From Hyalella azteca (taxonomy: Eukaryota; Arthropoda; Malacostraca; Amphipoda; Hyalellidae): a DNA stretch of 64,000 bases. The notes under the pieces are model-generated. The model saw only the letters and a program-made list of their open reading frames with translations. It ran no database searches and was not told where the DNA came from. The number at the start of each line of letters is the position of its first letter. The first letter of the stretch is position 1. Shown here one piece after another: positions 1 to 64,000 of this stretch. The stretch covers positions 1 to 64,000 of the forward strand of contig NW_025940926.1 of NCBI RefSeq assembly GCF_000764305.2, in the 5' to 3' direction. A program made the translations under genes and the position numbers.

Positions 1-74
1 TAAGTACAATATTGAAGTATGTCGAGGACCCCATCCATCCGGCCTCCAGTACCTGCCATTGGGACTACGTCGAG
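1..74 (+). CDS. Redundant copy of CUB exon 3' end (first half of CUB c)
   Basis: The end of the exon that is complete at 2121-2317 appears here, ending in CHWDYVE before the donor GTAACC. It is the first unit of a 103-bp array and belongs to a contig (1-1416) that looks like a second copy of 2264-3480. It is probably a haplotype or assembly duplicate rather than an extra exon. Confidence 0.6.
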
Positions 75-445
75 GTAACCTGGATACAATACAAATAACA
101 TGACAAGTACAATACTGACGAATGTCGAGGACCCCTTCCACCTGGCGGCCAGTACCTGCTATTGGGACTACATCGAGGTAACCTGGATACAATACAAATA
201 ACATGACAAGTACAATATTGACGAATATTGAGGACCCCATCCGTCCGGCGGCCAGTACCTGCCATTGGGACTACATCGAGGTAACCTGGATACAATACAA
301 ATAACATGACAAGTATAATATTAACGTATGTCGAGGACCCCATCCATCATGCGGCCAGTACCTGCCATTGGGACTACGTCGAGGTAACCTAGATACAATA
401 CAAATAACATGACAAATACAATATTGACGTTCCTATATGTCGAAG
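1..445. repeat. 103-bp array carrying exon end and splice donor
   Basis: Units start at GTCGAGG (21, 124, 227, 330; the last at 439 after a 6-bp insertion). Each holds 54 nt of CUB c exon end, the GTAACC donor and about 49 nt of intron. Confidence 0.9.
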
Positions 446-743
446 ACCCCATTCACCCGGCACACTTTGCCCCGTCATAATATGCCGAACCTTACTTCTT
501 TACCTCAAAACAATAGATCTTATCTTCCACATTATTTAGTTCGGAACTGTCGTTGGGAATCACCTATGTTTTCGAATTCAAGTGCTGAATGCCACAACAA
601 TTTTCGTTTTTTTGCTTCATCTGCGGCATGGTTGTTAAATGACTGCGAGTGTAAATGGTAATCCAGAGCATCATTTGTTTCATATCTTCGCGCTTTTTAC
701 TCGTTTCGATCCCCAAATAATACAATTCTCTCGATCCCCGTAG

Positions 744-915
744 CTGCGCGTTGGGCGTCAAATGGAAGCGGACCGGACGGTGCTGGGACATTTCTGTGGG
801 ACTCGGACACCTCGTCCCCAGTTGTCAGGGGAGGGTATGGACGTCATGGAGGTTGTCTTCATAAGCGATGCTTCCGTTGCCATGAACGGCTTCAGGGCTG
901 AGTGGCAGATTATAG
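744..915 (+). CDS. Redundant copy of CUB second-half exon (copy of 2820-2991)
   Basis: 172 nt in phase 0 to 1, reading LRVGRQMEADRTVLGHFCG and ending GFRAEWQIIG, with an AG acceptor and GTAAAG donor. The encoded residues match those of 2820-2991 throughout the exon. Flanking introns are also near-identical, so this is a duplicated contig or a very recent tandem duplication. Confidence 0.65.
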
Positions 916-1417
916 GTAAAGAGCGACTTCAAATTTTTTTCTTCGTGCAATTTAGTCCTGTTACTTTTTACAGATGATGTCTCATCCCATACAAGATTTT
1001 GAGCCACGAAACAGATAGGATACAGAAAGAATGCATGGGGAAAGCATCAATGCATTAATGTTTTACAATTATTATGCTATAAAAATTTACTTTGAGCTGG
1101 AGCGAAAAAATCTGTACCGGCTTGACGGCATTTACATAAATTAATTTCTTGGACGCTTTTACTTTTTTTTATTTACAGTGGATGAATAATGTTCTATTTT
1201 TCAGCAATAACTAATTTAGAACGTAACACTGATTAACGAAGTGAGAAAAATTGAAGAAATTCGCTGAATTAATTCTGAACTCTACAATAACGAATCAGCA
1301 AATCCAGAAGAACGTTTCGCGTGTTTTGGTGTATAAAATAATGCAAGTAAATTAGTGTCACAAATTTGTGGTTTCCATTGATATCACTGATTTAACCATT
1401 TATGCCTGAATAATTTN

Positions 1418-1534
1418 GGTACTGCAGTGCACAGAACATCGTCAACTTTAACGCGACCTCCAACAGACTGCAAGTGCGCTTCAGGTCCGACTTCTCTGTG
1501 ACGGCCAGAGGCTTCCGCGCTCGATACTTCTCAA
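1418..1534 (+). CDS. CUB b, second-half exon (5' edge lost at the N at 1417)
   Basis: Reads YCSAQNIVNFNATSNRLQ then VRFRSDF and GFRARYFS before donor GTAATT, the C-terminal half of a CUB domain with the fourth Cys present. It ends in phase 1 and joins cleanly to the exon at 2121 (A plus AT). The true order is therefore this exon followed by 2121, which argues that 1-1416 is misplaced. Confidence 0.75.
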
Positions 1535-4500
1535 GTAATTCTTTATTATTCTTTATTAATGACTCGGTCTATTGAATATTAAATTTATGCATTGAATATT
1601 AGATTTAAACTAACCTAAAGGTATGTCCATATGTTACGAGGGACAGTATCAACTTTGCGTAACACGAGACTATTAGTTATCTGCAGTAACCGAACATGTT
1701 CATCATACTTCTTGGGATTCAACGCCAACAGGGGAATAAAGACAACCCACATTACACTTTCGTCATTTGTCCGATGTCATTTTCAAAACTAAGTGATACA
1801 AAATTTAAAGTGATGTCTTTTCAATAATATTTGTATCGTAATGATACTTTTAATAGTTCTTTTTTTATTGAGCTTTCAATTAAGGAAGTTTCTGTAAATC
1901 GTCATGTATTAAAGATTTAAATTGAACATTCCCAATTTAAGAAATATTTTACCATTTTTTAAATATCATCTCCCCTCTCGTTATAATTTGTATTACATTG
2001 ATATTTCGGCAACATCTCGTTATAATTTGTATTACATGCAAAAAAATACTGTTTCATTGATACTTCGAGAATTGTATGATACTTTACTGTACTTTTATTC
2101 GTTTCTTTTTTAATATTCAGATTGTCATAACGAACTGACCGGTCCACACGGAGTAATCGAAAGCCCCAACTTCCCCTTGCCCTACCCCCACGACCGCAAC
2201 TGCTCCTGGACCATTCGGGCGCCGCGAGGCAACAGCATCAGGATGGCCTTCAGTCACTTCGATGTCGAGGATCCAATCCATCCGGCCTCCAGTACCTGCC
2301 ATTGGGACTACGTCGAGGTAACCTGAATACAATACAAATAACATGACAGATATAATATTGATGTATGTCGAGGACCCCATCCACCCGGCCTCCAGTACCT
2401 GCCATTGGGACTACGTCGAGGTAACTGAATACAATACAAATAACATGACAAGTACAATACTGACGTATGTCAAGGACCAAATCCACCCGGCGTCCAGTAC
2501 CTGCCATTGGGACTACGTCGAGGTAACCTGGATACAATGCAAATAACATGACAAGTACAATATTGACGTATGTCGAGGACCCCATCCACCCGGCACACTT
2601 TGCCACGTCATACCCGGCACACTTTGCCACGTTACTTCTTTACCTCTAATCAATATATCTTATCTGCCAGATTAATTAGTTCGGAACTGCAGTTGGGAAT
2701 CACCTATGTTTTCGAATCCAAGTGCTGAATTCCATAACAAGTTTGGTTTTTGTTTCATCTGCGGCATGGGTGCCAAATGATAATACTGCGGCATAATACA
2801 ATTCTCTCGATCCCCGTAGCTGCGCGTTGGACGTCAAATGGAAGCGGACCGGACGGTGCTGGGACATTTCTGTGGGACTCGGACACCTCGTCCCCAGTTG
2901 TCAGGGGAGGGTATGGACGTCATGGAGGTTGTCTTCATAAGCGATGCTTCCGTTGCCATGAACGGCTTCAGGGCTGAGTGGCAGATTATAGGTAACGAAC
3001 GCCTTCAAATTTTATTCTTCGTGCAATTTAATCCTCTTACTTCCCACAGAAGTTGAGTAATCCCATGCAGGATTTTGATCCACGAAACAGATAGGATACA
3101 GAGAGAATGCATGGGAAAGCATTAGTGCGGTAATGTTTTATAATTGTCATGTTATAATATTTTACTTTTAGCTAGAGTGGAAGAAAATCTGTTCTGGCTT
3201 GTAGGTATGTACATAAATTAATTTCTTGGACGCTCCTACTTTTTTCAAAACAAAATGACAATTTATGAATAATGTTCTATTAACAACTTATGAATATGAC
3301 AATTTATGAATAATATAACACTGACTAGCGTAGTAAAATGAATTAATTAATTAAATTAAAAAACTGAATTAATTCTGAACTCTACAATAACGAATCAGCA
3401 AATCCAGAAGAACGTTTCGCGTGTTTTGATGCACGAAATAATGCAAGTAAATGAGGGTCAATGGAAATCAATTTGTTGTTTCCATCGACATCTTCATTAA
3501 TATAACAATATATACCTGAATCATTGATCACTACTTGCATTATACCATTACACTTTCAACTCCATTATTTCCTATGTCGCTTTAAATTACATACATCTTT
3601 GCAAGATGTGTGACTTCTTGAACCCTGAAACTTAGACGTTATTGCTGCAGGTTGCGGCGGCACCTTCTGGAAGCCTGCAGGCAACTTCACCAGCCCCAAC
3701 TACCCGAGCGCCTACCCCCCCAACCGAGACTGCGAGTGGCACATTCGCACCGCCCCAGGCACGCGCGTCCAAATCACCGTGCACGGCTATGACATCGAAG
3801 CGCCCACGCACACTGATGAATGTGTCTTCGACTCGCTCAAGGTCAGGCAGGCTCTAATTAATGTAGTTGTATTGATCTATTATTGAAGGATGTATTATTG
3901 AATTATTGAAGGATCTAAAATAATTCAATTCAAACTTATTGGTCTATTATTGAATTATTGAAGGATCTAAAGTAATTCAATTCAAACTAATTGATCTATT
4001 ATTGAATTATTGAAGGATCTAAACTAATTCAATTCAAACTAATTGATCTAGTATTGAATTATTGAAAGATCTAAACGTGTAGTTTTCATTTCGCCAAAAT
4101 TACACGTGTTTCATATACTGAAACGTCCCAATATTGGGTATGTTGTTTTAAGTCAGAATGTTCCACGCCTGCTCGCCAGAGCACTTGTTTGCTCAGTGGA
4201 ATGATCATATAATGAACATTACAAGCAGGAATGACCAGCTGCGCGGTATGATAATTTTCTAAATACTTTTGTTAGCAAGATTAAAAAATAATATCATAGA
4301 GATACGTGCCCATCACTTATAAGGTCAGCAGAGTATAGCGAGAGATGTGCCGTCAGACGATGTGCGTAATGGTGAGATATAGATATGGTGAGCAGGTGTG
4401 CGTAAGATATGGTGAGCAGGTGTAAAAAATGATGTTATCACGAGCAAGAGTACGTGACGATGACATGTTAAGTAAACGTACGTTACGATTGTATGGTGAG

Positions 4501-7500
4501 TGGGTGCACAAGATCAGTACATCAGGAGCAAGCATGAGTGACGGTGATGTTGTGATCAGATATTCGGTGGACCAGACGTCTCCTCGCCGCTACTGACGCA
4601 GCTGTGCCACAAGAGCTCCCAGGAGGTGATCGTCACCAGCGACGGCAACTCTGCGCTCCTCGTCATGAACAGCGATGGCTCTGTCAGGGGCAGCGGCTTC
4701 GTCGTGTCTTACACGACGCTTGCTGGAGGTGGGCTTGTGAACTCAACGGAGTTTCTTCCTATGTTTGATGATTCTCAGGAAATCGAGATTCAAAATCAAT
4801 ATTGCGTGTGTTTGAAGCCTGCCTTGTGCACCATCTAAGCTTAATATCCATAAAACCTCACCTAGCTCCATTTTCTAATGGAACTGTCCCTGCAGTGTGC
4901 TTAGCCTTTATTTAATTTTTCCTTTACCAAGAGTGAAAAGAGTGTATGTACTTACACTTTAGTTACTTCCGTTCAGTAAGAAGTCCGAAACTCTACTCTA
5001 GAAGCAGCGAAAAACATCACAAAAATTCTTTTGACACTGTTCATTGCCCGATCTCATCTTTCATCCTCAAACCCTTCGACAACACAAGAGAGAAATCAGA
5101 ATTCTACATTCCAGTTATCGTCATTAGAATAATCCATTATTGACAGTTATTATTAGTAAAGCATTTCATGGTCATGTATAGCATGCCTTCAAACTCTGCC
5201 CGTAGATCAGAGTTTCGAAGAAGAGATAATAGGTGACCCGAGTTGATCTTGTTTGTACAATGTCTTGTTAAGAACCAGATGACCTGAACTTGTGAGGTAA
5301 GCTCTGAAATTCTCACCAGCCTCATTACCATCATACCAATTATGAAATTTTATTCTCTTTTCCGACTGCCGTTCGAGAAATTGTCATGTAGTTATTTTTG
5401 GCCAGTCTTGTTAATTTTGCGTAACAACGTGACTATTTTTATCTTGACTAATTCAGTAATGACTTTACGTACGTTTGTTTTTCTTATAGGCTGCGGTGGT
5501 TTGTTTACCGCTCCCCAGGGGTTAATTCAGTCTCCCGATTACCCATCGACTTACGACAGCCATGCCGACTGTACCTGGACCATTACTGTCAACCATATGC
5601 ACGTCGTCAAGCTCACATTCCTCGATTTTGACGTCGAACATGACGCCAATTGCTCCTACGACGCCCTAACAGTAAGCGTGCAAGCCGAACACCCGTCAAC
5701 TGGGGTCTCGACTTTCTCTCTGTAACTATGTAGAACTCTACGCCTTATGTACTCACGGCTTTCTCTCTGTGACTATGTAGAACTCCACGCCTTATGTACT
5801 CACGGCTTTCTCTCTGTGACTATGTAGAACTCCACGCCCTATGTACTCACGGCTTTCTCTCTGTAACTATGTAGAACTCCACGCCTTATGTACTCACAGC
5901 TTGGTCAATGTCCATGCTAACCACCAAATACTCTCTTGACTTCCTTGATATAGAGGTCATGCAGGACACAAAGTTGGCCTTAAATTATATTAATTTATTA
6001 AATTGTAACTGCTTTTGCGCTTCCTGAGAGATTGCCGTGTCCCAGCAATCTGTCCAGGTAATCCGTAAACAGATTGTTGGATTACGACTGGGCAAAAACG
6101 AGCCTTCCGATAGGTACAAAATCAATGTGGTTAAAGGAACATTGGTTGTCGGTACATGCATGNATGCATGTTAAAAACCGGCCATAAATGTAGTCACTCT
6201 ATTAGCTGAGTAATAATTTATAGATCACGAATTTCACAAAGATTTTCGCTGCAGGTTTACGATGGCGAGAACACAAGCATGCCCCTGCTGCTGCATCACT
6301 GTGGGTCGTCTGTGCCAACGCCTGCGGTGTGGCGGTCCTCTGGCCCATCGCTGACGCTGCGCCTGAAGGCTGACGCTAACGTGCAGGGCCGCGGCTTCCA
6401 GGCCAACTACACCACAGTCAGTCCTGGCAAGCTTATGTATCACCCTTATGTGACATGCCTTGTTGTGGATGCTACCATCAATAGCGTGAATGCAACCATC
6501 ATGCCTTGTTGTGGATGCTACCATCAATAGCGTGGATGCTACCATCATGCCTTGTTGTAGATGCTACCATCAATAGCGTGGATGCTACCATCATGCCTTG
6601 TTGTAGATGCTACCATCAATAGCGTGGATGCTACCATCATGCCTTGTTGTAGATGCTACCATCAATAGCGTGGATGCTACCATCATGCCTTGTTGTAGAT
6701 GCTACCATCAATAGCGTGGATGCTACCATCATGCCTTGTTGTAGATGCTACCATCAATAGCGTGGATGCTACCATCATGCCTTGTTGTAGATGCTACCAT
6801 CAATAGCGTGGATGCTACCATCATGCCTTGTTGTAGATGCTACCATCAATAGCGTGGATGCTACCATCATGCCTTGTTGTAGATGCTACCATCAATAGCG
6901 TGGATGCTACCATCATGCCTTGTTGTAGATGCTACCATCAATAGCGTGGATGCTACCATCATGCCTTGTTGTAGATGCTACCATCAATAGCGTGGATGCT
7001 ACCATCATGCCTTGTTGTAGATGCTACCATCAATAGCGTGGATGCTACCATCATGCCTTGTTGTAGATGCTACCATCAATAGCGTGGATGCTACCATCAT
7101 GCCTTGTTGTGGATGCTACCATCATGCCTTGTTGTGGATGCTACCATCAATAGCGTGGATGCAACCATCATGCCTTGTTGTAGATGCTACCATCAATAGC
7201 GTGGATGCTACCATCATGCCTTGTTCTAGATGCTACCATCAATAGCGTGGATGCTACCATCATGCCTCGTTGTAGATGCTACCATAGATAGCGTGGATGC
7301 TACCATCATGCCTTGTTGTAGATGCTACCATCAATAGCGTGGATGCTACCATCATGCCTTGTTGTAGATGCTACCATCAATAGCGTGGATGCTACCATCA
7401 TGCCTTGTTGTGGATGCTACCATCAATAGCGTGGATGCTACCATCATGCCTTGTTGTGGATGCTACCATCAATAGCGTGGATGCTACCATCATGCCTTGT

Positions 7501-10500
7501 TGTNTCCCGGCATATATCACCCTTCTGTCCCGGCATATATCACCCTTCAGTCCCGGCATGTATCACTCTTCTGTCCCGGCATATATCACCCTTCTGTCCC
7601 GGCATATATCACCCTTCAGTCCCGGCATGTATCACTCTTCTGTCCCGGCATATATCACCCTTCTGTCCCGGCATATATCACCCTTCAGTCCCGGCATGTA
7701 TCACTCTTCTGTCCCGGCATATATCACCCTTCTGTCCCGGCATATATCACCCTTCAGTCCCGGCATGTATCACTCTTCTGTCCCGGCATATATCACCCTT
7801 CTGTCCCGGCATATATCACCCTTCAGTCCCGGCATGTATCACTCTTCTGTCCCGGCATATATCATCCTTCTGTCCCGGCATATATCACCCTTCAGTCCCG
7901 GCATGTATCACCCTTCAGTCCCGGCATGTATCATCCTACTGTCCCGGCATGTATCACCCTTCTGTCCCGGCATGTATCACCCTTCAGTCCCGGCATGTAT
8001 CATCCTACTGTCCCGGCATGTATCACCCTTCTGTCCCGGCATGTATCACCCTTCAGTCCCGGCATGTATCATCCTACTGTCCCGGCATGTATCACCCTTC
8101 TGTCCCGGCATGTATCACCCTTCTGTGACATACCTTGTTCTGGGTGCTACCATCATGCCTTGTTGCGGATGCTACAGTACCATCAAGCCTTGTTGTGGAT
8201 GCTACCATCATGCCTTGTTATGGATGCTACCATCAATAGCACAAAGAGTAGCAAGAATTAGATGGCTGCATGGTGTTCGCTGTACACGTAAATGCTTATC
8301 CATGTCGCTCAGAATATTCTAACGATCATAATGAGTTTGTAAAGATGTGTTATGCAACGTTTTGTGAAGTTTTCATTTTATTATATACAAAGTTTGGCGA
8401 TTCTTCGTTTGCCGCGGTTTAGAGAGATTAGAACAGGATGCAATAAGTAAAAAATTGCGAATTAGTGTCACCTTCGCATGCGTAAGTTCCTTATCTATGC
8501 CTAACATCAAGTGTGCATGAAAGTATACATTTATATATGACCATATACTGCCATGAGAACATCAAGTAATGGTTTAAGACTGGCTCTCTCGACTAACGTA
8601 TTAACTGCTTTCTCCCCTCCACTTCCCGATATACCGAATTCCACGCTGGTAGTGCGTTTTCCATTTTCGTAATTAACAAATTTAGAGACGTAAAAACTCG
8701 CTTAGTGTCAGTTGGGCATATTACCGAAACGGCTTAGTGGATGCTATGCATTTTTAGGCAACTTCAAACATATATTTGAAGAAGAAAATAGAAGATTCGT
8801 TCTTTACACAATGGACAGTACCTTTTCAGCACTCACCCATTCAGAGACAAGAGTTGTGTGGGCGTGTCGTGTCATATGCTAGCCTAGAGCAAAATACGTT
8901 TCAACGTACATATATTTCGAATTTTTGTAAAGTATTTCTTAAAATGTTGTCATCAATGCAGCGCGATGTAGGAAGGATTACTTATACATGTACCCTCGGC
9001 TTGTTGCTTTTCCAGGCATGTGGAGCACGGCTCAGCCTCAACCCCGGCACTGTGGGACAACTAACCTCTCCCAACTTCCCGAACGTCTTCCAGGCGGGGG
9101 TTAACTGCACCTGGCACCTAGAAGCTTCTCCAGGTATCAATTAGCGTTAAATATGGCCTAATAATGGATTTAGGGATCACAATTGCTGTAACTGCCTCTC
9201 TTGCGCGTACCTTAATCAGCTTCTAAATATCGCTCTAAATATCTAAATATAAGCTCTCTACATTTGCGTATACATGATATTACATTTCAAGTCATCACAG
9301 AAATCGTTGGCTAAGTCTTTGCCTTATGTTCAGGTTTATATAGCAATTTCGGTTGTAAATATTGTTAAATTCTTTGGATTTATACCGAAAATGTTTCGGC
9401 GTGCATGCTTCAAGGCCACAGAAATAAGGCAAATGCATGCTAACGTAATTTCTTCCATCGATGTTCTATGACGATATTGCGTACTTTCCTGTGCAGGCGA
9501 GCGCATTCAGCTGGTGTTCAACNATCTAAGACCGCGTTTATTGTGTTATTTCCGTTCAAAATATCATAAGAAACCCAAGAATCTGAGACCGCGTTCATTG
9601 TGTTATTTCCGCTCAAAATATCATAATTAACCCAATAATCTGAGACCGCGTCTATTGTGTTATTTCTGCTCAAAATATCATAAGAAACCCAAGAATCTGA
9701 GACCGCGTTCATTGTGTTATTTCCGCTCAAAATATCATAAGAAACCAAAGAATCAGAGACCGCGTTTATTGTGTTATTTCCTCTAAAAATATCATAAGAA
9801 ACACCCAAGAATCTGAGACCGCGTTTATTGTGTTATTTCCGCTCAAAATATCATAAGAAACCCATGAATCTGAGACCGCGTTTATTCTGTTATTTCCTCT
9901 CAAAATATCAGAAGAAACCCAAGAAACTGAGACCGCGTTCATTGTCTTCAGATTCACGACGGCGCGACGCAGTCTTCGCCCGAGGTCGCTCGCTTCTGTG
10001 GCACCTCGTCGCCGCCGACGGTTTACTCTTCGTCGGCGCAGCTCACCGTGCGCATGGTCGTCAGGATGGCCACGGGTGTCGGCTTCAGGTGAGGGCAAGT
10101 GAGGGTACGTGCTGCAGGTGAGGGTACGTGTGGCAAATGAGGACAAGTGAGGGTAAGTGAAGGTAAATGATGCATGTGTGGGTACGAGCAGCAGGTGAGG
10201 GTACGTGCTGCAGGTGAGGGCAAGTGAGGGTACGTGAGGGTACGTGCTGCAGGTGAGGGTACAAGCTGCAGGTGAGGGTACGTGCTGCAGGTGATGGTAC
10301 GTGCTGCAGGTGAGGGTACGTGCTGCAGGTGAGGGTACGAGCTGCAGGTGAGGGTACGTGCTGCAGGTGAGGGTACGTGCTGCAGGTGAGGGTACGTGCT
10401 GCNCCGTGGGACAGCTAACCTCGCCCAACTTCCCGAACGTCTTCCAGGCGGGGGTTAACTGCACCTGGCACCTGGAAGCTTCTCCAGGTATCAATTAGCG

Positions 10501-13500
10501 TTAAATATGGCCTAATAATGGATTTAGGGATCACAATTGCTGTAACTGCCTCTCTTGCGCGTACCTTAATCAGCTTCTAAATATCGCTCTAAATATCTAA
10601 ATATAAGCTCTCTACATTTGCGTATACATGATATTACATTTCAAGTCATCACAGAAATCGTTGGCTAAGTCTTTGCCTTATGTTCAGGTTTATATAGCAA
10701 TTTCGGTTGTAAATATTGTTAAATTCTTTGGATTTATACCGAAAATGTTTCGGCGTGCATGCTTCAAGGCCACAGAAATAAGGCAAATGCATGCTAACGT
10801 AATTTCTTCCATCGATGTTCTATGACGATATTGCGTACTTTCCTGTGCAGGCGAACGCATTCAGCTGGTGTTCAACCACCTGGACATCAACATCCCGTCG
10901 TTCGCTTGGAACAATGGCAGCTGCATCAGCGACTATGTTGCGGTCAGAACTACAAATTTATTTTCATGTTTATTACTCAATTTCTTATTGCAAAATTTAT
11001 TATGCAGTCACAATTGTAAATCAAAATTACGCCTGTTATTTAGTTTCATGGTTGATGCTCAACGACAAAATACGACTCATCATCAACTATAATCCTTGAC
11101 GAATAATTATTGCGTCAACCATATTTCTCACAGCTCTATTTCCACTCAAAATATCATATGAAACACACGAAGTCAACCATATTTCTCACAGCTCTATTTC
11201 CACTCAAAATATCATATAAAACACACGAAGTCAACCATATTTTCTCACAGCTCTATTTCCGCTCAAAATATCATAAGAAACCCAAGAATCTGAGACCGCG
11301 TTCATTGTGTTATTTCCGCTCAAAGTATCATAATTAACCCAATAATCTAAGACCGCGTTTATTGTGTTATTTCCGTTCAAAATATCATAAGAAACCCAAG
11401 AATCTGAGACCGCGTTCATTGTGTTATTTCCGCTCAAAATATCATAATTAACCCAATAATCTGAGACCGCGTCTATTGTGTTATTTCTGCTCAAAATATC
11501 ATAAGAAACCCAAGAATCTGAGACCGCGTTCATTGTGTTATTTCCGCTCAAAATATCATAAGAAACCAAAGAATCAGAGACCGCGTTTATTGTGTTATTT
11601 CCTCTAAAAATATCATAAGAAACACCCAAGAATCTGAGACCGCGTTTATTGTGTTATTTCCGCTCAAAATATCATAAGAAACCCATGAATCTGAGACCGC
11701 GTTTATTCTGTTATTTCCTCTCAAAATATCAGAAGAAACCCAAGAAACTGAGACCGCGTTCATTGTCTTCAGATTCACGACGGCGCGACGCAGTCTTCGC
11801 CCGAGGTCGCTCGCTTCTGTGGCACCTCGTCGCCGCCGACGGTTTACTCGTCGTCGGCGCAGCTCACCGTGCGCATGGTCGTCAGGATGGCCACGGGTGT
11901 CGGCTTCAGGTGAGGGCAAATGAGGGTACGTGAGGGTAAATGATGCAGTTGAGGATACGTGCTGCAGGTGAGGGTACGTGCTGCAGGTGAGGGTACGAGG
12001 GATATTTCTGTCCCTTCGAGTCATTAGTGTAGTTGCTATTGAAGTCGTCAGCTAAAATAATAATAGTAATAGCGTAGACATAAGAACTGAAAGTTAATTC
12101 TCAGGCTTCCTTCCAACTGACTGACAGTTGCGGTACGCCACGACGGTAAAATGTTGTCCAGTAGAGCCTCTAGTGAACTGGAAAATATTTCCGGGGCAAA
12201 TAACAACGCTGAAATTATTAAATTCGAATTTATCAGCTTCTGAATAGAAGTAAGATAATTAGATTGGGTTTCTAAAGTTTCTTGAGGTAATAATTAATAT
12301 TATGTCCAGGGCGACGTACAGCGAAGTGACGACGACTTGTGGCGGCGAGCTATCGTCGGCATCAGGACAGTTTGCCTCACCATTTTACCCCGATTCTTAC
12401 CCCAACGGCTACGACTGTACCTGGACCATCACTGCCGGGCCAGGTAAACTAACCCGATTCTTACCCGACCAGGTAAGCTAAGAGTGACGGTTTTGGGGTA
12501 AGTTTTAAGTTTCCATCGTTTAGCTTAACGGTAGTTAGGCTTGCGTTAGTGTTGTCGTGCGCACATCAATTTCGAGGGGACGTTGTTTAGTTGAAGCAAA
12601 GCTGAGAATTTCGTTTATGTTTCTGTTTAAATCTTATGTTTTTTCTATCGCCTATTTATCTGGGTAACGCTAATGTTTTTGAATAGTAACTTTAATGTCA
12701 TTTGCAGGCAATTCAATACCTATACGCAATTAATCTCTTATCGTGCATTTCTAATTTGAATTAAAATGACGTATTAACAGAAAGCCTCATATATTCCCTC
12801 GCTAATCAGGTAACAAAGTGCAGCTGAGCTTCCCGCAATTCGAGCTGGTCGAGAGCGACAACTGCAACCTGCACTACGTGGAGGTGCACGAGCGCGACTC
12901 GTCGGGGCCGCTACTACTGCACAACTGCACCGGCGCACCGCCCGCCCTCACGGTGCAGGAGGCCGCGTGGGTGCGCTTCAGGAGCGGCGACAGTGGCACT
13001 GCCGCTGGGTTCATGGCTTCGTATGCTTTAGGTGAGAGTATTTTTTGCACGTTTTGACTCCATGTACAGATAGCTTATTTTTTAGCGAATGAAATTGTTT
13101 GCGATAACATGATAGGACGGTCAATATCCGTCTGTTTTTTTAACATCATATTTTTACGATCCTGAACTGCTGAGCAAGGCTGACAAGTCTGGACTGAGCT
13201 GACCATTCGTGCATTGCGCTAAATGCTAAATTTTTTAGCGAAATTGAGGCCATTCTTCAATTTAAAAACATGAACTTTATAGTTTACACACTTGATTTAT
13301 TCGTTATTCAAGTCTAAATTTATTGCATGAAGTGAACACCTGTTTTTATTACAGTCTTCAACAACGTCTTGTACGGCGACTCGGGTCAGATTGTGTCCCC
13401 CCTCTACCCCCACACCTACCATGGACTCAACGAGTTCACCTGGCGTGTGCAAGTGACTGGTAACTACGCTTCTGTCACCATTGACGAGATGAACATCGAA

Positions 13501-16500
13501 CTCGATCCTTCTTCGGACGACTGTCTCTCCTCAATCACGGTAAGAATTTGACGCAATGTATACTGCAGATTGCTTCATACCGTGGAAGAAATTATATTTT
13601 TTTTCATTTATAATCGTCAATTTCAGTGATGTTTACTGAAACGGGCACATTAATTTGCGTTGCACAAAAATTGCCGAAAAGTTTTGTCATTGCGGGTACC
13701 TTATGTTGATTTATTATCTTTCTCTTCTGCTTCTTGTATTGGCTTATCATCTAATGAAGTTTAGCCTCCTTGATAAGTACCGACGAATTGACCTCTGCGT
13801 CTGATGTTGACCAGATCTACAGTGGCTGGAGCCGAGATTACTCCATATTACTGGGCCAGTTCTGCGGCTACGTTGCCCCCACCCAGCCTGTGGTGTCGCT
13901 AGGTCCTCAGGTCCTGATTGTGTTCACGTCGCGGTCGCGTTTCGAAGGCTCCAAGTTCAGCCTGCGCTACAACTCTCTTGACGCTTCCAACGGAACCACC
14001 GTGCAACACGCGGGGACAGGTTTGACTAGCTGCCATATCACGCATAATTCAGAAGATAATGCGTTTCACATTTTTTATAAAATTTTGTTCATTCAGAAAA
14101 TAAAACAATGATCTATATGAATATCATTAAGATTTTCCATTGAAGTTTTGGTGAGAAAAAGTAGCATACATTTCACATACGAAAAGATTAATTCAGAGGA
14201 GGCCAAAGCAAGACATTCGTGCATGCATAGAAGTGGAATTTGCCACCAATTACTTCTTGTCAAGTCGCAGCCACAGGCCGCCTTATCAGGACTTGAGATA
14301 ATATTGAGGTTGAGGGTAGTGAATGATGAACAAATATTTTTGATCGTTGATTCAATTTTTTTTTCAATTTTATTGACTTATGCACATTCTTAGCTCTCGT
14401 GAGCGATGAAAGAAATGAACGCTCTCGTGAGCGTGAAATTTCATTAATTCATGAATCACGATTCCTTGAAGTTTGACAAGAATTTGTAAATAATTCTATC
14501 CACGAAAATTCTGTTGGGCGCAGCTGGGAATAACTTTTTCAAAGGATTTTAAAAAACACAATATTGAAAATTCTGTACCTAATTATTGTTTCAGTTTTTT
14601 CGCAGTTCATTCCATTGAAAATGAAACTTAAATATTTTTGGAGTCTGCAAATGAGTTCTGTCGAGTAATTTATCCAATATATTCCCAGACCAAGTGGACC
14701 CGAATTGTCAGTTCACAATCCGAGTGGAGACACAAGTGACGGTAAACAGTCCCAATTACCCTGACGACTACAACAACAGTCTCAACTGCGAGTGGATCTT
14801 GCAAGCGTCACCTCACAACCGCATAAGGTTGTTCATTTACTACGATCTTGAAGAGCATGAGGACTGCCAGTTCGACTGGATTGCCATTTACAATGGTGAG
14901 CCCAGCAATGTAGCGACGATAAAAATAAAGTTTCTGAGATGAGAGAGGAAGGTCTTGTAATTGTAATTAAAGTACATATTATGTATTACATCAGCGCAAT
15001 AAAAAATAATTGTCCCATTTTGGTGCGCTCTTTGCATACTCTATAGTAGTTTAAAAATAATTTAATATTGGGATTTAATAGTCCTACAACGGCCACTAGT
15101 CTGGTGGCGATGCAGCTTAAGTGAAAATTTTATTCTTGATGATCTTAGTATGGAAATAAAATTTCTACACGATCTCAAAGCCGCCATTATTTTATACGTC
15201 AGGAATCGATGGGTACGACAACTGGAACCAGACTCACCGCCTCTGCCGGCGGGACCAGAGACGCGGTTTGGGAACGATAGTTTCTGACGGGAGTCTTATG
15301 AAGCTACGATTTGTGACTGACAGCTCTGTTACTAGGAGAGGATTTTCCGCCTTTGCCAGGGCAGGTTAGTTTGACCAATGAAATGTGTCATAAAATTTCA
15401 TCGGAATTTTGAACGAGCCTCTTTTTCATGTTTAAGGAGGCAGCGCCGTGTGAGAAATGTTGCAGTTGCCAGAAGAGGCTTGGTTCGTGATTCAAAGCTA
15501 AGGCTAGGTTTCGTTCAGGGCATGTTTAAATATAGAGGTTTCAGCGTTTATTAGGCCGTAGGCCTGCCGCCAATTCTTAACATTGCAGAACATCCAAAGC
15601 TTGTTGCGGGCTGGAACTCACAACTAACTACTTCAAATTTTCTTTGCTTAACCGCTAACCACTAGGCCACCCTGCCCATAAATATAAATAACCTTTCAAT
15701 AATTCATTATACTTCGTCTTCTTTCATATTAACGCAAGTTGAGTGTAGAACATGGGACCAATAATCAAGTTTAATAAAAAAATGAACAATTAGAACAAAC
15801 GAATTCGATACTGTAATTGGACAATATCGCCATTGAACTCTTCGCTTTATTATCAGTAAGAATCACATTCTAAATATCCCTACACCAGGCGTAATCCATT
15901 GTCATTTGTGTTAATATTTTTAATGTCTGATGCTATTTACCGTCAAAACTAACATTCCCTTACAAAATTCAGAGGCGTGGCAGCTTCTGATTCCAGTAAT
16001 CAGAAGCTGATGCGGGTCTGAATTCTAATTGGGTTAAAATAATCACCAGACGTTCAACAACCTTAAAACCGTAACTAAGTTTTTGTTACAAATGCTTTAG
16101 TGTGCGGAGGAGTGCTTCACGACCCCGACGGCTACATCGCGACCCCAGGCTTCCCGACGAGCGACTACCGCAACCGTCTTGACTGCGCCTGGACCATCAG
16201 GCTGCGTCCGGGCCGTACCATCAAACTCGACTTCGACTTCATGAGGATAGCAAACACAACTGCCAACTGCATGGACGACTACTTGCTGGTATGTCTTCTG
16301 TAAGATACCATATTTTGTGAAATTTATTATTCGACCTTTTCGCTCGTATTTTCGTTTCAAAATTATATTTTTAAAATGTCCATTGAGCGGTAATTGGCAT
16401 TCTAATTTGATCATTTTAGATATTTTTTCACGAAATTGCTTCCTGGTCATTAAACTACTGTAAATTATCTCCGTGTTAGTTGGTTAAGAACTAAACTGTT

Positions 16501-19500
16501 GCACTGATCGGTCCGTAGAAGTGATTTGCAGTACTAACAAGCTCATGGGTTAGCAATGTTATCATGCAGGTCATTGAAATTTTTTTAAACAATATTGAAC
16601 AAGGCTCTTAATCTTGTCATAATCAAGCATCTTGTGAACAAAGCAAAGACCCTTGTTCGTCTGTCGTGGGTTTCAACATTTCTAACTACCATTCTTTATC
16701 AGTAATTGTGTGCCTGTTCATGTGTCTGAGTCTTAAAATAGCTCTAGAGAAGATTATCTTTATACCTATAGTGTGAAATCTACTTAGGACGAATAACTCA
16801 AAAGACCAATGCATTGCCTTCTCCTTGACCTGTTGAAATCCTTTGACCTTGTCTCTAGTACCGATATATCATGAGTAAGCTTTACCGTTTTGGCTTATGA
16901 CGACCATGTTGTAGCTAATTTTAATCTTATATCACTAATACAGTATGATAGAGTTGTTACTAATTCATGGTAATGATATAGTATAGTAATATTAACTGAT
17001 AGATTTTTGTTCACAATGATTATCCAGATACTTATGTTGTACTAGTTTAATGATTTAGAAACTGATCGATGCTGATGTCAGTTTTACGTATACCATGTTA
17101 TTTGTATGCGATGTGTTCAATTTCGTGCCCGGCTGCTCTATGTAGTTTTTATTGTGTTATGCTTTAACGCTGTTTTTTGCATATTATAATTATTCGTAAG
17201 CCTTTTATTGCTTTTGAAGCTGATCAGCTTGTACAGGTTTTCAGTACGGACTACGGACCGTTAGCACTTTGTTTTGTCATGATTCTAGTCTTCTTGCGTT
17301 CTCCCATCTGAAGGGAATAAAGACAGAAAGAATTCATGCAGTGCCTTGTGATCACTTAAAATCAACGTTGATAAAGGCATGGTGTTGAATAAAAACCACC
17401 TGTTTTTAGGTACGAAACGGAGGATCTGTGTCGTCTCCATACCTTGGTAACGGCCGCTACTGTGGCAACATTCCTCCTGCTCCTCTCGTCAGCTCCTCCA
17501 ACGTCGTCTCACTGCAGTTCAAAACTGACGGCAGCAACACCGACCGGGTGGGTCTCAGTCTCCGAAGTGGCGCTCTTTGGTTTGTAAAAGCTAATAAGGA
17601 AAGTGTAGAACAAGTAACAAGTTCAAGCTAAATTCCTTATGAGCTGATACCAAGCCCTTAAGAGCTATAGTACCAAGCCCCTAAGAGCTAGTACCCAGTC
17701 CCTCCCCCTGTAAGAAGGTTATCCGCACTACTTGTCGGAACAGTACTTGTTGTAAGGCCTAGCCAGTCAAGTTGAAGCACTTTGTCTCTTGTTTCCTCGT
17801 GAGGCTGACTGAGCTATTATAGGCTGCAGTACGCTATTCTCAGGTACGCGTGAATTTGGATCAGTGCTCTTCTTTAAGTGTCCGTGAATTATTATATTTT
17901 AGATTATTGAATTATCTTTCTGTATTGTTCATTTCGATGTGTATTTATTTGTGTCGTTTGTTTGTCTCGGCAGGACAGAGCGAAGTCCCTCTCCTCTCTA
18001 GAAGACTCTCTATAGTTATAGTCTCTCCTTAGTTTAATAGGCTACCTAGTAATGATCGTGATTCTGAACTCGTTTGAATAAATATAAAAACTTTATACCA
18101 GTTGATTGAACCCAACATCATCACACCCCCAGAGTCCCTCTTTTTTCAAACTTTGGAAATCTCTTCCGGACTTCGACAAAAGGTCCTGGTCACTTTTCCG
18201 ATAATTGCTTAGCTGAGGCGCCCTTTTATCCATTGTCTTGTAGCCCTTTACAACGCCACAACGATAAAAGTAGTTGTAATAGTGAACTTTTGCGGAGCTG
18301 CAAGCACAACTAAATTCGCTGTACAAAATATGAAAATTCATTGGAATGTTTTATAATTTTTCTTACGTGAAATGTTACGCACTAAAACTGAGCATTCTAT
18401 TTCATTATGTCTCAATGTAGGGATAATAATAATACAGGATATTGCACGCAGGGCTTCCACATCAGATACAGTGAAGTTTCAGCAGCGTGTGGAGGCCTAC
18501 ATCGTCTCAGCGATGACGTCAATCAAGTGATGATAACTACACCCGACTACCCTCATCCCCCGCATCCTCACACTGAATGTTCCTGGGTCATCACAGCCCC
18601 GCATGAACGAATTGTTAACCTCACATTCGTTGATCAGTTCGACATAGCATCCAATGAGTGAGTTGAGCCATTATTTCAAGGCCTTGGTAGCTTGAGCTTT
18701 ATGAAGAGGTTAGTGGTGCAGGATCTCCCGGCAATAAAGCCATGTTGACAGTCTGATAGGAGATTACTAGCAGTCAAATGATCTATCAATCGATCCCTCA
18801 CAACAGATTCCATTACCTTGCAAACAACACTTGTCAAACTGACAGGGCGATAGTTGCCCGGGCAGCTTTTGTCACCTTTTTTGAACAATGGTGTCACTTG
18901 AGCTTCTTTCCAGTCAGCCGGCAACATACCTTCGTTCAAAGTTTTTCGGAAAAGTGACGATTGGTGGATTTTGCTATGGATAATCCACTATGATTGGTGG
19001 ATTTTGCTCGAAAGGTCGTCAATGATTGGCTGATGAACTAACGATCTCTTAACTTTTTTTTGAAAATATGGGCCCTGACATTATGATGTGTTGCAAACGA
19101 CAGCGGGACGTGCGAGCAAGCGTACGTGGAGGTGCGGGACGGTGGCACGATGCTGGCACCTTCGCTGGGCAAGTTTTGTGGCAGGTCGCCGCTCAACTCC
19201 CTGCAGTCTCTGGGGTCGGTGATGTTCATCCGGTACTACAGCAACGTCACAGACCCTCACAGCGGCTTCAAGGCTAACGTCTCCATAGGTGAGAACTCAT
19301 TCACGTACAAGATGATGTCACCTTATGTCAAAAGCTTGCAACAGAAAAAAACGAAATTATAGGTAAGCTCAGCTCAGCGAATCTCGGAAGGATGTATTGT
19401 GAGGCGGGTCAAGTTTATTTATTATATGAGGTTCCCCATGAAGCAAGTGTAGGTAGGTATGTGTATACTATTTACGAAGAGCAATTAAGTGCAATTCGCA

Positions 19501-22500
19501 ATTAAGTACGAAATCTGATGTCTCACATCACACCTAACGAAACACTGTGGGGTCAATGATTCCGAGCTTCGAACACTCATAAAAAAGTTCTAAAACATGC
19601 ATTAACTGTTTGAGAACTAGAAGTGCTGTTAAGGCTGTGTGTGATTATTAGGTAGTAGGTAGCCTGGCTTAGCAGGATAATTCGTTATTTTAAGGAACAT
19701 GTTTCCAAAAATGAAACCTCGATTGACATATTAGTTTTGTTTCGATACTAATGTGCGGCCTCGGAGGAATTGCTATAGCGTCTGTTCCTTAGAGAAACAG
19801 ATTGAGCACGACGATGTACCCAAGATATCATGGCAGGCTACCAAAAGGAAATAAAAACTTGATTGTGAACTGATACTTCGGTGCTGACCGTTGCAGCAGA
19901 CTGCAGAACCTTCAGGAGACGTCAAACATCAAGCAAAAGTTAAATTTAACCCATTTAATCGGTATCGCGTGTATTGTTCAAATGCTGCTGCAAATGGGAG
20001 GGAAAATATATTTGTATGCCAATCTCTCTATATTATAGTAGTGCGTGTTTTTAAGTGAATACTGTTCAGTTGTTTGTAGCGTAGTGTCATGAACAACAAC
20101 GTCCCTGCTACCCTGGAGAGCAGATACCAACGCTAAAGTTCCGGAACGTGTGCAGCCGTCGCTTGTAAAAATGTCGCTCCGAAGCAACTCTACATTAATT
20201 TAGATTATGTATACAAAGTATTGAATGCTATCTTTTTATTTCAACAAGAAACTGAAGTTCAACTAATTCAGTGCCACAGTCCTCCGCTAATACGAAATGA
20301 ATTTCAATGACCCATTTATTGAGAATAGTTAATTTCACGAGAATTCAGAATACAAAGCATTCATATATATTGTAACTGTAGTTACACTCCATTGTATATT
20401 GTAGATTAATAAAAACCTGGGAAATTCAATAATTAATTTACCAAATGACCACGCACCTGAAATATGAAAGTCAGCGTATAGCGTGTGGAAGTTAGCGCCA
20501 GGCTTTCTAATCTTACTTAGTCATCGTCTCAATATGCAGTTCATTCAAATAAAAGTGATTTCTAGATTGCAACATTATACCAGATATAAAATAACTTATA
20601 TCTCGATGACAATTCGTCTCGTACAATGCAAAAGGTACATGCGGCGGCTCCATCAACTTCACGAGCAGCGGCGTGATCTCGTCGCCGGGCTTCCCGTCTG
20701 CGTACGGCGCCTTCACTAATTGCTCGTGGACGCTGGCCGCTCCTCAGGGACACTTCGTCTCCCTGCGCTTCCTGCGTCTGGATGTGCACTCGTCCTCCCC
20801 CAACTGCTCCGACGACCGCGGCTTCCTCGAGATCCGCGACCCCGAATTGAACGGGACAGGTAGGAGCCTAGAGCGGTGCGGTCTGATATTTATCCGTAAG
20901 GATTTGAGTGGAAACTCAAACAACTATGTCAAAATTTAGTGGAGCTAAAAATTTTAATGCAAAAAATTTAATTCTTTGTCCTTTTTCTCGTCAGAGCAAG
21001 TCCTCGATCGCGTGTGTGGTAACCGCCTGCCGTTGTCGCTAGAAACGAGCTCGAACATCGCCGTACTGAATTTCTTTGCGGGGACCAACCCTCTGGGCGC
21101 CAGCGGCTTCAGTATCATGTACAACGCCAGTGTGGAGGGTGAGTGCTGGGGTGTGCTGGGGTGATTAGCAGGGATGTGCTGGCCTGACAAACAGGGATAT
21201 GCTGTGCTGACAAGCGCTGGTGTGCTGAACTGACAAGCAGGGGTGTGCTGGGGGGTGCACTGGACCGACAAGCAGGGGTGTGCTGGGCTGACATGAACGG
21301 GTGTGCTGGGCTGACAAGTGGGGGTGTGTTGGGCTGACAAGTGGGGGTGTGCTGGGCTGACAAGCACGGGTGTGCTGGGCTGACAAACAGGGATGTGCTG
21401 GGCTGACAAAAAGGGATGTGCTGGGGTGACAAGCAGGGGTGTGCTGGTCTTACTGGCGATGGTGGATCAAAATGGCCTAGTGTGCGTTAAGTAATTCCTC
21501 TAACCGCACTACTTGCACTTCACGTTAAAATGTTACTATAGCAAGCGCCGCCTTCATATCTACCCGACATCTAAATCCCTCCTGCGTGTTGCTGTTTTCC
21601 TCTATCTTATTTTCATATATATATTTTTTCCATAGACACTCCCAATAAGCTTATCGTGACCCTGTAAGACGTAGATAAACAAATACTCAACTACGAGCGA
21701 AATTGTAATGCCATTTATGTATCAAGCCGTTGGGTTATGGAACATTATGAGGAAGGTTGGTCGGAATTGATACGTTTAAAACTGTGAACATGATCGGCTG
21801 TTGGTCGTTTTACATAATGTTGATTCAATAAGCACTCATATTTATTATTTTCTATTTATAAATATACGATCAATTAGATCATTCATCATGTGTGATAAAA
21901 AAAAGGCATTGGCACGCTATTGTGGGAATAATTCACTGCATTTTGTCATCATGAAGGCAATTATTACCTGTTCCAATATTGACTTCATGCTAAGTTATAC
22001 TTCGTAAAATCTTTACTTCAATCATAGTTATGTATGTTAACATTTTAACTGCATTCAAGGGTATATTTTGGTGAAATATTTATTTCATTCATAATCATGT
22101 AGTTAAAATATTTACTACATTTCAGGGAATGTTTGATGAAATATTTACATCATTCCAAGATATATTTCCTATGATGTTTTTAAAAGCCTCTATTCAAGTA
22201 AAATTTTTGTATCCTATCAGAATGTGGCGGGGAGTTGAGTGGAAGGGCGGGGAACATATCATCCCCAGGCTACCCTCACGGCTACTCCCACGGCCGAGTC
22301 TGTGATTGGCGGATCACGGCACCCGAGGGGAAGAGAGTTACCCTCACCGTACGTGACCTGGACCTGGACCCGCGAGGACGGTGGCTCTGCCATGCCTACA
22401 TACAGGTGGGTTACAGACACTATCGCTGTGCGTGACCTGGGGCGCGATTATCAAAACATCGCTACGTACACGTAGCCACTTACGTGTTGCGTAAGTGCTG

Positions 22501-25500
22501 CTATGAAGACGTAACTCCTGGACCTGGACGAGCGGGGACGGGGGTTCTGCCATGCCTACATACAGGTGGGTTACAGATACTATCACCGTGCGTGACCTGG
22601 AGCCGGGGATTATCCAAACATCGCTACGTACACGTAGCCACTTACGTGTTGCGTAAGTGCTGCTATGAAGACGTAACTCCTGGACCTGGACGAGCGGGGA
22701 CGGTGGTTCTGCCATGCCTACATACAGGTGGGCTACAGATACTATCACCGTGCGTGACCTGGATCTCTGCACCTGAGGAGAGGGATTAGTGCGTGAGGAA
22801 TGAGTAAGACACTTCTCTCTATAGAATTTATCTGATATGTTGTGGTTATTCATGATATAGAGATACAGCAGACAGGCATAGGCTAAGACGTCGATCGTTA
22901 GTTCGGAGTAAGTCTAACGAGATTTACATGACAGAGTGCTAGTTAGTTACTGCGAGGGCCTTATTAGGGTTACAATTTGATCTGAAGCTCCTCTGATTTT
23001 ACAAAAAATTATATATAATAAATAAAATATGAAGCATCATTTACTCGCAATGCTTCATTGAAAAGTCATTCGACAATCAATATCTTAATGTTTCTCGTGG
23101 TCATTCTCAACTTATGTACCAATAATTCTAAAGATGCCGTCCTGTCTAGCTATAGATGAGTTAAAATAAGGGTTCTTTGTTATAGTTAATATAAGGGTTC
23201 TTCGTTATAATAACTTATAGTTAATATAAGGGTTCTTGGTTATAGTTAATATAAGAGTTCTTTGTTATAGATAATATTAGAGTTCTTCGTTACAGTTAAT
23301 ATAAGGGTTTTTTGTTACAGTTAATATAAAAGTTATTCGTTACAGTTAATATAAGAGTTCTTGGTTAAAAGACTGTAGGTAGCCACAAGAGTAAACTGCC
23401 GCTGGTAAGGCACAGATCACACAGCCCTAACTACTCACACAGCCCTAACTACGCACACAGCCCTAACTACTCACACAGCCCTAACTACTAACACAGCCCT
23501 AACTACGTCGCTCGCCTTCGCTGAGCCGTGCACTCTGCAGGACGTCGAATGTAAGCGACACTTAATTAATTAATTAATATTAATATATAACCTATAGCGA
23601 CACTAAATTATTTAAAATGATCATAAGTGACACTTAATTCAAATGATTATTTCTTCATTCTAACCTTAAATTTTGCTACAATATAGGGAGTTGATAATAG
23701 TTTCATTGGAATAATTGGTGTGTTGTGATAAAAGGATTTTTGGAGAAATTCCAATGACTTCCGAGCAAAAGTTTGTAAAATTTTTCTGTTAGCGGTACGA
23801 CTATGATAGATATTTATTCTCAGTGCTTCTTGTAAATTTTACTTGTCTCCATTTTGCACGCCAATTAAAGCTAATGAACTTGAAATAGACAGAATCATTT
23901 GAAGTTTCTTCTTTAGTTCGTACCTTTCAAAATCGTTTCCAATCAAAGCGAAGAATTGAGTTGGTACTAAAAATTTACATCGCTTTGACAACAGTCAAAA
24001 GTAGGCTTCGATTCATAGGATTCATATTTGAGCTGCATGAATCCTATTTCAGTATGAGCCCAATCTCTGACTCGTGCAACATATTTATTGTATGAGTTTG
24101 AATTCACGTGCAGGTTGGGCAGAACTACATAAATCCTTTTTCAGTATGAGCCCAATCTCCGACTCGTGCAATAAATTTATTTTAATAATAAATATAATAG
24201 CGGTTTCAGCGTTATTAGACCGTAGGCCTGCCGCCTATTCTTAACATCGCAGAACATTCACAGCATTTTGCGGTCTCGAACTCGCAACTCACTGCTACAA
24301 TTCTGCTGTGCTTAACCGCCCGGCCTATTGGTAAACCATGATTAACTGAACAGCCCTCGTACGTGCTCCCCATTCTGGAGTACTGCTGCCGGCTTTAGGC
24401 GCCGCTCAAGGCGGATGGTATGCGGAAACTGGAGTCAGTCTGTGACCGGGCGCTTTCAACGTCAAAGATGACCACAACAAAGAGCGTCTAGTTCTCTTCG
24501 AACAATAATATTATTTGCGCAACAGAAACACTGTTTTCCAGTTATCACTGAGCCTTAAATCACTTTTATAAGACACAAACTAGGTCACTTTGTAACCAGG
24601 AAATTAACTGTTTTATACTAAAAAAAATGACACAGCAGGTGGCTCATACATTCGAATAATCTGTCGTCAGACAGCGCACTGCGGAAACAAGAACCGAATC
24701 CGTATCGACAGTCAATAGCTGCTACTATAAAGGCCAGAGGAATGACTTTCGCAGATCGGCTCGAAGGACATCCTTAGCGACAAAACTGCCCCGCACTCGT
24801 CACTTTTCCCTGAAGCAAAATTTGTGAGAGAAGGTCGGAAGCCTACTATTTGATGCAACCGGCCTCACTAGGAATTTATTAACAGCAAGGAATTTAAAAG
24901 CAAAGAAAACGCCAAGAAAATTCACCATATCGATATTGAAAACGTTTCGGAGTCCAGCTCCATCATCGGTTCGAATAAACTAGAAATGAATAAAATCATT
25001 TTATGAGTCTAAATTCAAAGACAGACATGAAAGCTAAACAAGACCTAACATTATATCGAAATAAACAGGACTAGATTGGAACAACTTAGTCCTAGGGGTA
25101 CGACAAGAATATAAAACCTAGCGATTCACTATTTCCAGATTATATGAACTAAACCCATTATTGAGACACGGTTTTCGTTTGAAGATATGTAGAGACTCCA
25201 AAATACTCAAATCCGAGCAGCCAGAAGTGGAACCGAGTATCCTGAAATTACTCTCAGATACAGCCACGTCGCACTGTTCAGCACGGAGGCTCACGGAAGA
25301 ATAAGGAGGCTTGGCGAGAGGCAATTTAGAACGATAGCTCCTACCACGGTGTTCAGAAACCCGGATGTAGAAGTTACGCGACGTCATTCCAACGTACGCA
25401 GATGCACAGCGTGCACAACTGAACTCATAGACCAGGTTTATTCCAGCAGGAATAACGTCTTTATACCTGAATAATAAGGACGTTATTTCTGCTCGGATGC

Positions 25501-28500
25501 GATCAAACCTGGTCTATGAGTTCTGTTGTGCACGCTGTGCATCTGCGTATGTTGGAATGACGTCGCGTAACTTCTACATCCGGGTTTCTGAACACCGTGG
25601 CAGGAGCTATCGTTCTAACTTGCCTCTCGCCAAGCCTCCTCATTCTTCCGTGCGCCTCCGTGCTGAACAGTTCGACGTGGCTGTATCTGAGAGTAATTTC
25701 AGGATACTCGGTTCCACTTCTGGCTGCTTGGATTTTAGAATTTTGAAGTCTCTACATATCTTCAAACGAAAACCGAGTCTCAATAATGCGTTAAGTTCAT
25801 ATAATTTGGAAATAGTGAATCGCTAGGCTTTTATATTCTTGTCTTACCCCTAGGACTAAGTTGTTTCAATCTAGTCCTGTTTATTTCGATATAATGTTAG
25901 GTTTAAGCTTGTTTAGCTTTTATTTCTGTCTTTGAATTTCGAATTTATAAAATGATTTTATTCATTTTTAGTTTAGTCGAACTGATGATGGAGCTGGACT
26001 CCGAAACGTTTTCAATATCGATATGGTGAATTTTCTATGCGTTTTCGTTGCTTTTAAATTCCTTGTGAACTTGCGATATAAGCAGACTGATAATATAAGT
26101 ACTTTCATCAACAGCAATATGTACAGTTTTTCACAGTATAATCGCTGTACGCATCTACTTCATCGTGAGTACTGCTAGTATAATCGCTGTAAGCATCTAC
26201 TTCATCTTGAGTATCGTTATAATCACTGGTCGCTTCTACTTCATCGTGAGTACCGTTAGAATAATCGCTGTAAGAATCTACTTCATCGTGAGTACCGTTA
26301 GAATAATCGCTGTACGCATCTACTCCATCTTGAGTATCGTTATAATCACTGGTCGCTTCTACTTCATCGTAAGTACCGTTAGAATAATCGGTGTAGGCAT
26401 CTACTTCATCGTGAGTACCGCTAGTATAATCGCTGTAGGCATCTACTTCATCGTGAGTATCATTATAATCACTGGTCGCTTCTACTTCATCGTGAGTACC
26501 GTTAGAATGATCGCTGTACGCATCTTCTTAATCGTGAGTACCGTTATTATCGCTGTAAGAATCTACTTCATCGTGAGTAACGTTGAAATAAGCACACGCC
26601 AGCAAACGCGCTTCCGTGGAGTAACGGTATGCAGAAGTTCATTAACGGAAATTGATTTCGATCATATAATTCAATGCAAGAGTTACGCTTCTCTATATTT
26701 CTTTTTCGCTTAAATATTTGCTACTCGTTGCGATATTAACACAGCATAAATTGCTCGGACGTGAGATTCTATGAGTGCCACAAGCTTTAATTCAACATTC
26801 AACAATTTCTGTCAACATTCAACAATTTCTGTCAACATTCAACAATTTCTGTCTTAGAGGCAACAAATATATGTATGTGACAGTGATGCCTGTCTCTTAT
26901 ACACATCTAGATGTGTATAAGAGACAGGTCCTTGGCTGCTCATCGCGCCCACCGACCACGTCGTTCGCCTCCAGTTCTCACGCTTCGACCTCGAGCCCCA
27001 GCCCGTCAACGACACCAGGACGCTGTCTCTTATACACATCTAGATGTGTATAAGAGACAGAAGTGGTTGTCAAAAAGCAATATATCAGTTTGTGTTAACG
27101 AAGTGGTTGTCAAAAAGCAATATATCAGTTCGTGTTCACGAAGTGGTTGTCAAAAAGCAATATATCAGTTCGTGTTAACGAAGTGGTTGTCAAAAAGCAA
27201 TATTTCAGTTCGTGTTCACGAATTGGTTGTCAAAAAGCAATATTTCAGTTTGTGTTCACGAAGTGGTTGTCACAAATCAATATTTCAGTTCGTGTTCACG
27301 AACTTCGAGTTGGAGGACTCGATCCACCACGACTACGTGAGGCTCCTGAACGGCGCCCTCCTAACGTCCCCGGAGATCGGGCGGTACACCGGCACCGACA
27401 ACCCCGGCAGCGTGGGCCCCTCCATGAGCAACGCCCTCACCCTGCTCTTCTTAACCGACGCTACCACATCCAGCCGCGGCTTCAGGGCCCTAGCCACGCA
27501 ACATGATGCCGGTGTGCACTTTTACTTCCATATTTATGTACACATTTAACCTTATTCGTGATAAAACCAGTAACTTTTGTCTTATTGTAAATGTCGATAC
27601 AACTCCCGATACAATGATATTTTATTTTGGTTGGTGCCTCGTTCATAAGAGGCAACATATTCCTGTCACGCAAGGATGCGGTGGAGTTTTGCACGGCCAT
27701 GGGGGGAACATCACGAGCCCCGGGTTCCCCAGCGAGGACTATCCCGTGAACGTCGAGTGTGTTTGGACCATCACTGCAGCCGCGGGCTACCACGTTAAAC
27801 TTGAGTTCGTCGATCAATTCGACGTCGAAACGACCAGCGGCTGCACCAACGACTACGTCCAGGTCAAAATTTTTGTTCGTTTCATTACAGTCGAATTGAA
27901 CTTTGAGACCACACTGTGAACAGAGGAAGATGAAACCACACTGTGAACAAAAGTTTATTTTAAGTTTAGTCGGTGTCTGTAAGATATGAAAACAAATGTA
28001 CAATATTGAATTCATCACTTTGCATGGGCTGACCGGCAAGGCGGTTGTTACATATATGTAAATCAGCATAAAATACATACAATGACATTTTGAACAAAGA
28101 CCACACGAACTTATACGATTGAAAGTAAATCTAATAAGACCATAGTGGGTCCTGCGCTACGTATACCAAATCATAGTAATAGCTCGAGTGTTTCGAATAC
28201 CATAGATGATCAAATCTTCTGTGTATATGAGGCATGAAACGGTTATAAGCTCGTAAGCAATTGGTGCTGTTGACAGCCCATCGCATCTAACAGAAGAATA
28301 TTGAGCAATTAAACGCAAGAAACATCATCAAAGCCGTCATCAGCAATAGTTCTTTGTTAAATATGTCATGCTAACGGTCCAATACAGGTTAATATGTGTT
28401 CCATTCGATGAATGTCTGAAATTATACAAGTTAATTCTCTCGAAGACTAAGCTCATTTCCTAGAGACTGAACCTGTCAGTTCGTATCTCTTACATCTCAT

Positions 28501-31500
28501 CGATTGCCATTAGTATACAGTAGAATAGAATAGAAATGTCGGCACTGAAGAAATAGGCCCATGGCCTGTTGCCGATTCTTGAATTTTTCGTGACTTGATT
28601 CACAAGAGATCCGGCCTTTGGAACCCGATCTTTCCATAACTGACGATTGATTGAGATAGCTGCTGGACTTATTGCCTGGCCCGTAATTTGCTAGGCATTT
28701 TAAGACTGATTCTCTGCATTTTGAGTATAATATTTTTGACTTCTTTTGTCAAATGACTGCGGTGAACATACTGACGAGAAGCAAATGATCAACAACTCCT
28801 TGAGTTTCTATAATATTACTAATGATTGTTATAGGTTGTGCATGGACAGTTGGTTACGTCAGACGGTGGCACAGGATCAGATGATCTGCAGTGGCTGCCA
28901 CAGCCTCGTCTCTGTGGCAAGCAGATTCCTTCACCAGTTGCTTCACTCAGCGAAAAACTCAGACTCACCTTCTCGAGTAACCAAGCCGTGCAGGGCAAGG
29001 GCTTCAAGGTGAGTAATCAAGGTGCAGGGTCCATTAATGCTACATGCCAGTTTATTTATACTTGTGTCTCCCTGAGCTTGAAGGCCCCGCTACTAACTCA
29101 TTGAATGCGCTGTTGCACACCTTTTTAAACTATCATGTCTATTTATTAATCATTTTTTTCTCAAATCTTAACTTCATCATATGAAGACATCTGTGCACTA
29201 TTCTGTGCCCAAAACGTTACCGCACGTTCGTTGTGTCAATTTAATAATATTCTTTAGATTAAATAAAGCAAGGTGCGTTGATTTATCTCATTTTGCTCCG
29301 TTAATTCAGTTTAAATATAAATTGCTTCCTCATTTCGACACTGGGAGCTCTAAAAGGATTCAAAGGCTTAGTCATAAATTTTCCAGGTATGTTTTAAGCT
29401 AGAAAAAGTAGAAGAGAAGTATAGGTATGATAAGTATTAATTGCGTGTTAATAAACACATGCATAGCGCCTCATATGGTGCATTTTGCTGGCTACATCTA
29501 ACAGTTTCTTAGAAATTATTTGCTGATGCTTGCAGGCCATGTGGAAGGCAGAGTGTGGAGGAGTATTCAATTCCTCGTCCGGGATAATCAGATCGCCCAA
29601 CCACCCGGGCATGTACCCTGCTAGAGCCAATTGTTCCTACGTCATCAACGCGCACCCCAATGCTTACGTCAGCATCCAGTTCGAGTTCTTCGAATTGGAA
29701 GGAAGTACGTAAACCCATTTTGCAGAAATCTTTATCCAGCTTTGAAATATTCCAGTATATCATTGTCAATGAAGTCAATCTCGCTTTGCATAAAGAACTG
29801 AAAGATATTAATAAGACACAACAAGAACGTAGTCACGAAATCGTATGAGTTAATATCTTCCATGGCTGTCGTATATGATCTCCGCCACCACCGCTGATCA
29901 GGTTATGGTCCGCGCGAGTATAACCGCTGCCCATACGACTGGGTGCAGCTCACCTCCTCGGGGGGCGCCGCGTCTGACAAACACTGCGGCAATCAGGCGC
30001 CCTCCAGCCTTGAGGCCCAGGGCCCCGCAGTCCTGCGCTTCGTCACCGACACTTCCATTGTACGGCGGGGCTTCCTCGCTAACTTCACTGTACGCGGTGA
30101 GTAAACTCATCCACTATGAAATATTCGCTCCAAATCAATTTCAGCGAGAAATTTAATTCTCAGTTTGAAATGCCATGACGATTAATATTTTTTTTACAAA
30201 TAAAATTTTCATCTACAGGGTTGAAGAAAAAAACATTTCCGTTTTTTTTCATTTACTCTCCCACTCTTCGCTTTCCGACGCTGCATGATTTCGCCATTAG
30301 GTTTACTATTTTAGATTCAGAGAAAAAATCCCGTCGCGAAAAGTATTGTGGATTCGAGTTCTCATTTTTCAACTCAAGGTATACTATGCCTCCACAAATT
30401 TTCTTTTTCAAATGTTTTGCACTGATAATATTCGACCATACGCAGTGTTATAAAATATACATCCGAATCTAGGCTGAATTGAGGTAATTTTTCCCAAGTA
30501 AAAATGCTCTGTTGCAATTGAAGTGCAATTCTACTCTGCATTGGCCTAATTTTGAATTTTTTCCGTTACTTTTTGCCAGGAGAGAGTTTTTCCTTTTTTT
30601 GCACGTTCTTGGATTTTTTCAACAAATTTTATAAATTTGACGACCAAGTGTATAAGAATTTTCGTTTTTGTGCCTCCCAAATTGTTTACGACGCAGTCCA
30701 GATGGACACATCATTCGTGTGGTGCATCGTACATCGCCATTAGAATCTGGCGATGGTTGAAATTCAGTTAAGCGTTGAGTATGAAGTTGTGTGTTGATTT
30801 CTTCGTATCACGATCGTTGAGTGTTGATTTATTTGTACCTCGATCGTTGAGTGTGAAGTTTAGTCTTGATTTCTTCGGAGCACGATCGCTGAGTGTTGAT
30901 TTCTTCGTAGCACGATCATGGAGTGTGAAGTTAAGTGTTGATTTCTTCGTAGAACGATCGTTGAATGGAGGGCTTCCTTAAGTTTTGTCGTCTGAAAAAA
31001 TTAGTGAATCTTATTTCCGTAAGTACGATTAGAATTTATTACAGTTTGGTTTCTCCAACAAATATTTTTTCCATCGTTACACTGAGATAAAGGCTATCGA
31101 TATACTGAATGAAAATCATGTTGCAGAATCACATTTCCAACCACAGAGTGAACAAACGGGAAATTGAATTGGAAAATCGAAGAGCATGCGAAGTTAATCC
31201 AGTACGTTTTACATAGTTTTTCTAGACGAATGAATACTTTTCATTCTGAATATTTATTTCCATGAATGAATATTTGTTTCCAACATTTATTTGATTTCGA
31301 CGGTGTCCAGAGTGTGGCGGAGAGATCACAGCGCCGTCCGTCATCACCTTGCCCTCGACATCAGGCTACTTCCACGACATGAACTGCCGATGGAACATCA
31401 CGGCGCCCGCGGACAGGAAGATTCGGTTCAAGTGAGAGGAACACATTTAGCGTGAAGTGTCATTGCGTCGATATGCTGTAAATTGTTGTGTCACGCGCAT

Positions 31501-34500
31501 CGCTGTCATAATGCCTTAATGCGTAATTGTCAAATCATACAAGCCATTGCCATATCATACATGTCATTATCATATCATAAATGCCACTGTCATATCACAC
31601 ATGCTATTGTCATCACACATGCCATTGTCATATCATACATGCCATTTTCATATCACACATGCCATTGTCATATCACACAAGCCATTGTCGTATCACTTCA
31701 TTGGTCATGCAACAGTTCCTTAACGGTCCTGCAACAGTTCCTTAACGGTCCTGCAACAGTTCCTTAACGGTCCTGCAACAGTTCCTTAACGGTCCTGCAA
31801 CAGCTCTTTAACGGTCCTGCAACAGTTCCTTAACGGTCCTGCAACAGTTCCTTAACGGTCCTGCAACAGCTCTTTAACGGTCCTGCAACAGCTCTTTAAC
31901 GGTCCTGCAACAGCCTTTTTAACGGTCTTGTAACAGCTCATCTTAGATAGCTGTGAATATATAAAAACAAAAACTTTATTAGAATTTCTATTGAGAAATT
32001 TCTGCAATTGTCGTTTTCCCCAATCCTGAAAGATTGAGTCAGTCTGCCCTAAAAGCAGTTGGAGCATGCCAGGGACAAACCCGTACCTGAACTTCTTAGA
32101 GGCAGAATAGAATTGCAAGCGATGTTAAAACTCACGTGCTTTGATCGTTAACACTTCCATTGCTTGTAGCTTATTAGATAGGCGTCAAGATTTAGAAGAT
32201 GGCTTAGAAGATGACTTAGGAGGTGACTTAGGGGGTGAATTAGAAGATGACTTAGGGGGTAAATTAGAAGATGACTTAGGGGGTGAATTAGGGGGTGGCT
32301 AAGGAGGTGAATTAGAAGATGACTTAGAAGATGACTTGGTGACTTAGGGAGTGACTTAGAGGTGACTAAGAGAATGACTTAGAGAGTGACTAAGAAGATA
32401 ACTTGGAGGGTGACTAAGAGGATGACTTAGAGGATGACTTGGGGCGTGAATTAGAAGATGACTTAGAGGATGGCTTTGCAAATGAGGACGAGGCAGCAGG
32501 GTTTAATAGGAAGCTCATGTCAACTAAAAGCATTCTTATATAATCGTTGCTGTGTTTATTTTTTTTCCGACGAAGAATTAGCGAAGACGTTCGTATGAAT
32601 GACCTTGTGACTTGGAAACACAGCCAATTAAATAAGGGCTGGAAGAACTTTTTCGCAATCCGGTATTATAATAAATAATCAGAGCGTCAGAAGCAATAAC
32701 TTATGATGGTATTGCTGGTAGACTGAAACGTTACCCTAGAATAAGACAAAATTCAGATATGAGAGAGAAGGTTGAAATTCATATTGAGTGTGTTACGTAG
32801 GCTCAATTTAGTGCTCAATTTTGTCCCGGGCCAATTTATAATTATATATTAAAATTTAATACTTTGAGTTTAAATAATTTTTTGAATGTTTGTAAATAAA
32901 AAACAATATAACTCAGTACTCACTGCAGTGAGTGACAGAGAGCGCATTTTCTCGTCGACGAAAACATGAAGTCACGGACGGACAGACAGACATGGCGAGC
33001 ACAATAGTGCATTTTTTTCATAAATGAGAAAATGCGCTAACAATTTATTCAAGGGTTCTGATTTTCATTCTCAGATTCACATCACTGCACCTGGAGAGCG
33101 CCGGTTGTCTCTATGATAAAGTTAACATCTACGATGGCAGTGAGGTCACTCAGGAACGCTTGATAGGAACTTTCTGTGGCGACCTCAACTGGGACCTCCC
33201 CATCCGCTCCTCGACCGCCAACACCGCGACCGTAACCTTCGAGAGCGACAGCTCCGTCGCCAGGGAGGGCTTCACACTTGACGTCTCCTTTACCCATGGT
33301 ACAAATTATGATTAGTTCATTTTAACAATTATGAAGCAAAATTTGTTTTTCTGCCGAAGCATTAATTGAAGGAACTTTAGTTGCCGTGTATTTAAGTATT
33401 GTTTTTACTTTAGTTGCCGTGAACGGTATTGTTTTAAGCAATTAAGATTCAGCCTACTGGGACCGCTTCCGATTAGGCTTTAGCCAATCCTGAATTCTCC
33501 TGTAAGAGATCAGATTGTAGGTGCTTCCCGATTTAAATTTTTTTTCGATAAGGCAGTAAACCAAGAAAAATTACTCTGTTGAGTCCGGCGAATGTGAAAA
33601 ATTTCGGGAAAACTTGACTGACTAAGGCCCTAAATGAATCATTCCTCGTTCGTGCCCGGCCTATTTCCACGATGTTACTATGCGATGAAGAAAAACGTCC
33701 AATAGTAGCACCGTAAAGCTATACGTCGTTTCTCTTGATACTAATTGACGATCTTTGGCTAGCGCAGCTTCCTAAGACTATAAACGATTCAAGGAAGATA
33801 ATACATTACTGCATCAATGAACATTTAAGTTAATCTGAGTCCCGATAACGCGGCAATAACTCGCGTGGTTTGGGCAGTTTGCGGCGGGACCGTGAACATC
33901 GCCAGCACCCAGGACTCCCAGATCATCCGCTCCCTCGACGCCAATAACGATGGTTAGTTTACCAAGAACCATCATCTGACAACGATGGTTTGTTTACCAT
34001 CAGCCATCATTTGACTAAAGTTGTATGTACACCATCAAACATAATCCTACAATGCCCATATAACAATGTCACAATTGCCTCAACAGTCCCCCCATGGCTT
34101 CAACAATGCCCCAAAAATCTTAACAATGTCCTTATTGCCTCAATAATCCCCCCATGGCCTAACCGATCCCTCCATGGCCTCAAAAATACATCAGAGATAC
34201 CAACAATGCTCTATGGCCTCAACAAAGACCTCAAAGATCTCAACACATGCCCTAGGGCCTCAACAATGCCACAAAGATCGCAACGAAATGCTCTTATGGC
34301 CTCCACAATTTCCCAAAGATCACAACAATGCCCCTTTGGCCTCAACAATGCTCCAAAGATCACAACAATGCCCCTTTGGCCTCAACAATGCTCCAAAGAT
34401 CACAACAAAATGCCCCTATGGTCTCAACAATGCCCAAAAGATCGCAACGATGCTCCTATGACCTCAACAATGCCGCAAAGATACCAACATCACATCACAT

Positions 34501-37500
34501 CAGGCCTACACTGCAGCGCCGAGATGACGAGATCACTATGTTATGTTATGTTATGTTAACAATGACCTTATAGCCTCAACAATGCCTCCAAAAATATCAA
34601 AAATGCCCTCATGGCTTCAACAGCGCCACAAAGATACCAACAATGACCCTATAGTCTCAAAAAGGCCCCAAAGATACCAACAATGACCCTATAGCCTCAA
34701 AAAGGCCTCCAAGATACCAACAATGACCCTATAGCCTCAAAAAGGCCCCAAAGATACCAACAATGCCCCGATGGCTGTTCGTGCAGGCACATATGAGCCG
34801 ATGCTGCACTGTCCTTGGCTGCTCATCGCGCCCACCGACCACGTCGTCCGCCTCCAGTTCTCACGCTTCGACCTTGAGCCCCAGCCCCTCAACGACACTA
34901 GGACGTGCCCCTATGACTACCTCGAGGTTAAAAAATTTTCTAATGAGCCAATTTGATGAATAATTTACTTCACTTTTTGATGATAGTAAATGTTTTACTA
35001 GAAATACCGAAGTTAACAATTTGAGCTTTATCCAACAACTCGACAAAAAACTGGCGATATAAGGTGTCTTAACTCGTCTCAGTTCTTATTTTTCTGGACG
35101 AAGATCCGTCCAGGGATTAATTAAGTGTTGCAGAAACATGCCATTTGCTTCTCTGATTTAAATTTTTTTATGCCACTTCATACACAATTTCGCATCCGAT
35201 GAATATCGGATACGTTTAACCTAAGAATTTTTCTTCACTTATTTTGCACGTTGACCTCAGATCCGAGACGGCGGGAGCTACAAAAGCGAGCTGCTGTTCC
35301 GGTTGTGCGGGTCGCAGCTGCCGCGTGCGGTCACCAGCTCCAGCAACGAACTGCTCGTCATCATGCATAGTGACAGCGCCAACCAAACTACGGGCTTTAC
35401 CGCTACTGCCTCCGCACTGCCCCGTGAGTGCCTAATGCAGGTTGTGATTGCGCCTATTGCCGGCTGCGGTCACGCCTCCTGCAGGCTGTTGTATGAATCT
35501 CGGCAGAGTGCGAAGAGCAACAAGCTACATTTATTTTCAGCTACACGTCCCCGCGACAAATTTTTTAGCAAGTAAATTCCGACTTGCAGATCCGTGCGGC
35601 GTGTCGACTCTGGAGGCGACGACGGAGCCGCAATTGCTGCAGTCGCCCAACTACCCTCAGAACTACCCTCTCTCCCTGCGGTGCCGGTGGATCATCAACG
35701 CCCCCAGCGACTCTTTCTTCTTCTTCCATTTCGAAGACCTCCGCCTCGAACATAGCGAGGGCTGCACCAAAGACAGGCTCCTGGTCCGGGGATACCAGCA
35801 GGTGAGGGGCTAAAGACAGGCTTCTAGTCCGGGGATACGAGCAGTTAAGGGACTAAAGACAGGCGTCTGGTCCGGGGATACGAACAAGTTGGGGACCAAA
35901 TACAGGCTACTGGTTCCGGGATACGAACAAGTTTGGGACCAAATACAGGCTTCTGGTCCGGGAATACGAACAGGGAGGACCAAGTATCAGGGAGGAACAG
36001 GGAGGGAGGGGAGGAACAGGGAGGACCCTTAACTCCCCGGTCCCCAGGGGGACCGGGGAGTTAAGGGAACAAAGACAGGCTTCTGGTCCGGGGAAACTAG
36101 CAGGTATAGGGGACCAAATACAGGCTTCTGGTTCGGGGATACGAGCAAGTGGGGGACCAAATCTGGTCCGGGGATGAGAGCAGGTGGAGGACCAAATCTG
36201 GTTCGGGGATACGAGCAAGTGGGGGACCAAAGACAGGCTTCTGGTCCGGGGATGAGAGCAGGTGGGGGACCAAATACAGGCTTCTGGTCTGGTGATGCGA
36301 GCAAGTGGGGGACCAAATACAGGCTTCTGGTCCTTGGATACGAGCAGTTATTCGCCTTCAATGGATTGGGTAAGTGATCATTTAGCTTTTGTCAAGTTGG
36401 TTATCATTTATTTTCTTATTGTACCTTAGTACGTTTATCATGAACAAAGAATTTAAATGTGATCGAAGAAAACGCATTGTAAATTCACCATATCTTCATT
36501 GAAAACGTCTTGGAGACCGGTTTCATCATAAGTTAAACAAATTTTTTGTTCGAATACACCCACAATTAGCTGTGAATACATGAATGTACACAAAATAGAC
36601 ATAATGGTATTTAACGAGAAAACAACGAAGAAAACTGTTCGATGTACAATTTCAAGAGAATGCACTCTGATAACTGTGCGGTTTAAAATTATTTAGCTTT
36701 TCCAAAATGCTTCAATGTGAACCAAGAGGTGTAGAAGCGAGTATCCTCCACGCTGAACAGTGCAGCGTGACTGCATGTGTCTGCCGGCGATGTCAAGATA
36801 TTCGGTGCCACCTCTGGTGGTTCAGAAATTGGGATTTTTGAATCGCTGCCCATTTTTTAAGTAGAAACTTTGTCTTAATAACGATTCCAGTTCTAATTCT
36901 CTTGTTTTTTTATTAGTTTTCATCTCTTTCTTGTGCATTTAAAATTTCACTGCTCATTGTACGTGTATCCTTAAAAAATATGAACTGATGGTGGAGGTGG
37001 TCTCAGTAACGTTTTCAATTAAGTTATAATGAATTTACTTGCCGTTTTTTTTTTTTTGCTTTTAAATTCTTGGCAAAAATGAATAACTGAATAGCCCTCG
37101 TGCTCCCCATTCTGGAGTACTGCTGCCTGCTTTAGGCGCCGCTCAAGGCGGATGGCATGCGGAAACTGGAGTCAGTCTGTGACCGGGCGCTTTCAACGTC
37201 AAAGATGACCACAACAAAGAGCGCAGATGCACAGCGTGCACAACTGAACTCATAGACCAGGTTTATTCCAGCAGGAATAACGTCTTTATACCTGAAGAAT
37301 AAGGACGTTATTCCTGCTCGGATGCGATCAAACCTGGTCGTTTTCGTTGCTTTTAAATTCCTTGTGAACTTGCGATATAAGCAGACTGATAATATAAGTA
37401 CTTTCATCAACAGCAATATGTACAGTTTTTCACCCCGATAAAGAAAATGAAATAACCAATAATAAAAAACGTATGAAAAAATCGCGAACGATTTTCAGTC

Positions 37501-40500
37501 GCTTACAAGTCCTAGGACCTTCACGTCCAGGATCAGTGGTATGGAGGATCTGGAGCTGAAATGCTGGGGCAGGTTGAAACGCCTGGGACTGTATACTCAC
37601 TGGAGAGGAGAAAAGAGAGGCATATCATACTATGCACTTGGAAGATGATAAAAGGGCTGGCTCACAACTTAGAAAGTTGGACATTTATTAAAGCAACATA
37701 TCACAAAAAAGGAGGAGGAGACTGTACAGGATTCCCCCATTCAATAACCGGTCTGCAGCCAGAGTACAGACTCTCCGAAAGGGACCTCTTTCAGTGGCAG
37801 AACCGAGGCTATTCAATGTCTTGCCGCAGGAGATGAGAGGAGGGGAGTTCGCCCTTGTGACATTCAAAAGAAGGCTGCATGAGTTTTTGAGCAAGATCAC
37901 GGGTTCACCAGTCACGACACGAACCGCTACCATCGGCAAGTAACATGCAACAGCATATTGTATCAGCTGGCTCAAAGGAGGGGAGGTGAATGGAATACGT
38001 TTAAAGTTAAAAGTTATAGTTTAACTCCGAAAAAAAAGTTAAATTTTAACTCCGAAATACGATGGCCGGGCAACCTGCCTATCGATGACTTGAAGACGGC
38101 AGGCGACGAAGGCGGAGATTCAGCGTGACCGTGGGCGATGACGTCTTAAACTTGTCATAAGATCATAAGGTGCAGCAGTGTATAGTGCTGCTGTGTACAG
38201 TGCTGCTGTGTATAGTGATGCATGTGTATAGTGCTGCTGTGTGTAATTTCTAATTTATTCTCGCTGGAGCAGGACTACGCAGCGAACACCTTCACGGGGT
38301 CGCAGCCTGCCAGGCTCTCCTATATCTCCTACGTGCAAATCAACGGCCTCATCTACACTTACATTGTAAGCGACAATAAATAATTACTACATGCGTAACA
38401 AATTTGTGCTGTGTTGTCGCATCGATTATTCTTTCTGTTTGTGCCTCTTATTACTCATCTCTTTGTATCGTTATTCGTACCGTTATTCGTGCCACTGTTC
38501 GTGCCACTATTCGTGCCACTATTCGTGCCACTATTCGTACCACTGTTCGTGCCACTATTCGTGCCGTTGTTCGTGCCTCTATTCGTTCCACTATTCGTGC
38601 CACTATTCGTGCCACTATTCGTGCCGTTGTTCGTGCCTCTATTCGTTCCACTATTCGTGCCACTATTCGTTCCACTATTCGTGCCACAATTCGTGCCGCT
38701 GTTCAGGACGAGGATCGTGGGTCTCCATACTGCGGCACGTCTGCTCCCTTCGACCTGCGCTTCAGCGCCGCCCCCGTGGAGCTTTCCTTCGTCAGTGACG
38801 CCGACACCGCAGACCACGGCTTCCGCCTCCACTACTCGCTGCTAGGTGACTGCCACTCGTCATTCATGGGTATCATTTAGTACCGTCATATTCTGCTAAC
38901 TTTAAGTAAAGATCAGCATGGCTCATCACTCATGGGTATCATTTACTGCCGTCATGTTCTGCTAGCAATAAGTGAAGGTCATTATGATTCATCATTCATG
39001 GGTATCATTTACTGCCGTCATGTCCTGCTAGTAATAAGTGAAGGTCATTATGATTCATCACTCATGGGTATCGTTTACTGCCGTCATGTTCTGCTAACTT
39101 TATGTGACGATCTGCGTGACTCATCACTCATAGGTATCATTTAGTACCGTCATGTTCTGCTAGCAATAAGTGAAGGTCATTATGATTCATCACTCATGGG
39201 TATCATTTACTGCCGTCATGTTCTGCTAACTTTATGTGACAGTCAGCATGCCTCATCACTCATGGGTATCATTTACTACCGTCATGCAAGTATTACTAGC
39301 TTTAATTGGCGTCATCCATCGTAATCGTGTGTCTTTTTCGCTTGTACTTCGAGTCATTAAGTTGAGGAATCTTATTATAATGGTCGCGTTTTGCTGTCGT
39401 CACATGTTCTGTATCCTATAGTTGCCAGTCCTAGTGTCATGCTACAACAGTTCCTGCAATAATACAAGGACGTATTAATATCATAAGTAATGCACCACAC
39501 CCCAGGTTGCAACAGTTACTGCAATAATACAATGACGTATTAATATTATTACTTATCAGTTACTGCAATAAAACAAGGACGTATTAATATCATAATTAAT
39601 GCACCACACCCCAGGTTGCAACAGGACCTACACGCGGCAGTCGGGACGTGTCATGGGACGCGGGCAAAGCAACGGGTCTCCGTGTACCGTCACGATCAGG
39701 GCGCCTGAAGGCTCCTTCGTTTCCTTGTATTTCTCGGACTTTGCGGTGCCTGGAGGGGGCGCCGCCCGCGACGACTGCACCACCGGAGATCACCTACAGG
39801 TGACTTATATTGTGTTAGGTTACGTACACAGTGAAAGTAGGTTTGCCCGCGCGGGCAACCTGCTCCAACCTGCCACAAGAATGAACATAGGATAATAATG
39901 GAAGTGTTCACAGTGAAAACCTGTACGAATAGGCTTCTGTATTCTATGGTTTCAGGCGCCAGCCTGAGCAGGTAACCAGCACGCTGGCAACCTGCTTTCA
40001 CTGTGTGCGTACTCATAGGCTGCTGCCAGCTGGTACAACAAATCCGTTCAATATTGTGATAAGCTGCTGCCAGCTGCTACAGCAAATCCCCTTTACCTAC
40101 TAATTACAACACAGTTATTAATATTAACACGATGATATTAACAATGCTTTTACTCTTAATCTCCTAGAAGGCCATAGTCCATCAAATTCATTATGCTATC
40201 ATTTCTGCAACTTTTACTTTTAACTCTATGATGTACAGGTTCAGAGTGAATATCCCGCCATAAAATGGGTTTCATTTATAAGCACGCGCACACGAAGCTT
40301 CTGTTTTCTATCATGCTGCTGCATTAGTCACTCAACTAATTAACAATAAATAGTGTTATATGGTGTGATGGAAAGGTCGTACGAAGTTTTAAATATTCTG
40401 GAATGCTATTGTTATCAAAAATTTACTAGTTTCTTGTACGTAATTTTTGCAATTGATTTGCATACTTGGACCTATACTCTCACAAAAAGTTAAAAGATAG

Positions 40501-43500
40501 TAAGTTCATCAGCCAAACATTGACGGCCTTTCAAGCGAAATCCACCAATCATGGACAAGAAAATAGAGCGTAAGTACTTACGTTCACTTAGCATGGCTCA
40601 TCTATTGTTACAGGAATGCTATTGTTATAGATGCTATTATAGGAATGTTACATAGGAATTGTTACAATAGCATTCCTTATAGGAATGCTTTGTTACAAAA
40701 ATTTCCTGTACGTAATTTTTGCAATTGATTTGCATACTTGGACAGGTTTATGACGGAGGTAGCGTGACAGGCAGCCCCATGGACACGTACTGTAATTACC
40801 TGGTGCCGACGCCCGTGTATTCTTCTGGCAACGAGCTCACGCTGCGTCTCTCAGCTGCCACCAACACCTCATACTACGATGCTTACTACGTCGTCTCGAA
40901 CCAGCGTGAGTCATGAGTGGCAGCGTGAGTCATGGGTGGCAGCGTGAGACATGAGTGGCAGCGTGAGTCATGGGTGGCAGCGAGATGTGTATAAGAGACA
41001 GACTTAGAGGNCCCTCCATCATCCCCAGCCCAGATCCCTAAAGCAAGCAGCCTGCAGGTGCCGGGGGGCAAGAGCCCCAAGCCTCAGACGAGTATGGACA
41101 GCGGGTGCGAAAGTGACGCGGGCGACGACATCATGAACCCGTCCAACTCTGGCGCGTGCGGTGACTCGAGCGTCAATTCAAGTCCCCAGTCCTCAGTGAG
41201 GATACGATCGAGTCATGGGGTCTTCAGGTACCCTTCGTCGGGTTTATCCTTCCCCAACAGGAGCAACACATCCCCCAACAAAGACACCTTCTCTTCCCCC
41301 TGCAGAAAAACTTCTCAATTTTCCTCAGCCGTCTCCCCCTTCTTGGGGGAAGCCAGCACCTCCTCAGGCTGTCTCTTATACACATCTTTAAATTGCTAAA
41401 ATCTATATTTTTCTGCTAACTCATAATCTTATTTTATCTGCCTAGAAAACAATTTTTATTCTCCTTAAAAGCAATTCTAATTCACTAAATTGCATAAATT
41501 TTATTTATAGAGTCCATGTGCAATCCCCAGTGAAAATTTACCGACGCAGCAGGTTCTGATTTGGATTACCAGAAGCTGGGGCGACTCTAAATTTTGTTCG
41601 GGTTAACTTGCTTGTTATACACGCCTCCTCCTGCCAGGGTATGGCTGTGGGGGCGTCCTGAGCGGCATGAGCGTCCATCTCTTCAGCCCTCACTATCCTG
41701 CACCTGCAGCAGCACAGCTCACCTGCACCTACTCCTTCTCCGTGCCCCTTCCTTACCACGTAGTCCTGCACTTCTCAGGTACGCACAATTAACAGGGCCG
41801 CACTAACAAGAAAAAATATACCTACTCCTTCTCAGTGCCTCTTCCTTACCACGTAGTCCTGCACTTCTCAGGTGCCCACGCTTAACAGGGCCGCACTAAC
41901 AAGAAAAAATATACATAACTAAGTACTCACTGCAGTGAGTGACAGAGAGCGCATTTTCTCGTCGACGAAAACGTGAAGTCACGAACAGACAGACGGAAAT
42001 GACGGAAATTTTTTCGCTGTGTTTTTGCATATCATCAATGTGTTTCATTATTTAATTTTCCAATGCGTTATATACTTTCTTATTACATTCAAATTTGCAT
42101 CCGTGGATCTATATTGGAAATTTGGAATAGTTCCTAAAATGTTCACATCCATGGATCTATTGGAAGACTTCTTAATATGTTCACATCCGTGGATCTATTG
42201 CAAGACTTCCTAATATGTTCACATCGATGGATCTATTGCAAGACTTCCTACTATGTTCACATCCATGGATCTATTGCAAGACTTCCTACTATGTTCACAT
42301 CCATGGATCTATTGCAAGACTTCCTAATATGTTCACATCCATGGATAGACGAAAACGTGACGGCCATTCAAGCAAAATCCACCAATCATAGACAAGAAAA
42401 TAGAGCGTAAATACTTACGTTCACTTAGCGAGTTTTGAAAGTATGGCCCCAGGGCCGTACTAACAAGAAAAAATATAACTCGGGACTCACTGTAGTGAGT
42501 GACAGAGAGCGCATTTCCTCGTCGACGAAAACGTGAAGTCACGGACGGACAGACAGACAGACATGACGAGCAAAATAGGGCATTTTTTCCATAAATTAGA
42601 AAATGCGCTAAAAAAATATAACTCAGTACTCACTGCAGTGAGTGACAGAGCGCATTTTCTCGTCGACGAAAACGTAAAGTCACGGACTGACACACGGACA
42701 TGACGAGCACAATAGGGCATTTTTTCTATATATGAGGAAATGCGCTAAAAATACGAGTTCGTAACTTGATCATCCAATCACTGACGGCTTTTCAATCCAA
42801 ACCCACCAATCACAGACGTGAAACAGGCCGCTAGGTGTGCATTAGCAAGTTTTCATCGTACGGCTCAAGAGTCCTATCGCTAAACCTTTATTGTATTGCA
42901 ATGCATGTGCGTTATGATACGTGCAAGCTGCTGCTATACTTAGCTGGGTGATGCTATATTCGTCCACAAAACGGTGAGATTTTTTGGGTATTAACTAAAT
43001 GACCTAATAAAGGAGAAGGTTATTTAGGGTGCTAATGTTAAGTTATCAGGATGCTATCTATGTGACCTAACATAGGAGAAGGTTATTTAGGGTGCTAATG
43101 TTAAGTTATCAGGATGCTATCTATGTGACTTAACATAGGAGAAGGTTATTTAGGGTGCTAATGTTAAGTTATCAGGATGCTATCTATGTGACTTAACATA
43201 GGAGAAGGTTATTTGTGGCGCTATGTTAGGTTTTCGGATACGTACATTAATGACCTCTTTTATAATATCAATGCTATGAATACCTTCGTCTACACTTTCA
43301 AAAAAAGTAATAGATCGTAAGTTCATTAGCCAATCATTGACGGCCTTTCAAGCCAAATCCACCAATCATAGACAAGAAAATAGAGTGTAAGTACTTACGA
43401 TCACTTGGTGAGTTTTGAAAGTATGGCCCTGGAGTCTATGATAGAGTATGAATCCGATTGAGAGTTAATTGATATGTTGAGTTATTATCATTTGATGCTA

Positions 43501-45858
43501 TAAACCATTATTCGCAATCAAAAAAATTATGTCACGTATCTTTGCAGCAGCTAATTTTTTCACTATGTTTTTGCATATCATCAATGTGTTTCATTATTTA
43601 ATTTTCCAAAGATTTATACTTTCTTATTTCATTCAAATTTGCATCGAAGAATCTATTGGTATAGTTCCTAATGTTCACATCCATGGATCCATCGGAAGAG
43701 TTCTTAATATGTTCACATCCACCGATCTATTTCAAGACTTCCTAATATGTTCACATCCGTGGATCTATTGGAATACTTCCTAATATGTTCACATCCATGG
43801 ATCTGTTGCAAGACTTCCTAATATGTTCACATCCATGGATCTATTGGAATACTTCCTAATGTTCACATCCATGGATCTATTGGAATAGTTCCTAATATTT
43901 CACATCCATGGATCTATTGGAAGACTTTCTAATATGTTCACATCCATGGATCTATTGGAATAGTTCCTAATATGTTCACATCCATGGATCTATTGGAATA
44001 GTTCCTAATATGTTCACATCCATGGATCTATTGGAATACTTCCTAATATGTTCACATCCATGGATCTATTGGAATACTTCCTAATGTTCACATCCATGGA
44101 TCTATTGCAAGACTTCCTAATATGTTCACATCCATGGATCTATTGCCAGACTTCCTAATGTTCACATCCATATATCTATTGCCAGACTTCCTAATGTTCA
44201 CATCCATGGATCTATTGCCAGACTTCCTAATGTTCACATCCATATATCTATTGCAATACTTCCTAATGTTCACATCCATGGGTCTACCGGAATAGTTCCT
44301 AATGTTCACATCCNTTGATAGTGAGGGGCGTGAGTAACTGTTCGTTGATAGTGAGGGGCGTGAGTAACTGCCCGTTGATAGTGAGGGGCGTGAGTAACTG
44401 TCCGTTGATAGTGAGGGGCGTGAGTAACTGTCCGGTGATAGTGAGGGGCGTGAGTAACTGTCCGTTGATAGAGAGTGGCATATTTAACTGCTGCTTGATA
44501 GTGAGTGGCATGTGTAACTGTTGCTTGATAGTGAGGGGCGTGAGTAACTGCCCGTTGATAGTGAGGGGCGTGAGTAACTGCCCGTTGATAGTGAGGGGCG
44601 TGAGTAACTGTCCGGTGATAGTGAGGGGCGTGAGTAACTGTCCGGTGATAGTGAGGGGCGCGAGTAACTGTCCGTTGATAGTGAGGGGCGTGAGTAACTG
44701 TCCGTTGATAGTGAGGGACGTGAGTAACTGTCCGTTGATAGTGAGGGGCGTGAGTAACTGTCCGTTGATAGTGAGGGGCGTGAGTAACTGTCCGTTGATA
44801 GTGAGGGGCGTGAGTAACTGTCCGTTGATAGTGAGGGGCGTGAGTAACTGTCCGTTGATAGTGAGGGGCGTGAGTAACTGCCCGTTGATAGTGAGGGGCG
44901 TGAGTAACTGTCCGTTGATAGTGAGGGGCGTGAGTAACTGTCCGTTGATAGTGAGGGGCGTGAGTAANATATATGACTCATAACTTAAATGGAATTATAC
45001 CAGGCAATATATGACTCATAACTTAAGTGGAATTATACCAGGCAATATATAACTCATAACTCACGATGTATACAATTACCCCACCCCCAGGAGACCCCCG
45101 CCACCCACCTCTCCCCCAGCAACAGGGCGGTGGTGAGCTACGTTACGGGCGGCGGCGTCAGCGGCCGAGGCTGGCACGTCAGCGCCCTCGCCAGCGACCC
45201 TCAGCCGCCCCGCCCTGGTGGGTGCCTTTCGGGGTCGCCCCCCTCAGGGTCGCCCCCCTCAGGGTCGCCCCCCTCAGGGTCGCCACCCTCAGGGTCGCCC
45301 TCCTCAGGGTCACCCCCCTCTGGGTCGCCCTCCTCAGGGTCGCCCTACACAGGGTTGCCACACTCAGGGTCGCCCCCTTCAGGGTCGCCCCCCTCAGGGT
45401 TGCCCTCCACAGGGTCGCCCTCCTCAGGGTCGCCCTCCTCAGGGTCGCCCTCCTCAGGGTCGCCCTCCTCAGGGTCGCCCTCCTCAGGGTCGCCCTCCAC
45501 AGGGTCGTCCTCCTCAGGGTCGCCCTCCTCAGTGTCGCCCTCCTCAGGGTCGCCCTCCTCAGGGTCGCCTGATATCCGTTATTTGATGATGATATCCGTT
45601 GGTTGATGACGATATCCGTTAGTTAATGATGATATCCGTTATTTGATGATGATATCCGTTGGTTGATGATGATAAAAAATGTGTATAAAAAATATCCAGA
45701 AGATACGATCAATCAGTTATATTTCATGCAATGCATGATAATCACCTTACAAAGAATCTTCCTCTTCTTTCGTGTACATGAAAATGTTTCTGTTCCCAAC
45801 AGCGGCCCAGCCTGACGCGGCCACCGCCACTCCCATGCCAACCACCAGCTCTCCTTGA
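1418..45858 (+). CDS. Cubn: Cubilin-like multi-CUB protein, 3' two-thirds (whole gene span, introns included)
   Basis: Exons on the + strand encode about 20 consecutive CUB domains (C-G-G start, SPNYP, CxW, CxYDY, RDG, FCG, GFxxxY). I count roughly 2,250 codons from the traced primary exons. CUB modules are joined mainly by phase-1 introns and most are split again by a phase-0 intron just after the D-Y-x-E motif. Cubilin is a large extracellular, membrane-associated endocytic receptor of many CUB domains without its own membrane span; the last CUB here is likewise followed only by a short Pro/Ala/Thr tail and a stop. The EGF-like and N-terminal part would lie upstream of the window. Phases agree everywhere except two intervals where exons are missing. 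Alternative: another multi-CUB secreted protein; the CUB count makes cubilin the best call. Confidence 0.85.
2121..2317 (+). CDS. CUB c, first-half exon
   Basis: 197 nt, phase 1 to 0. Reads CHNELTGPHGVIESPNFP, then CSWTIRAP, FDVED and CHWDYVE. Acceptor TTCAG, donor GTAACC. Its last 54 nt together with the start of the intron are tandemly repeated downstream in 103-bp units. Confidence 0.9.
2264..2600. repeat. 103-bp array carrying exon end and splice donor (second copy)
   Basis: Same unit as at 1-445, with unit starts at 2264, 2367, 2469 and 2572. The first unit is the real exon end. Confidence 0.9.
2820..2991 (+). CDS. CUB c, second-half exon
   Basis: 172 nt, phase 0 to 1. Completes the CUB begun at 2121 (DYVE joined to LRVGRQ, then VLGHFCG and GFRAEWQIIG). 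Donor GTAACG. Confidence 0.9.
3651..3841 (+). CDS. CUB d, first-half exon
   Basis: 191 nt, phase 1 to 0, after CTGCAG. Reads CGGTFWKPAGNFTSPNYP, CEWHIRTAPG and ECVFDSLK. Donor GTCAGG is a weaker GT site. Confidence 0.9.
3880..4075. repeat. About 51-bp AT-rich tandem repeat
   Basis: Roughly four units of TTGAATTATTGAAGGATCTA plus flank, starting about 40 bp after the donor at 3842. Confidence 0.8.
4560..4728 (+). CDS. CUB d, second-half exon
   Basis: 169 nt, phase 0 to 1. Reads IFGGPDVSSPLLTQLC and GSGFVVSYTTLAG. Acceptor ATCAG, donor GTGGGC. Joins the next exon as GGC-TGC (G-C-G-G). Confidence 0.88.
5490..5671 (+). CDS. CUB e, first-half exon
   Basis: 182 nt, phase 1 to 0. Reads GCGGLFTAPQGLIQSPDYP, CTWTITV, FDVEHDANCSYDALT. 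The Glu and Asp positions resemble calcium-binding CUB domains (family knowledge, not tested). Donor GTAAGC. Confidence 0.9.
5715..5900. repeat. 48-bp tandem repeat
   Basis: About four units containing CTATGTAGAACTCCACGCC, starting about 45 bp after the donor at 5672. Confidence 0.85.
6255..6416 (+). CDS. CUB e, second-half exon
   Basis: 162 nt, phase 0 to 0. Reads VYDGENTSMPLLLHHCGSS and GRGFQANYTT. Donor GTCAGT. The intron that follows carries 46-bp and 23-bp arrays whose 23-mer resembles the first 30-40 nt of this intron. Confidence 0.88.
6455..7503. repeat. 46-bp minisatellite in the CUB e/f intron
   Basis: More than 20 units of ATGCTACCATCAATAGCGTG plus ATGCTACCATCATGCCTTG. It breaks at the N at 7504. 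Long open frames here are repeat artefacts. Confidence 0.92.
7505..8125. repeat. 23-bp minisatellite
   Basis: About 27 units of TCCCGGCATATATCACCCTT plus CTG/CAG. 23 is not a multiple of 3, so all three + frames stay open. The 23-mer resembles the beginning of the intron (CAGTCCTGGC...TATCACCCTT). Confidence 0.92.
8126..9015. other. Remainder of CUB e/f intron, no gene seen
   Basis: Two or three more degenerate TGCTACCATC units to about 8240, then unique AT-rich intron up to the acceptor at 9015. Confidence 0.6.
9016..9133 (+). CDS. CUB f, exon 1
   Basis: 118 nt, phase 0 to 1. Reads ACGARLSLNPGTVGQLTSP, NCTWHLEASPG. Acceptor TTCCAG, donor GTATCA. This CUB is split by an extra phase-1 intron before the beta strand IQLVF. 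A second, partial copy lies at 10404-10497. Confidence 0.88.
9497..9522 (+). CDS. Truncated redundant copy of CUB f exon 2
   Basis: Reads GERIQLVFN and is then cut by the N at 9523. The complete exon is at 10851-10942, and the preceding intron is a near-identical copy of 10498-10850. Contig-end duplicate. Confidence 0.65.
9524..9945. repeat. 57-bp array (copy on redundant contig)
   Basis: Units contain GAGACCGCGTTCATTGTGTT and CTCAAAATATCATAAGAAAC. It leads straight into the acceptor of the exon at 9952. Confidence 0.88.
9952..10088 (+). CDS. Redundant copy of CUB f exon 3
   Basis: 137 nt, reads IHDGATQSSPEVARFCG, the same as 11773-11909 except one nucleotide change I noticed (TCTTCG for TCGTCG). 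It lies on a contig bounded by Ns (9524-10402). Its following 19-bp array is much longer than in the other copy, as expected for two alleles. Confidence 0.7.
10089..10402. repeat. 19-bp array of donor-like units (longer allele)
   Basis: Units of GTGAGGGTACGTGCTGCAG starting at the exon's own donor. Each unit junction reads CTGCAG|GTGAGG. Ends at the N at 10403. Confidence 0.92.
10404..10497 (+). CDS. Redundant partial copy of CUB f exon 1
   Basis: Starts just after the N at 10403 and matches 9040-9133 with a few synonymous-looking changes. This is the start of the contig that carries on to 10851 and beyond. Confidence 0.7.
10851..10942 (+). CDS. CUB f, exon 2
   Basis: 92 nt, phase 1 to 0. 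Reads GERIQLVFNHLDINIP and CISDYVA. Acceptor GTGCAG, donor GTCAGA. Confidence 0.88.
11130..11765. repeat. 57-bp array ending in a splice acceptor
   Basis: About 9-10 units. The last reads ACCGCGTTCATTGTCTTCAG, a one-step variant of the unit ACCGCGTTCATTGTGTTATT, and supplies the acceptor of exon 11773-11909. Confidence 0.88.
11773..11909 (+). CDS. CUB f, exon 3
   Basis: 137 nt, phase 0 to 2. Reads IHDGATQSSPEVARFCG and ends GVGFR. The acceptor is the modified end of a 57-bp array and the donor starts a 19-bp array. Joins 12310 as AG plus G, giving GFRATYSEV. Confidence 0.9.
11910..11998. repeat. 19-bp array of donor-like units (shorter allele)
   Basis: About four or five units starting at the donor of exon 11773-11909, the same unit as at 10089-10402. 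Confidence 0.88.
12310..12443 (+). CDS. CUB g, exon 1
   Basis: 134 nt, phase 2 to 1. Reads ATYSEVTTTCGGELSSASG, SPFYPDSYP, CTWTITAGPG. Carries the last strand of CUB f and the first part of CUB g. Confidence 0.9.
12810..13031 (+). CDS. CUB g, exon 2
   Basis: 222 nt, phase 1 to 1. Reads GNKVQLSFPQFELVESDNC, HYVEVHERDSSGPLLLHNC and AAGFMASYAL. This CUB lacks the usual phase-0 intron after the YVE motif. Confidence 0.9.
13355..13539 (+). CDS. CUB h, first-half exon (first disulfide missing)
   Basis: 185 nt, phase 1 to 0. Reads NVLYGDSGQIVSPLYP, EFTWRVQV and DDCLSSIT. The first CUB cysteine (CGG) and its partner (CxW) are both absent, replaced by V-L-Y and E-F-T-W. Donor GTAAGA. Confidence 0.88.
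13815..14019 (+). CDS. CUB h, second-half exon
   Basis: 205 nt, phase 0 to 1. Reads IYSGWSRDYSILLGQFCGY and FSLRYNSLDASNGT. Acceptor ACCAG, donor GTTTGA. Confidence 0.88.
14689..14895 (+). CDS. CUB i, first-half exon
   Basis: 207 nt, phase 1 to 1. Reads NCQFTIRVETQVTVNSPNYP, CEWILQASP, CQFDWIAIYN. The intra-domain intron falls inside the G of I-Y-N-G instead of before it. Confidence 0.88.
15203..15364 (+). CDS. CUB i, second-half exon
   Basis: 162 nt, phase 1 to 1. Reads GIDGYDNWNQTHRLCRR and RRGFSAFARA. Divergent around the fourth Cys but keeps it. Donor GTTAGT. Confidence 0.82.
15530..15680 (-). mobile_element. tRNA-derived SINE copy
   Basis: On the minus strand an A-box-like TGGCCTAGTGG (complement of 15659-15669) is followed about 40 nt later by a B-box-like GAGTTCCAGCCC. 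A related body lies at 24195-24340. Confidence 0.6.
16101..16288 (+). CDS. CUB j, first-half exon
   Basis: 188 nt, phase 1 to 0. Reads VCGGVLHDPDGYIATPGFP, CAWTIRLRPG, CMDDYLL. Acceptor TTTAG, donor GTATGT. Confidence 0.9.
16289..17409. other. CUB j intron, no gene seen
   Basis: AT-rich intron of about 1.1 kb; no repeat family or ORF recognised. Confidence 0.6.
17410..17579 (+). CDS. CUB j, second-half exon (3' edge uncertain)
   Basis: Starts after TTTTTAG in phase 0 and reads VRNGGSVSSP, NGRYCGNIPPAPLVSS, LQFKTDGSNTDR. A donor at the better-looking CGG|GTGGGT gives phase 0, which does not fit the next exon. The donor TG|GTTTGT at 17580 gives phase 2, which does. The stretch between GSNTDR and the next exon is unusual for a CUB. 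Confidence 0.7.
18421..18657 (+). CDS. End of CUB j and first half of CUB k
   Basis: 237 nt, phase 2 to 2. Reads DNNNTGYCTQGFHIRYSEVS, then ACGGLHRLS, TTPDYPHPPHP, CSWVITAPHE, DQFDIASN. Acceptor ATGTAG, donor GTGAGT. Contains an extra Cys (YCTQG) before GFHIRY. Confidence 0.82.
18676..18939 (-). pseudogene. LINE reverse transcriptase fragment in CUB k intron
   Basis: Minus-strand reading contains VTPLFKKGDKSCPGNYRPVS, LTSVVCKVMESVV and QHGFIAGRSCTTNL, typical of the RT domain of non-LTR retrotransposons (Jockey/CR1-like). 5' and 3' truncated and antisense to the host gene. Confidence 0.85.
19104..19288 (+). CDS. CUB k, second-half exon
   Basis: 185 nt, phase 2 to 1. GA plus C gives the D of NDGTCEQAYVEVRDG; then LGKFCGRSP and SGFKANVSI. 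Acceptor GACAG, donor GTGAGA. Confidence 0.9.
19289..20634. other. CUB k/l intron, no gene seen
   Basis: About 1.35 kb of AT-rich intron without recognised features. Confidence 0.6.
20635..20859 (+). CDS. CUB l, first-half exon
   Basis: 225 nt, phase 1 to 1. Reads GTCGGSINFTSSGVISSPGF, CSWTLAAPQG, CSDDRGFLEIRDPELNGT. Acceptor AAAAG, donor GTAGGA. Confidence 0.9.
20995..21138 (+). CDS. CUB l, second-half exon
   Basis: 144 nt, phase 1 to 1. Reads EQVLDRVCGNRLPLSLETSS and GASGFSIMYNASVE. Donor GTGAGT is immediately followed by a 20-25-bp array rich in GTGTGCTGGG. Confidence 0.9.
21139..21450. repeat. Donor-adjacent array, units of about 20-25 bp
   Basis: Irregular units of GGGCTGACAAGCAGGGGTGT followed by GCTG, beginning at the GTGAGT donor of exon 20995-21138. 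Confidence 0.85.
22221..22405 (+). CDS. CUB m, first-half exon
   Basis: 185 nt, phase 1 to 0. Reads ECGGELSGRAGNISSPGYP, CDWRITAPEG, CHAYIQ. The 3' end of this exon and its donor GTGGGT recur twice more in about 160-bp units. No second half was found downstream. Confidence 0.88.
22350..22765. repeat. About 160-bp triplication of exon end plus donor
   Basis: GCCATGCCTACATACAG|GTGGG occurs at the real exon end (22405) and again with the motif TACAGGTGGG starting at 22561 and 22723. Each unit also holds CTACGTACACGTAGCC, a perfect short palindrome. Confidence 0.9.
22766..24190. other. CUB m intron, small repeats, no exon found
   Basis: Holds a roughly 24-bp array (23160-23365, TTAATATAAGGGTTCTT) and an 18-bp array (23405-23510, ACACAGCCCTAACTAC). 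The missing second half of CUB m is not visible here. Confidence 0.7.
24195..24340 (-). mobile_element. tRNA-derived SINE copy
   Basis: Minus strand shows GGTTAAGC, then B-box-like GAGTTCGAGACC and the tail GGCGGCAGGCCTACGG shared with 15530-15680. Confidence 0.6.
24345..24490 (+). pseudogene. LINE RT C-terminal fragment
   Basis: Homologous to 37085-37215, where the reading is ALVLPILEYCC and APLKADGMRKLESV, the end of a non-LTR RT ORF. Broken by stops and cut after TCAACGTCAAAGATG by Penelope-like sequence. Confidence 0.65.
25118..25465 (-). pseudogene. Penelope-like GIY-YIG endonuclease, minus-strand arm
   Basis: Open frame reads NLVYEFSCARCASAYVGMTS, RNFYIRVSEHRGRSYRS and SLHIFKRKPCLNN. 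Y-x-C-x2-C, YVGMTSR and EH are the Penelope GIY-YIG motifs. The N-terminal RT is absent. Confidence 0.8.
25497..25826 (+). pseudogene. Penelope-like GIY-YIG endonuclease, plus-strand arm
   Basis: Reads NLVYEFCCARCASAYVGMTS, RNFYIRVSEHRG, SLHIFKRKPSLNN and stops at 25824-25826. Differs from the minus arm by scattered substitutions, so the two arms have aged. Confidence 0.82.
25982..26007 (+). ncRNA. Hammerhead-ribozyme-like core
   Basis: CTGATGA, then a GGAG/CTCC hairpin with loop CTGGA, then GAAAC: the conserved core and stem II of a type found in Penelope-like terminal repeats. I could not pair convincing stems I and III, so activity is unproven. The left arm reads CCGATGA, a core mutation. 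Confidence 0.45.
26110..26590. repeat. About 42-bp tandem array
   Basis: About 11 units with CTACTTCATCGTGAGTACCG and TTAGAATAATCGCTGTA. The open frame through it is an artefact of unit length. Confidence 0.85.
26890..26927. other. Embedded Nextera mate-pair junction adapter
   Basis: Perfect 38-nt palindrome of two back-to-back Tn5 mosaic ends (CTGTCTCTTATACACATCT and its complement), as used to mark mate-pair circle junctions. Sequencing artefact, not genomic. Confidence 0.97.
26928..27022 (+). other. Chimeric mate-pair fragment: copy of CUB r exon
   Basis: 95 nt between two adapters, matching 34811-34905 with only a few differences. Not a real exon at this location. Confidence 0.92.
27023..27060. 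other. Embedded Nextera mate-pair junction adapter
   Basis: Second perfect 38-nt double mosaic end. The sequence to its right begins directly with the 40-bp array. Confidence 0.97.
27061..27300. repeat. 40-bp array in which each unit carries an acceptor and exon start
   Basis: Six units of AAGTGGTTGTCAAAAAGCAA plus TATTTCAGTTCGTGTTCACG. The last TATTTCAG is the acceptor of exon 27289-27511, so each unit repeats AG plus about 12 nt of coding sequence. Confidence 0.93.
27289..27511 (+). CDS. CUB n, fragment exon (second disulfide missing)
   Basis: Reads FVFTNFELEDSIHHDYVRLL, IGRYTGTDNPG and SSRGFRALATQ. The acceptor TATTTCAG is the last unit of a 40-bp array. The third Cys is replaced (S in EDSIHHDY) and so is the fourth (RYTG instead of RYCG). 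The first part of this CUB and the second half of CUB m are missing upstream. Ends phase 1 at GTGTGC. Confidence 0.85.
27675..27862 (+). CDS. CUB o, first-half exon
   Basis: 188 nt, phase 1 to 0. Reads CGGVLHGHGGNITSPGFP, CVWTITAAAG, FDVETTSGCTNDYVQ. Donor GTCAAA is weak. Confidence 0.9.
27863..28834. other. CUB o intron, no gene seen
   Basis: AT-rich, unique. A stretch near 28540-28600 (AGGCCCATGGCCTGTTGCCG) may be another SINE relic; not resolved. Confidence 0.55.
28835..29008 (+). CDS. CUB o, second-half exon
   Basis: 174 nt, phase 0 to 0. Reads VVHGQLVTSDGG, PRLCGKQIPSP, LRLTFSS and GKGFK. Donor GTGAGT. Confidence 0.88.
29536..29704 (+). CDS. CUB p, first-half exon
   Basis: 169 nt, phase 0 to 1. 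Reads AMWKAECGGVFNSSSG, RSPNHPGMYP, NCSYVINAHP, FEFFELEG. Finishes the last strand of CUB o (GFKAMW) and starts CUB p. Confidence 0.9.
29902..30096 (+). CDS. CUB p, second-half exon
   Basis: 195 nt, phase 1 to 1. Reads YGPREYNRCPYDWVQLTSS, KHCGNQAPSS, RRGFLANFTVR. Donor GTGAGT. Confidence 0.9.
30097..31310. other. CUB p/q intron with a small array
   Basis: 30775-30975 holds several units of CACGATCGTTGAGTGTTGAT type, about 30-60 bp. The rest is AT-rich with no gene. Confidence 0.65.
31311..31431 (+). CDS. CUB q, first exon
   Basis: 121 nt, phase 1 to 2. Reads CGGEITAPSVITLPSTSG, MNCRWNITAPADRKIRF. The intron interrupts the beta strand earlier than in most of these CUBs. Donor GTGAGA. Confidence 0.88.
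31535..31940. repeat. 20-bp and 22-bp arrays
   Basis: 31535-31700 has about eight units of CATATCACACATGCCATTGT. 31700-31940 has about ten units of CCTTAACGGTCCTGCAACAG and variants. Confidence 0.88.
32190..32475. repeat. Short-unit array (about 12-24 bp)
   Basis: Units of GACTTAGGGGGTGAATTAGA type. Confidence 0.85.
32898..33040 (+). mobile_element. MITE-like element, copy 1
   Basis: About 143 bp, from AATATAACTCAGTACTCACT to AATGAGAAAATGCGCTAA. Contains palindromes ACTCACTGCAGTGAGT and TCGTCGACGA and the internal inverted pair GCGCATTTTCTC / GAGAAAATGCGC. It lies just before the acceptor of exon 33075. Confidence 0.8.
33075..33298 (+). CDS. CUB q, second exon
   Basis: 224 nt, phase 2 to 1. 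Reads FTSLHLESAGCLYDKVNIYD, IGTFCGDLN, REGFTLDVSF. Acceptor TCTCAG, donor GTACAA. Confidence 0.9.
33299..33877. other. CUB q/r intron, no gene seen
   Basis: About 580 bp; nothing recognised. Confidence 0.55.
33878..33952 (+). CDS. CUB r, first exon (short)
   Basis: 75 nt, phase 1 to 1. Reads VCGGTVNIASTQDSQIIRSL. The exon end AACGATG and its donor GTT are repeated once, 33 bp downstream. The usual SPNYP segment is replaced by R-S-L-D. Confidence 0.85.
33945..34010. repeat. 33-bp duplication of exon end and donor
   Basis: AACGATGGTTAGTTTACCA recurs as AACGATGGTTTGTTTACCA 33 bp on. The first copy is the real exon end and donor. Confidence 0.8.
34075..34775. repeat. About 34-bp degenerate array
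   Basis: Units of CCCAAAGATCACAACAATGC and CCCTTTGGCCTCAACAATG type, running to within about 20 bp of the acceptor at 34786. Confidence 0.88.
34787..34926 (+). CDS. CUB r, second exon
   Basis: 140 nt, phase 1 to 0. Reads GTYEPMLHCPWLLIAPTDHV, FSRFDLEPQP, TCPYDYLE. A near-identical 95-nt piece of this exon is embedded at 26928-27022 between two sequencing adapters. Confidence 0.92.
35261..35423 (+). CDS. CUB r, third exon
   Basis: 163 nt, phase 0 to 1. Reads IRDGGSYKSELLFRLCGSQ, VTSSSNELLVIMHSD, TTGFTATASALP. Donor GTGAGT. Confidence 0.9.
35590..35801 (+). CDS. CUB s, first-half exon
   Basis: 212 nt, phase 1 to 0. Reads PCGVSTLEATT, QSPNYPQNYP, CRWIINAPSD, GCTKDRLLVRGYQQ. The exon end and donor GTGAGG seed a long array downstream. 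Confidence 0.9.
35765..36360. repeat. Array of exon end plus donor
   Basis: Units of 40-60 bp with ACAGGCTTCTGGTCCGGGGA and TACGAGCAGG/AGTGGGG, derived from the end of exon 35590-35801 and its donor. Most units keep CAG|GTG or CAA|GTGGGG. Confidence 0.9.
36026..36067. repeat. Perfect 20-bp inverted repeat
   Basis: CCCTTAACTCCCCGGTCCCC, two spacer bases, then its exact complement. It sits inside the donor array. Confidence 0.9.
37076..37437. mobile_element. Deletion derivative of the 24.3-26.1 kb LINE/Penelope composite
   Basis: Matches 24336-26141 with two large internal deletions (roughly 24490-25404 and 25509-26040). Keeps the SCARCASA-coding piece and the outer tail CAACAGCAATATGTACAG. 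Confidence 0.8.
37490..37943 (+). pseudogene. LINE RT C-terminal region, frameshifted
   Basis: Frames read GRLKRLGLYSLERRKERHII, then PFNNRSAARVQTL, then LPQEMRGGEFALVTFKRRLH. This order is typical of the C-terminal end of non-LTR RT ORFs. Interrupted by the Penelope-derived insert just upstream. Confidence 0.78.
38273..38365 (+). CDS. CUB s, middle exon (unusual insertion)
   Basis: 93 nt, exactly 31 codons, phase 0 to 0. Reads DYAANTFTGSQPARLSYISY then VQINGLIYTYI before GTAAGC. It has no clear CUB counterpart and would insert about 31 residues between the CTKDRLLV strand and the fourth Cys. Phase symmetry and good splice sites support it; conservation is untested. Confidence 0.65.
38450..38700. 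repeat. 12-bp array ending in a splice acceptor
   Basis: About 20 units of CACTATTCGTGC with variants. The last unit becomes GCCGCTGTTCAG, the acceptor of exon 38707-38845. Confidence 0.9.
38707..38845 (+). CDS. CUB s, second-half exon
   Basis: 139 nt, phase 0 to 1. Reads DEDRGSPYCGTSAPFDLRFS and DHGFRLHYSLL. The acceptor CTGTTCAG is the last, modified unit of a 12-bp array. The donor region is repeated downstream. Confidence 0.9.
38836..39300. repeat. About 62-67-bp donor-overlapping array
   Basis: Units of CTGCTAACTTTATGTGACGA ... CATCACTCATGGGTATCATT. The first unit starts in the exon (CTGCTAG|GTGACTGCC). Confidence 0.85.
39430..39625. repeat. About 110-bp duplication spanning an acceptor
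   Basis: GCACCACACCCCAGGTTGCA occurs at 39491 and again at 39601; the second is the real acceptor plus exon start. Confidence 0.85.
39615..39799 (+). CDS. CUB t, first-half exon
   Basis: 185 nt, phase 1 to 0. Reads GCNRTYTRQSGRVMGRGQSN, CTVTIRAPEGSFVSLYF, DDCTTGDHLQ. The acceptor plus the first 10 exon bases are duplicated about 110 bp upstream. Confidence 0.88.
39800..40745. other. CUB t intron with small inverted and direct repeats
   Basis: TTTTTGCAATTGATTTGCAT plus ACTTGGAC occurs at about 40446 and again just before the acceptor (40709-40745). Between the copies lie an interspersed repeat (40480-40602) and a hairpin with arms AGGAATGCTATTGT / ACAATAGCATTCCT. Confidence 0.65.
40746..40905 (+). 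CDS. CUB t, second-half exon
   Basis: 160 nt, phase 0 to 1. Reads VYDGGSVTGSPMDTYCNY, LTLRLSAATNTSYYDAYYVV. Donor GTGAGT is repeated every 19 bp downstream. Confidence 0.88.
40890..40982. repeat. 19-bp array of GTGAGT donors
   Basis: Four to five units of GTGAGTCATGAGTGGCAGC starting at the exon donor. Cut by an adapter at 40983. Confidence 0.9.
40983..41001. other. Nextera mosaic end (half adapter)
   Basis: AGATGTGTATAAGAGACAG, exact 19-nt Tn5 mosaic end. Confidence 0.96.
41002..41368 (+). other. Foreign fragment between two mosaic ends
   Basis: Coding-like, GC-rich insert with an open + frame reading KSPKPQTSMDSGCESDAGDD and SSVRIRSSHGVFRYPSSG, Ser/Pro-rich and low complexity. It is bounded by inward mosaic ends, so it is a library fragment from another locus. 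I do not recognise the source gene. Contains a join N at 41011-41012. Confidence 0.88.
41369..41387. other. Nextera mosaic end (half adapter)
   Basis: CTGTCTCTTATACACATCT, exact mosaic end closing the fragment that starts at 40983. Confidence 0.96.
41638..41778 (+). CDS. CUB u, first exon
   Basis: 141 nt, phase 1 to 1. Reads YGCGGVLSGMSVHLFSPHYP, LTCTYSFSVPLPYHVVLHFS. Its last 51 nt and donor are duplicated once 93 bp downstream. The middle of this CUB, including the fourth-Cys region, is missing. Confidence 0.85.
41728..41913. repeat. 93-bp duplication of exon end plus donor
   Basis: CCTACTCCTTCTC to TTCTCAGGT and the following AACAGGGCCGCACTAACAAG occur twice. The first copy is the real end of exon 41638-41778. 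Confidence 0.9.
41904..42003 (+). mobile_element. MITE-like element, copy 2 (3' truncated)
   Basis: Same family as 32898-33040; keeps the CACTGCAGTGAGT and TCGTCGACGA palindromes but lacks the closing inverted end. Confidence 0.75.
42115..42345. repeat. Array of about 35-bp units
   Basis: Units of TGTTCACATCCATGGATCTA plus TTGCAAGACTTCCTA. Continues at 43640-44313 after unrelated sequence. Confidence 0.88.
42346..42455. mobile_element. Interspersed repeat family B copy
   Basis: Shares GACGGCCATTCAAGC, AATCCACCAATCATAGACAA and GAAAATAGAGCGTAA with 40480-40602, 42755-42880 and 43300-43430. Confidence 0.65.
42468..42750 (+). mobile_element. MITE-like elements, copies 3 and 4 in tandem
   Basis: Two copies back to back sharing one end (42468-42612 and 42612-42750), each starting AAAATATAACTC and ending AATGCGCTAAAA. 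Confidence 0.8.
42960..43240. repeat. About 61-bp repeat
   Basis: Three to four units with GGAGAAGGTTATTTAGGGTG and CTAATGTTAAGTTATCAGG. Confidence 0.85.
43640..44313. repeat. Array of 31-36-bp units (CATCCATGGATC)
   Basis: About 20 units of the family seen at 42115-42345. Ends at the N at 44314, where another satellite begins abruptly. Confidence 0.9.
44315..44967. repeat. 30-bp satellite
   Basis: About 22 near-identical units of TTGATAGTGAGGGGCGTGAG plus TAACTGTCCG, head to tail with no spacers. Bounded by Ns on both sides, so its true length and position are uncertain. Confidence 0.93.
45091..45217 (+). CDS. CUB u, C-terminal exon
   Basis: 127 nt, phase 0 to 1. Reads ETPATHLSPSNRAVVSYVTG, GRGWHVSALASDPQPPRP. 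End of the last CUB. Acceptor CCCCCAG, donor GTGGGT. Confidence 0.85.
45218..45572. repeat. 15-bp array starting at a donor
   Basis: About 23 units of TCAGGGTCGCCCTCC beginning at the GTGGGT donor of exon 45091-45217. 15 is a multiple of 3, so several frames stay open; not coding. Confidence 0.9.
45803..45858 (+). CDS. Terminal exon with stop codon
   Basis: 56 nt, phase 1, after CCCAACAG. Reads AAQPDAATATPMPTTSSP followed by TGA at 45856-45858. A short Pro/Thr/Ala tail without a membrane span, as expected for a cubilin-type peripheral protein. A tandem array starts at the stop codon. Confidence 0.82.
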
Positions 45859-46150
45859 GCCAATACTGCAGCCAATACTGAAGCCAATTGCAGCCAATAC
45901 TCCATCCAGTTGCAGCCAATACTAGCTGCAGTCAGTTGCAGCCAATACTGCAACTAGTTGTAGCCAATACTCCATCCAAGTGCAGCCAATACTAACTGCA
46001 GTCAGTCGTAACCAAATACTCGTGTCAGTTGCAGCCAATACTCTTGTCAGTTGCAGCCAATACTCGTATCAGTTGCAGCCAATACTCGTGTCAGTTGCAG
46101 CCAATACTCGTGTCAGTTGCAGCCAATACTCATATCAGTTGTAACCAAAT
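45852..46150. repeat. About 22-bp array from the stop codon onward
   Basis: Units of CAGTTGCAGCCAATACTCGT type beginning immediately after TCCTTGA, i.e. in the presumed 3' UTR. Confidence 0.82.
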
Positions 46151-48285
46151 ATTCGTATACAATATGACAATATACATGTGTGTTGCAATATTTGTGTTGC
46201 TGACAACATTTGTGTTACAGTAAGTACAGCTTTACAAGCAGCCAAGCAACTCATGTTCTCCCTCTCGCTACGCCTTGTATCATATAAAATTATTATGTGC
46301 TAATCAAGATATCGTATCATTTTCCTTGCAGTTTATCTGTGATACTATTGTTTCCAAAGCAGCTGTAACCATTTATATCAGTTACCCAGCTTACCCTGAA
46401 CAATCCTCGCGATGGTCAGCACATTTGCTAAAGTAAGTGTAATTAATACCAAGGCGTGGCCAATGAAACTTGATAAATGGAACGCAGAAAAATTTAATTC
46501 CTGTCTGCATTCAACAGAACCTAAGTTCGTAAATATTCAACCACAGTCTCAGGCTACAATTATTGGCCACATATAGAAATTAATTTGAATGTAGCTTCGA
46601 AAAAATTGACGGTACACAATGATGAACAGTAATATTTCCTAGTACAAGTTAAAGGCAGATAACGTAGCTTACGTTTAACAATAAACATTAAATATGTGCA
46701 GCGTCTCCACGTCGTGAAACGATGCTATACTGAAAACAAATGAACAAATGCTACACGAGATGCGTAAGCTGCAGCTACGCAGTTCTAGCAACAGCAAAAA
46801 TACCCAGTAAAACTTTAATTTAAGAACTAATTATTCATGTAATGCAGGTGCTATGTAATACAGAAGCTGCTATGCTGTCAAATATATATAAATGATTTTA
46901 AACAATTCATGTCATGTCGGGAATTATTCGCAATTTTGTGGAAAAATGTTGGATCTTGTTAAGAATAACTGAATAAGCACCCCAGACGTTAATGAGGAGC
47001 GTATTCTTAACAAAAAGAGTACTGAGGTGCGTATTCTTAACAAGGTTAATTGAATGAATAATACAAACGAATTGGATCTATTTAAACATTTTTCTAAGAA
47101 TTACAATTTAATGTCAAAAAATACATTGCAAACATTAAATTCCAAATGATAAGCTAAACATCTTAGTCATAGTACTGAGCCGCAATATGATCAAATAAAG
47201 CTACAAAAGAATTTCATGAGAAACGATCCAAACCTTCCCCGAACGTTTATACTGGGGAGCGTTTTATTAATAAGGATATACCAGGGAGCGTTTTATTAAC
47301 AAGGATATACTAGGGAGCGTTTTATAAACTGAAGAACTAGTTCTTCTTGTGCTGTAAGTGCTATGTAGCACAGACGCTGCTCTGCTGTCAAATATATATA
47401 AATGATTTTAAACAATTCATGCCATGTCGGAAATTATTCGCAATTTTACGGAAAAATATTAAATTGAAATATGTTTAAAATAATACGGAATAATCTCGGA
47501 AATTTCTGAAGTGCCATGTGCTAAGCTATGAAATGCAATTTATTTGAGTTTCTAAGTCGCATTCAGCAAATTATGATCACTTAAAGGGTTTACACTAAAA
47601 TATTTGATGATGAGAACGCGGACAACTGGACAAGTTATAACTGAACACAACGCTTCGTCATACTAGCAGAACTAGTATACCAGCAACATTTCCAGGATGC
47701 AGTTAATACATTTATCATGCAGGCAACACGTCTAGCATGCAGGCAACACGTCTAGCATGCAGGCAAACTTTAATTCTCAAGTCGAGACTGTTCCCAGTGA
47801 TCTTCATTGATCGCTCCAATTTCTAAAAAAAATATTTTATGCAGAATGAATTTTATCAGTAAATTATATCATCCTAGACTACTTAGTATTATTTATCAGC
47901 AATATCTTATGCTAGAATAAATTTAGAATAACCGATGAAGTTTAAAGTCGCTGTCCGCAGGATGAGCCGACCGAAATATCGTTACCGCGCTCAAGAGCAT
48001 CATTTGGTTACTTCGTTGGTGTATTTTTGAGGGAAAATTAGAGCGTAGTTCATTTTGTTGTATACCACCTGCATGTGAAGGCATCTCCATGCATTCTAAT
48101 GTGTGAAATCTCGAGTAAAAATTTAGCAGGATTGTTACAAGCTTTTTTGGGGCTGTGTACATATTCTTTAATCTATTCTTAAATGATCAAATCGGAAATC
48201 TACTAGGAATGTTATAGATATTCCTTAATATATGCTTAAATTATCAAATGGTAAATCTACAATAGGAATGTTATGGATGTTCCTT
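46151..48285. other. Intergenic, no gene seen
   Basis: AT-rich. A 110-bp segment is present twice (46845-46955 and 47357-47465, with CTGTCAAATATATATAAATG). A 20-bp unit GCAGGCAACACGTCTAGCAT is repeated near 47715-47765. Confidence 0.65.
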
Positions 48286-48289
48286 GACA

Positions 48290-48445
48290 GGAATGGAAGT
48301 CGTTAGTGACGCGTACTAATACTTGGGAGGTATAAAAGTTGTTAGTGACACGTACTAATACAGTAATACTTGGCAAGAATAAAAGTCGTTAGTGACGCGC
48401 GCTTGGCAGGAATAAAAGTCGTTAGTGACGCGCTAGGCAGGAATA
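48290..48445. repeat. Array with AAAAGTCGTTAGTGACGCG
   Basis: About four or five units of variable length. Confidence 0.75.
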
Positions 48446-48989
48446 GCAGTGGAGGTCAATCGCAGCGGCCAGGAACCTGGATTGTTTTGGTGCAGTGTGC
48501 CGCAGTGCGCCGGCGAGTTAGGATGTGTGGTGTTGTTCCCGCGATCCTCAGGCTCGTGTGCTCGAAGATCTTATGTTATTTTGCTCAGGTTGTGCGAATA
48601 ATATAATTCACTCTTAACATTGAGAGTGAATGTTATTCATGCTATAATTTATGTTGATATGTTTTCAATTTGGTCGTAACGTTTTGATTTGTATGGATGA
48701 TATTTGAGGGTATCAAAATTAAAATAGCCTACGACAAGCGAACTCTTTCCCTGCCTGCCCTCGGAAGTCAAGTGACGACTGAGCTGCCACAATTTAAAAA
48801 CAATTTCTACGAACTTTCCTGAATAGGAATTTTATATTTGAGTCCTGCGTCGCTGGCAGGGAAAATTTTCCTATTCAGGCAGGGATTTTTTTCTTTAAGA
48901 AATCGAAATTAGAAAGCCTGCAGATCACTACATGGTAGCCGGGCCAGGTCTCAGTAGCCGAATTTGGATTATGGGCGTATAGTTTCCGT

Positions 48990-49285
48990 AGACTTGTGCA
49001 AGTTCTATTTGATGAGTAGAAGTGTTGCCTTCTAGTAGATGAGTAGAAGTGTTGCCTTCTATTTGATGAGTAGAAGTGTTGCCTTCTAGTAGATGAGTAG
49101 AAGTGTTGCCTTCTATTTGATGAATAGAAGTGTGGCCTTCTATTTGATGAGTAGAAGTGTTGCCTTCTATTTGATGAGTAGAAGTGTTGCCTTCTATTAG
49201 TTGAGTAGAAGTGGTGCCTTCTATTTGATGAGTAGAAGTATTGCCTTCTATTTGATGAGTAGAAGTGTTGCCTTCTATTTTGGAG
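48990..49285. repeat. 27-bp array
   Basis: About 10-11 units of TGCCTTCTATTTGATGAGTA plus GAAGTGT. 27 is divisible by 3, hence long open frames on the minus strand. Confidence 0.9.
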
Positions 49286-49439
49286 ATTTTTCCAAAAGTC
49301 AAAAACAAAAAAGTAAGGCAAATAAAATTTCGACATGAAACTAATGCACGAGAGAAATTACAGTTTAAGCCGACACGTACGAGTATAGGTTAAAAGAACT
49401 AGTTACTCTGCATACTAATTGTATAGAAACATTTAAATC

Positions 49440-50180
49440 GAAAGAGTTTTCTGGACACAAAATTCCTGCCTTGTACAAGTTGAAATAAGCAAATTTTATA
49501 AAGTCTAAGACGGAAGTATTACACGCAAGTGATATCAGCAGCAGGAGTAGGAGGAGGAATATAGAAACATTCAAATCGAAATCGAAGTTTTCTGAACACA
49601 AAATTCCCGCCTTGTACAAGTGAAAATAAGCGAATTACTTGAAGTCTAAGACGAAAGTATTACACGCAAGTGATATTAAAAAGAGGAGCCGCCTTGTACA
49701 AGTTGCTATAAGCAAATTACTTGAAGTCTAAGACGAAATTATTACACGCAATTGATATCAGAAGCAGTAGGAGTAGGAGGAGAAGNGAGGAATATAGAAA
49801 CATTCAAATCGAAATCGAAGTTTTCTGAACACAAAATTCCCGCCCCGCACAAGTTGCTATAAGCAAATTACCTGAAGTCTAAGACGAAAATATTACACGC
49901 AAGTGATATTAGAAAGAGGAGCCGCCTTGTACAAGTTGCTATAAGCAGATTACTTGAAGTCTAAGACGAAATTATTACACGCAAGTGATATCAGAAAGAG
50001 GTACCGCCTTGTACAAGTTGCTATAAGCAAATTTTCTAAAGTCCAAGACGAAAGTATTACACGCAAGTGATATTAGAAAGAGGAGCCGCCTTGTACAAGT
50101 TGCTATAAGCAAATTACTTGAAGTCTAAGACGAAATTATTACACGCAATTGATATCAGAAGCAGTAGGAGTAGGAGGAGA
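49440..50180. repeat. Array upstream of the sulfotransferase start codon
   Basis: Units of 80-170 bp with CGCCTTGTACAAGTTGCTAT, AAGTCTAAGACGAAATTATT and ACACGCAAGTGATAT. The last unit runs into the ATG at 50185, so it may include the 5' UTR or the promoter-proximal region. Confidence 0.82.
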
Positions 50181-50184
50181 AGAC

Positions 50185-50336
50185 ATGCACTTGTTCCTGC
50201 AGACACTATACCTGCTGACTGTGATGGTCTGCACTGCGATGCTCATGCTGGTGCTGCTGCTCGTGACGCCTGATGTGCACTACAGGCTCAGTCAGGGCGT
50301 GTACAGGCGAGCCCTCACCCCAGCCTTCTTGCAGGG
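50185..50336 (+). CDS. Sulfotransferase exon 1: start and signal anchor
   Basis: ATG at 50185 with a G at -3; an in-frame TGA lies about 75 nt upstream. Reads MHLFLQTLYLLTVMVC and continues hydrophobic to LVLLLVTPDVHY, a single N-terminal membrane segment. Ends phase 2 (CAG GG) at donor GTGAGT, which is repeated in the 21-bp array that follows. Confidence 0.82.
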
Positions 50337-53300
50337 GTGAGTTGGGGACTGTGAGGGGTGAGTTGGGGACTGTGAGGGGTGAGTTGGGGACTGTGAGGGG
50401 TGAGTTGGGGACTGTGAGGGGTGAGTTGGGGNTCTTGCATGTATCCATGGGACAGGAAGTAGATCTTCTCGTATGGTCAGCAGGTGTTGTCCCTTTCCAG
50501 AAACTGCAACAGTTTGGTGCCAATTTTCCTGCCAACGAGCAAGTAATTGTCTACTGAGCCAATATTTACTGTCTGCAAACTCTACCGGGTGGAATGAGCT
50601 ATGGTCTGTCTCTTATACACATCTAGATGTGTATAAGAGACAGGTTGGGGACTGGGGGACTGTGAGGGTGAGTTGGCGTCTTTTAGGGGTGAGTTGAGGA
50701 CGGGGGGAATGTGAGGGGTGAGTTGGGGACTGGGGGGACTGTGAGGGGTGAGTTGGGGACTGAGGTAACTGTGAGGATGAGTTGAGGACTGGGGTGACTG
50801 TGAGGCGTGAGTTGGTGACTGGGGGACTGTAAGGGGTGAGTTGGGGACTGGGGTGAATGTAAATTGTGAGTTGATTTCCAGTGATGACATATGTGGTTGA
50901 GTTGGCACCTCAGGAGTGAGTCTACCATCAAGTGGTGAGTTAATGAGAATCACCATCACACTGAAAAATAATTTGGTTTATATACTCGTACAATACTAAA
51001 TTGTCACTAAGATTTCCCTTATGTTATAGCGGCTATCCTTTAAGCCACGCATATGCCTTCGCGCCATTGACGCTCAGCCATGCTAAAAATCGTGCAACTT
51101 TTGGCGTGGCCAGACTTGAGCCGCCGAAATTTTTGAGGGTTTTATAGAGGGTAAGAGGGGATACTTAGAGGGTATAATTGGGCAGCAGTTACGCCAGAGG
51201 TTACGACCAAGACATTCTCGTGGTGCAGTCACGCGAGCCTCAGGTCAGCCATTGATCGCTCGGCGTGTTGTAGCTTGGCCATTGTAAGGCTCACCAGTTA
51301 GGCTTCTCACGATACGATACGAGTCTCAAGATAAGATACGAGTCTCAGGATAAGATGCAAGTCTCAAGATACAATACGAATCTCAGGTTTTAGCCCTGAA
51401 TTTCATTCTACGTCACAGGGATACGTTATACACATTATAGGTATTCTGCTTCTCAAGATACGATACGAGTCTCAAGATACGATACGAGTCTCAAGATAAG
51501 AAACGAGTCTCAAGATACGATCCGAGTCTCAGGTTTTAGCCCTGAATTCTATTCTACGACACAGGGATCCGTTATACACATTATATTCTACTTCTCAAGA
51601 TACGATACGAGTCTCAAGAGACGATACCAGTCTCAAGGTACGATACGAGTCTCAGGTTTCAAGCCCTTCTATACCACGTCCCAGGGACCCGTTATACATA
51701 ATATATTCTACTTCTCAATATGCGATACGAGTTTCAAGATACGATAGGAGTCTCAAGATAAAATACGAGTCTCAGGTTTAAGCCCTGAATTCTATTCCAC
51801 GTCACAGGGATTTTGCTGCGGTGGGGGCCGTGGTGAGCGACGAGCGACGACGCGACGTGCAGACGTCGGACGTCTCGGCGGCGGTAAAACACGAGGTCGC
51901 ATGGGACTACACAGGCAATAATACAGGTGTGTGGGGTGTGTCGTGTTGTATAGACTATACAGGAAATAATACAGGTGTGTGGAGCGTGTCGTGTTGCACA
52001 GAATATACAAGCAATAATACAGGTGTGTGGGGTGTATTGTGTTGTACAGACTCTACAGGCAATAATACAGGTGTGTGGGGTGTGTCGTGTTGCCCAGACT
52101 ATACAGGCAATAATACAGGTGTGTGGGGTGTGTCGTGTTGTACAGACTATACAGGCAATAATACAGGTGTGTGGGGTGTGTCGTGTTGTACAGACTATAC
52201 AGGCAATAATACAGGTGTGTGGGGCGTGCCGTGTTGTACAGACTATACAGGCAATAATACANNNNNNNNNNNNNNNNNNNNNNNNNNNNNNNNNNNNNNN
52301 NNNNNNNNNNNNNNNNNNNNNNNNNNNNNNNNNNNNNNNNNTACCGGACAAGCCTCCTGACCACTACCTTCTCAAAAACCTTGATCACATGTGAGGTCAA
52401 GGTCACAGGTCTGTAATTTTGGGGTCTGTCCCTCGGACCTCCTTTGTGGATTGGCGTTATCAGTCCCACTTTGAGACCCTCAGGGATAATTCACTCTACT
52501 ATTACTAGTGATGGTGTACTGCCGGGCGGCTCCAATACACATCACCGCGTGTTTGCATGCCCAGGTCCCTTTTATTCTACTATAACCAGTGATGGTGTCC
52601 TGCAAGGCAGCCCCAACACACATAACTGCGTGTTTGCAAGTGCTAGGTCCCTCTTTTTCTACTATTACTATTTACTAGTGATGGTGTGCTGCAGCCCCAA
52701 TACATATCAGTGACATCACCGCGTGTTTGCATGCCCAGGTCACCTGAAGCTGCTGCTGGACTATGAGCGTCCGTAGCACGCGGTGTGGGCGGCCGCAGCG
52801 GACGGCGCCTGCGCTGCGCTGCGCGTTCGCTTCGCACGACGTCACTCCCTGCCACGCACGGCGCTCGCCTCGTACCCTGGCTCCGGCAACACGTGGCTTA
52901 GGTGTGTGTATGTATATGTGAGTGGTGTGTTGTATGTGTGTGTGTATGTGAGTGTGTGTTTGATGTGTGTGAGTGGTGTGTTGTATATGTGTGTTTGTGT
53001 GTATGAGTATGTGAGTGGTGTGTTGTATGTGTATGAATTTAAGTGGTGTGTTGGATGTGTGTGTATGTGCGTGAGTGGTGTGTTGTATGTGTGTGAGTTA
53101 TGGTGTGATGTGGAGATTTGATGATGACTGATCCATGCGATTAATGTTGTATGGAATATGTTTGTTACATGTGCCGTCAGTGCCGAGTTACAATTGTATG
53201 AAAATCATCTGATGAGTGTCTTGCTATAGAGGAGGGGCACTGGTATCGGCAAGGCGCCCGGCGCCTAAAAGCTGAGGCTGTTGCGTACACGTATCTGCAG

Positions 53301-56300
53301 CATGCAACAGTGTGACAGACAGGGTGACAGTTATTGGTACGGATCAACAAGTGTGTCACTAATATGGGTCATGCAGTCAAGAATAGGACAACCAGGAATA
53401 TGACCAGGAATTAATAGGACCAACCTATAGTGGGACCAGCATGCCTGCCCACGGTAGGGACGACGGAGGCGGAACAGCCACATGACCGTGCACGGAGCCG
53501 TTTGTGCCTGTATGTCCCAGGCATTTATGTTTATGCTTATATTACTATAGGTTGGCAAAATTTGTTCCTTTAAGCAGGTATCATTGAAGAGCAGAGAATC
53601 CGTTTTATTGACAATTTTCTTATTAGTTTTTTTGTGTGTGTGCAAAAAACTAATAAGAAAATTGTCAATAAAACGAATTCTCTGGTCTTCAATTTATGCT
53701 TGTATGTACTATTTGTGTGAATTTACACGTGTGTGTGTGTGTGTACATTTGTGTACCTAGACATAAAAAGTACAATTCTAAAAGGTATTGTGCAAATCGT
53801 TTTAAAAAATTTTAACATTTAGGTGACTCTGTTTATTTTCCAACTGGAGGGAATTTGAAGTATAAATTGGACTGATCTTAACAATAAACTGGACTGATTT
53901 TGAACGCTAACTATGCTTGCTCTTCACGATGAATGCACTACGTCAACTTCATGGCCCCTATGATGGGACCAACATGCCTGCATTAGCTGTAACCAAGTCC
54001 TGCTGCTCTTCATGGCCCCTATGATGGGACCAACATGCCTGAAAACGGTAGGGACGACGGAGGCGGGACAGCCACATGACCGTGTACGGAGCCGTTTGGG
54101 CCTGTATGTCCCAGGCATTTATGTTTATGCTCGTATCAGTTGTATGTACTATTTGTGTGAATTTACACGTGTGTGTGTACATTTGTGTACCTGGACATAA
54201 AAAGTACAATTCTAAAACGTATTGTACAGAACGTTTTAAAAAAATTTAACATTTCGGTGCCTATGTTTTTTTCAACTGGAGGGCATTTGGAGAATAAATT
54301 GGACTGATCTTAACAATAAACTGGACTGATTTTGAACGCTAACTATGCTTGATCTTTACGATGAATGCACTACGTCAACTCAGTATTATTATGCTTTTAC
54401 ATTTCAAATCATTAATCCTTGCGCAGATACCTGATCGAGGGCAGCACAGGCATCTTCACGGGCTCAGTGTACAGCGACCGCCAGCTCGCTGCCAGAGGTG
54501 CGGGTCTCAGAGACAAAAATATATTGTATTACATGTAAAGATGAGGCATAAATTCATTTGCTTCTGTAGCATAAACTACTGTAGCATAACTACTAGCATA
54601 ACTGTAGTATAACTACTACTGCTACTGCAGCATAAATTTATTTGCTACTGTAGCATAAATTTATTTGCTGCTTTTCGTATCAAATATTTGCTACTGAAGA
54701 ATTTAGGCGTAGCAGGATGTCAAATACATCGAGGATAGACTCGTTATTAAAATCTGCGCAAACGGTTTCTGCAAAATAATTAAGAAGGCTCAAGTAAACC
54801 AAAATTAATAGAATGATACATTTACACTTGGTACACATCAATATGTCAATAGAAATATTCAAAGATTAAATAGTGAATATTCAAGATAACGGAGAAGTCC
54901 CTTACCGATCAGTGCTGACACCATCACAATGCAAACAGCATCACAGTGCACCATCGCAAGCCCAGTGCAGACACCATCACAGTGCAAACACAATCACAGT
55001 GCAGACACCATCACAGTGCAGACACCATCACAGTGCAGACACCATCACAGTGCAAACACCATCACAGTGCAGACACCATCACAGTGCAGACACCATCACA
55101 ATGCAGACACCATCACAGTGCAGATACCATCACAGTGCAGACACCATCACAGTGCAGACACCATCACAGTGCAGACACAATCACAGAGCAAACAGCATCA
55201 CTGTGCATCATCACAAGCCCTGAACAAAGACACAAATTTCGATCCACTCAAGCCTTGCCTAGTTCTACATAGAAAATTTTCAGTAGTTAGAACTGAATAC
55301 GTCGTATCAAAATGCGCGGCCGCAACATGTGTAAATTGAGGTTTTCGTATACACTGAATAAAACAAATGATGCACGTCGCATGCAAAACATGCAAATTAA
55401 GGAACAAATTAAAACAATCCTTGCCATTGTAGGCAGGTAGATCACATTTCATTACTCTTTTTGCATCACAGGTATTTCCCATTTCTCTAATAGGGTTGCA
55501 CCTGGCCCTATCTCGCATTATTGTCAGAGTTGTTGTCTGACGGAGTTGTCGCGTGCAGGCTTCTACGCATTATTTATCTCGCATTATTATCAGAGTTACT
55601 GTTGTTTGAAGGAGTTGTCTTGTACAGCTTCTACGCATTATTTATCTCGCATTATTTTCAGAGCTACTGTTGTTTGAAGGAGTTGTTTTGTACAGCTTCT
55701 ACGCATTATTTATCTCGCATTATTTTCAGAGTTACTGTTGTTTGACGAAGTTGTCGCGTGCAGGCTTCTATGCATTATTTATCCCGCATTATTTTCAGAG
55801 TTACTGTTGTTTGACGAAGTTGTCGCGTGCAGGCTTCTACGCATTATTTATCTCGCATTATTTTCAGAGTTACTGTTGTTTGACGAAGTTGTCGCGTGCA
55901 GGCTTCTACGCATTATTTATCCCGCATTATTTTCAGAGTTACTGTTGTTTAACGAAGTTGTCGCGTGCAGGCTTCTACGGCGAGAACGTGAGCCCAGAGT
56001 GCGGCTGTACAGTCGCGGTCAAAACGCACGGCTACTGCCTCATGGGCGTGCCCGTGGACCGGTAACTTAGAAATTAGATTTGCCTTTGTTGAAATTAACC
56101 CACTCGTCAAATTTATGTTGATTTTATATGACAATGAATTACCAGATTTTTTAAAATGAATGATGCATGTATCACAAGTGTTTTTAATAGAACTCACTTT
56201 TTACCTCAGCGAAAAAGATATCATATGAAAATCAGTGATAATTTGCGAAGATATTTTTCCTGATCAGTATATAGTATGGGAAAGTATTTCATTCACCACA

Positions 56301-59235
56301 AGTATTAATTATAGTCAGAACATAGAACAGAACTATATATATCTTTTATACAACATAGAACTATAAAACTTTGCCATGGCCTTAAAATCAGCTAAATGTA
56401 GATTCTCATGTTTTGTAAAGTTCTAAATTATATACATGGTTACTGCATTTTTTAGCGCATTTTCTCATTTATGGAAAAAAGGCGCTATTATGCTACAGTC
56501 ATGTCCGCCCGTCCGTCTGTCTGTCCGCCTGTCTGTCCGTCTGTCTGCCCCTCTGTCTGTCCGTGACCTCACGGACGGATGAGAAAATGCGCTCTCTGTC
56601 ACTTACTGCAGTGAGTACTGATTTAATTTTTCACTTTCATGTTCGTAGGTCAGTGAGACTACGAGACCAGGACCGCTTCTTCAGACGGGCGCTGCTGCTG
56701 CTGAGAAGCCCATACGACAGCATCATCTCCTACAGGAACTTCCAGGGCGCTGGCCACCTCGGCCTCGCCCCTCCCAGTGCCTTCAGGAAACAAGGTGCTG
56801 AGTGGCACTATTGAGTGACACTGCTGAGTGACACTTTTGAGTGACACTGCTGAGTGACACTATTGAGTGACACTATTGAGTGACACTATTGAGTGGCACG
56901 GTTGAGTGGCACTGCTGAGTGGCACTGTTAAGTGGCACGGTTGAGTGGCACTGCTGAGTGGCACTGTTAAGTGGCACGGTTGAGTGGCACTGTTGAGCGA
57001 CACTGCTGTGTGGCAGGGTTGACTGACACTGCTGAGTGGCAGTGTTGAGTGACACTGTTGAGTAACACTACTGAGTGACACTGCTGAGTGGCAGTGTTGA
57101 GTGACACTGCTGAGTGGCAGTGTTGAGTGACACTGTTGAGTGACAGTGTTGAGTGACACTGCTGAGTGGCAGTGTTGAGTGACACTGCTGAGTGGCAGTG
57201 TTGAGTGACACTGCTGAGTGGCAGTGTTGAGTGACATTGTTGAGTGACACTGCTGAGTGGCAATAAGTGGCACTGCTGAGTGACACTGCTAAGTGGCACT
57301 GTTGAGTGGCACTGGTGAGTGGCACTGATGAGTGACAGCTTCTGAGCGACACTGCTGAGTGACAAATTGAATGATACTGCTGAGTGACACTGCAGAGTTG
57401 CACTGTTGAGTGGCACTGGTGAGTGGCACTGATGAGTGACACAGCTGTGTGGCACTGTTGAGTGGCACTCGAAGTTAATCGTTCGCTGAGAGTTCCTTCG
57501 ACGCAATAGTCAAAACGGTTTAAAAAGGGCCTTCCTCTTTGCAAAATTCTTTCAAACCTCGGTGCCGTCGCTGCACAATTTGCATGCGACTCCTCAAGAC
57601 ACGAAGACAAACAAAAAATATAACTCAGTACTCACTGCAGTGAGTGACAGAGAGCGCATTTTCTCGTCGACCGAAACGTGAAGTCACGGACGGACAGACA
57701 GACAGACGGACAGACGGACATGGCGAGCACAATGGGACATTTTTTCCATAAATGAGAAAATGCGCTAAAATGAAGTCAGTAAACGTTGTGGTGGAACTTT
57801 TGTTTCTTAAGTTCACTGGCGACGGTTTGGTTCATCACTTGGTTTGTAGGTTAGGAAATCCATTGATGGCAAGCATTCCTTATGTAACGAAGAGATATCC
57901 AGAAAACTCTTATGTTGAGCAATAGTTTTTAAATTTCCACTAGTTCAGAACTGTAAATAATTTTATTATTTCAGAGAGAATTTTATGAAAATTTACATTC
58001 TAATTAAAAATTGGTATTACTGTACATATGTCTAAGTAAAAATATATTTATCTAATTCTTTTTAAACCATAAATTCCTAAAAAATAGAATTAATAATTTA
58101 TTCTTTATCAGACTGGCAGATGTTCGTGAGAAGCCAGGCGCTGATCTGGCGCTCGTTTGCGCTTGACTGGCTCATGCACGGCCGGTGAGCTAAGAACAAT
58201 TCGCCTAGCCTTATTTGGGCCTCGAGATAAAATTAAATTATATGGATATTTTTTGGGGCTTGATTTAAGTATAGATTATTGGAAGCTAAAAAGCTTTTTA
58301 TTGATTCGTATCCTATAAACTGAAGACAAATTTACGCAACAAGGCATTTTATCACATGAGTTTTTGAATTTCAATTTCATCTTCGTGTGCGCTATTTCAG
58401 GAGCATCGAGGTCGTTCATTATGAATCCCTGAAGGACAACCCAAAGAAGGAGCTGCTGCGAGTCCTTAACTTCCTAAGGATACAGCCTGAGCCTCAACGC
58501 CTTGAATGTGCCTTACGATTCCCGGACGGTGCATTCAAGAGGACGGCGACGCGCGACGCTTACTACAAGAGCAGGTACCTGGAATAAATGTGCATGGTGC
58601 CTCTGATATCTTCTTTACTATGAAGCGTTTTTATGAACTTATTTGAAATCTTCTACACTACGAAGCGTTTTGATGAACTTATTCGCAATTATTATAAATT
58701 TGGAAGTGATTTTTATATACCCCTTTTGTACTGTTCATGAGCGGCACATGTCTTCCACGTACTGGAAGCCTGCGAAATTCTAACTTGATATTTTAGCCTC
58801 TTAGCAGCTTATTTCTGTCCGCAAACAGCCAGGTTTCCATGAAAGCTCCTTTATTTCACTAATGATTAAGCGCATAACTCTCGTCAGCTTTGGTTCGCTT
58901 TTAAATAACTGACCAACTTATAGATACTTTTCACAACTCTTTGTAGGGATCCCTTCACTCAAGACCACCACGAGCTCATCGAATCTGCCATGCATGACGT
59001 GAACAACGCGTTGGCGAGACGAGGATTACCGCAGTTACCCACGCACAAGTACTCGTACATTAGAAAAAACGGACCCTACGCCGCACCTAAGGAGGACTAC
59101 GTTATTTTTAACCTGAGCAGCCAGACTGTAGATGATCATGATTTTAAACTTGATAAAAATATCAGGGCCGACAGAAAATTCAGTAAACTTCTCATTCAGA
59201 GAAAAAGAGTTATAAGAAAAAATAAATATCCATGA
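50185..59235 (+). CDS. WSCD-type membrane sulfotransferase (whole gene span)
   Basis: Nine exons sum to 1,218 nt, exactly 406 codons including TGA, with all phases consistent. The order is an N-terminal signal anchor, a short stem, then a sulfotransferase domain with the PAPS 5'-phosphosulfate loop SYPGSGNTWLR and the 3'-phosphate region LLLLRSPYDSIIS, followed by GAGHLG. These match the vertebrate WSCD1/WSCD2 family, which are Golgi type II membrane sulfotransferases. No WSC domain (Cys-rich, carbohydrate-binding) is visible, unlike vertebrate WSCD proteins. An 80-bp N gap at 52262-52341 could hide another symmetric exon, but the phases do not require one. The acceptor substrate cannot be told from sequence. 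Confidence 0.85.
50337..50431. repeat. 21-bp array of GTGAGT donors
   Basis: Four to five units of GTGAGTTGGGGACTGTGAGG plus GG from the donor of sulfotransferase exon 1. Interrupted at the N at 50432 and resumes at 50644. Confidence 0.9.
50433..50605. other. Foreign fragment between an N and an adapter
   Basis: Unique sequence interrupting the donor array and ending exactly at a junction adapter. Source unknown; probably a chimeric mate-pair read. Confidence 0.75.
50606..50643. other. Embedded Nextera mate-pair junction adapter
   Basis: Perfect 38-nt double mosaic end. Confidence 0.97.
50644..50960. repeat. Continuation of the donor array, degenerate
   Basis: Units of GGGGTGAGTTGGGGACTGGG type, 21-35 bp, fading out by about 50960. 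Confidence 0.85.
51305..51780. repeat. Array with ATACGATACGAGTCTCAAG
   Basis: Short units in three or four higher-order blocks separated by TTTAGCCCTGAATTCTATTC, GTCACAGGGA and CCGTTATACA. The last block holds the acceptor GTCACAG of exon 51808-51926, so that acceptor segment also exists in copies. Confidence 0.85.
51808..51926 (+). CDS. Sulfotransferase exon 2: stem region
   Basis: 119 nt, phase 2 to 1. Reads DFAAVGAVVSDERRRDVQTS, then AVKHEVAWDYTGNN. Donor GTGTGT. The exon end ACAGGCAATAATACAG recurs in every unit of the 48-bp array downstream. Confidence 0.7.
51905..52261. repeat. 48-bp array of exon end plus donor
   Basis: At least seven units of ACTATACAGGCAATAATACA plus GGTGTGTGGGGTGTGTCGTG; the first contains the real exon end and donor at 51926. 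48 bp is a multiple of 3. Runs into an 80-bp N gap. Confidence 0.93.
52262..52341. other. Assembly gap (80 N)
   Basis: The only multi-base gap in the window. It breaks the 48-bp array, so its true length is unknown. Confidence 0.99.
52342..52495 (-). pseudogene. LINE reverse transcriptase fragment beside the gap
   Basis: Minus strand reads IPEGLKVGLITPIHKGGPRD, then QNYRPVTLTSHVIKVFEKVV, the start of a non-LTR RT domain. Truncated by the gap. Confidence 0.82.
52799..52901 (+). CDS. Sulfotransferase exon 3: PAPS-binding loop
   Basis: 103 nt, phase 1 to 2. Reads DGACAALRVRFARRHSLPRT, then ALASYPGSGNTWLR. Acceptor GCCGCAG fits the phase; an alternative acceptor CGTAG at 52773-52775 keeps the frame but not the phase. 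Donor GTGTGT opens a GT-rich array. Confidence 0.85.
52902..53100. repeat. GT-rich array starting at a donor
   Basis: Irregular units of GTGAGTGGTGTGTTGTATGT from the donor of sulfotransferase exon 3 onward. Confidence 0.85.
53430..54350. repeat. Segmental duplication inside an intron
   Basis: 53430-53545 and 54020-54140 share GGTAGGGACGACGGAGGCGG and CCCAGGCATTTATGTTTATG. 53700-53935 and 54140-54370 share TGTGTGAATTTACACGTGTG through ACGATGAATGCACTACGTCA. A unit of about 450-590 bp is present twice. Confidence 0.82.
53583..53693. repeat. Long near-perfect hairpin
   Basis: Arms of 50 bp (53583-53632 and 53644-53693) with two mismatches and an 11-nt GT-rich loop. Present in only one of the two duplicated intron copies. 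Confidence 0.92.
54427..54497 (+). CDS. Sulfotransferase exon 4
   Basis: 71 nt, phase 2 to 1. Reads YLIEGSTGIFTGSVYSDRQL, matching the segment after the PAPS loop in WSCD proteins (LIE..TGI.TGS.Y.D). Acceptor GCGCAG, donor GTGCGG. Confidence 0.88.
54900..55200. repeat. 17-bp array
   Basis: About 17 units of ACACCATCACAGTGCAG. 17 is not a multiple of 3, so three frames stay open. Confidence 0.9.
55525..55980. repeat. 69-bp array carrying an acceptor and exon start
   Basis: About six units, each with TTGTCGCGTGCAGGCTTCTA or a close variant. The last GCGTGCAG|GCTTCTACG is the acceptor and start of exon 55971-56061. Each unit also has ATTATTTTCAGAGTTACTG. Confidence 0.93.
55971..56061 (+). CDS. 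Sulfotransferase exon 5
   Basis: 91 nt, phase 1 to 2. Reads GFYGENVSPECGCTVAVKTH, then GYCLMGVPVDR. The KTH motif is typical of the family. The acceptor GCGTGCAG and first exon bases are the last unit of a 69-bp array. Confidence 0.85.
56449..56630 (-). mobile_element. MITE-like element, copy 5 (reverse)
   Basis: Starts TTTTTAGCGCATTTTCTCAT and ends GCAGTGAGTACTGATT, with an expanded CCGTCTGTCTGTCCG core. Lies 18 bp before an acceptor. Confidence 0.8.
56649..56794 (+). CDS. Sulfotransferase exon 6: 3'-phosphate binding region
   Basis: 146 nt, phase 2 to 1. Reads SVRLRDQDRFFRRALLLLRS, PYDSIISYRNFQGAGHLGLA. The R-S-P-Y-D and GHLG motifs match WSCD proteins. Donor GTGCTG opens a 13-bp array. 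Confidence 0.9.
56795..57470. repeat. 13-bp array starting at a donor
   Basis: About 50 units of GTGACACTGCTGA / GTGGCAGTGTTGA starting at the GTGCTGAGT donor of exon 56649-56794. Confidence 0.92.
57612..57770 (+). mobile_element. MITE-like element, copy 6
   Basis: AAAAATATAACTCAGTACTC to GAAAATGCGCTAAAA. Confidence 0.8.
58112..58184 (+). CDS. Sulfotransferase exon 7
   Basis: 73 nt, phase 1 to 2. Reads DWQMFVRSQALIWRSFALDW, LMHGR. Acceptor TATCAG, donor GTGAGC. Confidence 0.85.
58401..58574 (+). CDS. Sulfotransferase exon 8
   Basis: 174 nt, phase 2 to 2. Reads SIEVVHYESLKDNPKKELLR, VLNFLRIQ, then FPDGAFKRTAT. VVHYE-LK-N and FKR are common C-terminal sulfotransferase motifs. Acceptor TTTCAG, donor GTACCT. 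Confidence 0.9.
58947..59235 (+). CDS. Sulfotransferase exon 9 and stop
   Basis: 289 nt, phase 2 to stop TGA at 59233-59235. Reads DPFTQDHHELIESAMHDVNN, then a Lys/Arg-rich tail ending IRKNKYP. The basic tail looks lineage-specific. Confidence 0.85.
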
Positions 59236-60109
59236 GATTGAAATTTTAGTAGCCTTAGCCTAGATTTAAAAGCGGATATATTAAGACTATTAAAGTTTCT
59301 GATTCGACCAGTTACTATCTATTTTAGTTCTTCGCTAAGCCATGCCATGCCACTCAGTGCTCTTATAAAGTATGCATCCAGCCAGCGCTAAGCCGTCATC
59401 ACGACGTCATAAATGCTTCAAGTGTAGAATTATAAGGGATATAACATGACTGCGATGACTTAGTTGTAGAATAAATGCCTCAAAACAATATAAACTTAGC
59501 AATTTCTTCCATTACTTGCCTACGCTTGGTGTCCTAGCATAAGCTCGTCAGCATCATTGAAAGATTTATAATAACAGAGTTAGTGCTTTGCTGTAGATAT
59601 TCTTAGAATTTTAAGACAGATGTTGCCGAAGATTCAACATTACCGTTTCATCTATCCACGGCTTGATTATTTCTGTCAATTTGTTTAGTTTTCTTTACAA
59701 GTATAGACATTGGATGTCTTGAATGGATTTAGTACAGAATCGTTCTTTTAAGGCTGTGTCCATTGTAGTACAACCGTGTCGAAGTTGATCAATGAAAAAT
59801 TAAATTTTTTGTTTTCTTTGAAGATTTAGCTACTTCTATAGTCCAAGAATTTATAGAATAATATTAAGACATTTTTCTTATAAGAAGCAGCATATTGAAC
59901 CGTCACCTCGTTTCTTGCAATAATTATTGTCTGAGTGAATGCCACAATTGCTTTATACTTTTCATCAATAGCTCTATATATGTTCGCAATAATGAACCAA
60001 CAACTTAGCAAGTATTGAATAAGGCGTAAAGTTTTTATTAAAAGCTGCTGTGAGCTACCGAACCCCGGCCGCGTGTGTGCTGTGCCTTATGCGTGTAGAG
60101 AATACGAGG
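59236..60109. other. 3' flank of sulfotransferase, no gene seen
   Basis: AT-rich sequence with no ORF resembling a protein I recognise. The first 240 nt are probably 3' UTR. Confidence 0.5.
59470..59475 (+). promoter_or_regulatory. Candidate polyadenylation signal
   Basis: AATAAA lies 235 nt after the sulfotransferase stop codon. It is the first clear hexamer after the stop apart from the AATAAA overlapping the last codons. Confidence 0.4.
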
Positions 60110-60482
60110 TTAGTTACATCAGTACATTACTATCGCCCTCGTCATGGTCTTAATATCCCTTTAGTTACATCGCATCAGTACATTACTATCGTCCTCGTCA
60201 TAGTCTTAATATCCCTTTAGTTACATCGCATCAGTACATTACTATCGCCCTCGTCATAGTCTTAACATCCCTTTAGTTACAATGCATCAGTACATTACTA
60301 TCGCCCTCGTCATGGTCTTAATATCATTTTAGTTACATCGCATCAGTACATTACGATCGCCCTCGTCATGGTCTTAAAATCCTTTTAGTTACATCGCATC
60401 AGTACACTACTATCGCCTTCGCCATGGTCTTAATACCCCTTTAGTTACATCGCATCAGTACACTACTATCGCCTAGCAGTCG
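60110..60482. repeat. 56-bp satellite, block 1
   Basis: About 6-7 units of GTTACATCGCATCAGTACAT plus TACTATCGCCCTCGTCATGG and TCTTAATATCCCTTTA. Confidence 0.9.
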
Positions 60483-60489
60483 TGGCGCT

Positions 60490-61440
60490 AGAAAGTGAAA
60501 TAAGTTGAAAATAACAAGATCACTTGATTGCTTAAATCGCAAGTTTATCAAGAATTAAAAAGCAACGAAGACAGGCATAATATTCACAATTTTTTATGCG
60601 AGAACACGTTTCGTAGTCCAGCTCCATCGTCTGTCCAAAACTTAAAACACAAGAACAAACAATTAGCAAAGTAAAATTCACATTGAAGATATTAACACAT
60701 AAATTGTCAAATGAAAACAAATAAGATTGAGGTGAACATGAGCAGACAAAGCTATCTATTTACAATTTTGAGGGGATATGGACTGTAAGCGGCATTTAGA
60801 CTAGGATTTTTTTAATATACAGGGAGTCGGGGACTCTAAAATTCGCAGATCAGAAACCCCGGTTGGGGCGGCTAAAACTCTAAAATCCCTATCGGACACC
60901 GCACGTTGCATTGTTCGGCATGAACGCGTTCAGCTGAATGAGAATGATGTGCAAGAAGGTTTCTTGCTCTAAAATTCCGTCCTTCATGCTCCGCCAGCCT
61001 AGTGTAAAAATTACGATAAGTTATAGCGACACACGCAGATGCGCACTGGGCACAACTATACTGTTAAATTAGGGACGATCGCATAACAACAGGGAGTGTA
61101 TCTTTATACATGAAAGAATAACTGTTTTTAAAATTATTCACCAGTAATATATGAATTTTTACATTTGGAGGTTTTTAGAAAACAAAACTTTCAAAGCGTT
61201 AACCATAGTTTCCGAAGCGGAACCAAAGTAAGGAAATGAAAAATAAACAGCATTCCTATTGTCGAGTTGGGAAAAAACCTCAGAATATTGTTTAGACAAA
61301 AATTTTTTAATTTTAGAATACACCAATTACGACGAAAACCCATTTAGTGAAAGGGTATTGCTTAAAATTTCAAATTCTGAGTGCATAGCATGAAATGTAG
61401 AGCAAATACGAAAGCCGCGGTTCATTAACGTTTGAATTCC
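60490..61440 (-). pseudogene. Decayed Penelope-like element, copy 1
   Basis: Minus strand shows CAQCASACVAITYRNFYTRL, AEHEGRNFRARN (GIY-YIG region with stops) and downstream GATGGAGCTGGACTACGAAA, a mutated form of the hammerhead-like end. Upstream part matches the second copy at 62840-63870. Confidence 0.72.
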
Positions 61441-61866
61441 ATATAATTTGAAACGAAAAGAACAAAAGCTAAGAAACTGGTGGTTAACCTGTAAACGTCG
61501 ATTTTCGGTTAAGGGGGCGTCTACCCTAAAGTTTTCGGTTTTGGCTTTTCCGGTTTGTAGTCTCATCTTAAAGCTGAGATTCTGCCCTATCCAACGGTAC
61601 CATTATCATCTCTGTACGTTGATTTATGTGTTCACCCACACATAAATCAGTCGCTCCCACCCCACCTTGACTGGAGTCAAGCTCCTTTACCGGTTAGTTT
61701 TGTATCCTTGCTACATTGAGTGCCTATTGCGATGCGCGCGGGACTTTGTGGCGCTCTCCTGAACATTCATACTTATTGTCACGGCAAACCTATCTCCTCC
61801 TAGAGTTTTGAAGCTACAGCGATGAGACATAAACCATTCGATTCGTACTATCGAGTAACGAAGCCC

Positions 61867-62018
61867 TTTTAAGCGCATTTTCTCATTTATGGAAAAATGC
61901 ACTATTGTGCTCGCCATGTCCGTCTGTCTGTCCGTCCGTCCGTGACCTCAAGTTTTCGTCGACGAGAAAATACGCTCTCTGTCACTCACTGCAGTGAGTA
62001 CTGAGTTATATTTTTTAG
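61867..62018 (-). mobile_element. MITE-like element, copy 7 (reverse)
   Basis: TTTTAAGCGCATTTTCTCAT to CACTGCAGTGAGTACTGAGT. Confidence 0.8.
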
Positions 62019-62043
62019 ATTTTTGCATAGTTTGGATTCAAAA

Positions 62044-62615
62044 ATTTAGTTACATCGCATCAGTACACTACTGTCGCCTTCGCCGTGGTCTTAATATCCC
62101 TTTAGTTACATCGCATCAGTACATTACTATCGTCCTCGTCATGGTCTTAATGTCCCTTTAGTTACATCGTATCAGTACACTACTGTCGCCTTCGCCGTGG
62201 TCTTAATATCCCTTTAGTTACATCGCATCAGTACATTACTATCGTCCTCGTCATGGTCTTAATATCCCTTTCGTTACATCGCATCAGTACACTACTGTCG
62301 CCTTCGCCGTGGTCTTAATATCCCTTTAGTTACATCGCATCAGTACACTACTATCGCCTTCGCCATGGTCTTAATATCCCTTTAGTTACAGCGCATCAGT
62401 ACATTACTATCGCCCTAGTCACGGTCTTAATAACCCTTTAGTTACATCGCATCAGTACATTACTATCGCCTTCGCCATGGTCTTCATACCTCATTAGTTA
62501 CATCGCCTCAGTACACTACTATCGCCTTCGGCATGGTCTTAATATCCCTTGAGTCACATCGCACGTTCATCAGTACATTACTATCGGCCGCCTTCGTCAT
62601 GACATTAATATTCCT
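62044..62615. repeat. 56-bp satellite, block 2
   Basis: About 10 units of the same satellite as 60110-60482. TCGCCTTCGCCGTGG and TCGTCCTCGTCATGG variants alternate, suggesting a 112-bp higher-order unit. Confidence 0.9.
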
Positions 62616-62839
62616 TCAAGCTGAGTGATGAGGAAGAGAGGTGTACTGAGACTTGGTCTCAGCAAACCTGCTTCTCTTCAAATTAAAATATCAGCTAAAG
62701 AAGAAGAAAATTCTACTAAGAATGAACCTTCTCCAGTTGCTCTAGACGGTTAACAAATTTTCCAACTACACTAAACCTTGATTTTATTTTGGTATGCTGA
62801 ATGGAATTTTGAGCTTCATCTAGACGGCATTTTGTTGTT

Positions 62840-63870
62840 TCAACATGCAGTCGTGGCGTTAGAAACTGAAATAAGTTGAAAATAAGATCACTTGATTGCT
62901 TGAATCGCAAGTTTATCAAGAATTAGAAAGCAATGAAGGCAGGCATAATATTCACAATTTTTTATGCGAGAAAACGTTTCATAGTCCAGCTCCATCGTCA
63001 GTTCAAAACTTAAAACACAAGAACAAACAATTAGCAAAGTAAAATTCACATTGACCCATAAATTGTCAAATGAAAACAAATAAGATTGAGGTGAACATGA
63101 GCAGACAAACCTATCTTTTTACAATTTTCAGGGGATATGGACTGTAGGCGGTATGTAGACTAGGTTTTTTTAATATACTGGGATTCAGGGACTCTAAAAT
63201 TCGCAGGTCAGAAACCCCGGTTGTGGAGGCTAAAACTCTAAAATCCCTATCGGACACCGGACGTTGCATTGCTCGGCATGAACGCGTTCTGCTGAATGAG
63301 AAGGATGCGCAAGTATGTTTCTTGCTCTAAAATTTCGTCCTTCATGCTCCGCCAGCTTAGTGTAAAAATTACGATAAGTTATAGCGACACACGCAGATGC
63401 GCACTGGGCACAACTATACTGTTAAATTAGGGACGATCGTATAACAACAGGGAGTGTATCTTTATACATGAAAGAATAACTGTTTCTAAAATTATTCACC
63501 AGTAATATATGAATTTTCGCATTTGGAGGTTTTCAGAAAACAAAACTTTCAAGGCGTTAGCCATAGTTTCCGAAGCGGGACCAAAGTAAGGAAATGAAAA
63601 ATAAACAGCTTTCCTATTGTCGAGTTCGGAAACAACCTCAGAATATTGTTTAGACAACAATTTTTTAATTTTAGAATACACCAATTACGACGAAAACCCA
63701 TTTAGTGAAAGGGTATTGCTTAAAAATTCAAATTCTGAGTGCATAGCATGAAATGTAGAAAACAAAACTTTCAAAGCGTTAACCATAGTTTCCGAAGCGG
63801 AACCAAAGTAAGGAAATGAAAAATAAACAGCATTCCTATTGTCGAGTTGGAGTCGGTTTTCTATGAATTT
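62840..63870 (-). pseudogene. Decayed Penelope-like element, copy 2
   Basis: Near-duplicate of 60490-61440 extending further 5'. Minus strand reads AVYFSFPYFGPASETMANAL just before the GIY-YIG region, which fits the RT-to-endonuclease linker of Penelope-like ORFs. Contains an internal repeat of about 90 bp (63765-63850 repeats 61187-61270). No complete ORF. Confidence 0.7.
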
Positions 63871-64000
63871 CACGTTTTCTATTAATTTTCCGAAAAAATC
63901 ATACGAACAAAATCTGCTTGTATTTCGGTTTCACATAAATGTGTGGAATTTCAGAAAGATCCGTTCGTAAATGTGGAAGTTGTTCTGGAGGGTAGACGCC

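Follow-up and report, generated by a model that had tools for sequence, protein, structure and literature searches.

The stretch of Hyalella azteca DNA that we analysed, hereafter the window, is 64,000 nt long and carries two genes on its plus strand, a cubilin-like gene followed by a WSCD-type sulfotransferase gene. The cubilin-like gene is an array of CUB domains that extends over positions 1467..45217 (plus strand) with 39 modelled exons, and its N-terminal part lies beyond the window. Profile matches reveal numerous CUB half-domains on the plus strand, one joined domain matches the Pfam CUB family (PF00431) with an E value of 6.6e-22, and the best homologue among those listed is Homarus 'Cubilin-like 2', with 36% identity at 90% query coverage. 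The second gene, at 50185..59236 on the plus strand, encodes a WSCD-type sialate:O-sulfotransferase-like protein in 9 modelled exons that were placed by the Trinorchestia match and exon-wise tblastn. The best match of the encoded protein is that of the talitrid amphipod Trinorchestia longiramus (71% identity, 100% coverage), and the next matches are from decapods, krill and mantis shrimp at 49-57%. Since no Pfam family was found for the two sulfotransferase pieces that were tried, one of which was an approximate query sequence, the name sulfotransferase rests on the Trinorchestia match. On the minus strand, positions 18679-18987 hold a reverse-transcriptase fragment (Pfam RVT_1, E 4e-8).

The exon model was built from CUB profile matches, tblastn searches with six homologous proteins, and splice-site scores, using a chaining procedure that prefers matching phases, and it was afterwards adjusted by eye; the tandem arrays described below were not used in building exons. 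The model comprises 48 exons, 47 acceptors, 47 donors, and 46 introns. The exon at 33878-33952 was found by eye via the Homarus protein, which backs the exon end at 33952 given by the first-pass annotation of this DNA. The exon ending at 45217 is supported by a Homarus match, and the intron downstream of it lies outside the model. Redundant exons (744-915, 9952-10088, and 10386-10487) and spurious chain exons (2475-2522 and 52902-52964) are excluded. Some phase mismatches are left where exons are missing or duplicated, and the exon edges at 1467, 14019, 17547, 29997, 33298, and 52777 are uncertain. Missing exons are probably hidden in 22406-27288 and 41779-45090, and a small WSCD exon may lie within the 80-N gap at 52262-52341. 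Between the WSCD exons that border 51926-52777, Trinorchestia carries a few residues without a placed counterpart here.

The assembly is short-read in style. At 26890-27060, two complete Nextera junction adapters flank a piece (26933-27004) that resembles the CUB exon at 34787-34926, and this insert is probably a chimera of mate-pair origin that persists in the assembly. More Nextera adapter sequence is found at 40983-41001, directly after the array at 40902-40982, as well as at 41369-41387 and 50606-50643. Such adapters and one-N gaps would also agree with the way the Parhyale hawaiensis assembly was produced, from Nextera mate pairs with ABySS and SSPACE (PMC5111886). Positions 9052-10402 and 10406-11997 are redundant contigs: 9524-10111 is 99.66% identical to 11345-11932, and 9052-9522 is 99.15% identical to 10406-10876. 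Because the sequence flanking two one-N gaps, 9523 and 10403, matches adjacent stretches with over 99% identity, the exon ends at 10088 and 11909, which had been listed as separate, belong to one exon present in redundant contigs. Positions 1-1416 and 2262-3460 hold two versions of one exon together with its 103-bp donor array. The exon at 744-915 equals that at 2820-2991 at 171 of 172 nt, the intron stretch after the exon is 85% identical over aligned bases, and the pair represents either a divergent haplotype or a duplicate copy, out of order. Copy numbers differ between the redundant contigs (16.1 versus 3.6 for the 19-bp unit, and 4.2 versus 3.2 for the 103-bp unit), which may reflect haplotype, paralogue, or collapse, and two of the four arrays in this comparison are cut by a contig end or the window end.

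Tandem Repeats Finder (TRF) returned 123 rows for the whole window, and these were condensed by hand, with overlaps merged, to 46 arrays within the 46 modelled introns. The arrays at 9524 and 10095, which lie in redundant contigs, are excluded from this set, and the array at 45217 lies outside the modelled introns and is not part of the P values given below. Tandem arrays occupy 13,562 of the 43,821 intronic nt, or 31%, so some matches between arrays and splice sites are expected. They are frequent outside the modelled introns too, with 11 listed there, including that at 2-429 in a redundant contig. Array lengths are unreliable, because 11 of 64 arrays are bordered by an N or an adapter. The window also contains a dispersed element roughly 150 bp long, whose copies are 85-90% alike and occur on both strands (32899-33044, 42465-42752, 57610-57770, and 61867-62016); it is perhaps a short non-autonomous transposon. 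Positions 60117-61401 and 62045-63759 hold two arrays built from one 56-bp unit, and behind each array lies a 0.9-kb stretch that is 94% alike between the two places.

The first-pass annotation had proposed that tandem arrays in both genes start at, or contain, splice sites. At donors this is borne out, each of the 14 exon ends it named (10088 and 11909 being counted as one) having an array whose start lies at an offset of -56 to +20 relative to the first base of the intron. Thirteen of the 46 modelled introns carry such an array at an offset of +20 or less, and the exon end at 45217 (offset +14) adds another. The exon end at 6416, put forward as a further case, does not belong with these, given that its array starts at offset +37.

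At eight of the 14 donors, all on the plus strand, the array holds 4 to 56 exon bases and repeats the junction itself. These arrays lie at 2262..2594 (103 bp x 3.2, with 56 nt of the exon ending at 2317 and the donor kept in the copies), 22357..22763 (162 bp x 2.5, 49 nt of the exon ending at 22405), 35766..36347 (43 bp x 13.8, 36 nt of the exon ending at 35801, three walked donor copies being decayed), 40902..40982 (19 bp x 4.3, 4 nt of the exon ending at 40905, with a Nextera adapter directly after it), 50333..50431 (21 bp x 4.7, 4 nt of the exon ending at 50336, with a one-N gap at its end), and 51905..52261 (48 bp x 7.4, 22 nt of the exon ending at 51926, with an 80-N gap at its end). The other two are duplications with only two copies, at 33946..34015 (35 bp x 2, 7 nt of the exon ending at 33952) and 41727..41914 (93 bp x 2, 52 nt of the exon ending at 41778). 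At the remaining six donors, also on the plus strand, the array merely abuts the splice site. Here the arrays are found at 11930..11997 (19 bp x 3.6, after the exon ending at 11909, with a longer version at 10095-10402 in the redundant contig), 21148..21447 (23 bp, offset +9 from the exon ending at 21138), 38855..39286 (66 bp x 6.5, offset +9 from the exon ending at 38845), 45232..45569 (15 bp x 22.5, after the exon ending at 45217), 52902..53112 (a GT-rich array of about 30 bp units that begins at the first intron base after the exon ending at 52901), and 56796..57469 (13/26 bp, offset +1 from the exon ending at 56794). Two later copies at 11909 read CAG/GTGAGG again. The units of the named arrays range from 12 to 162 bp by TRF, and those of the donor arrays are unrelated to one another: among the 91 pairs formed by the 14 arrays, none is better than E 0.03.

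Six acceptors had been described as preceded by arrays that carry the splice site, and the site is copied at three, all on the plus strand. The array at 27060..27302 (40 bp x 6.1) includes 14 nt of the exon starting at 27289, and a Nextera adapter forms its 5' edge. The array at 55509..55979 (69 bp x 6.9) includes 9 nt of the exon starting at 55971. At 39446..39624, two copies 109 nt apart include 10 nt of the exon starting at 39615; this duplication has no TRF row, and its boundaries are approximate. Arrays end 6 nt before the exon at 11773 and 9 nt before the exon at 38707, and neither site is copied. At 51808 the array ends 21 nt before the exon, and the site is only weakly similar.

To ask how far these associations exceed chance, we first shuffled whole arrays within their own introns. 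Shuffling yields 1.3 to 3.1 expected arrays at donors, compared with 13 observed, and 1.3 to 3.1 at acceptors, compared with 5 observed. P values from this procedure are stronger, yet it handles an expanded array as if it had been placed as one object, and we replaced it with a seed null in which every array is collapsed to a single unit that is allowed to straddle an edge. Under the seed null, 3.7 donor arrays are expected (3.74), compared with 13 observed among the 46 arrays (P 5.5e-5), and nine arrays start at or before the first intron base compared with 2.5 expected (P 5.7e-4). For acceptors there is no excess under this null (5 observed versus 3.7 expected, P 0.32). With a GC weight of 2, which roughly matches the interior arrays, 4.2 donor arrays are expected (4.22; P 1.6e-4) and 3.0 arrays are expected at or before the first intron base (P 0.002). 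With an exaggerated GC weight of 8, the corresponding expectations are 5.8 (P 0.003) and 4.7 (P 0.04). Each gene taken by itself shows the donor excess under the seed null, with 9 arrays versus 2.8 expected in the cubilin-like gene (P 0.001) and 4 versus 1.0 in the WSCD-type gene (P 0.015). All of these P values are post hoc, since they were computed on the very window whose pattern prompted the hypothesis.

Counting bases rather than arrays gives a different answer. A tandem copy matching at least 19 of 26 nt is present at 10 of 46 donors, compared with 25.5% of 6,000 random intronic positions, so this 26-mer test reveals no excess at donors; at acceptors such a copy is present at 4 of 47 sites, compared with 27.0% of 6,000 random intronic positions. 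Likewise, an array lies within 20 nt of 12 of 46 donors (+1..+20) and 5 of 46 acceptors, compared with 33.6% of interior 20-mers. Repeats are thus roughly as common at donors as in intron interiors, and less common at acceptors, whereas independent donor arrays are about three times as numerous as the seed expectation. The claim of splice-site arrays beyond chance therefore survives for donors under the seed null, and fails for acceptors and for donors measured by base coverage. Independent, unrelated arrays do stand at many exon ends in both genes, and those at donors exceed the per-event null. The further proposal that each exon edge has seeded its own array goes too far: 33 of the 46 modelled introns have no donor array, and acceptors show no excess.

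We examined what the copied donors would mean for splicing. Many of the walked copies keep the GT with a similar score, and the copies at 35801 and 41778 have decayed. Later copies that were walked score equal to or lower than the authentic donor, with the exception of one at 2420. At several sites the copies match the authentic donor in score, so position would have to decide in favour of the first donor. Nine donor arrays were tested, namely the eight junction arrays and that at 11909. Use of a downstream donor copy would add a stop codon in 8 of them, and use of the first copy tested would also shift the frame in 6. Only the array at 51926, with its 48 bp unit, is both in frame and open, and its downstream donors would add 16-residue repeats. 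The reading frame shared with the homologues is itself open. At four array-bearing donors compared by eye, 50336, 52901, and 56794 (Trinorchestia) and 2317 (Homarus), the homologous proteins continue over the first donor with no residues inserted, whereas at 51926 Trinorchestia goes on with the few unplaced residues noted above.

The first-pass annotation knew of no named phenomenon that fits these arrays, but such structures have been published, both as the 'mirages' of amphioxus (PMC3087553, PMC3902484) and as minisatellites at exon-intron boundaries in humans (PMC2812944). Mirages are described as minisatellite-like copies across exon-intron boundaries, on the 5' and 3' sides, with units of 10-160 bp; they are known in Adh3, troponin C, the globins BflGb6 and BflGb9, and PGBD5, their copies carry cryptic AG/GT signals while splicing is normal, and two haplotypes of one gene have 6 and 3 units (PMC3087553, PMC3902484). 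From these accounts, the amphipod arrays, which are known here from DNA sequence, closely resemble mirages in their junction-spanning structure, their range of unit lengths, and their occurrence on both sides of introns. They differ in belonging to another phylum, in being far more numerous per gene (two genes hold 11 copied junctions), and in their bias toward donors. The defining feature of a unit that spans the boundary is present at 8 donors and 3 acceptors and absent at the six abutting donors, and the second feature, a unit that is particular to each junction and varies in length, is present in the 14 donor arrays that were compared.

We favour the reading that these are mirage-type minisatellites, and we consider it probable that they derive from frequent local duplication that is tolerated at junctions, with a modest excess at donors. 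In such a scheme, an array would be seeded when a stretch of 12-162 bp, lying across or next to an exon-intron junction that already exists, is locally duplicated, and the array would then expand in place. Such duplications would be frequent in the genome, as the share of these introns taken up by arrays suggests, and those lying wholly inside exons would be purged. Duplications across a donor would survive if the upstream original donor, which is transcribed first, stays in use; with the original donor in use, the exon and the reading frame would remain intact and the copies would become intron. Across an acceptor, it is the copy adjoining the exon that would stay in use. We infer that donors may be more tolerant than acceptors since the first donor is the first to be transcribed. 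The donor excess over neutral seeding would need an added cause, of which GC-rich sequence is a partial one. The reverse causality, in which the arrays created the introns, was set aside: at least two array-bearing donors, those at 2317 and 22405, sit, by eye, where many CUB domains are interrupted, so those introns look older than their arrays.

A more far-reaching reading is one that we put forward only tentatively. Here, a donor-biased duplication process in amphipods, perhaps in malacostracans, would make the 5' junctions of transcribed genes minisatellite hot spots genome-wide, independently of amphioxus, and splicing would routinely pick the first of several identical donors.

It is possible, if somewhat doubtful, that the association is a coincidence in introns saturated with repeats, where arrays arise anywhere and stop at exons under selection with no effect of the junction. 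The high coverage of intronic DNA by arrays, the similar coverage of donors and interiors, the lack of excess at acceptors, and the abundance of arrays outside the modelled introns are all consistent with this. Truncation at the exon edge explains the abutting arrays, but not the eight that start before the first intron base, because truncation cannot make units that contain exon bases. The number of arrays that start at or before the first intron base also speaks against coincidence (P 6e-4, or 0.002 with GC weight 2).

We think it rather unlikely that a mutational process specific to junctions, such as R-loops, G-rich non-template DNA at intron starts, or slippage within the donor motif, makes the donor arrays. 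Such a process would account for an excess at donors and none at acceptors, and the mean GC content is indeed higher in 13 donor arrays than in 28 interior arrays (0.515 versus 0.413; MWU P 0.004 with the array at 45232 included), but the GC of donor arrays comes partly from their exon bases. GC skew is above 0.2 in 8 and below -0.2 in 2 of the 14 donor arrays, compared with 7 and 9 of the 28 interior arrays, a difference relevant to R-loops that is not significant (P 0.08) and is suggestive at most. Donor-like motifs (PWM score of at least 4) are rare in other arrays, with 2 of 28 interior arrays and none of 11 intergenic arrays holding one on the plus strand, and 1 and 2, respectively, on the minus strand; the motif alone therefore seems to be no seed.

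That the exon-edge arrays were created by the assembly, through mate-pair scaffolding, adapters, and allelic contigs, is very unlikely. The window does contain Nextera adapters, ten single-N gaps, and redundant contigs, and a share of all arrays is edged by an N or an adapter, as noted above. However, 4 of the 15 donor-array rows (10095 counted) touch such a scar, always at the intron-side end, and the exon-side edges are scar-free. Lastly, selection for redundant back-up splice sites, which had also been suggested, agrees with the GT and similar score kept in many walked copies but is highly improbable given the decayed copies at 35801 and 41778, and the stop codons that downstream donors would bring into the mRNA, together with the homologues that cross the first donor, argue for tolerated by-products instead.

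Introner elements are a single family of sequences that is found across genes, carries splice sites, and creates introns. The arrays described here resemble introner elements as repeated DNA with splice sites, but differ in that the units of donor arrays are unrelated between junctions and do not form a single family. In human segmental duplications, variable internal tandem repeats with units of about 30 bp on average occur at exon-intron boundaries and affect splicing; according to the same account, they vary within primate paralogues of recent origin, often stay in exons, and have been proposed to form new introns (PMC2812944). The likeness to the amphipod arrays, as far as that account goes, lies in the minisatellites at exon-intron boundaries (PMC2812944), and the difference is that the amphipod arrays lie on introns that already exist, in two genes unrelated to each other. 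Intron gain by tandem duplication spanning AG/GT, which has been proposed to draw on mirages, shares with our arrays a duplication across splice-site-like sequence (PMC3087553; PMC4974935). It differs, as described there, in that the duplications here are on existing introns; a new intron was not seen in the window.

Crustacean DNA is known for a high repeat load, as in penaeid SSRs (PMC7878876) and in Parhyale (PMC5111886), and the present introns share that load; junctions are not mentioned in the available portions of these two papers. In the accessible main text of a paper on Daphnia tandem repeats (PMC3152781), the word 'splice' occurs 0 times, and there are no crustacean junction arrays among the open-licence literature matches listed. 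The amphipod arrays represent a real and named kind of structure in what appears to be a new animal group, with a possible bias toward donors.

So far, mirages have been treated as something found in lancelets and as material from which new introns may form. The 11 copied junctions in two amphipod genes suggest that the structure can arise wherever local tandem duplication is frequent. The amphipod arrays would let one study how the spliceosome chooses between donors that are almost identical and lie within a few dozen bases of each other, and they would also allow one to ask whether arrays at exon-intron boundaries feed intron gain.
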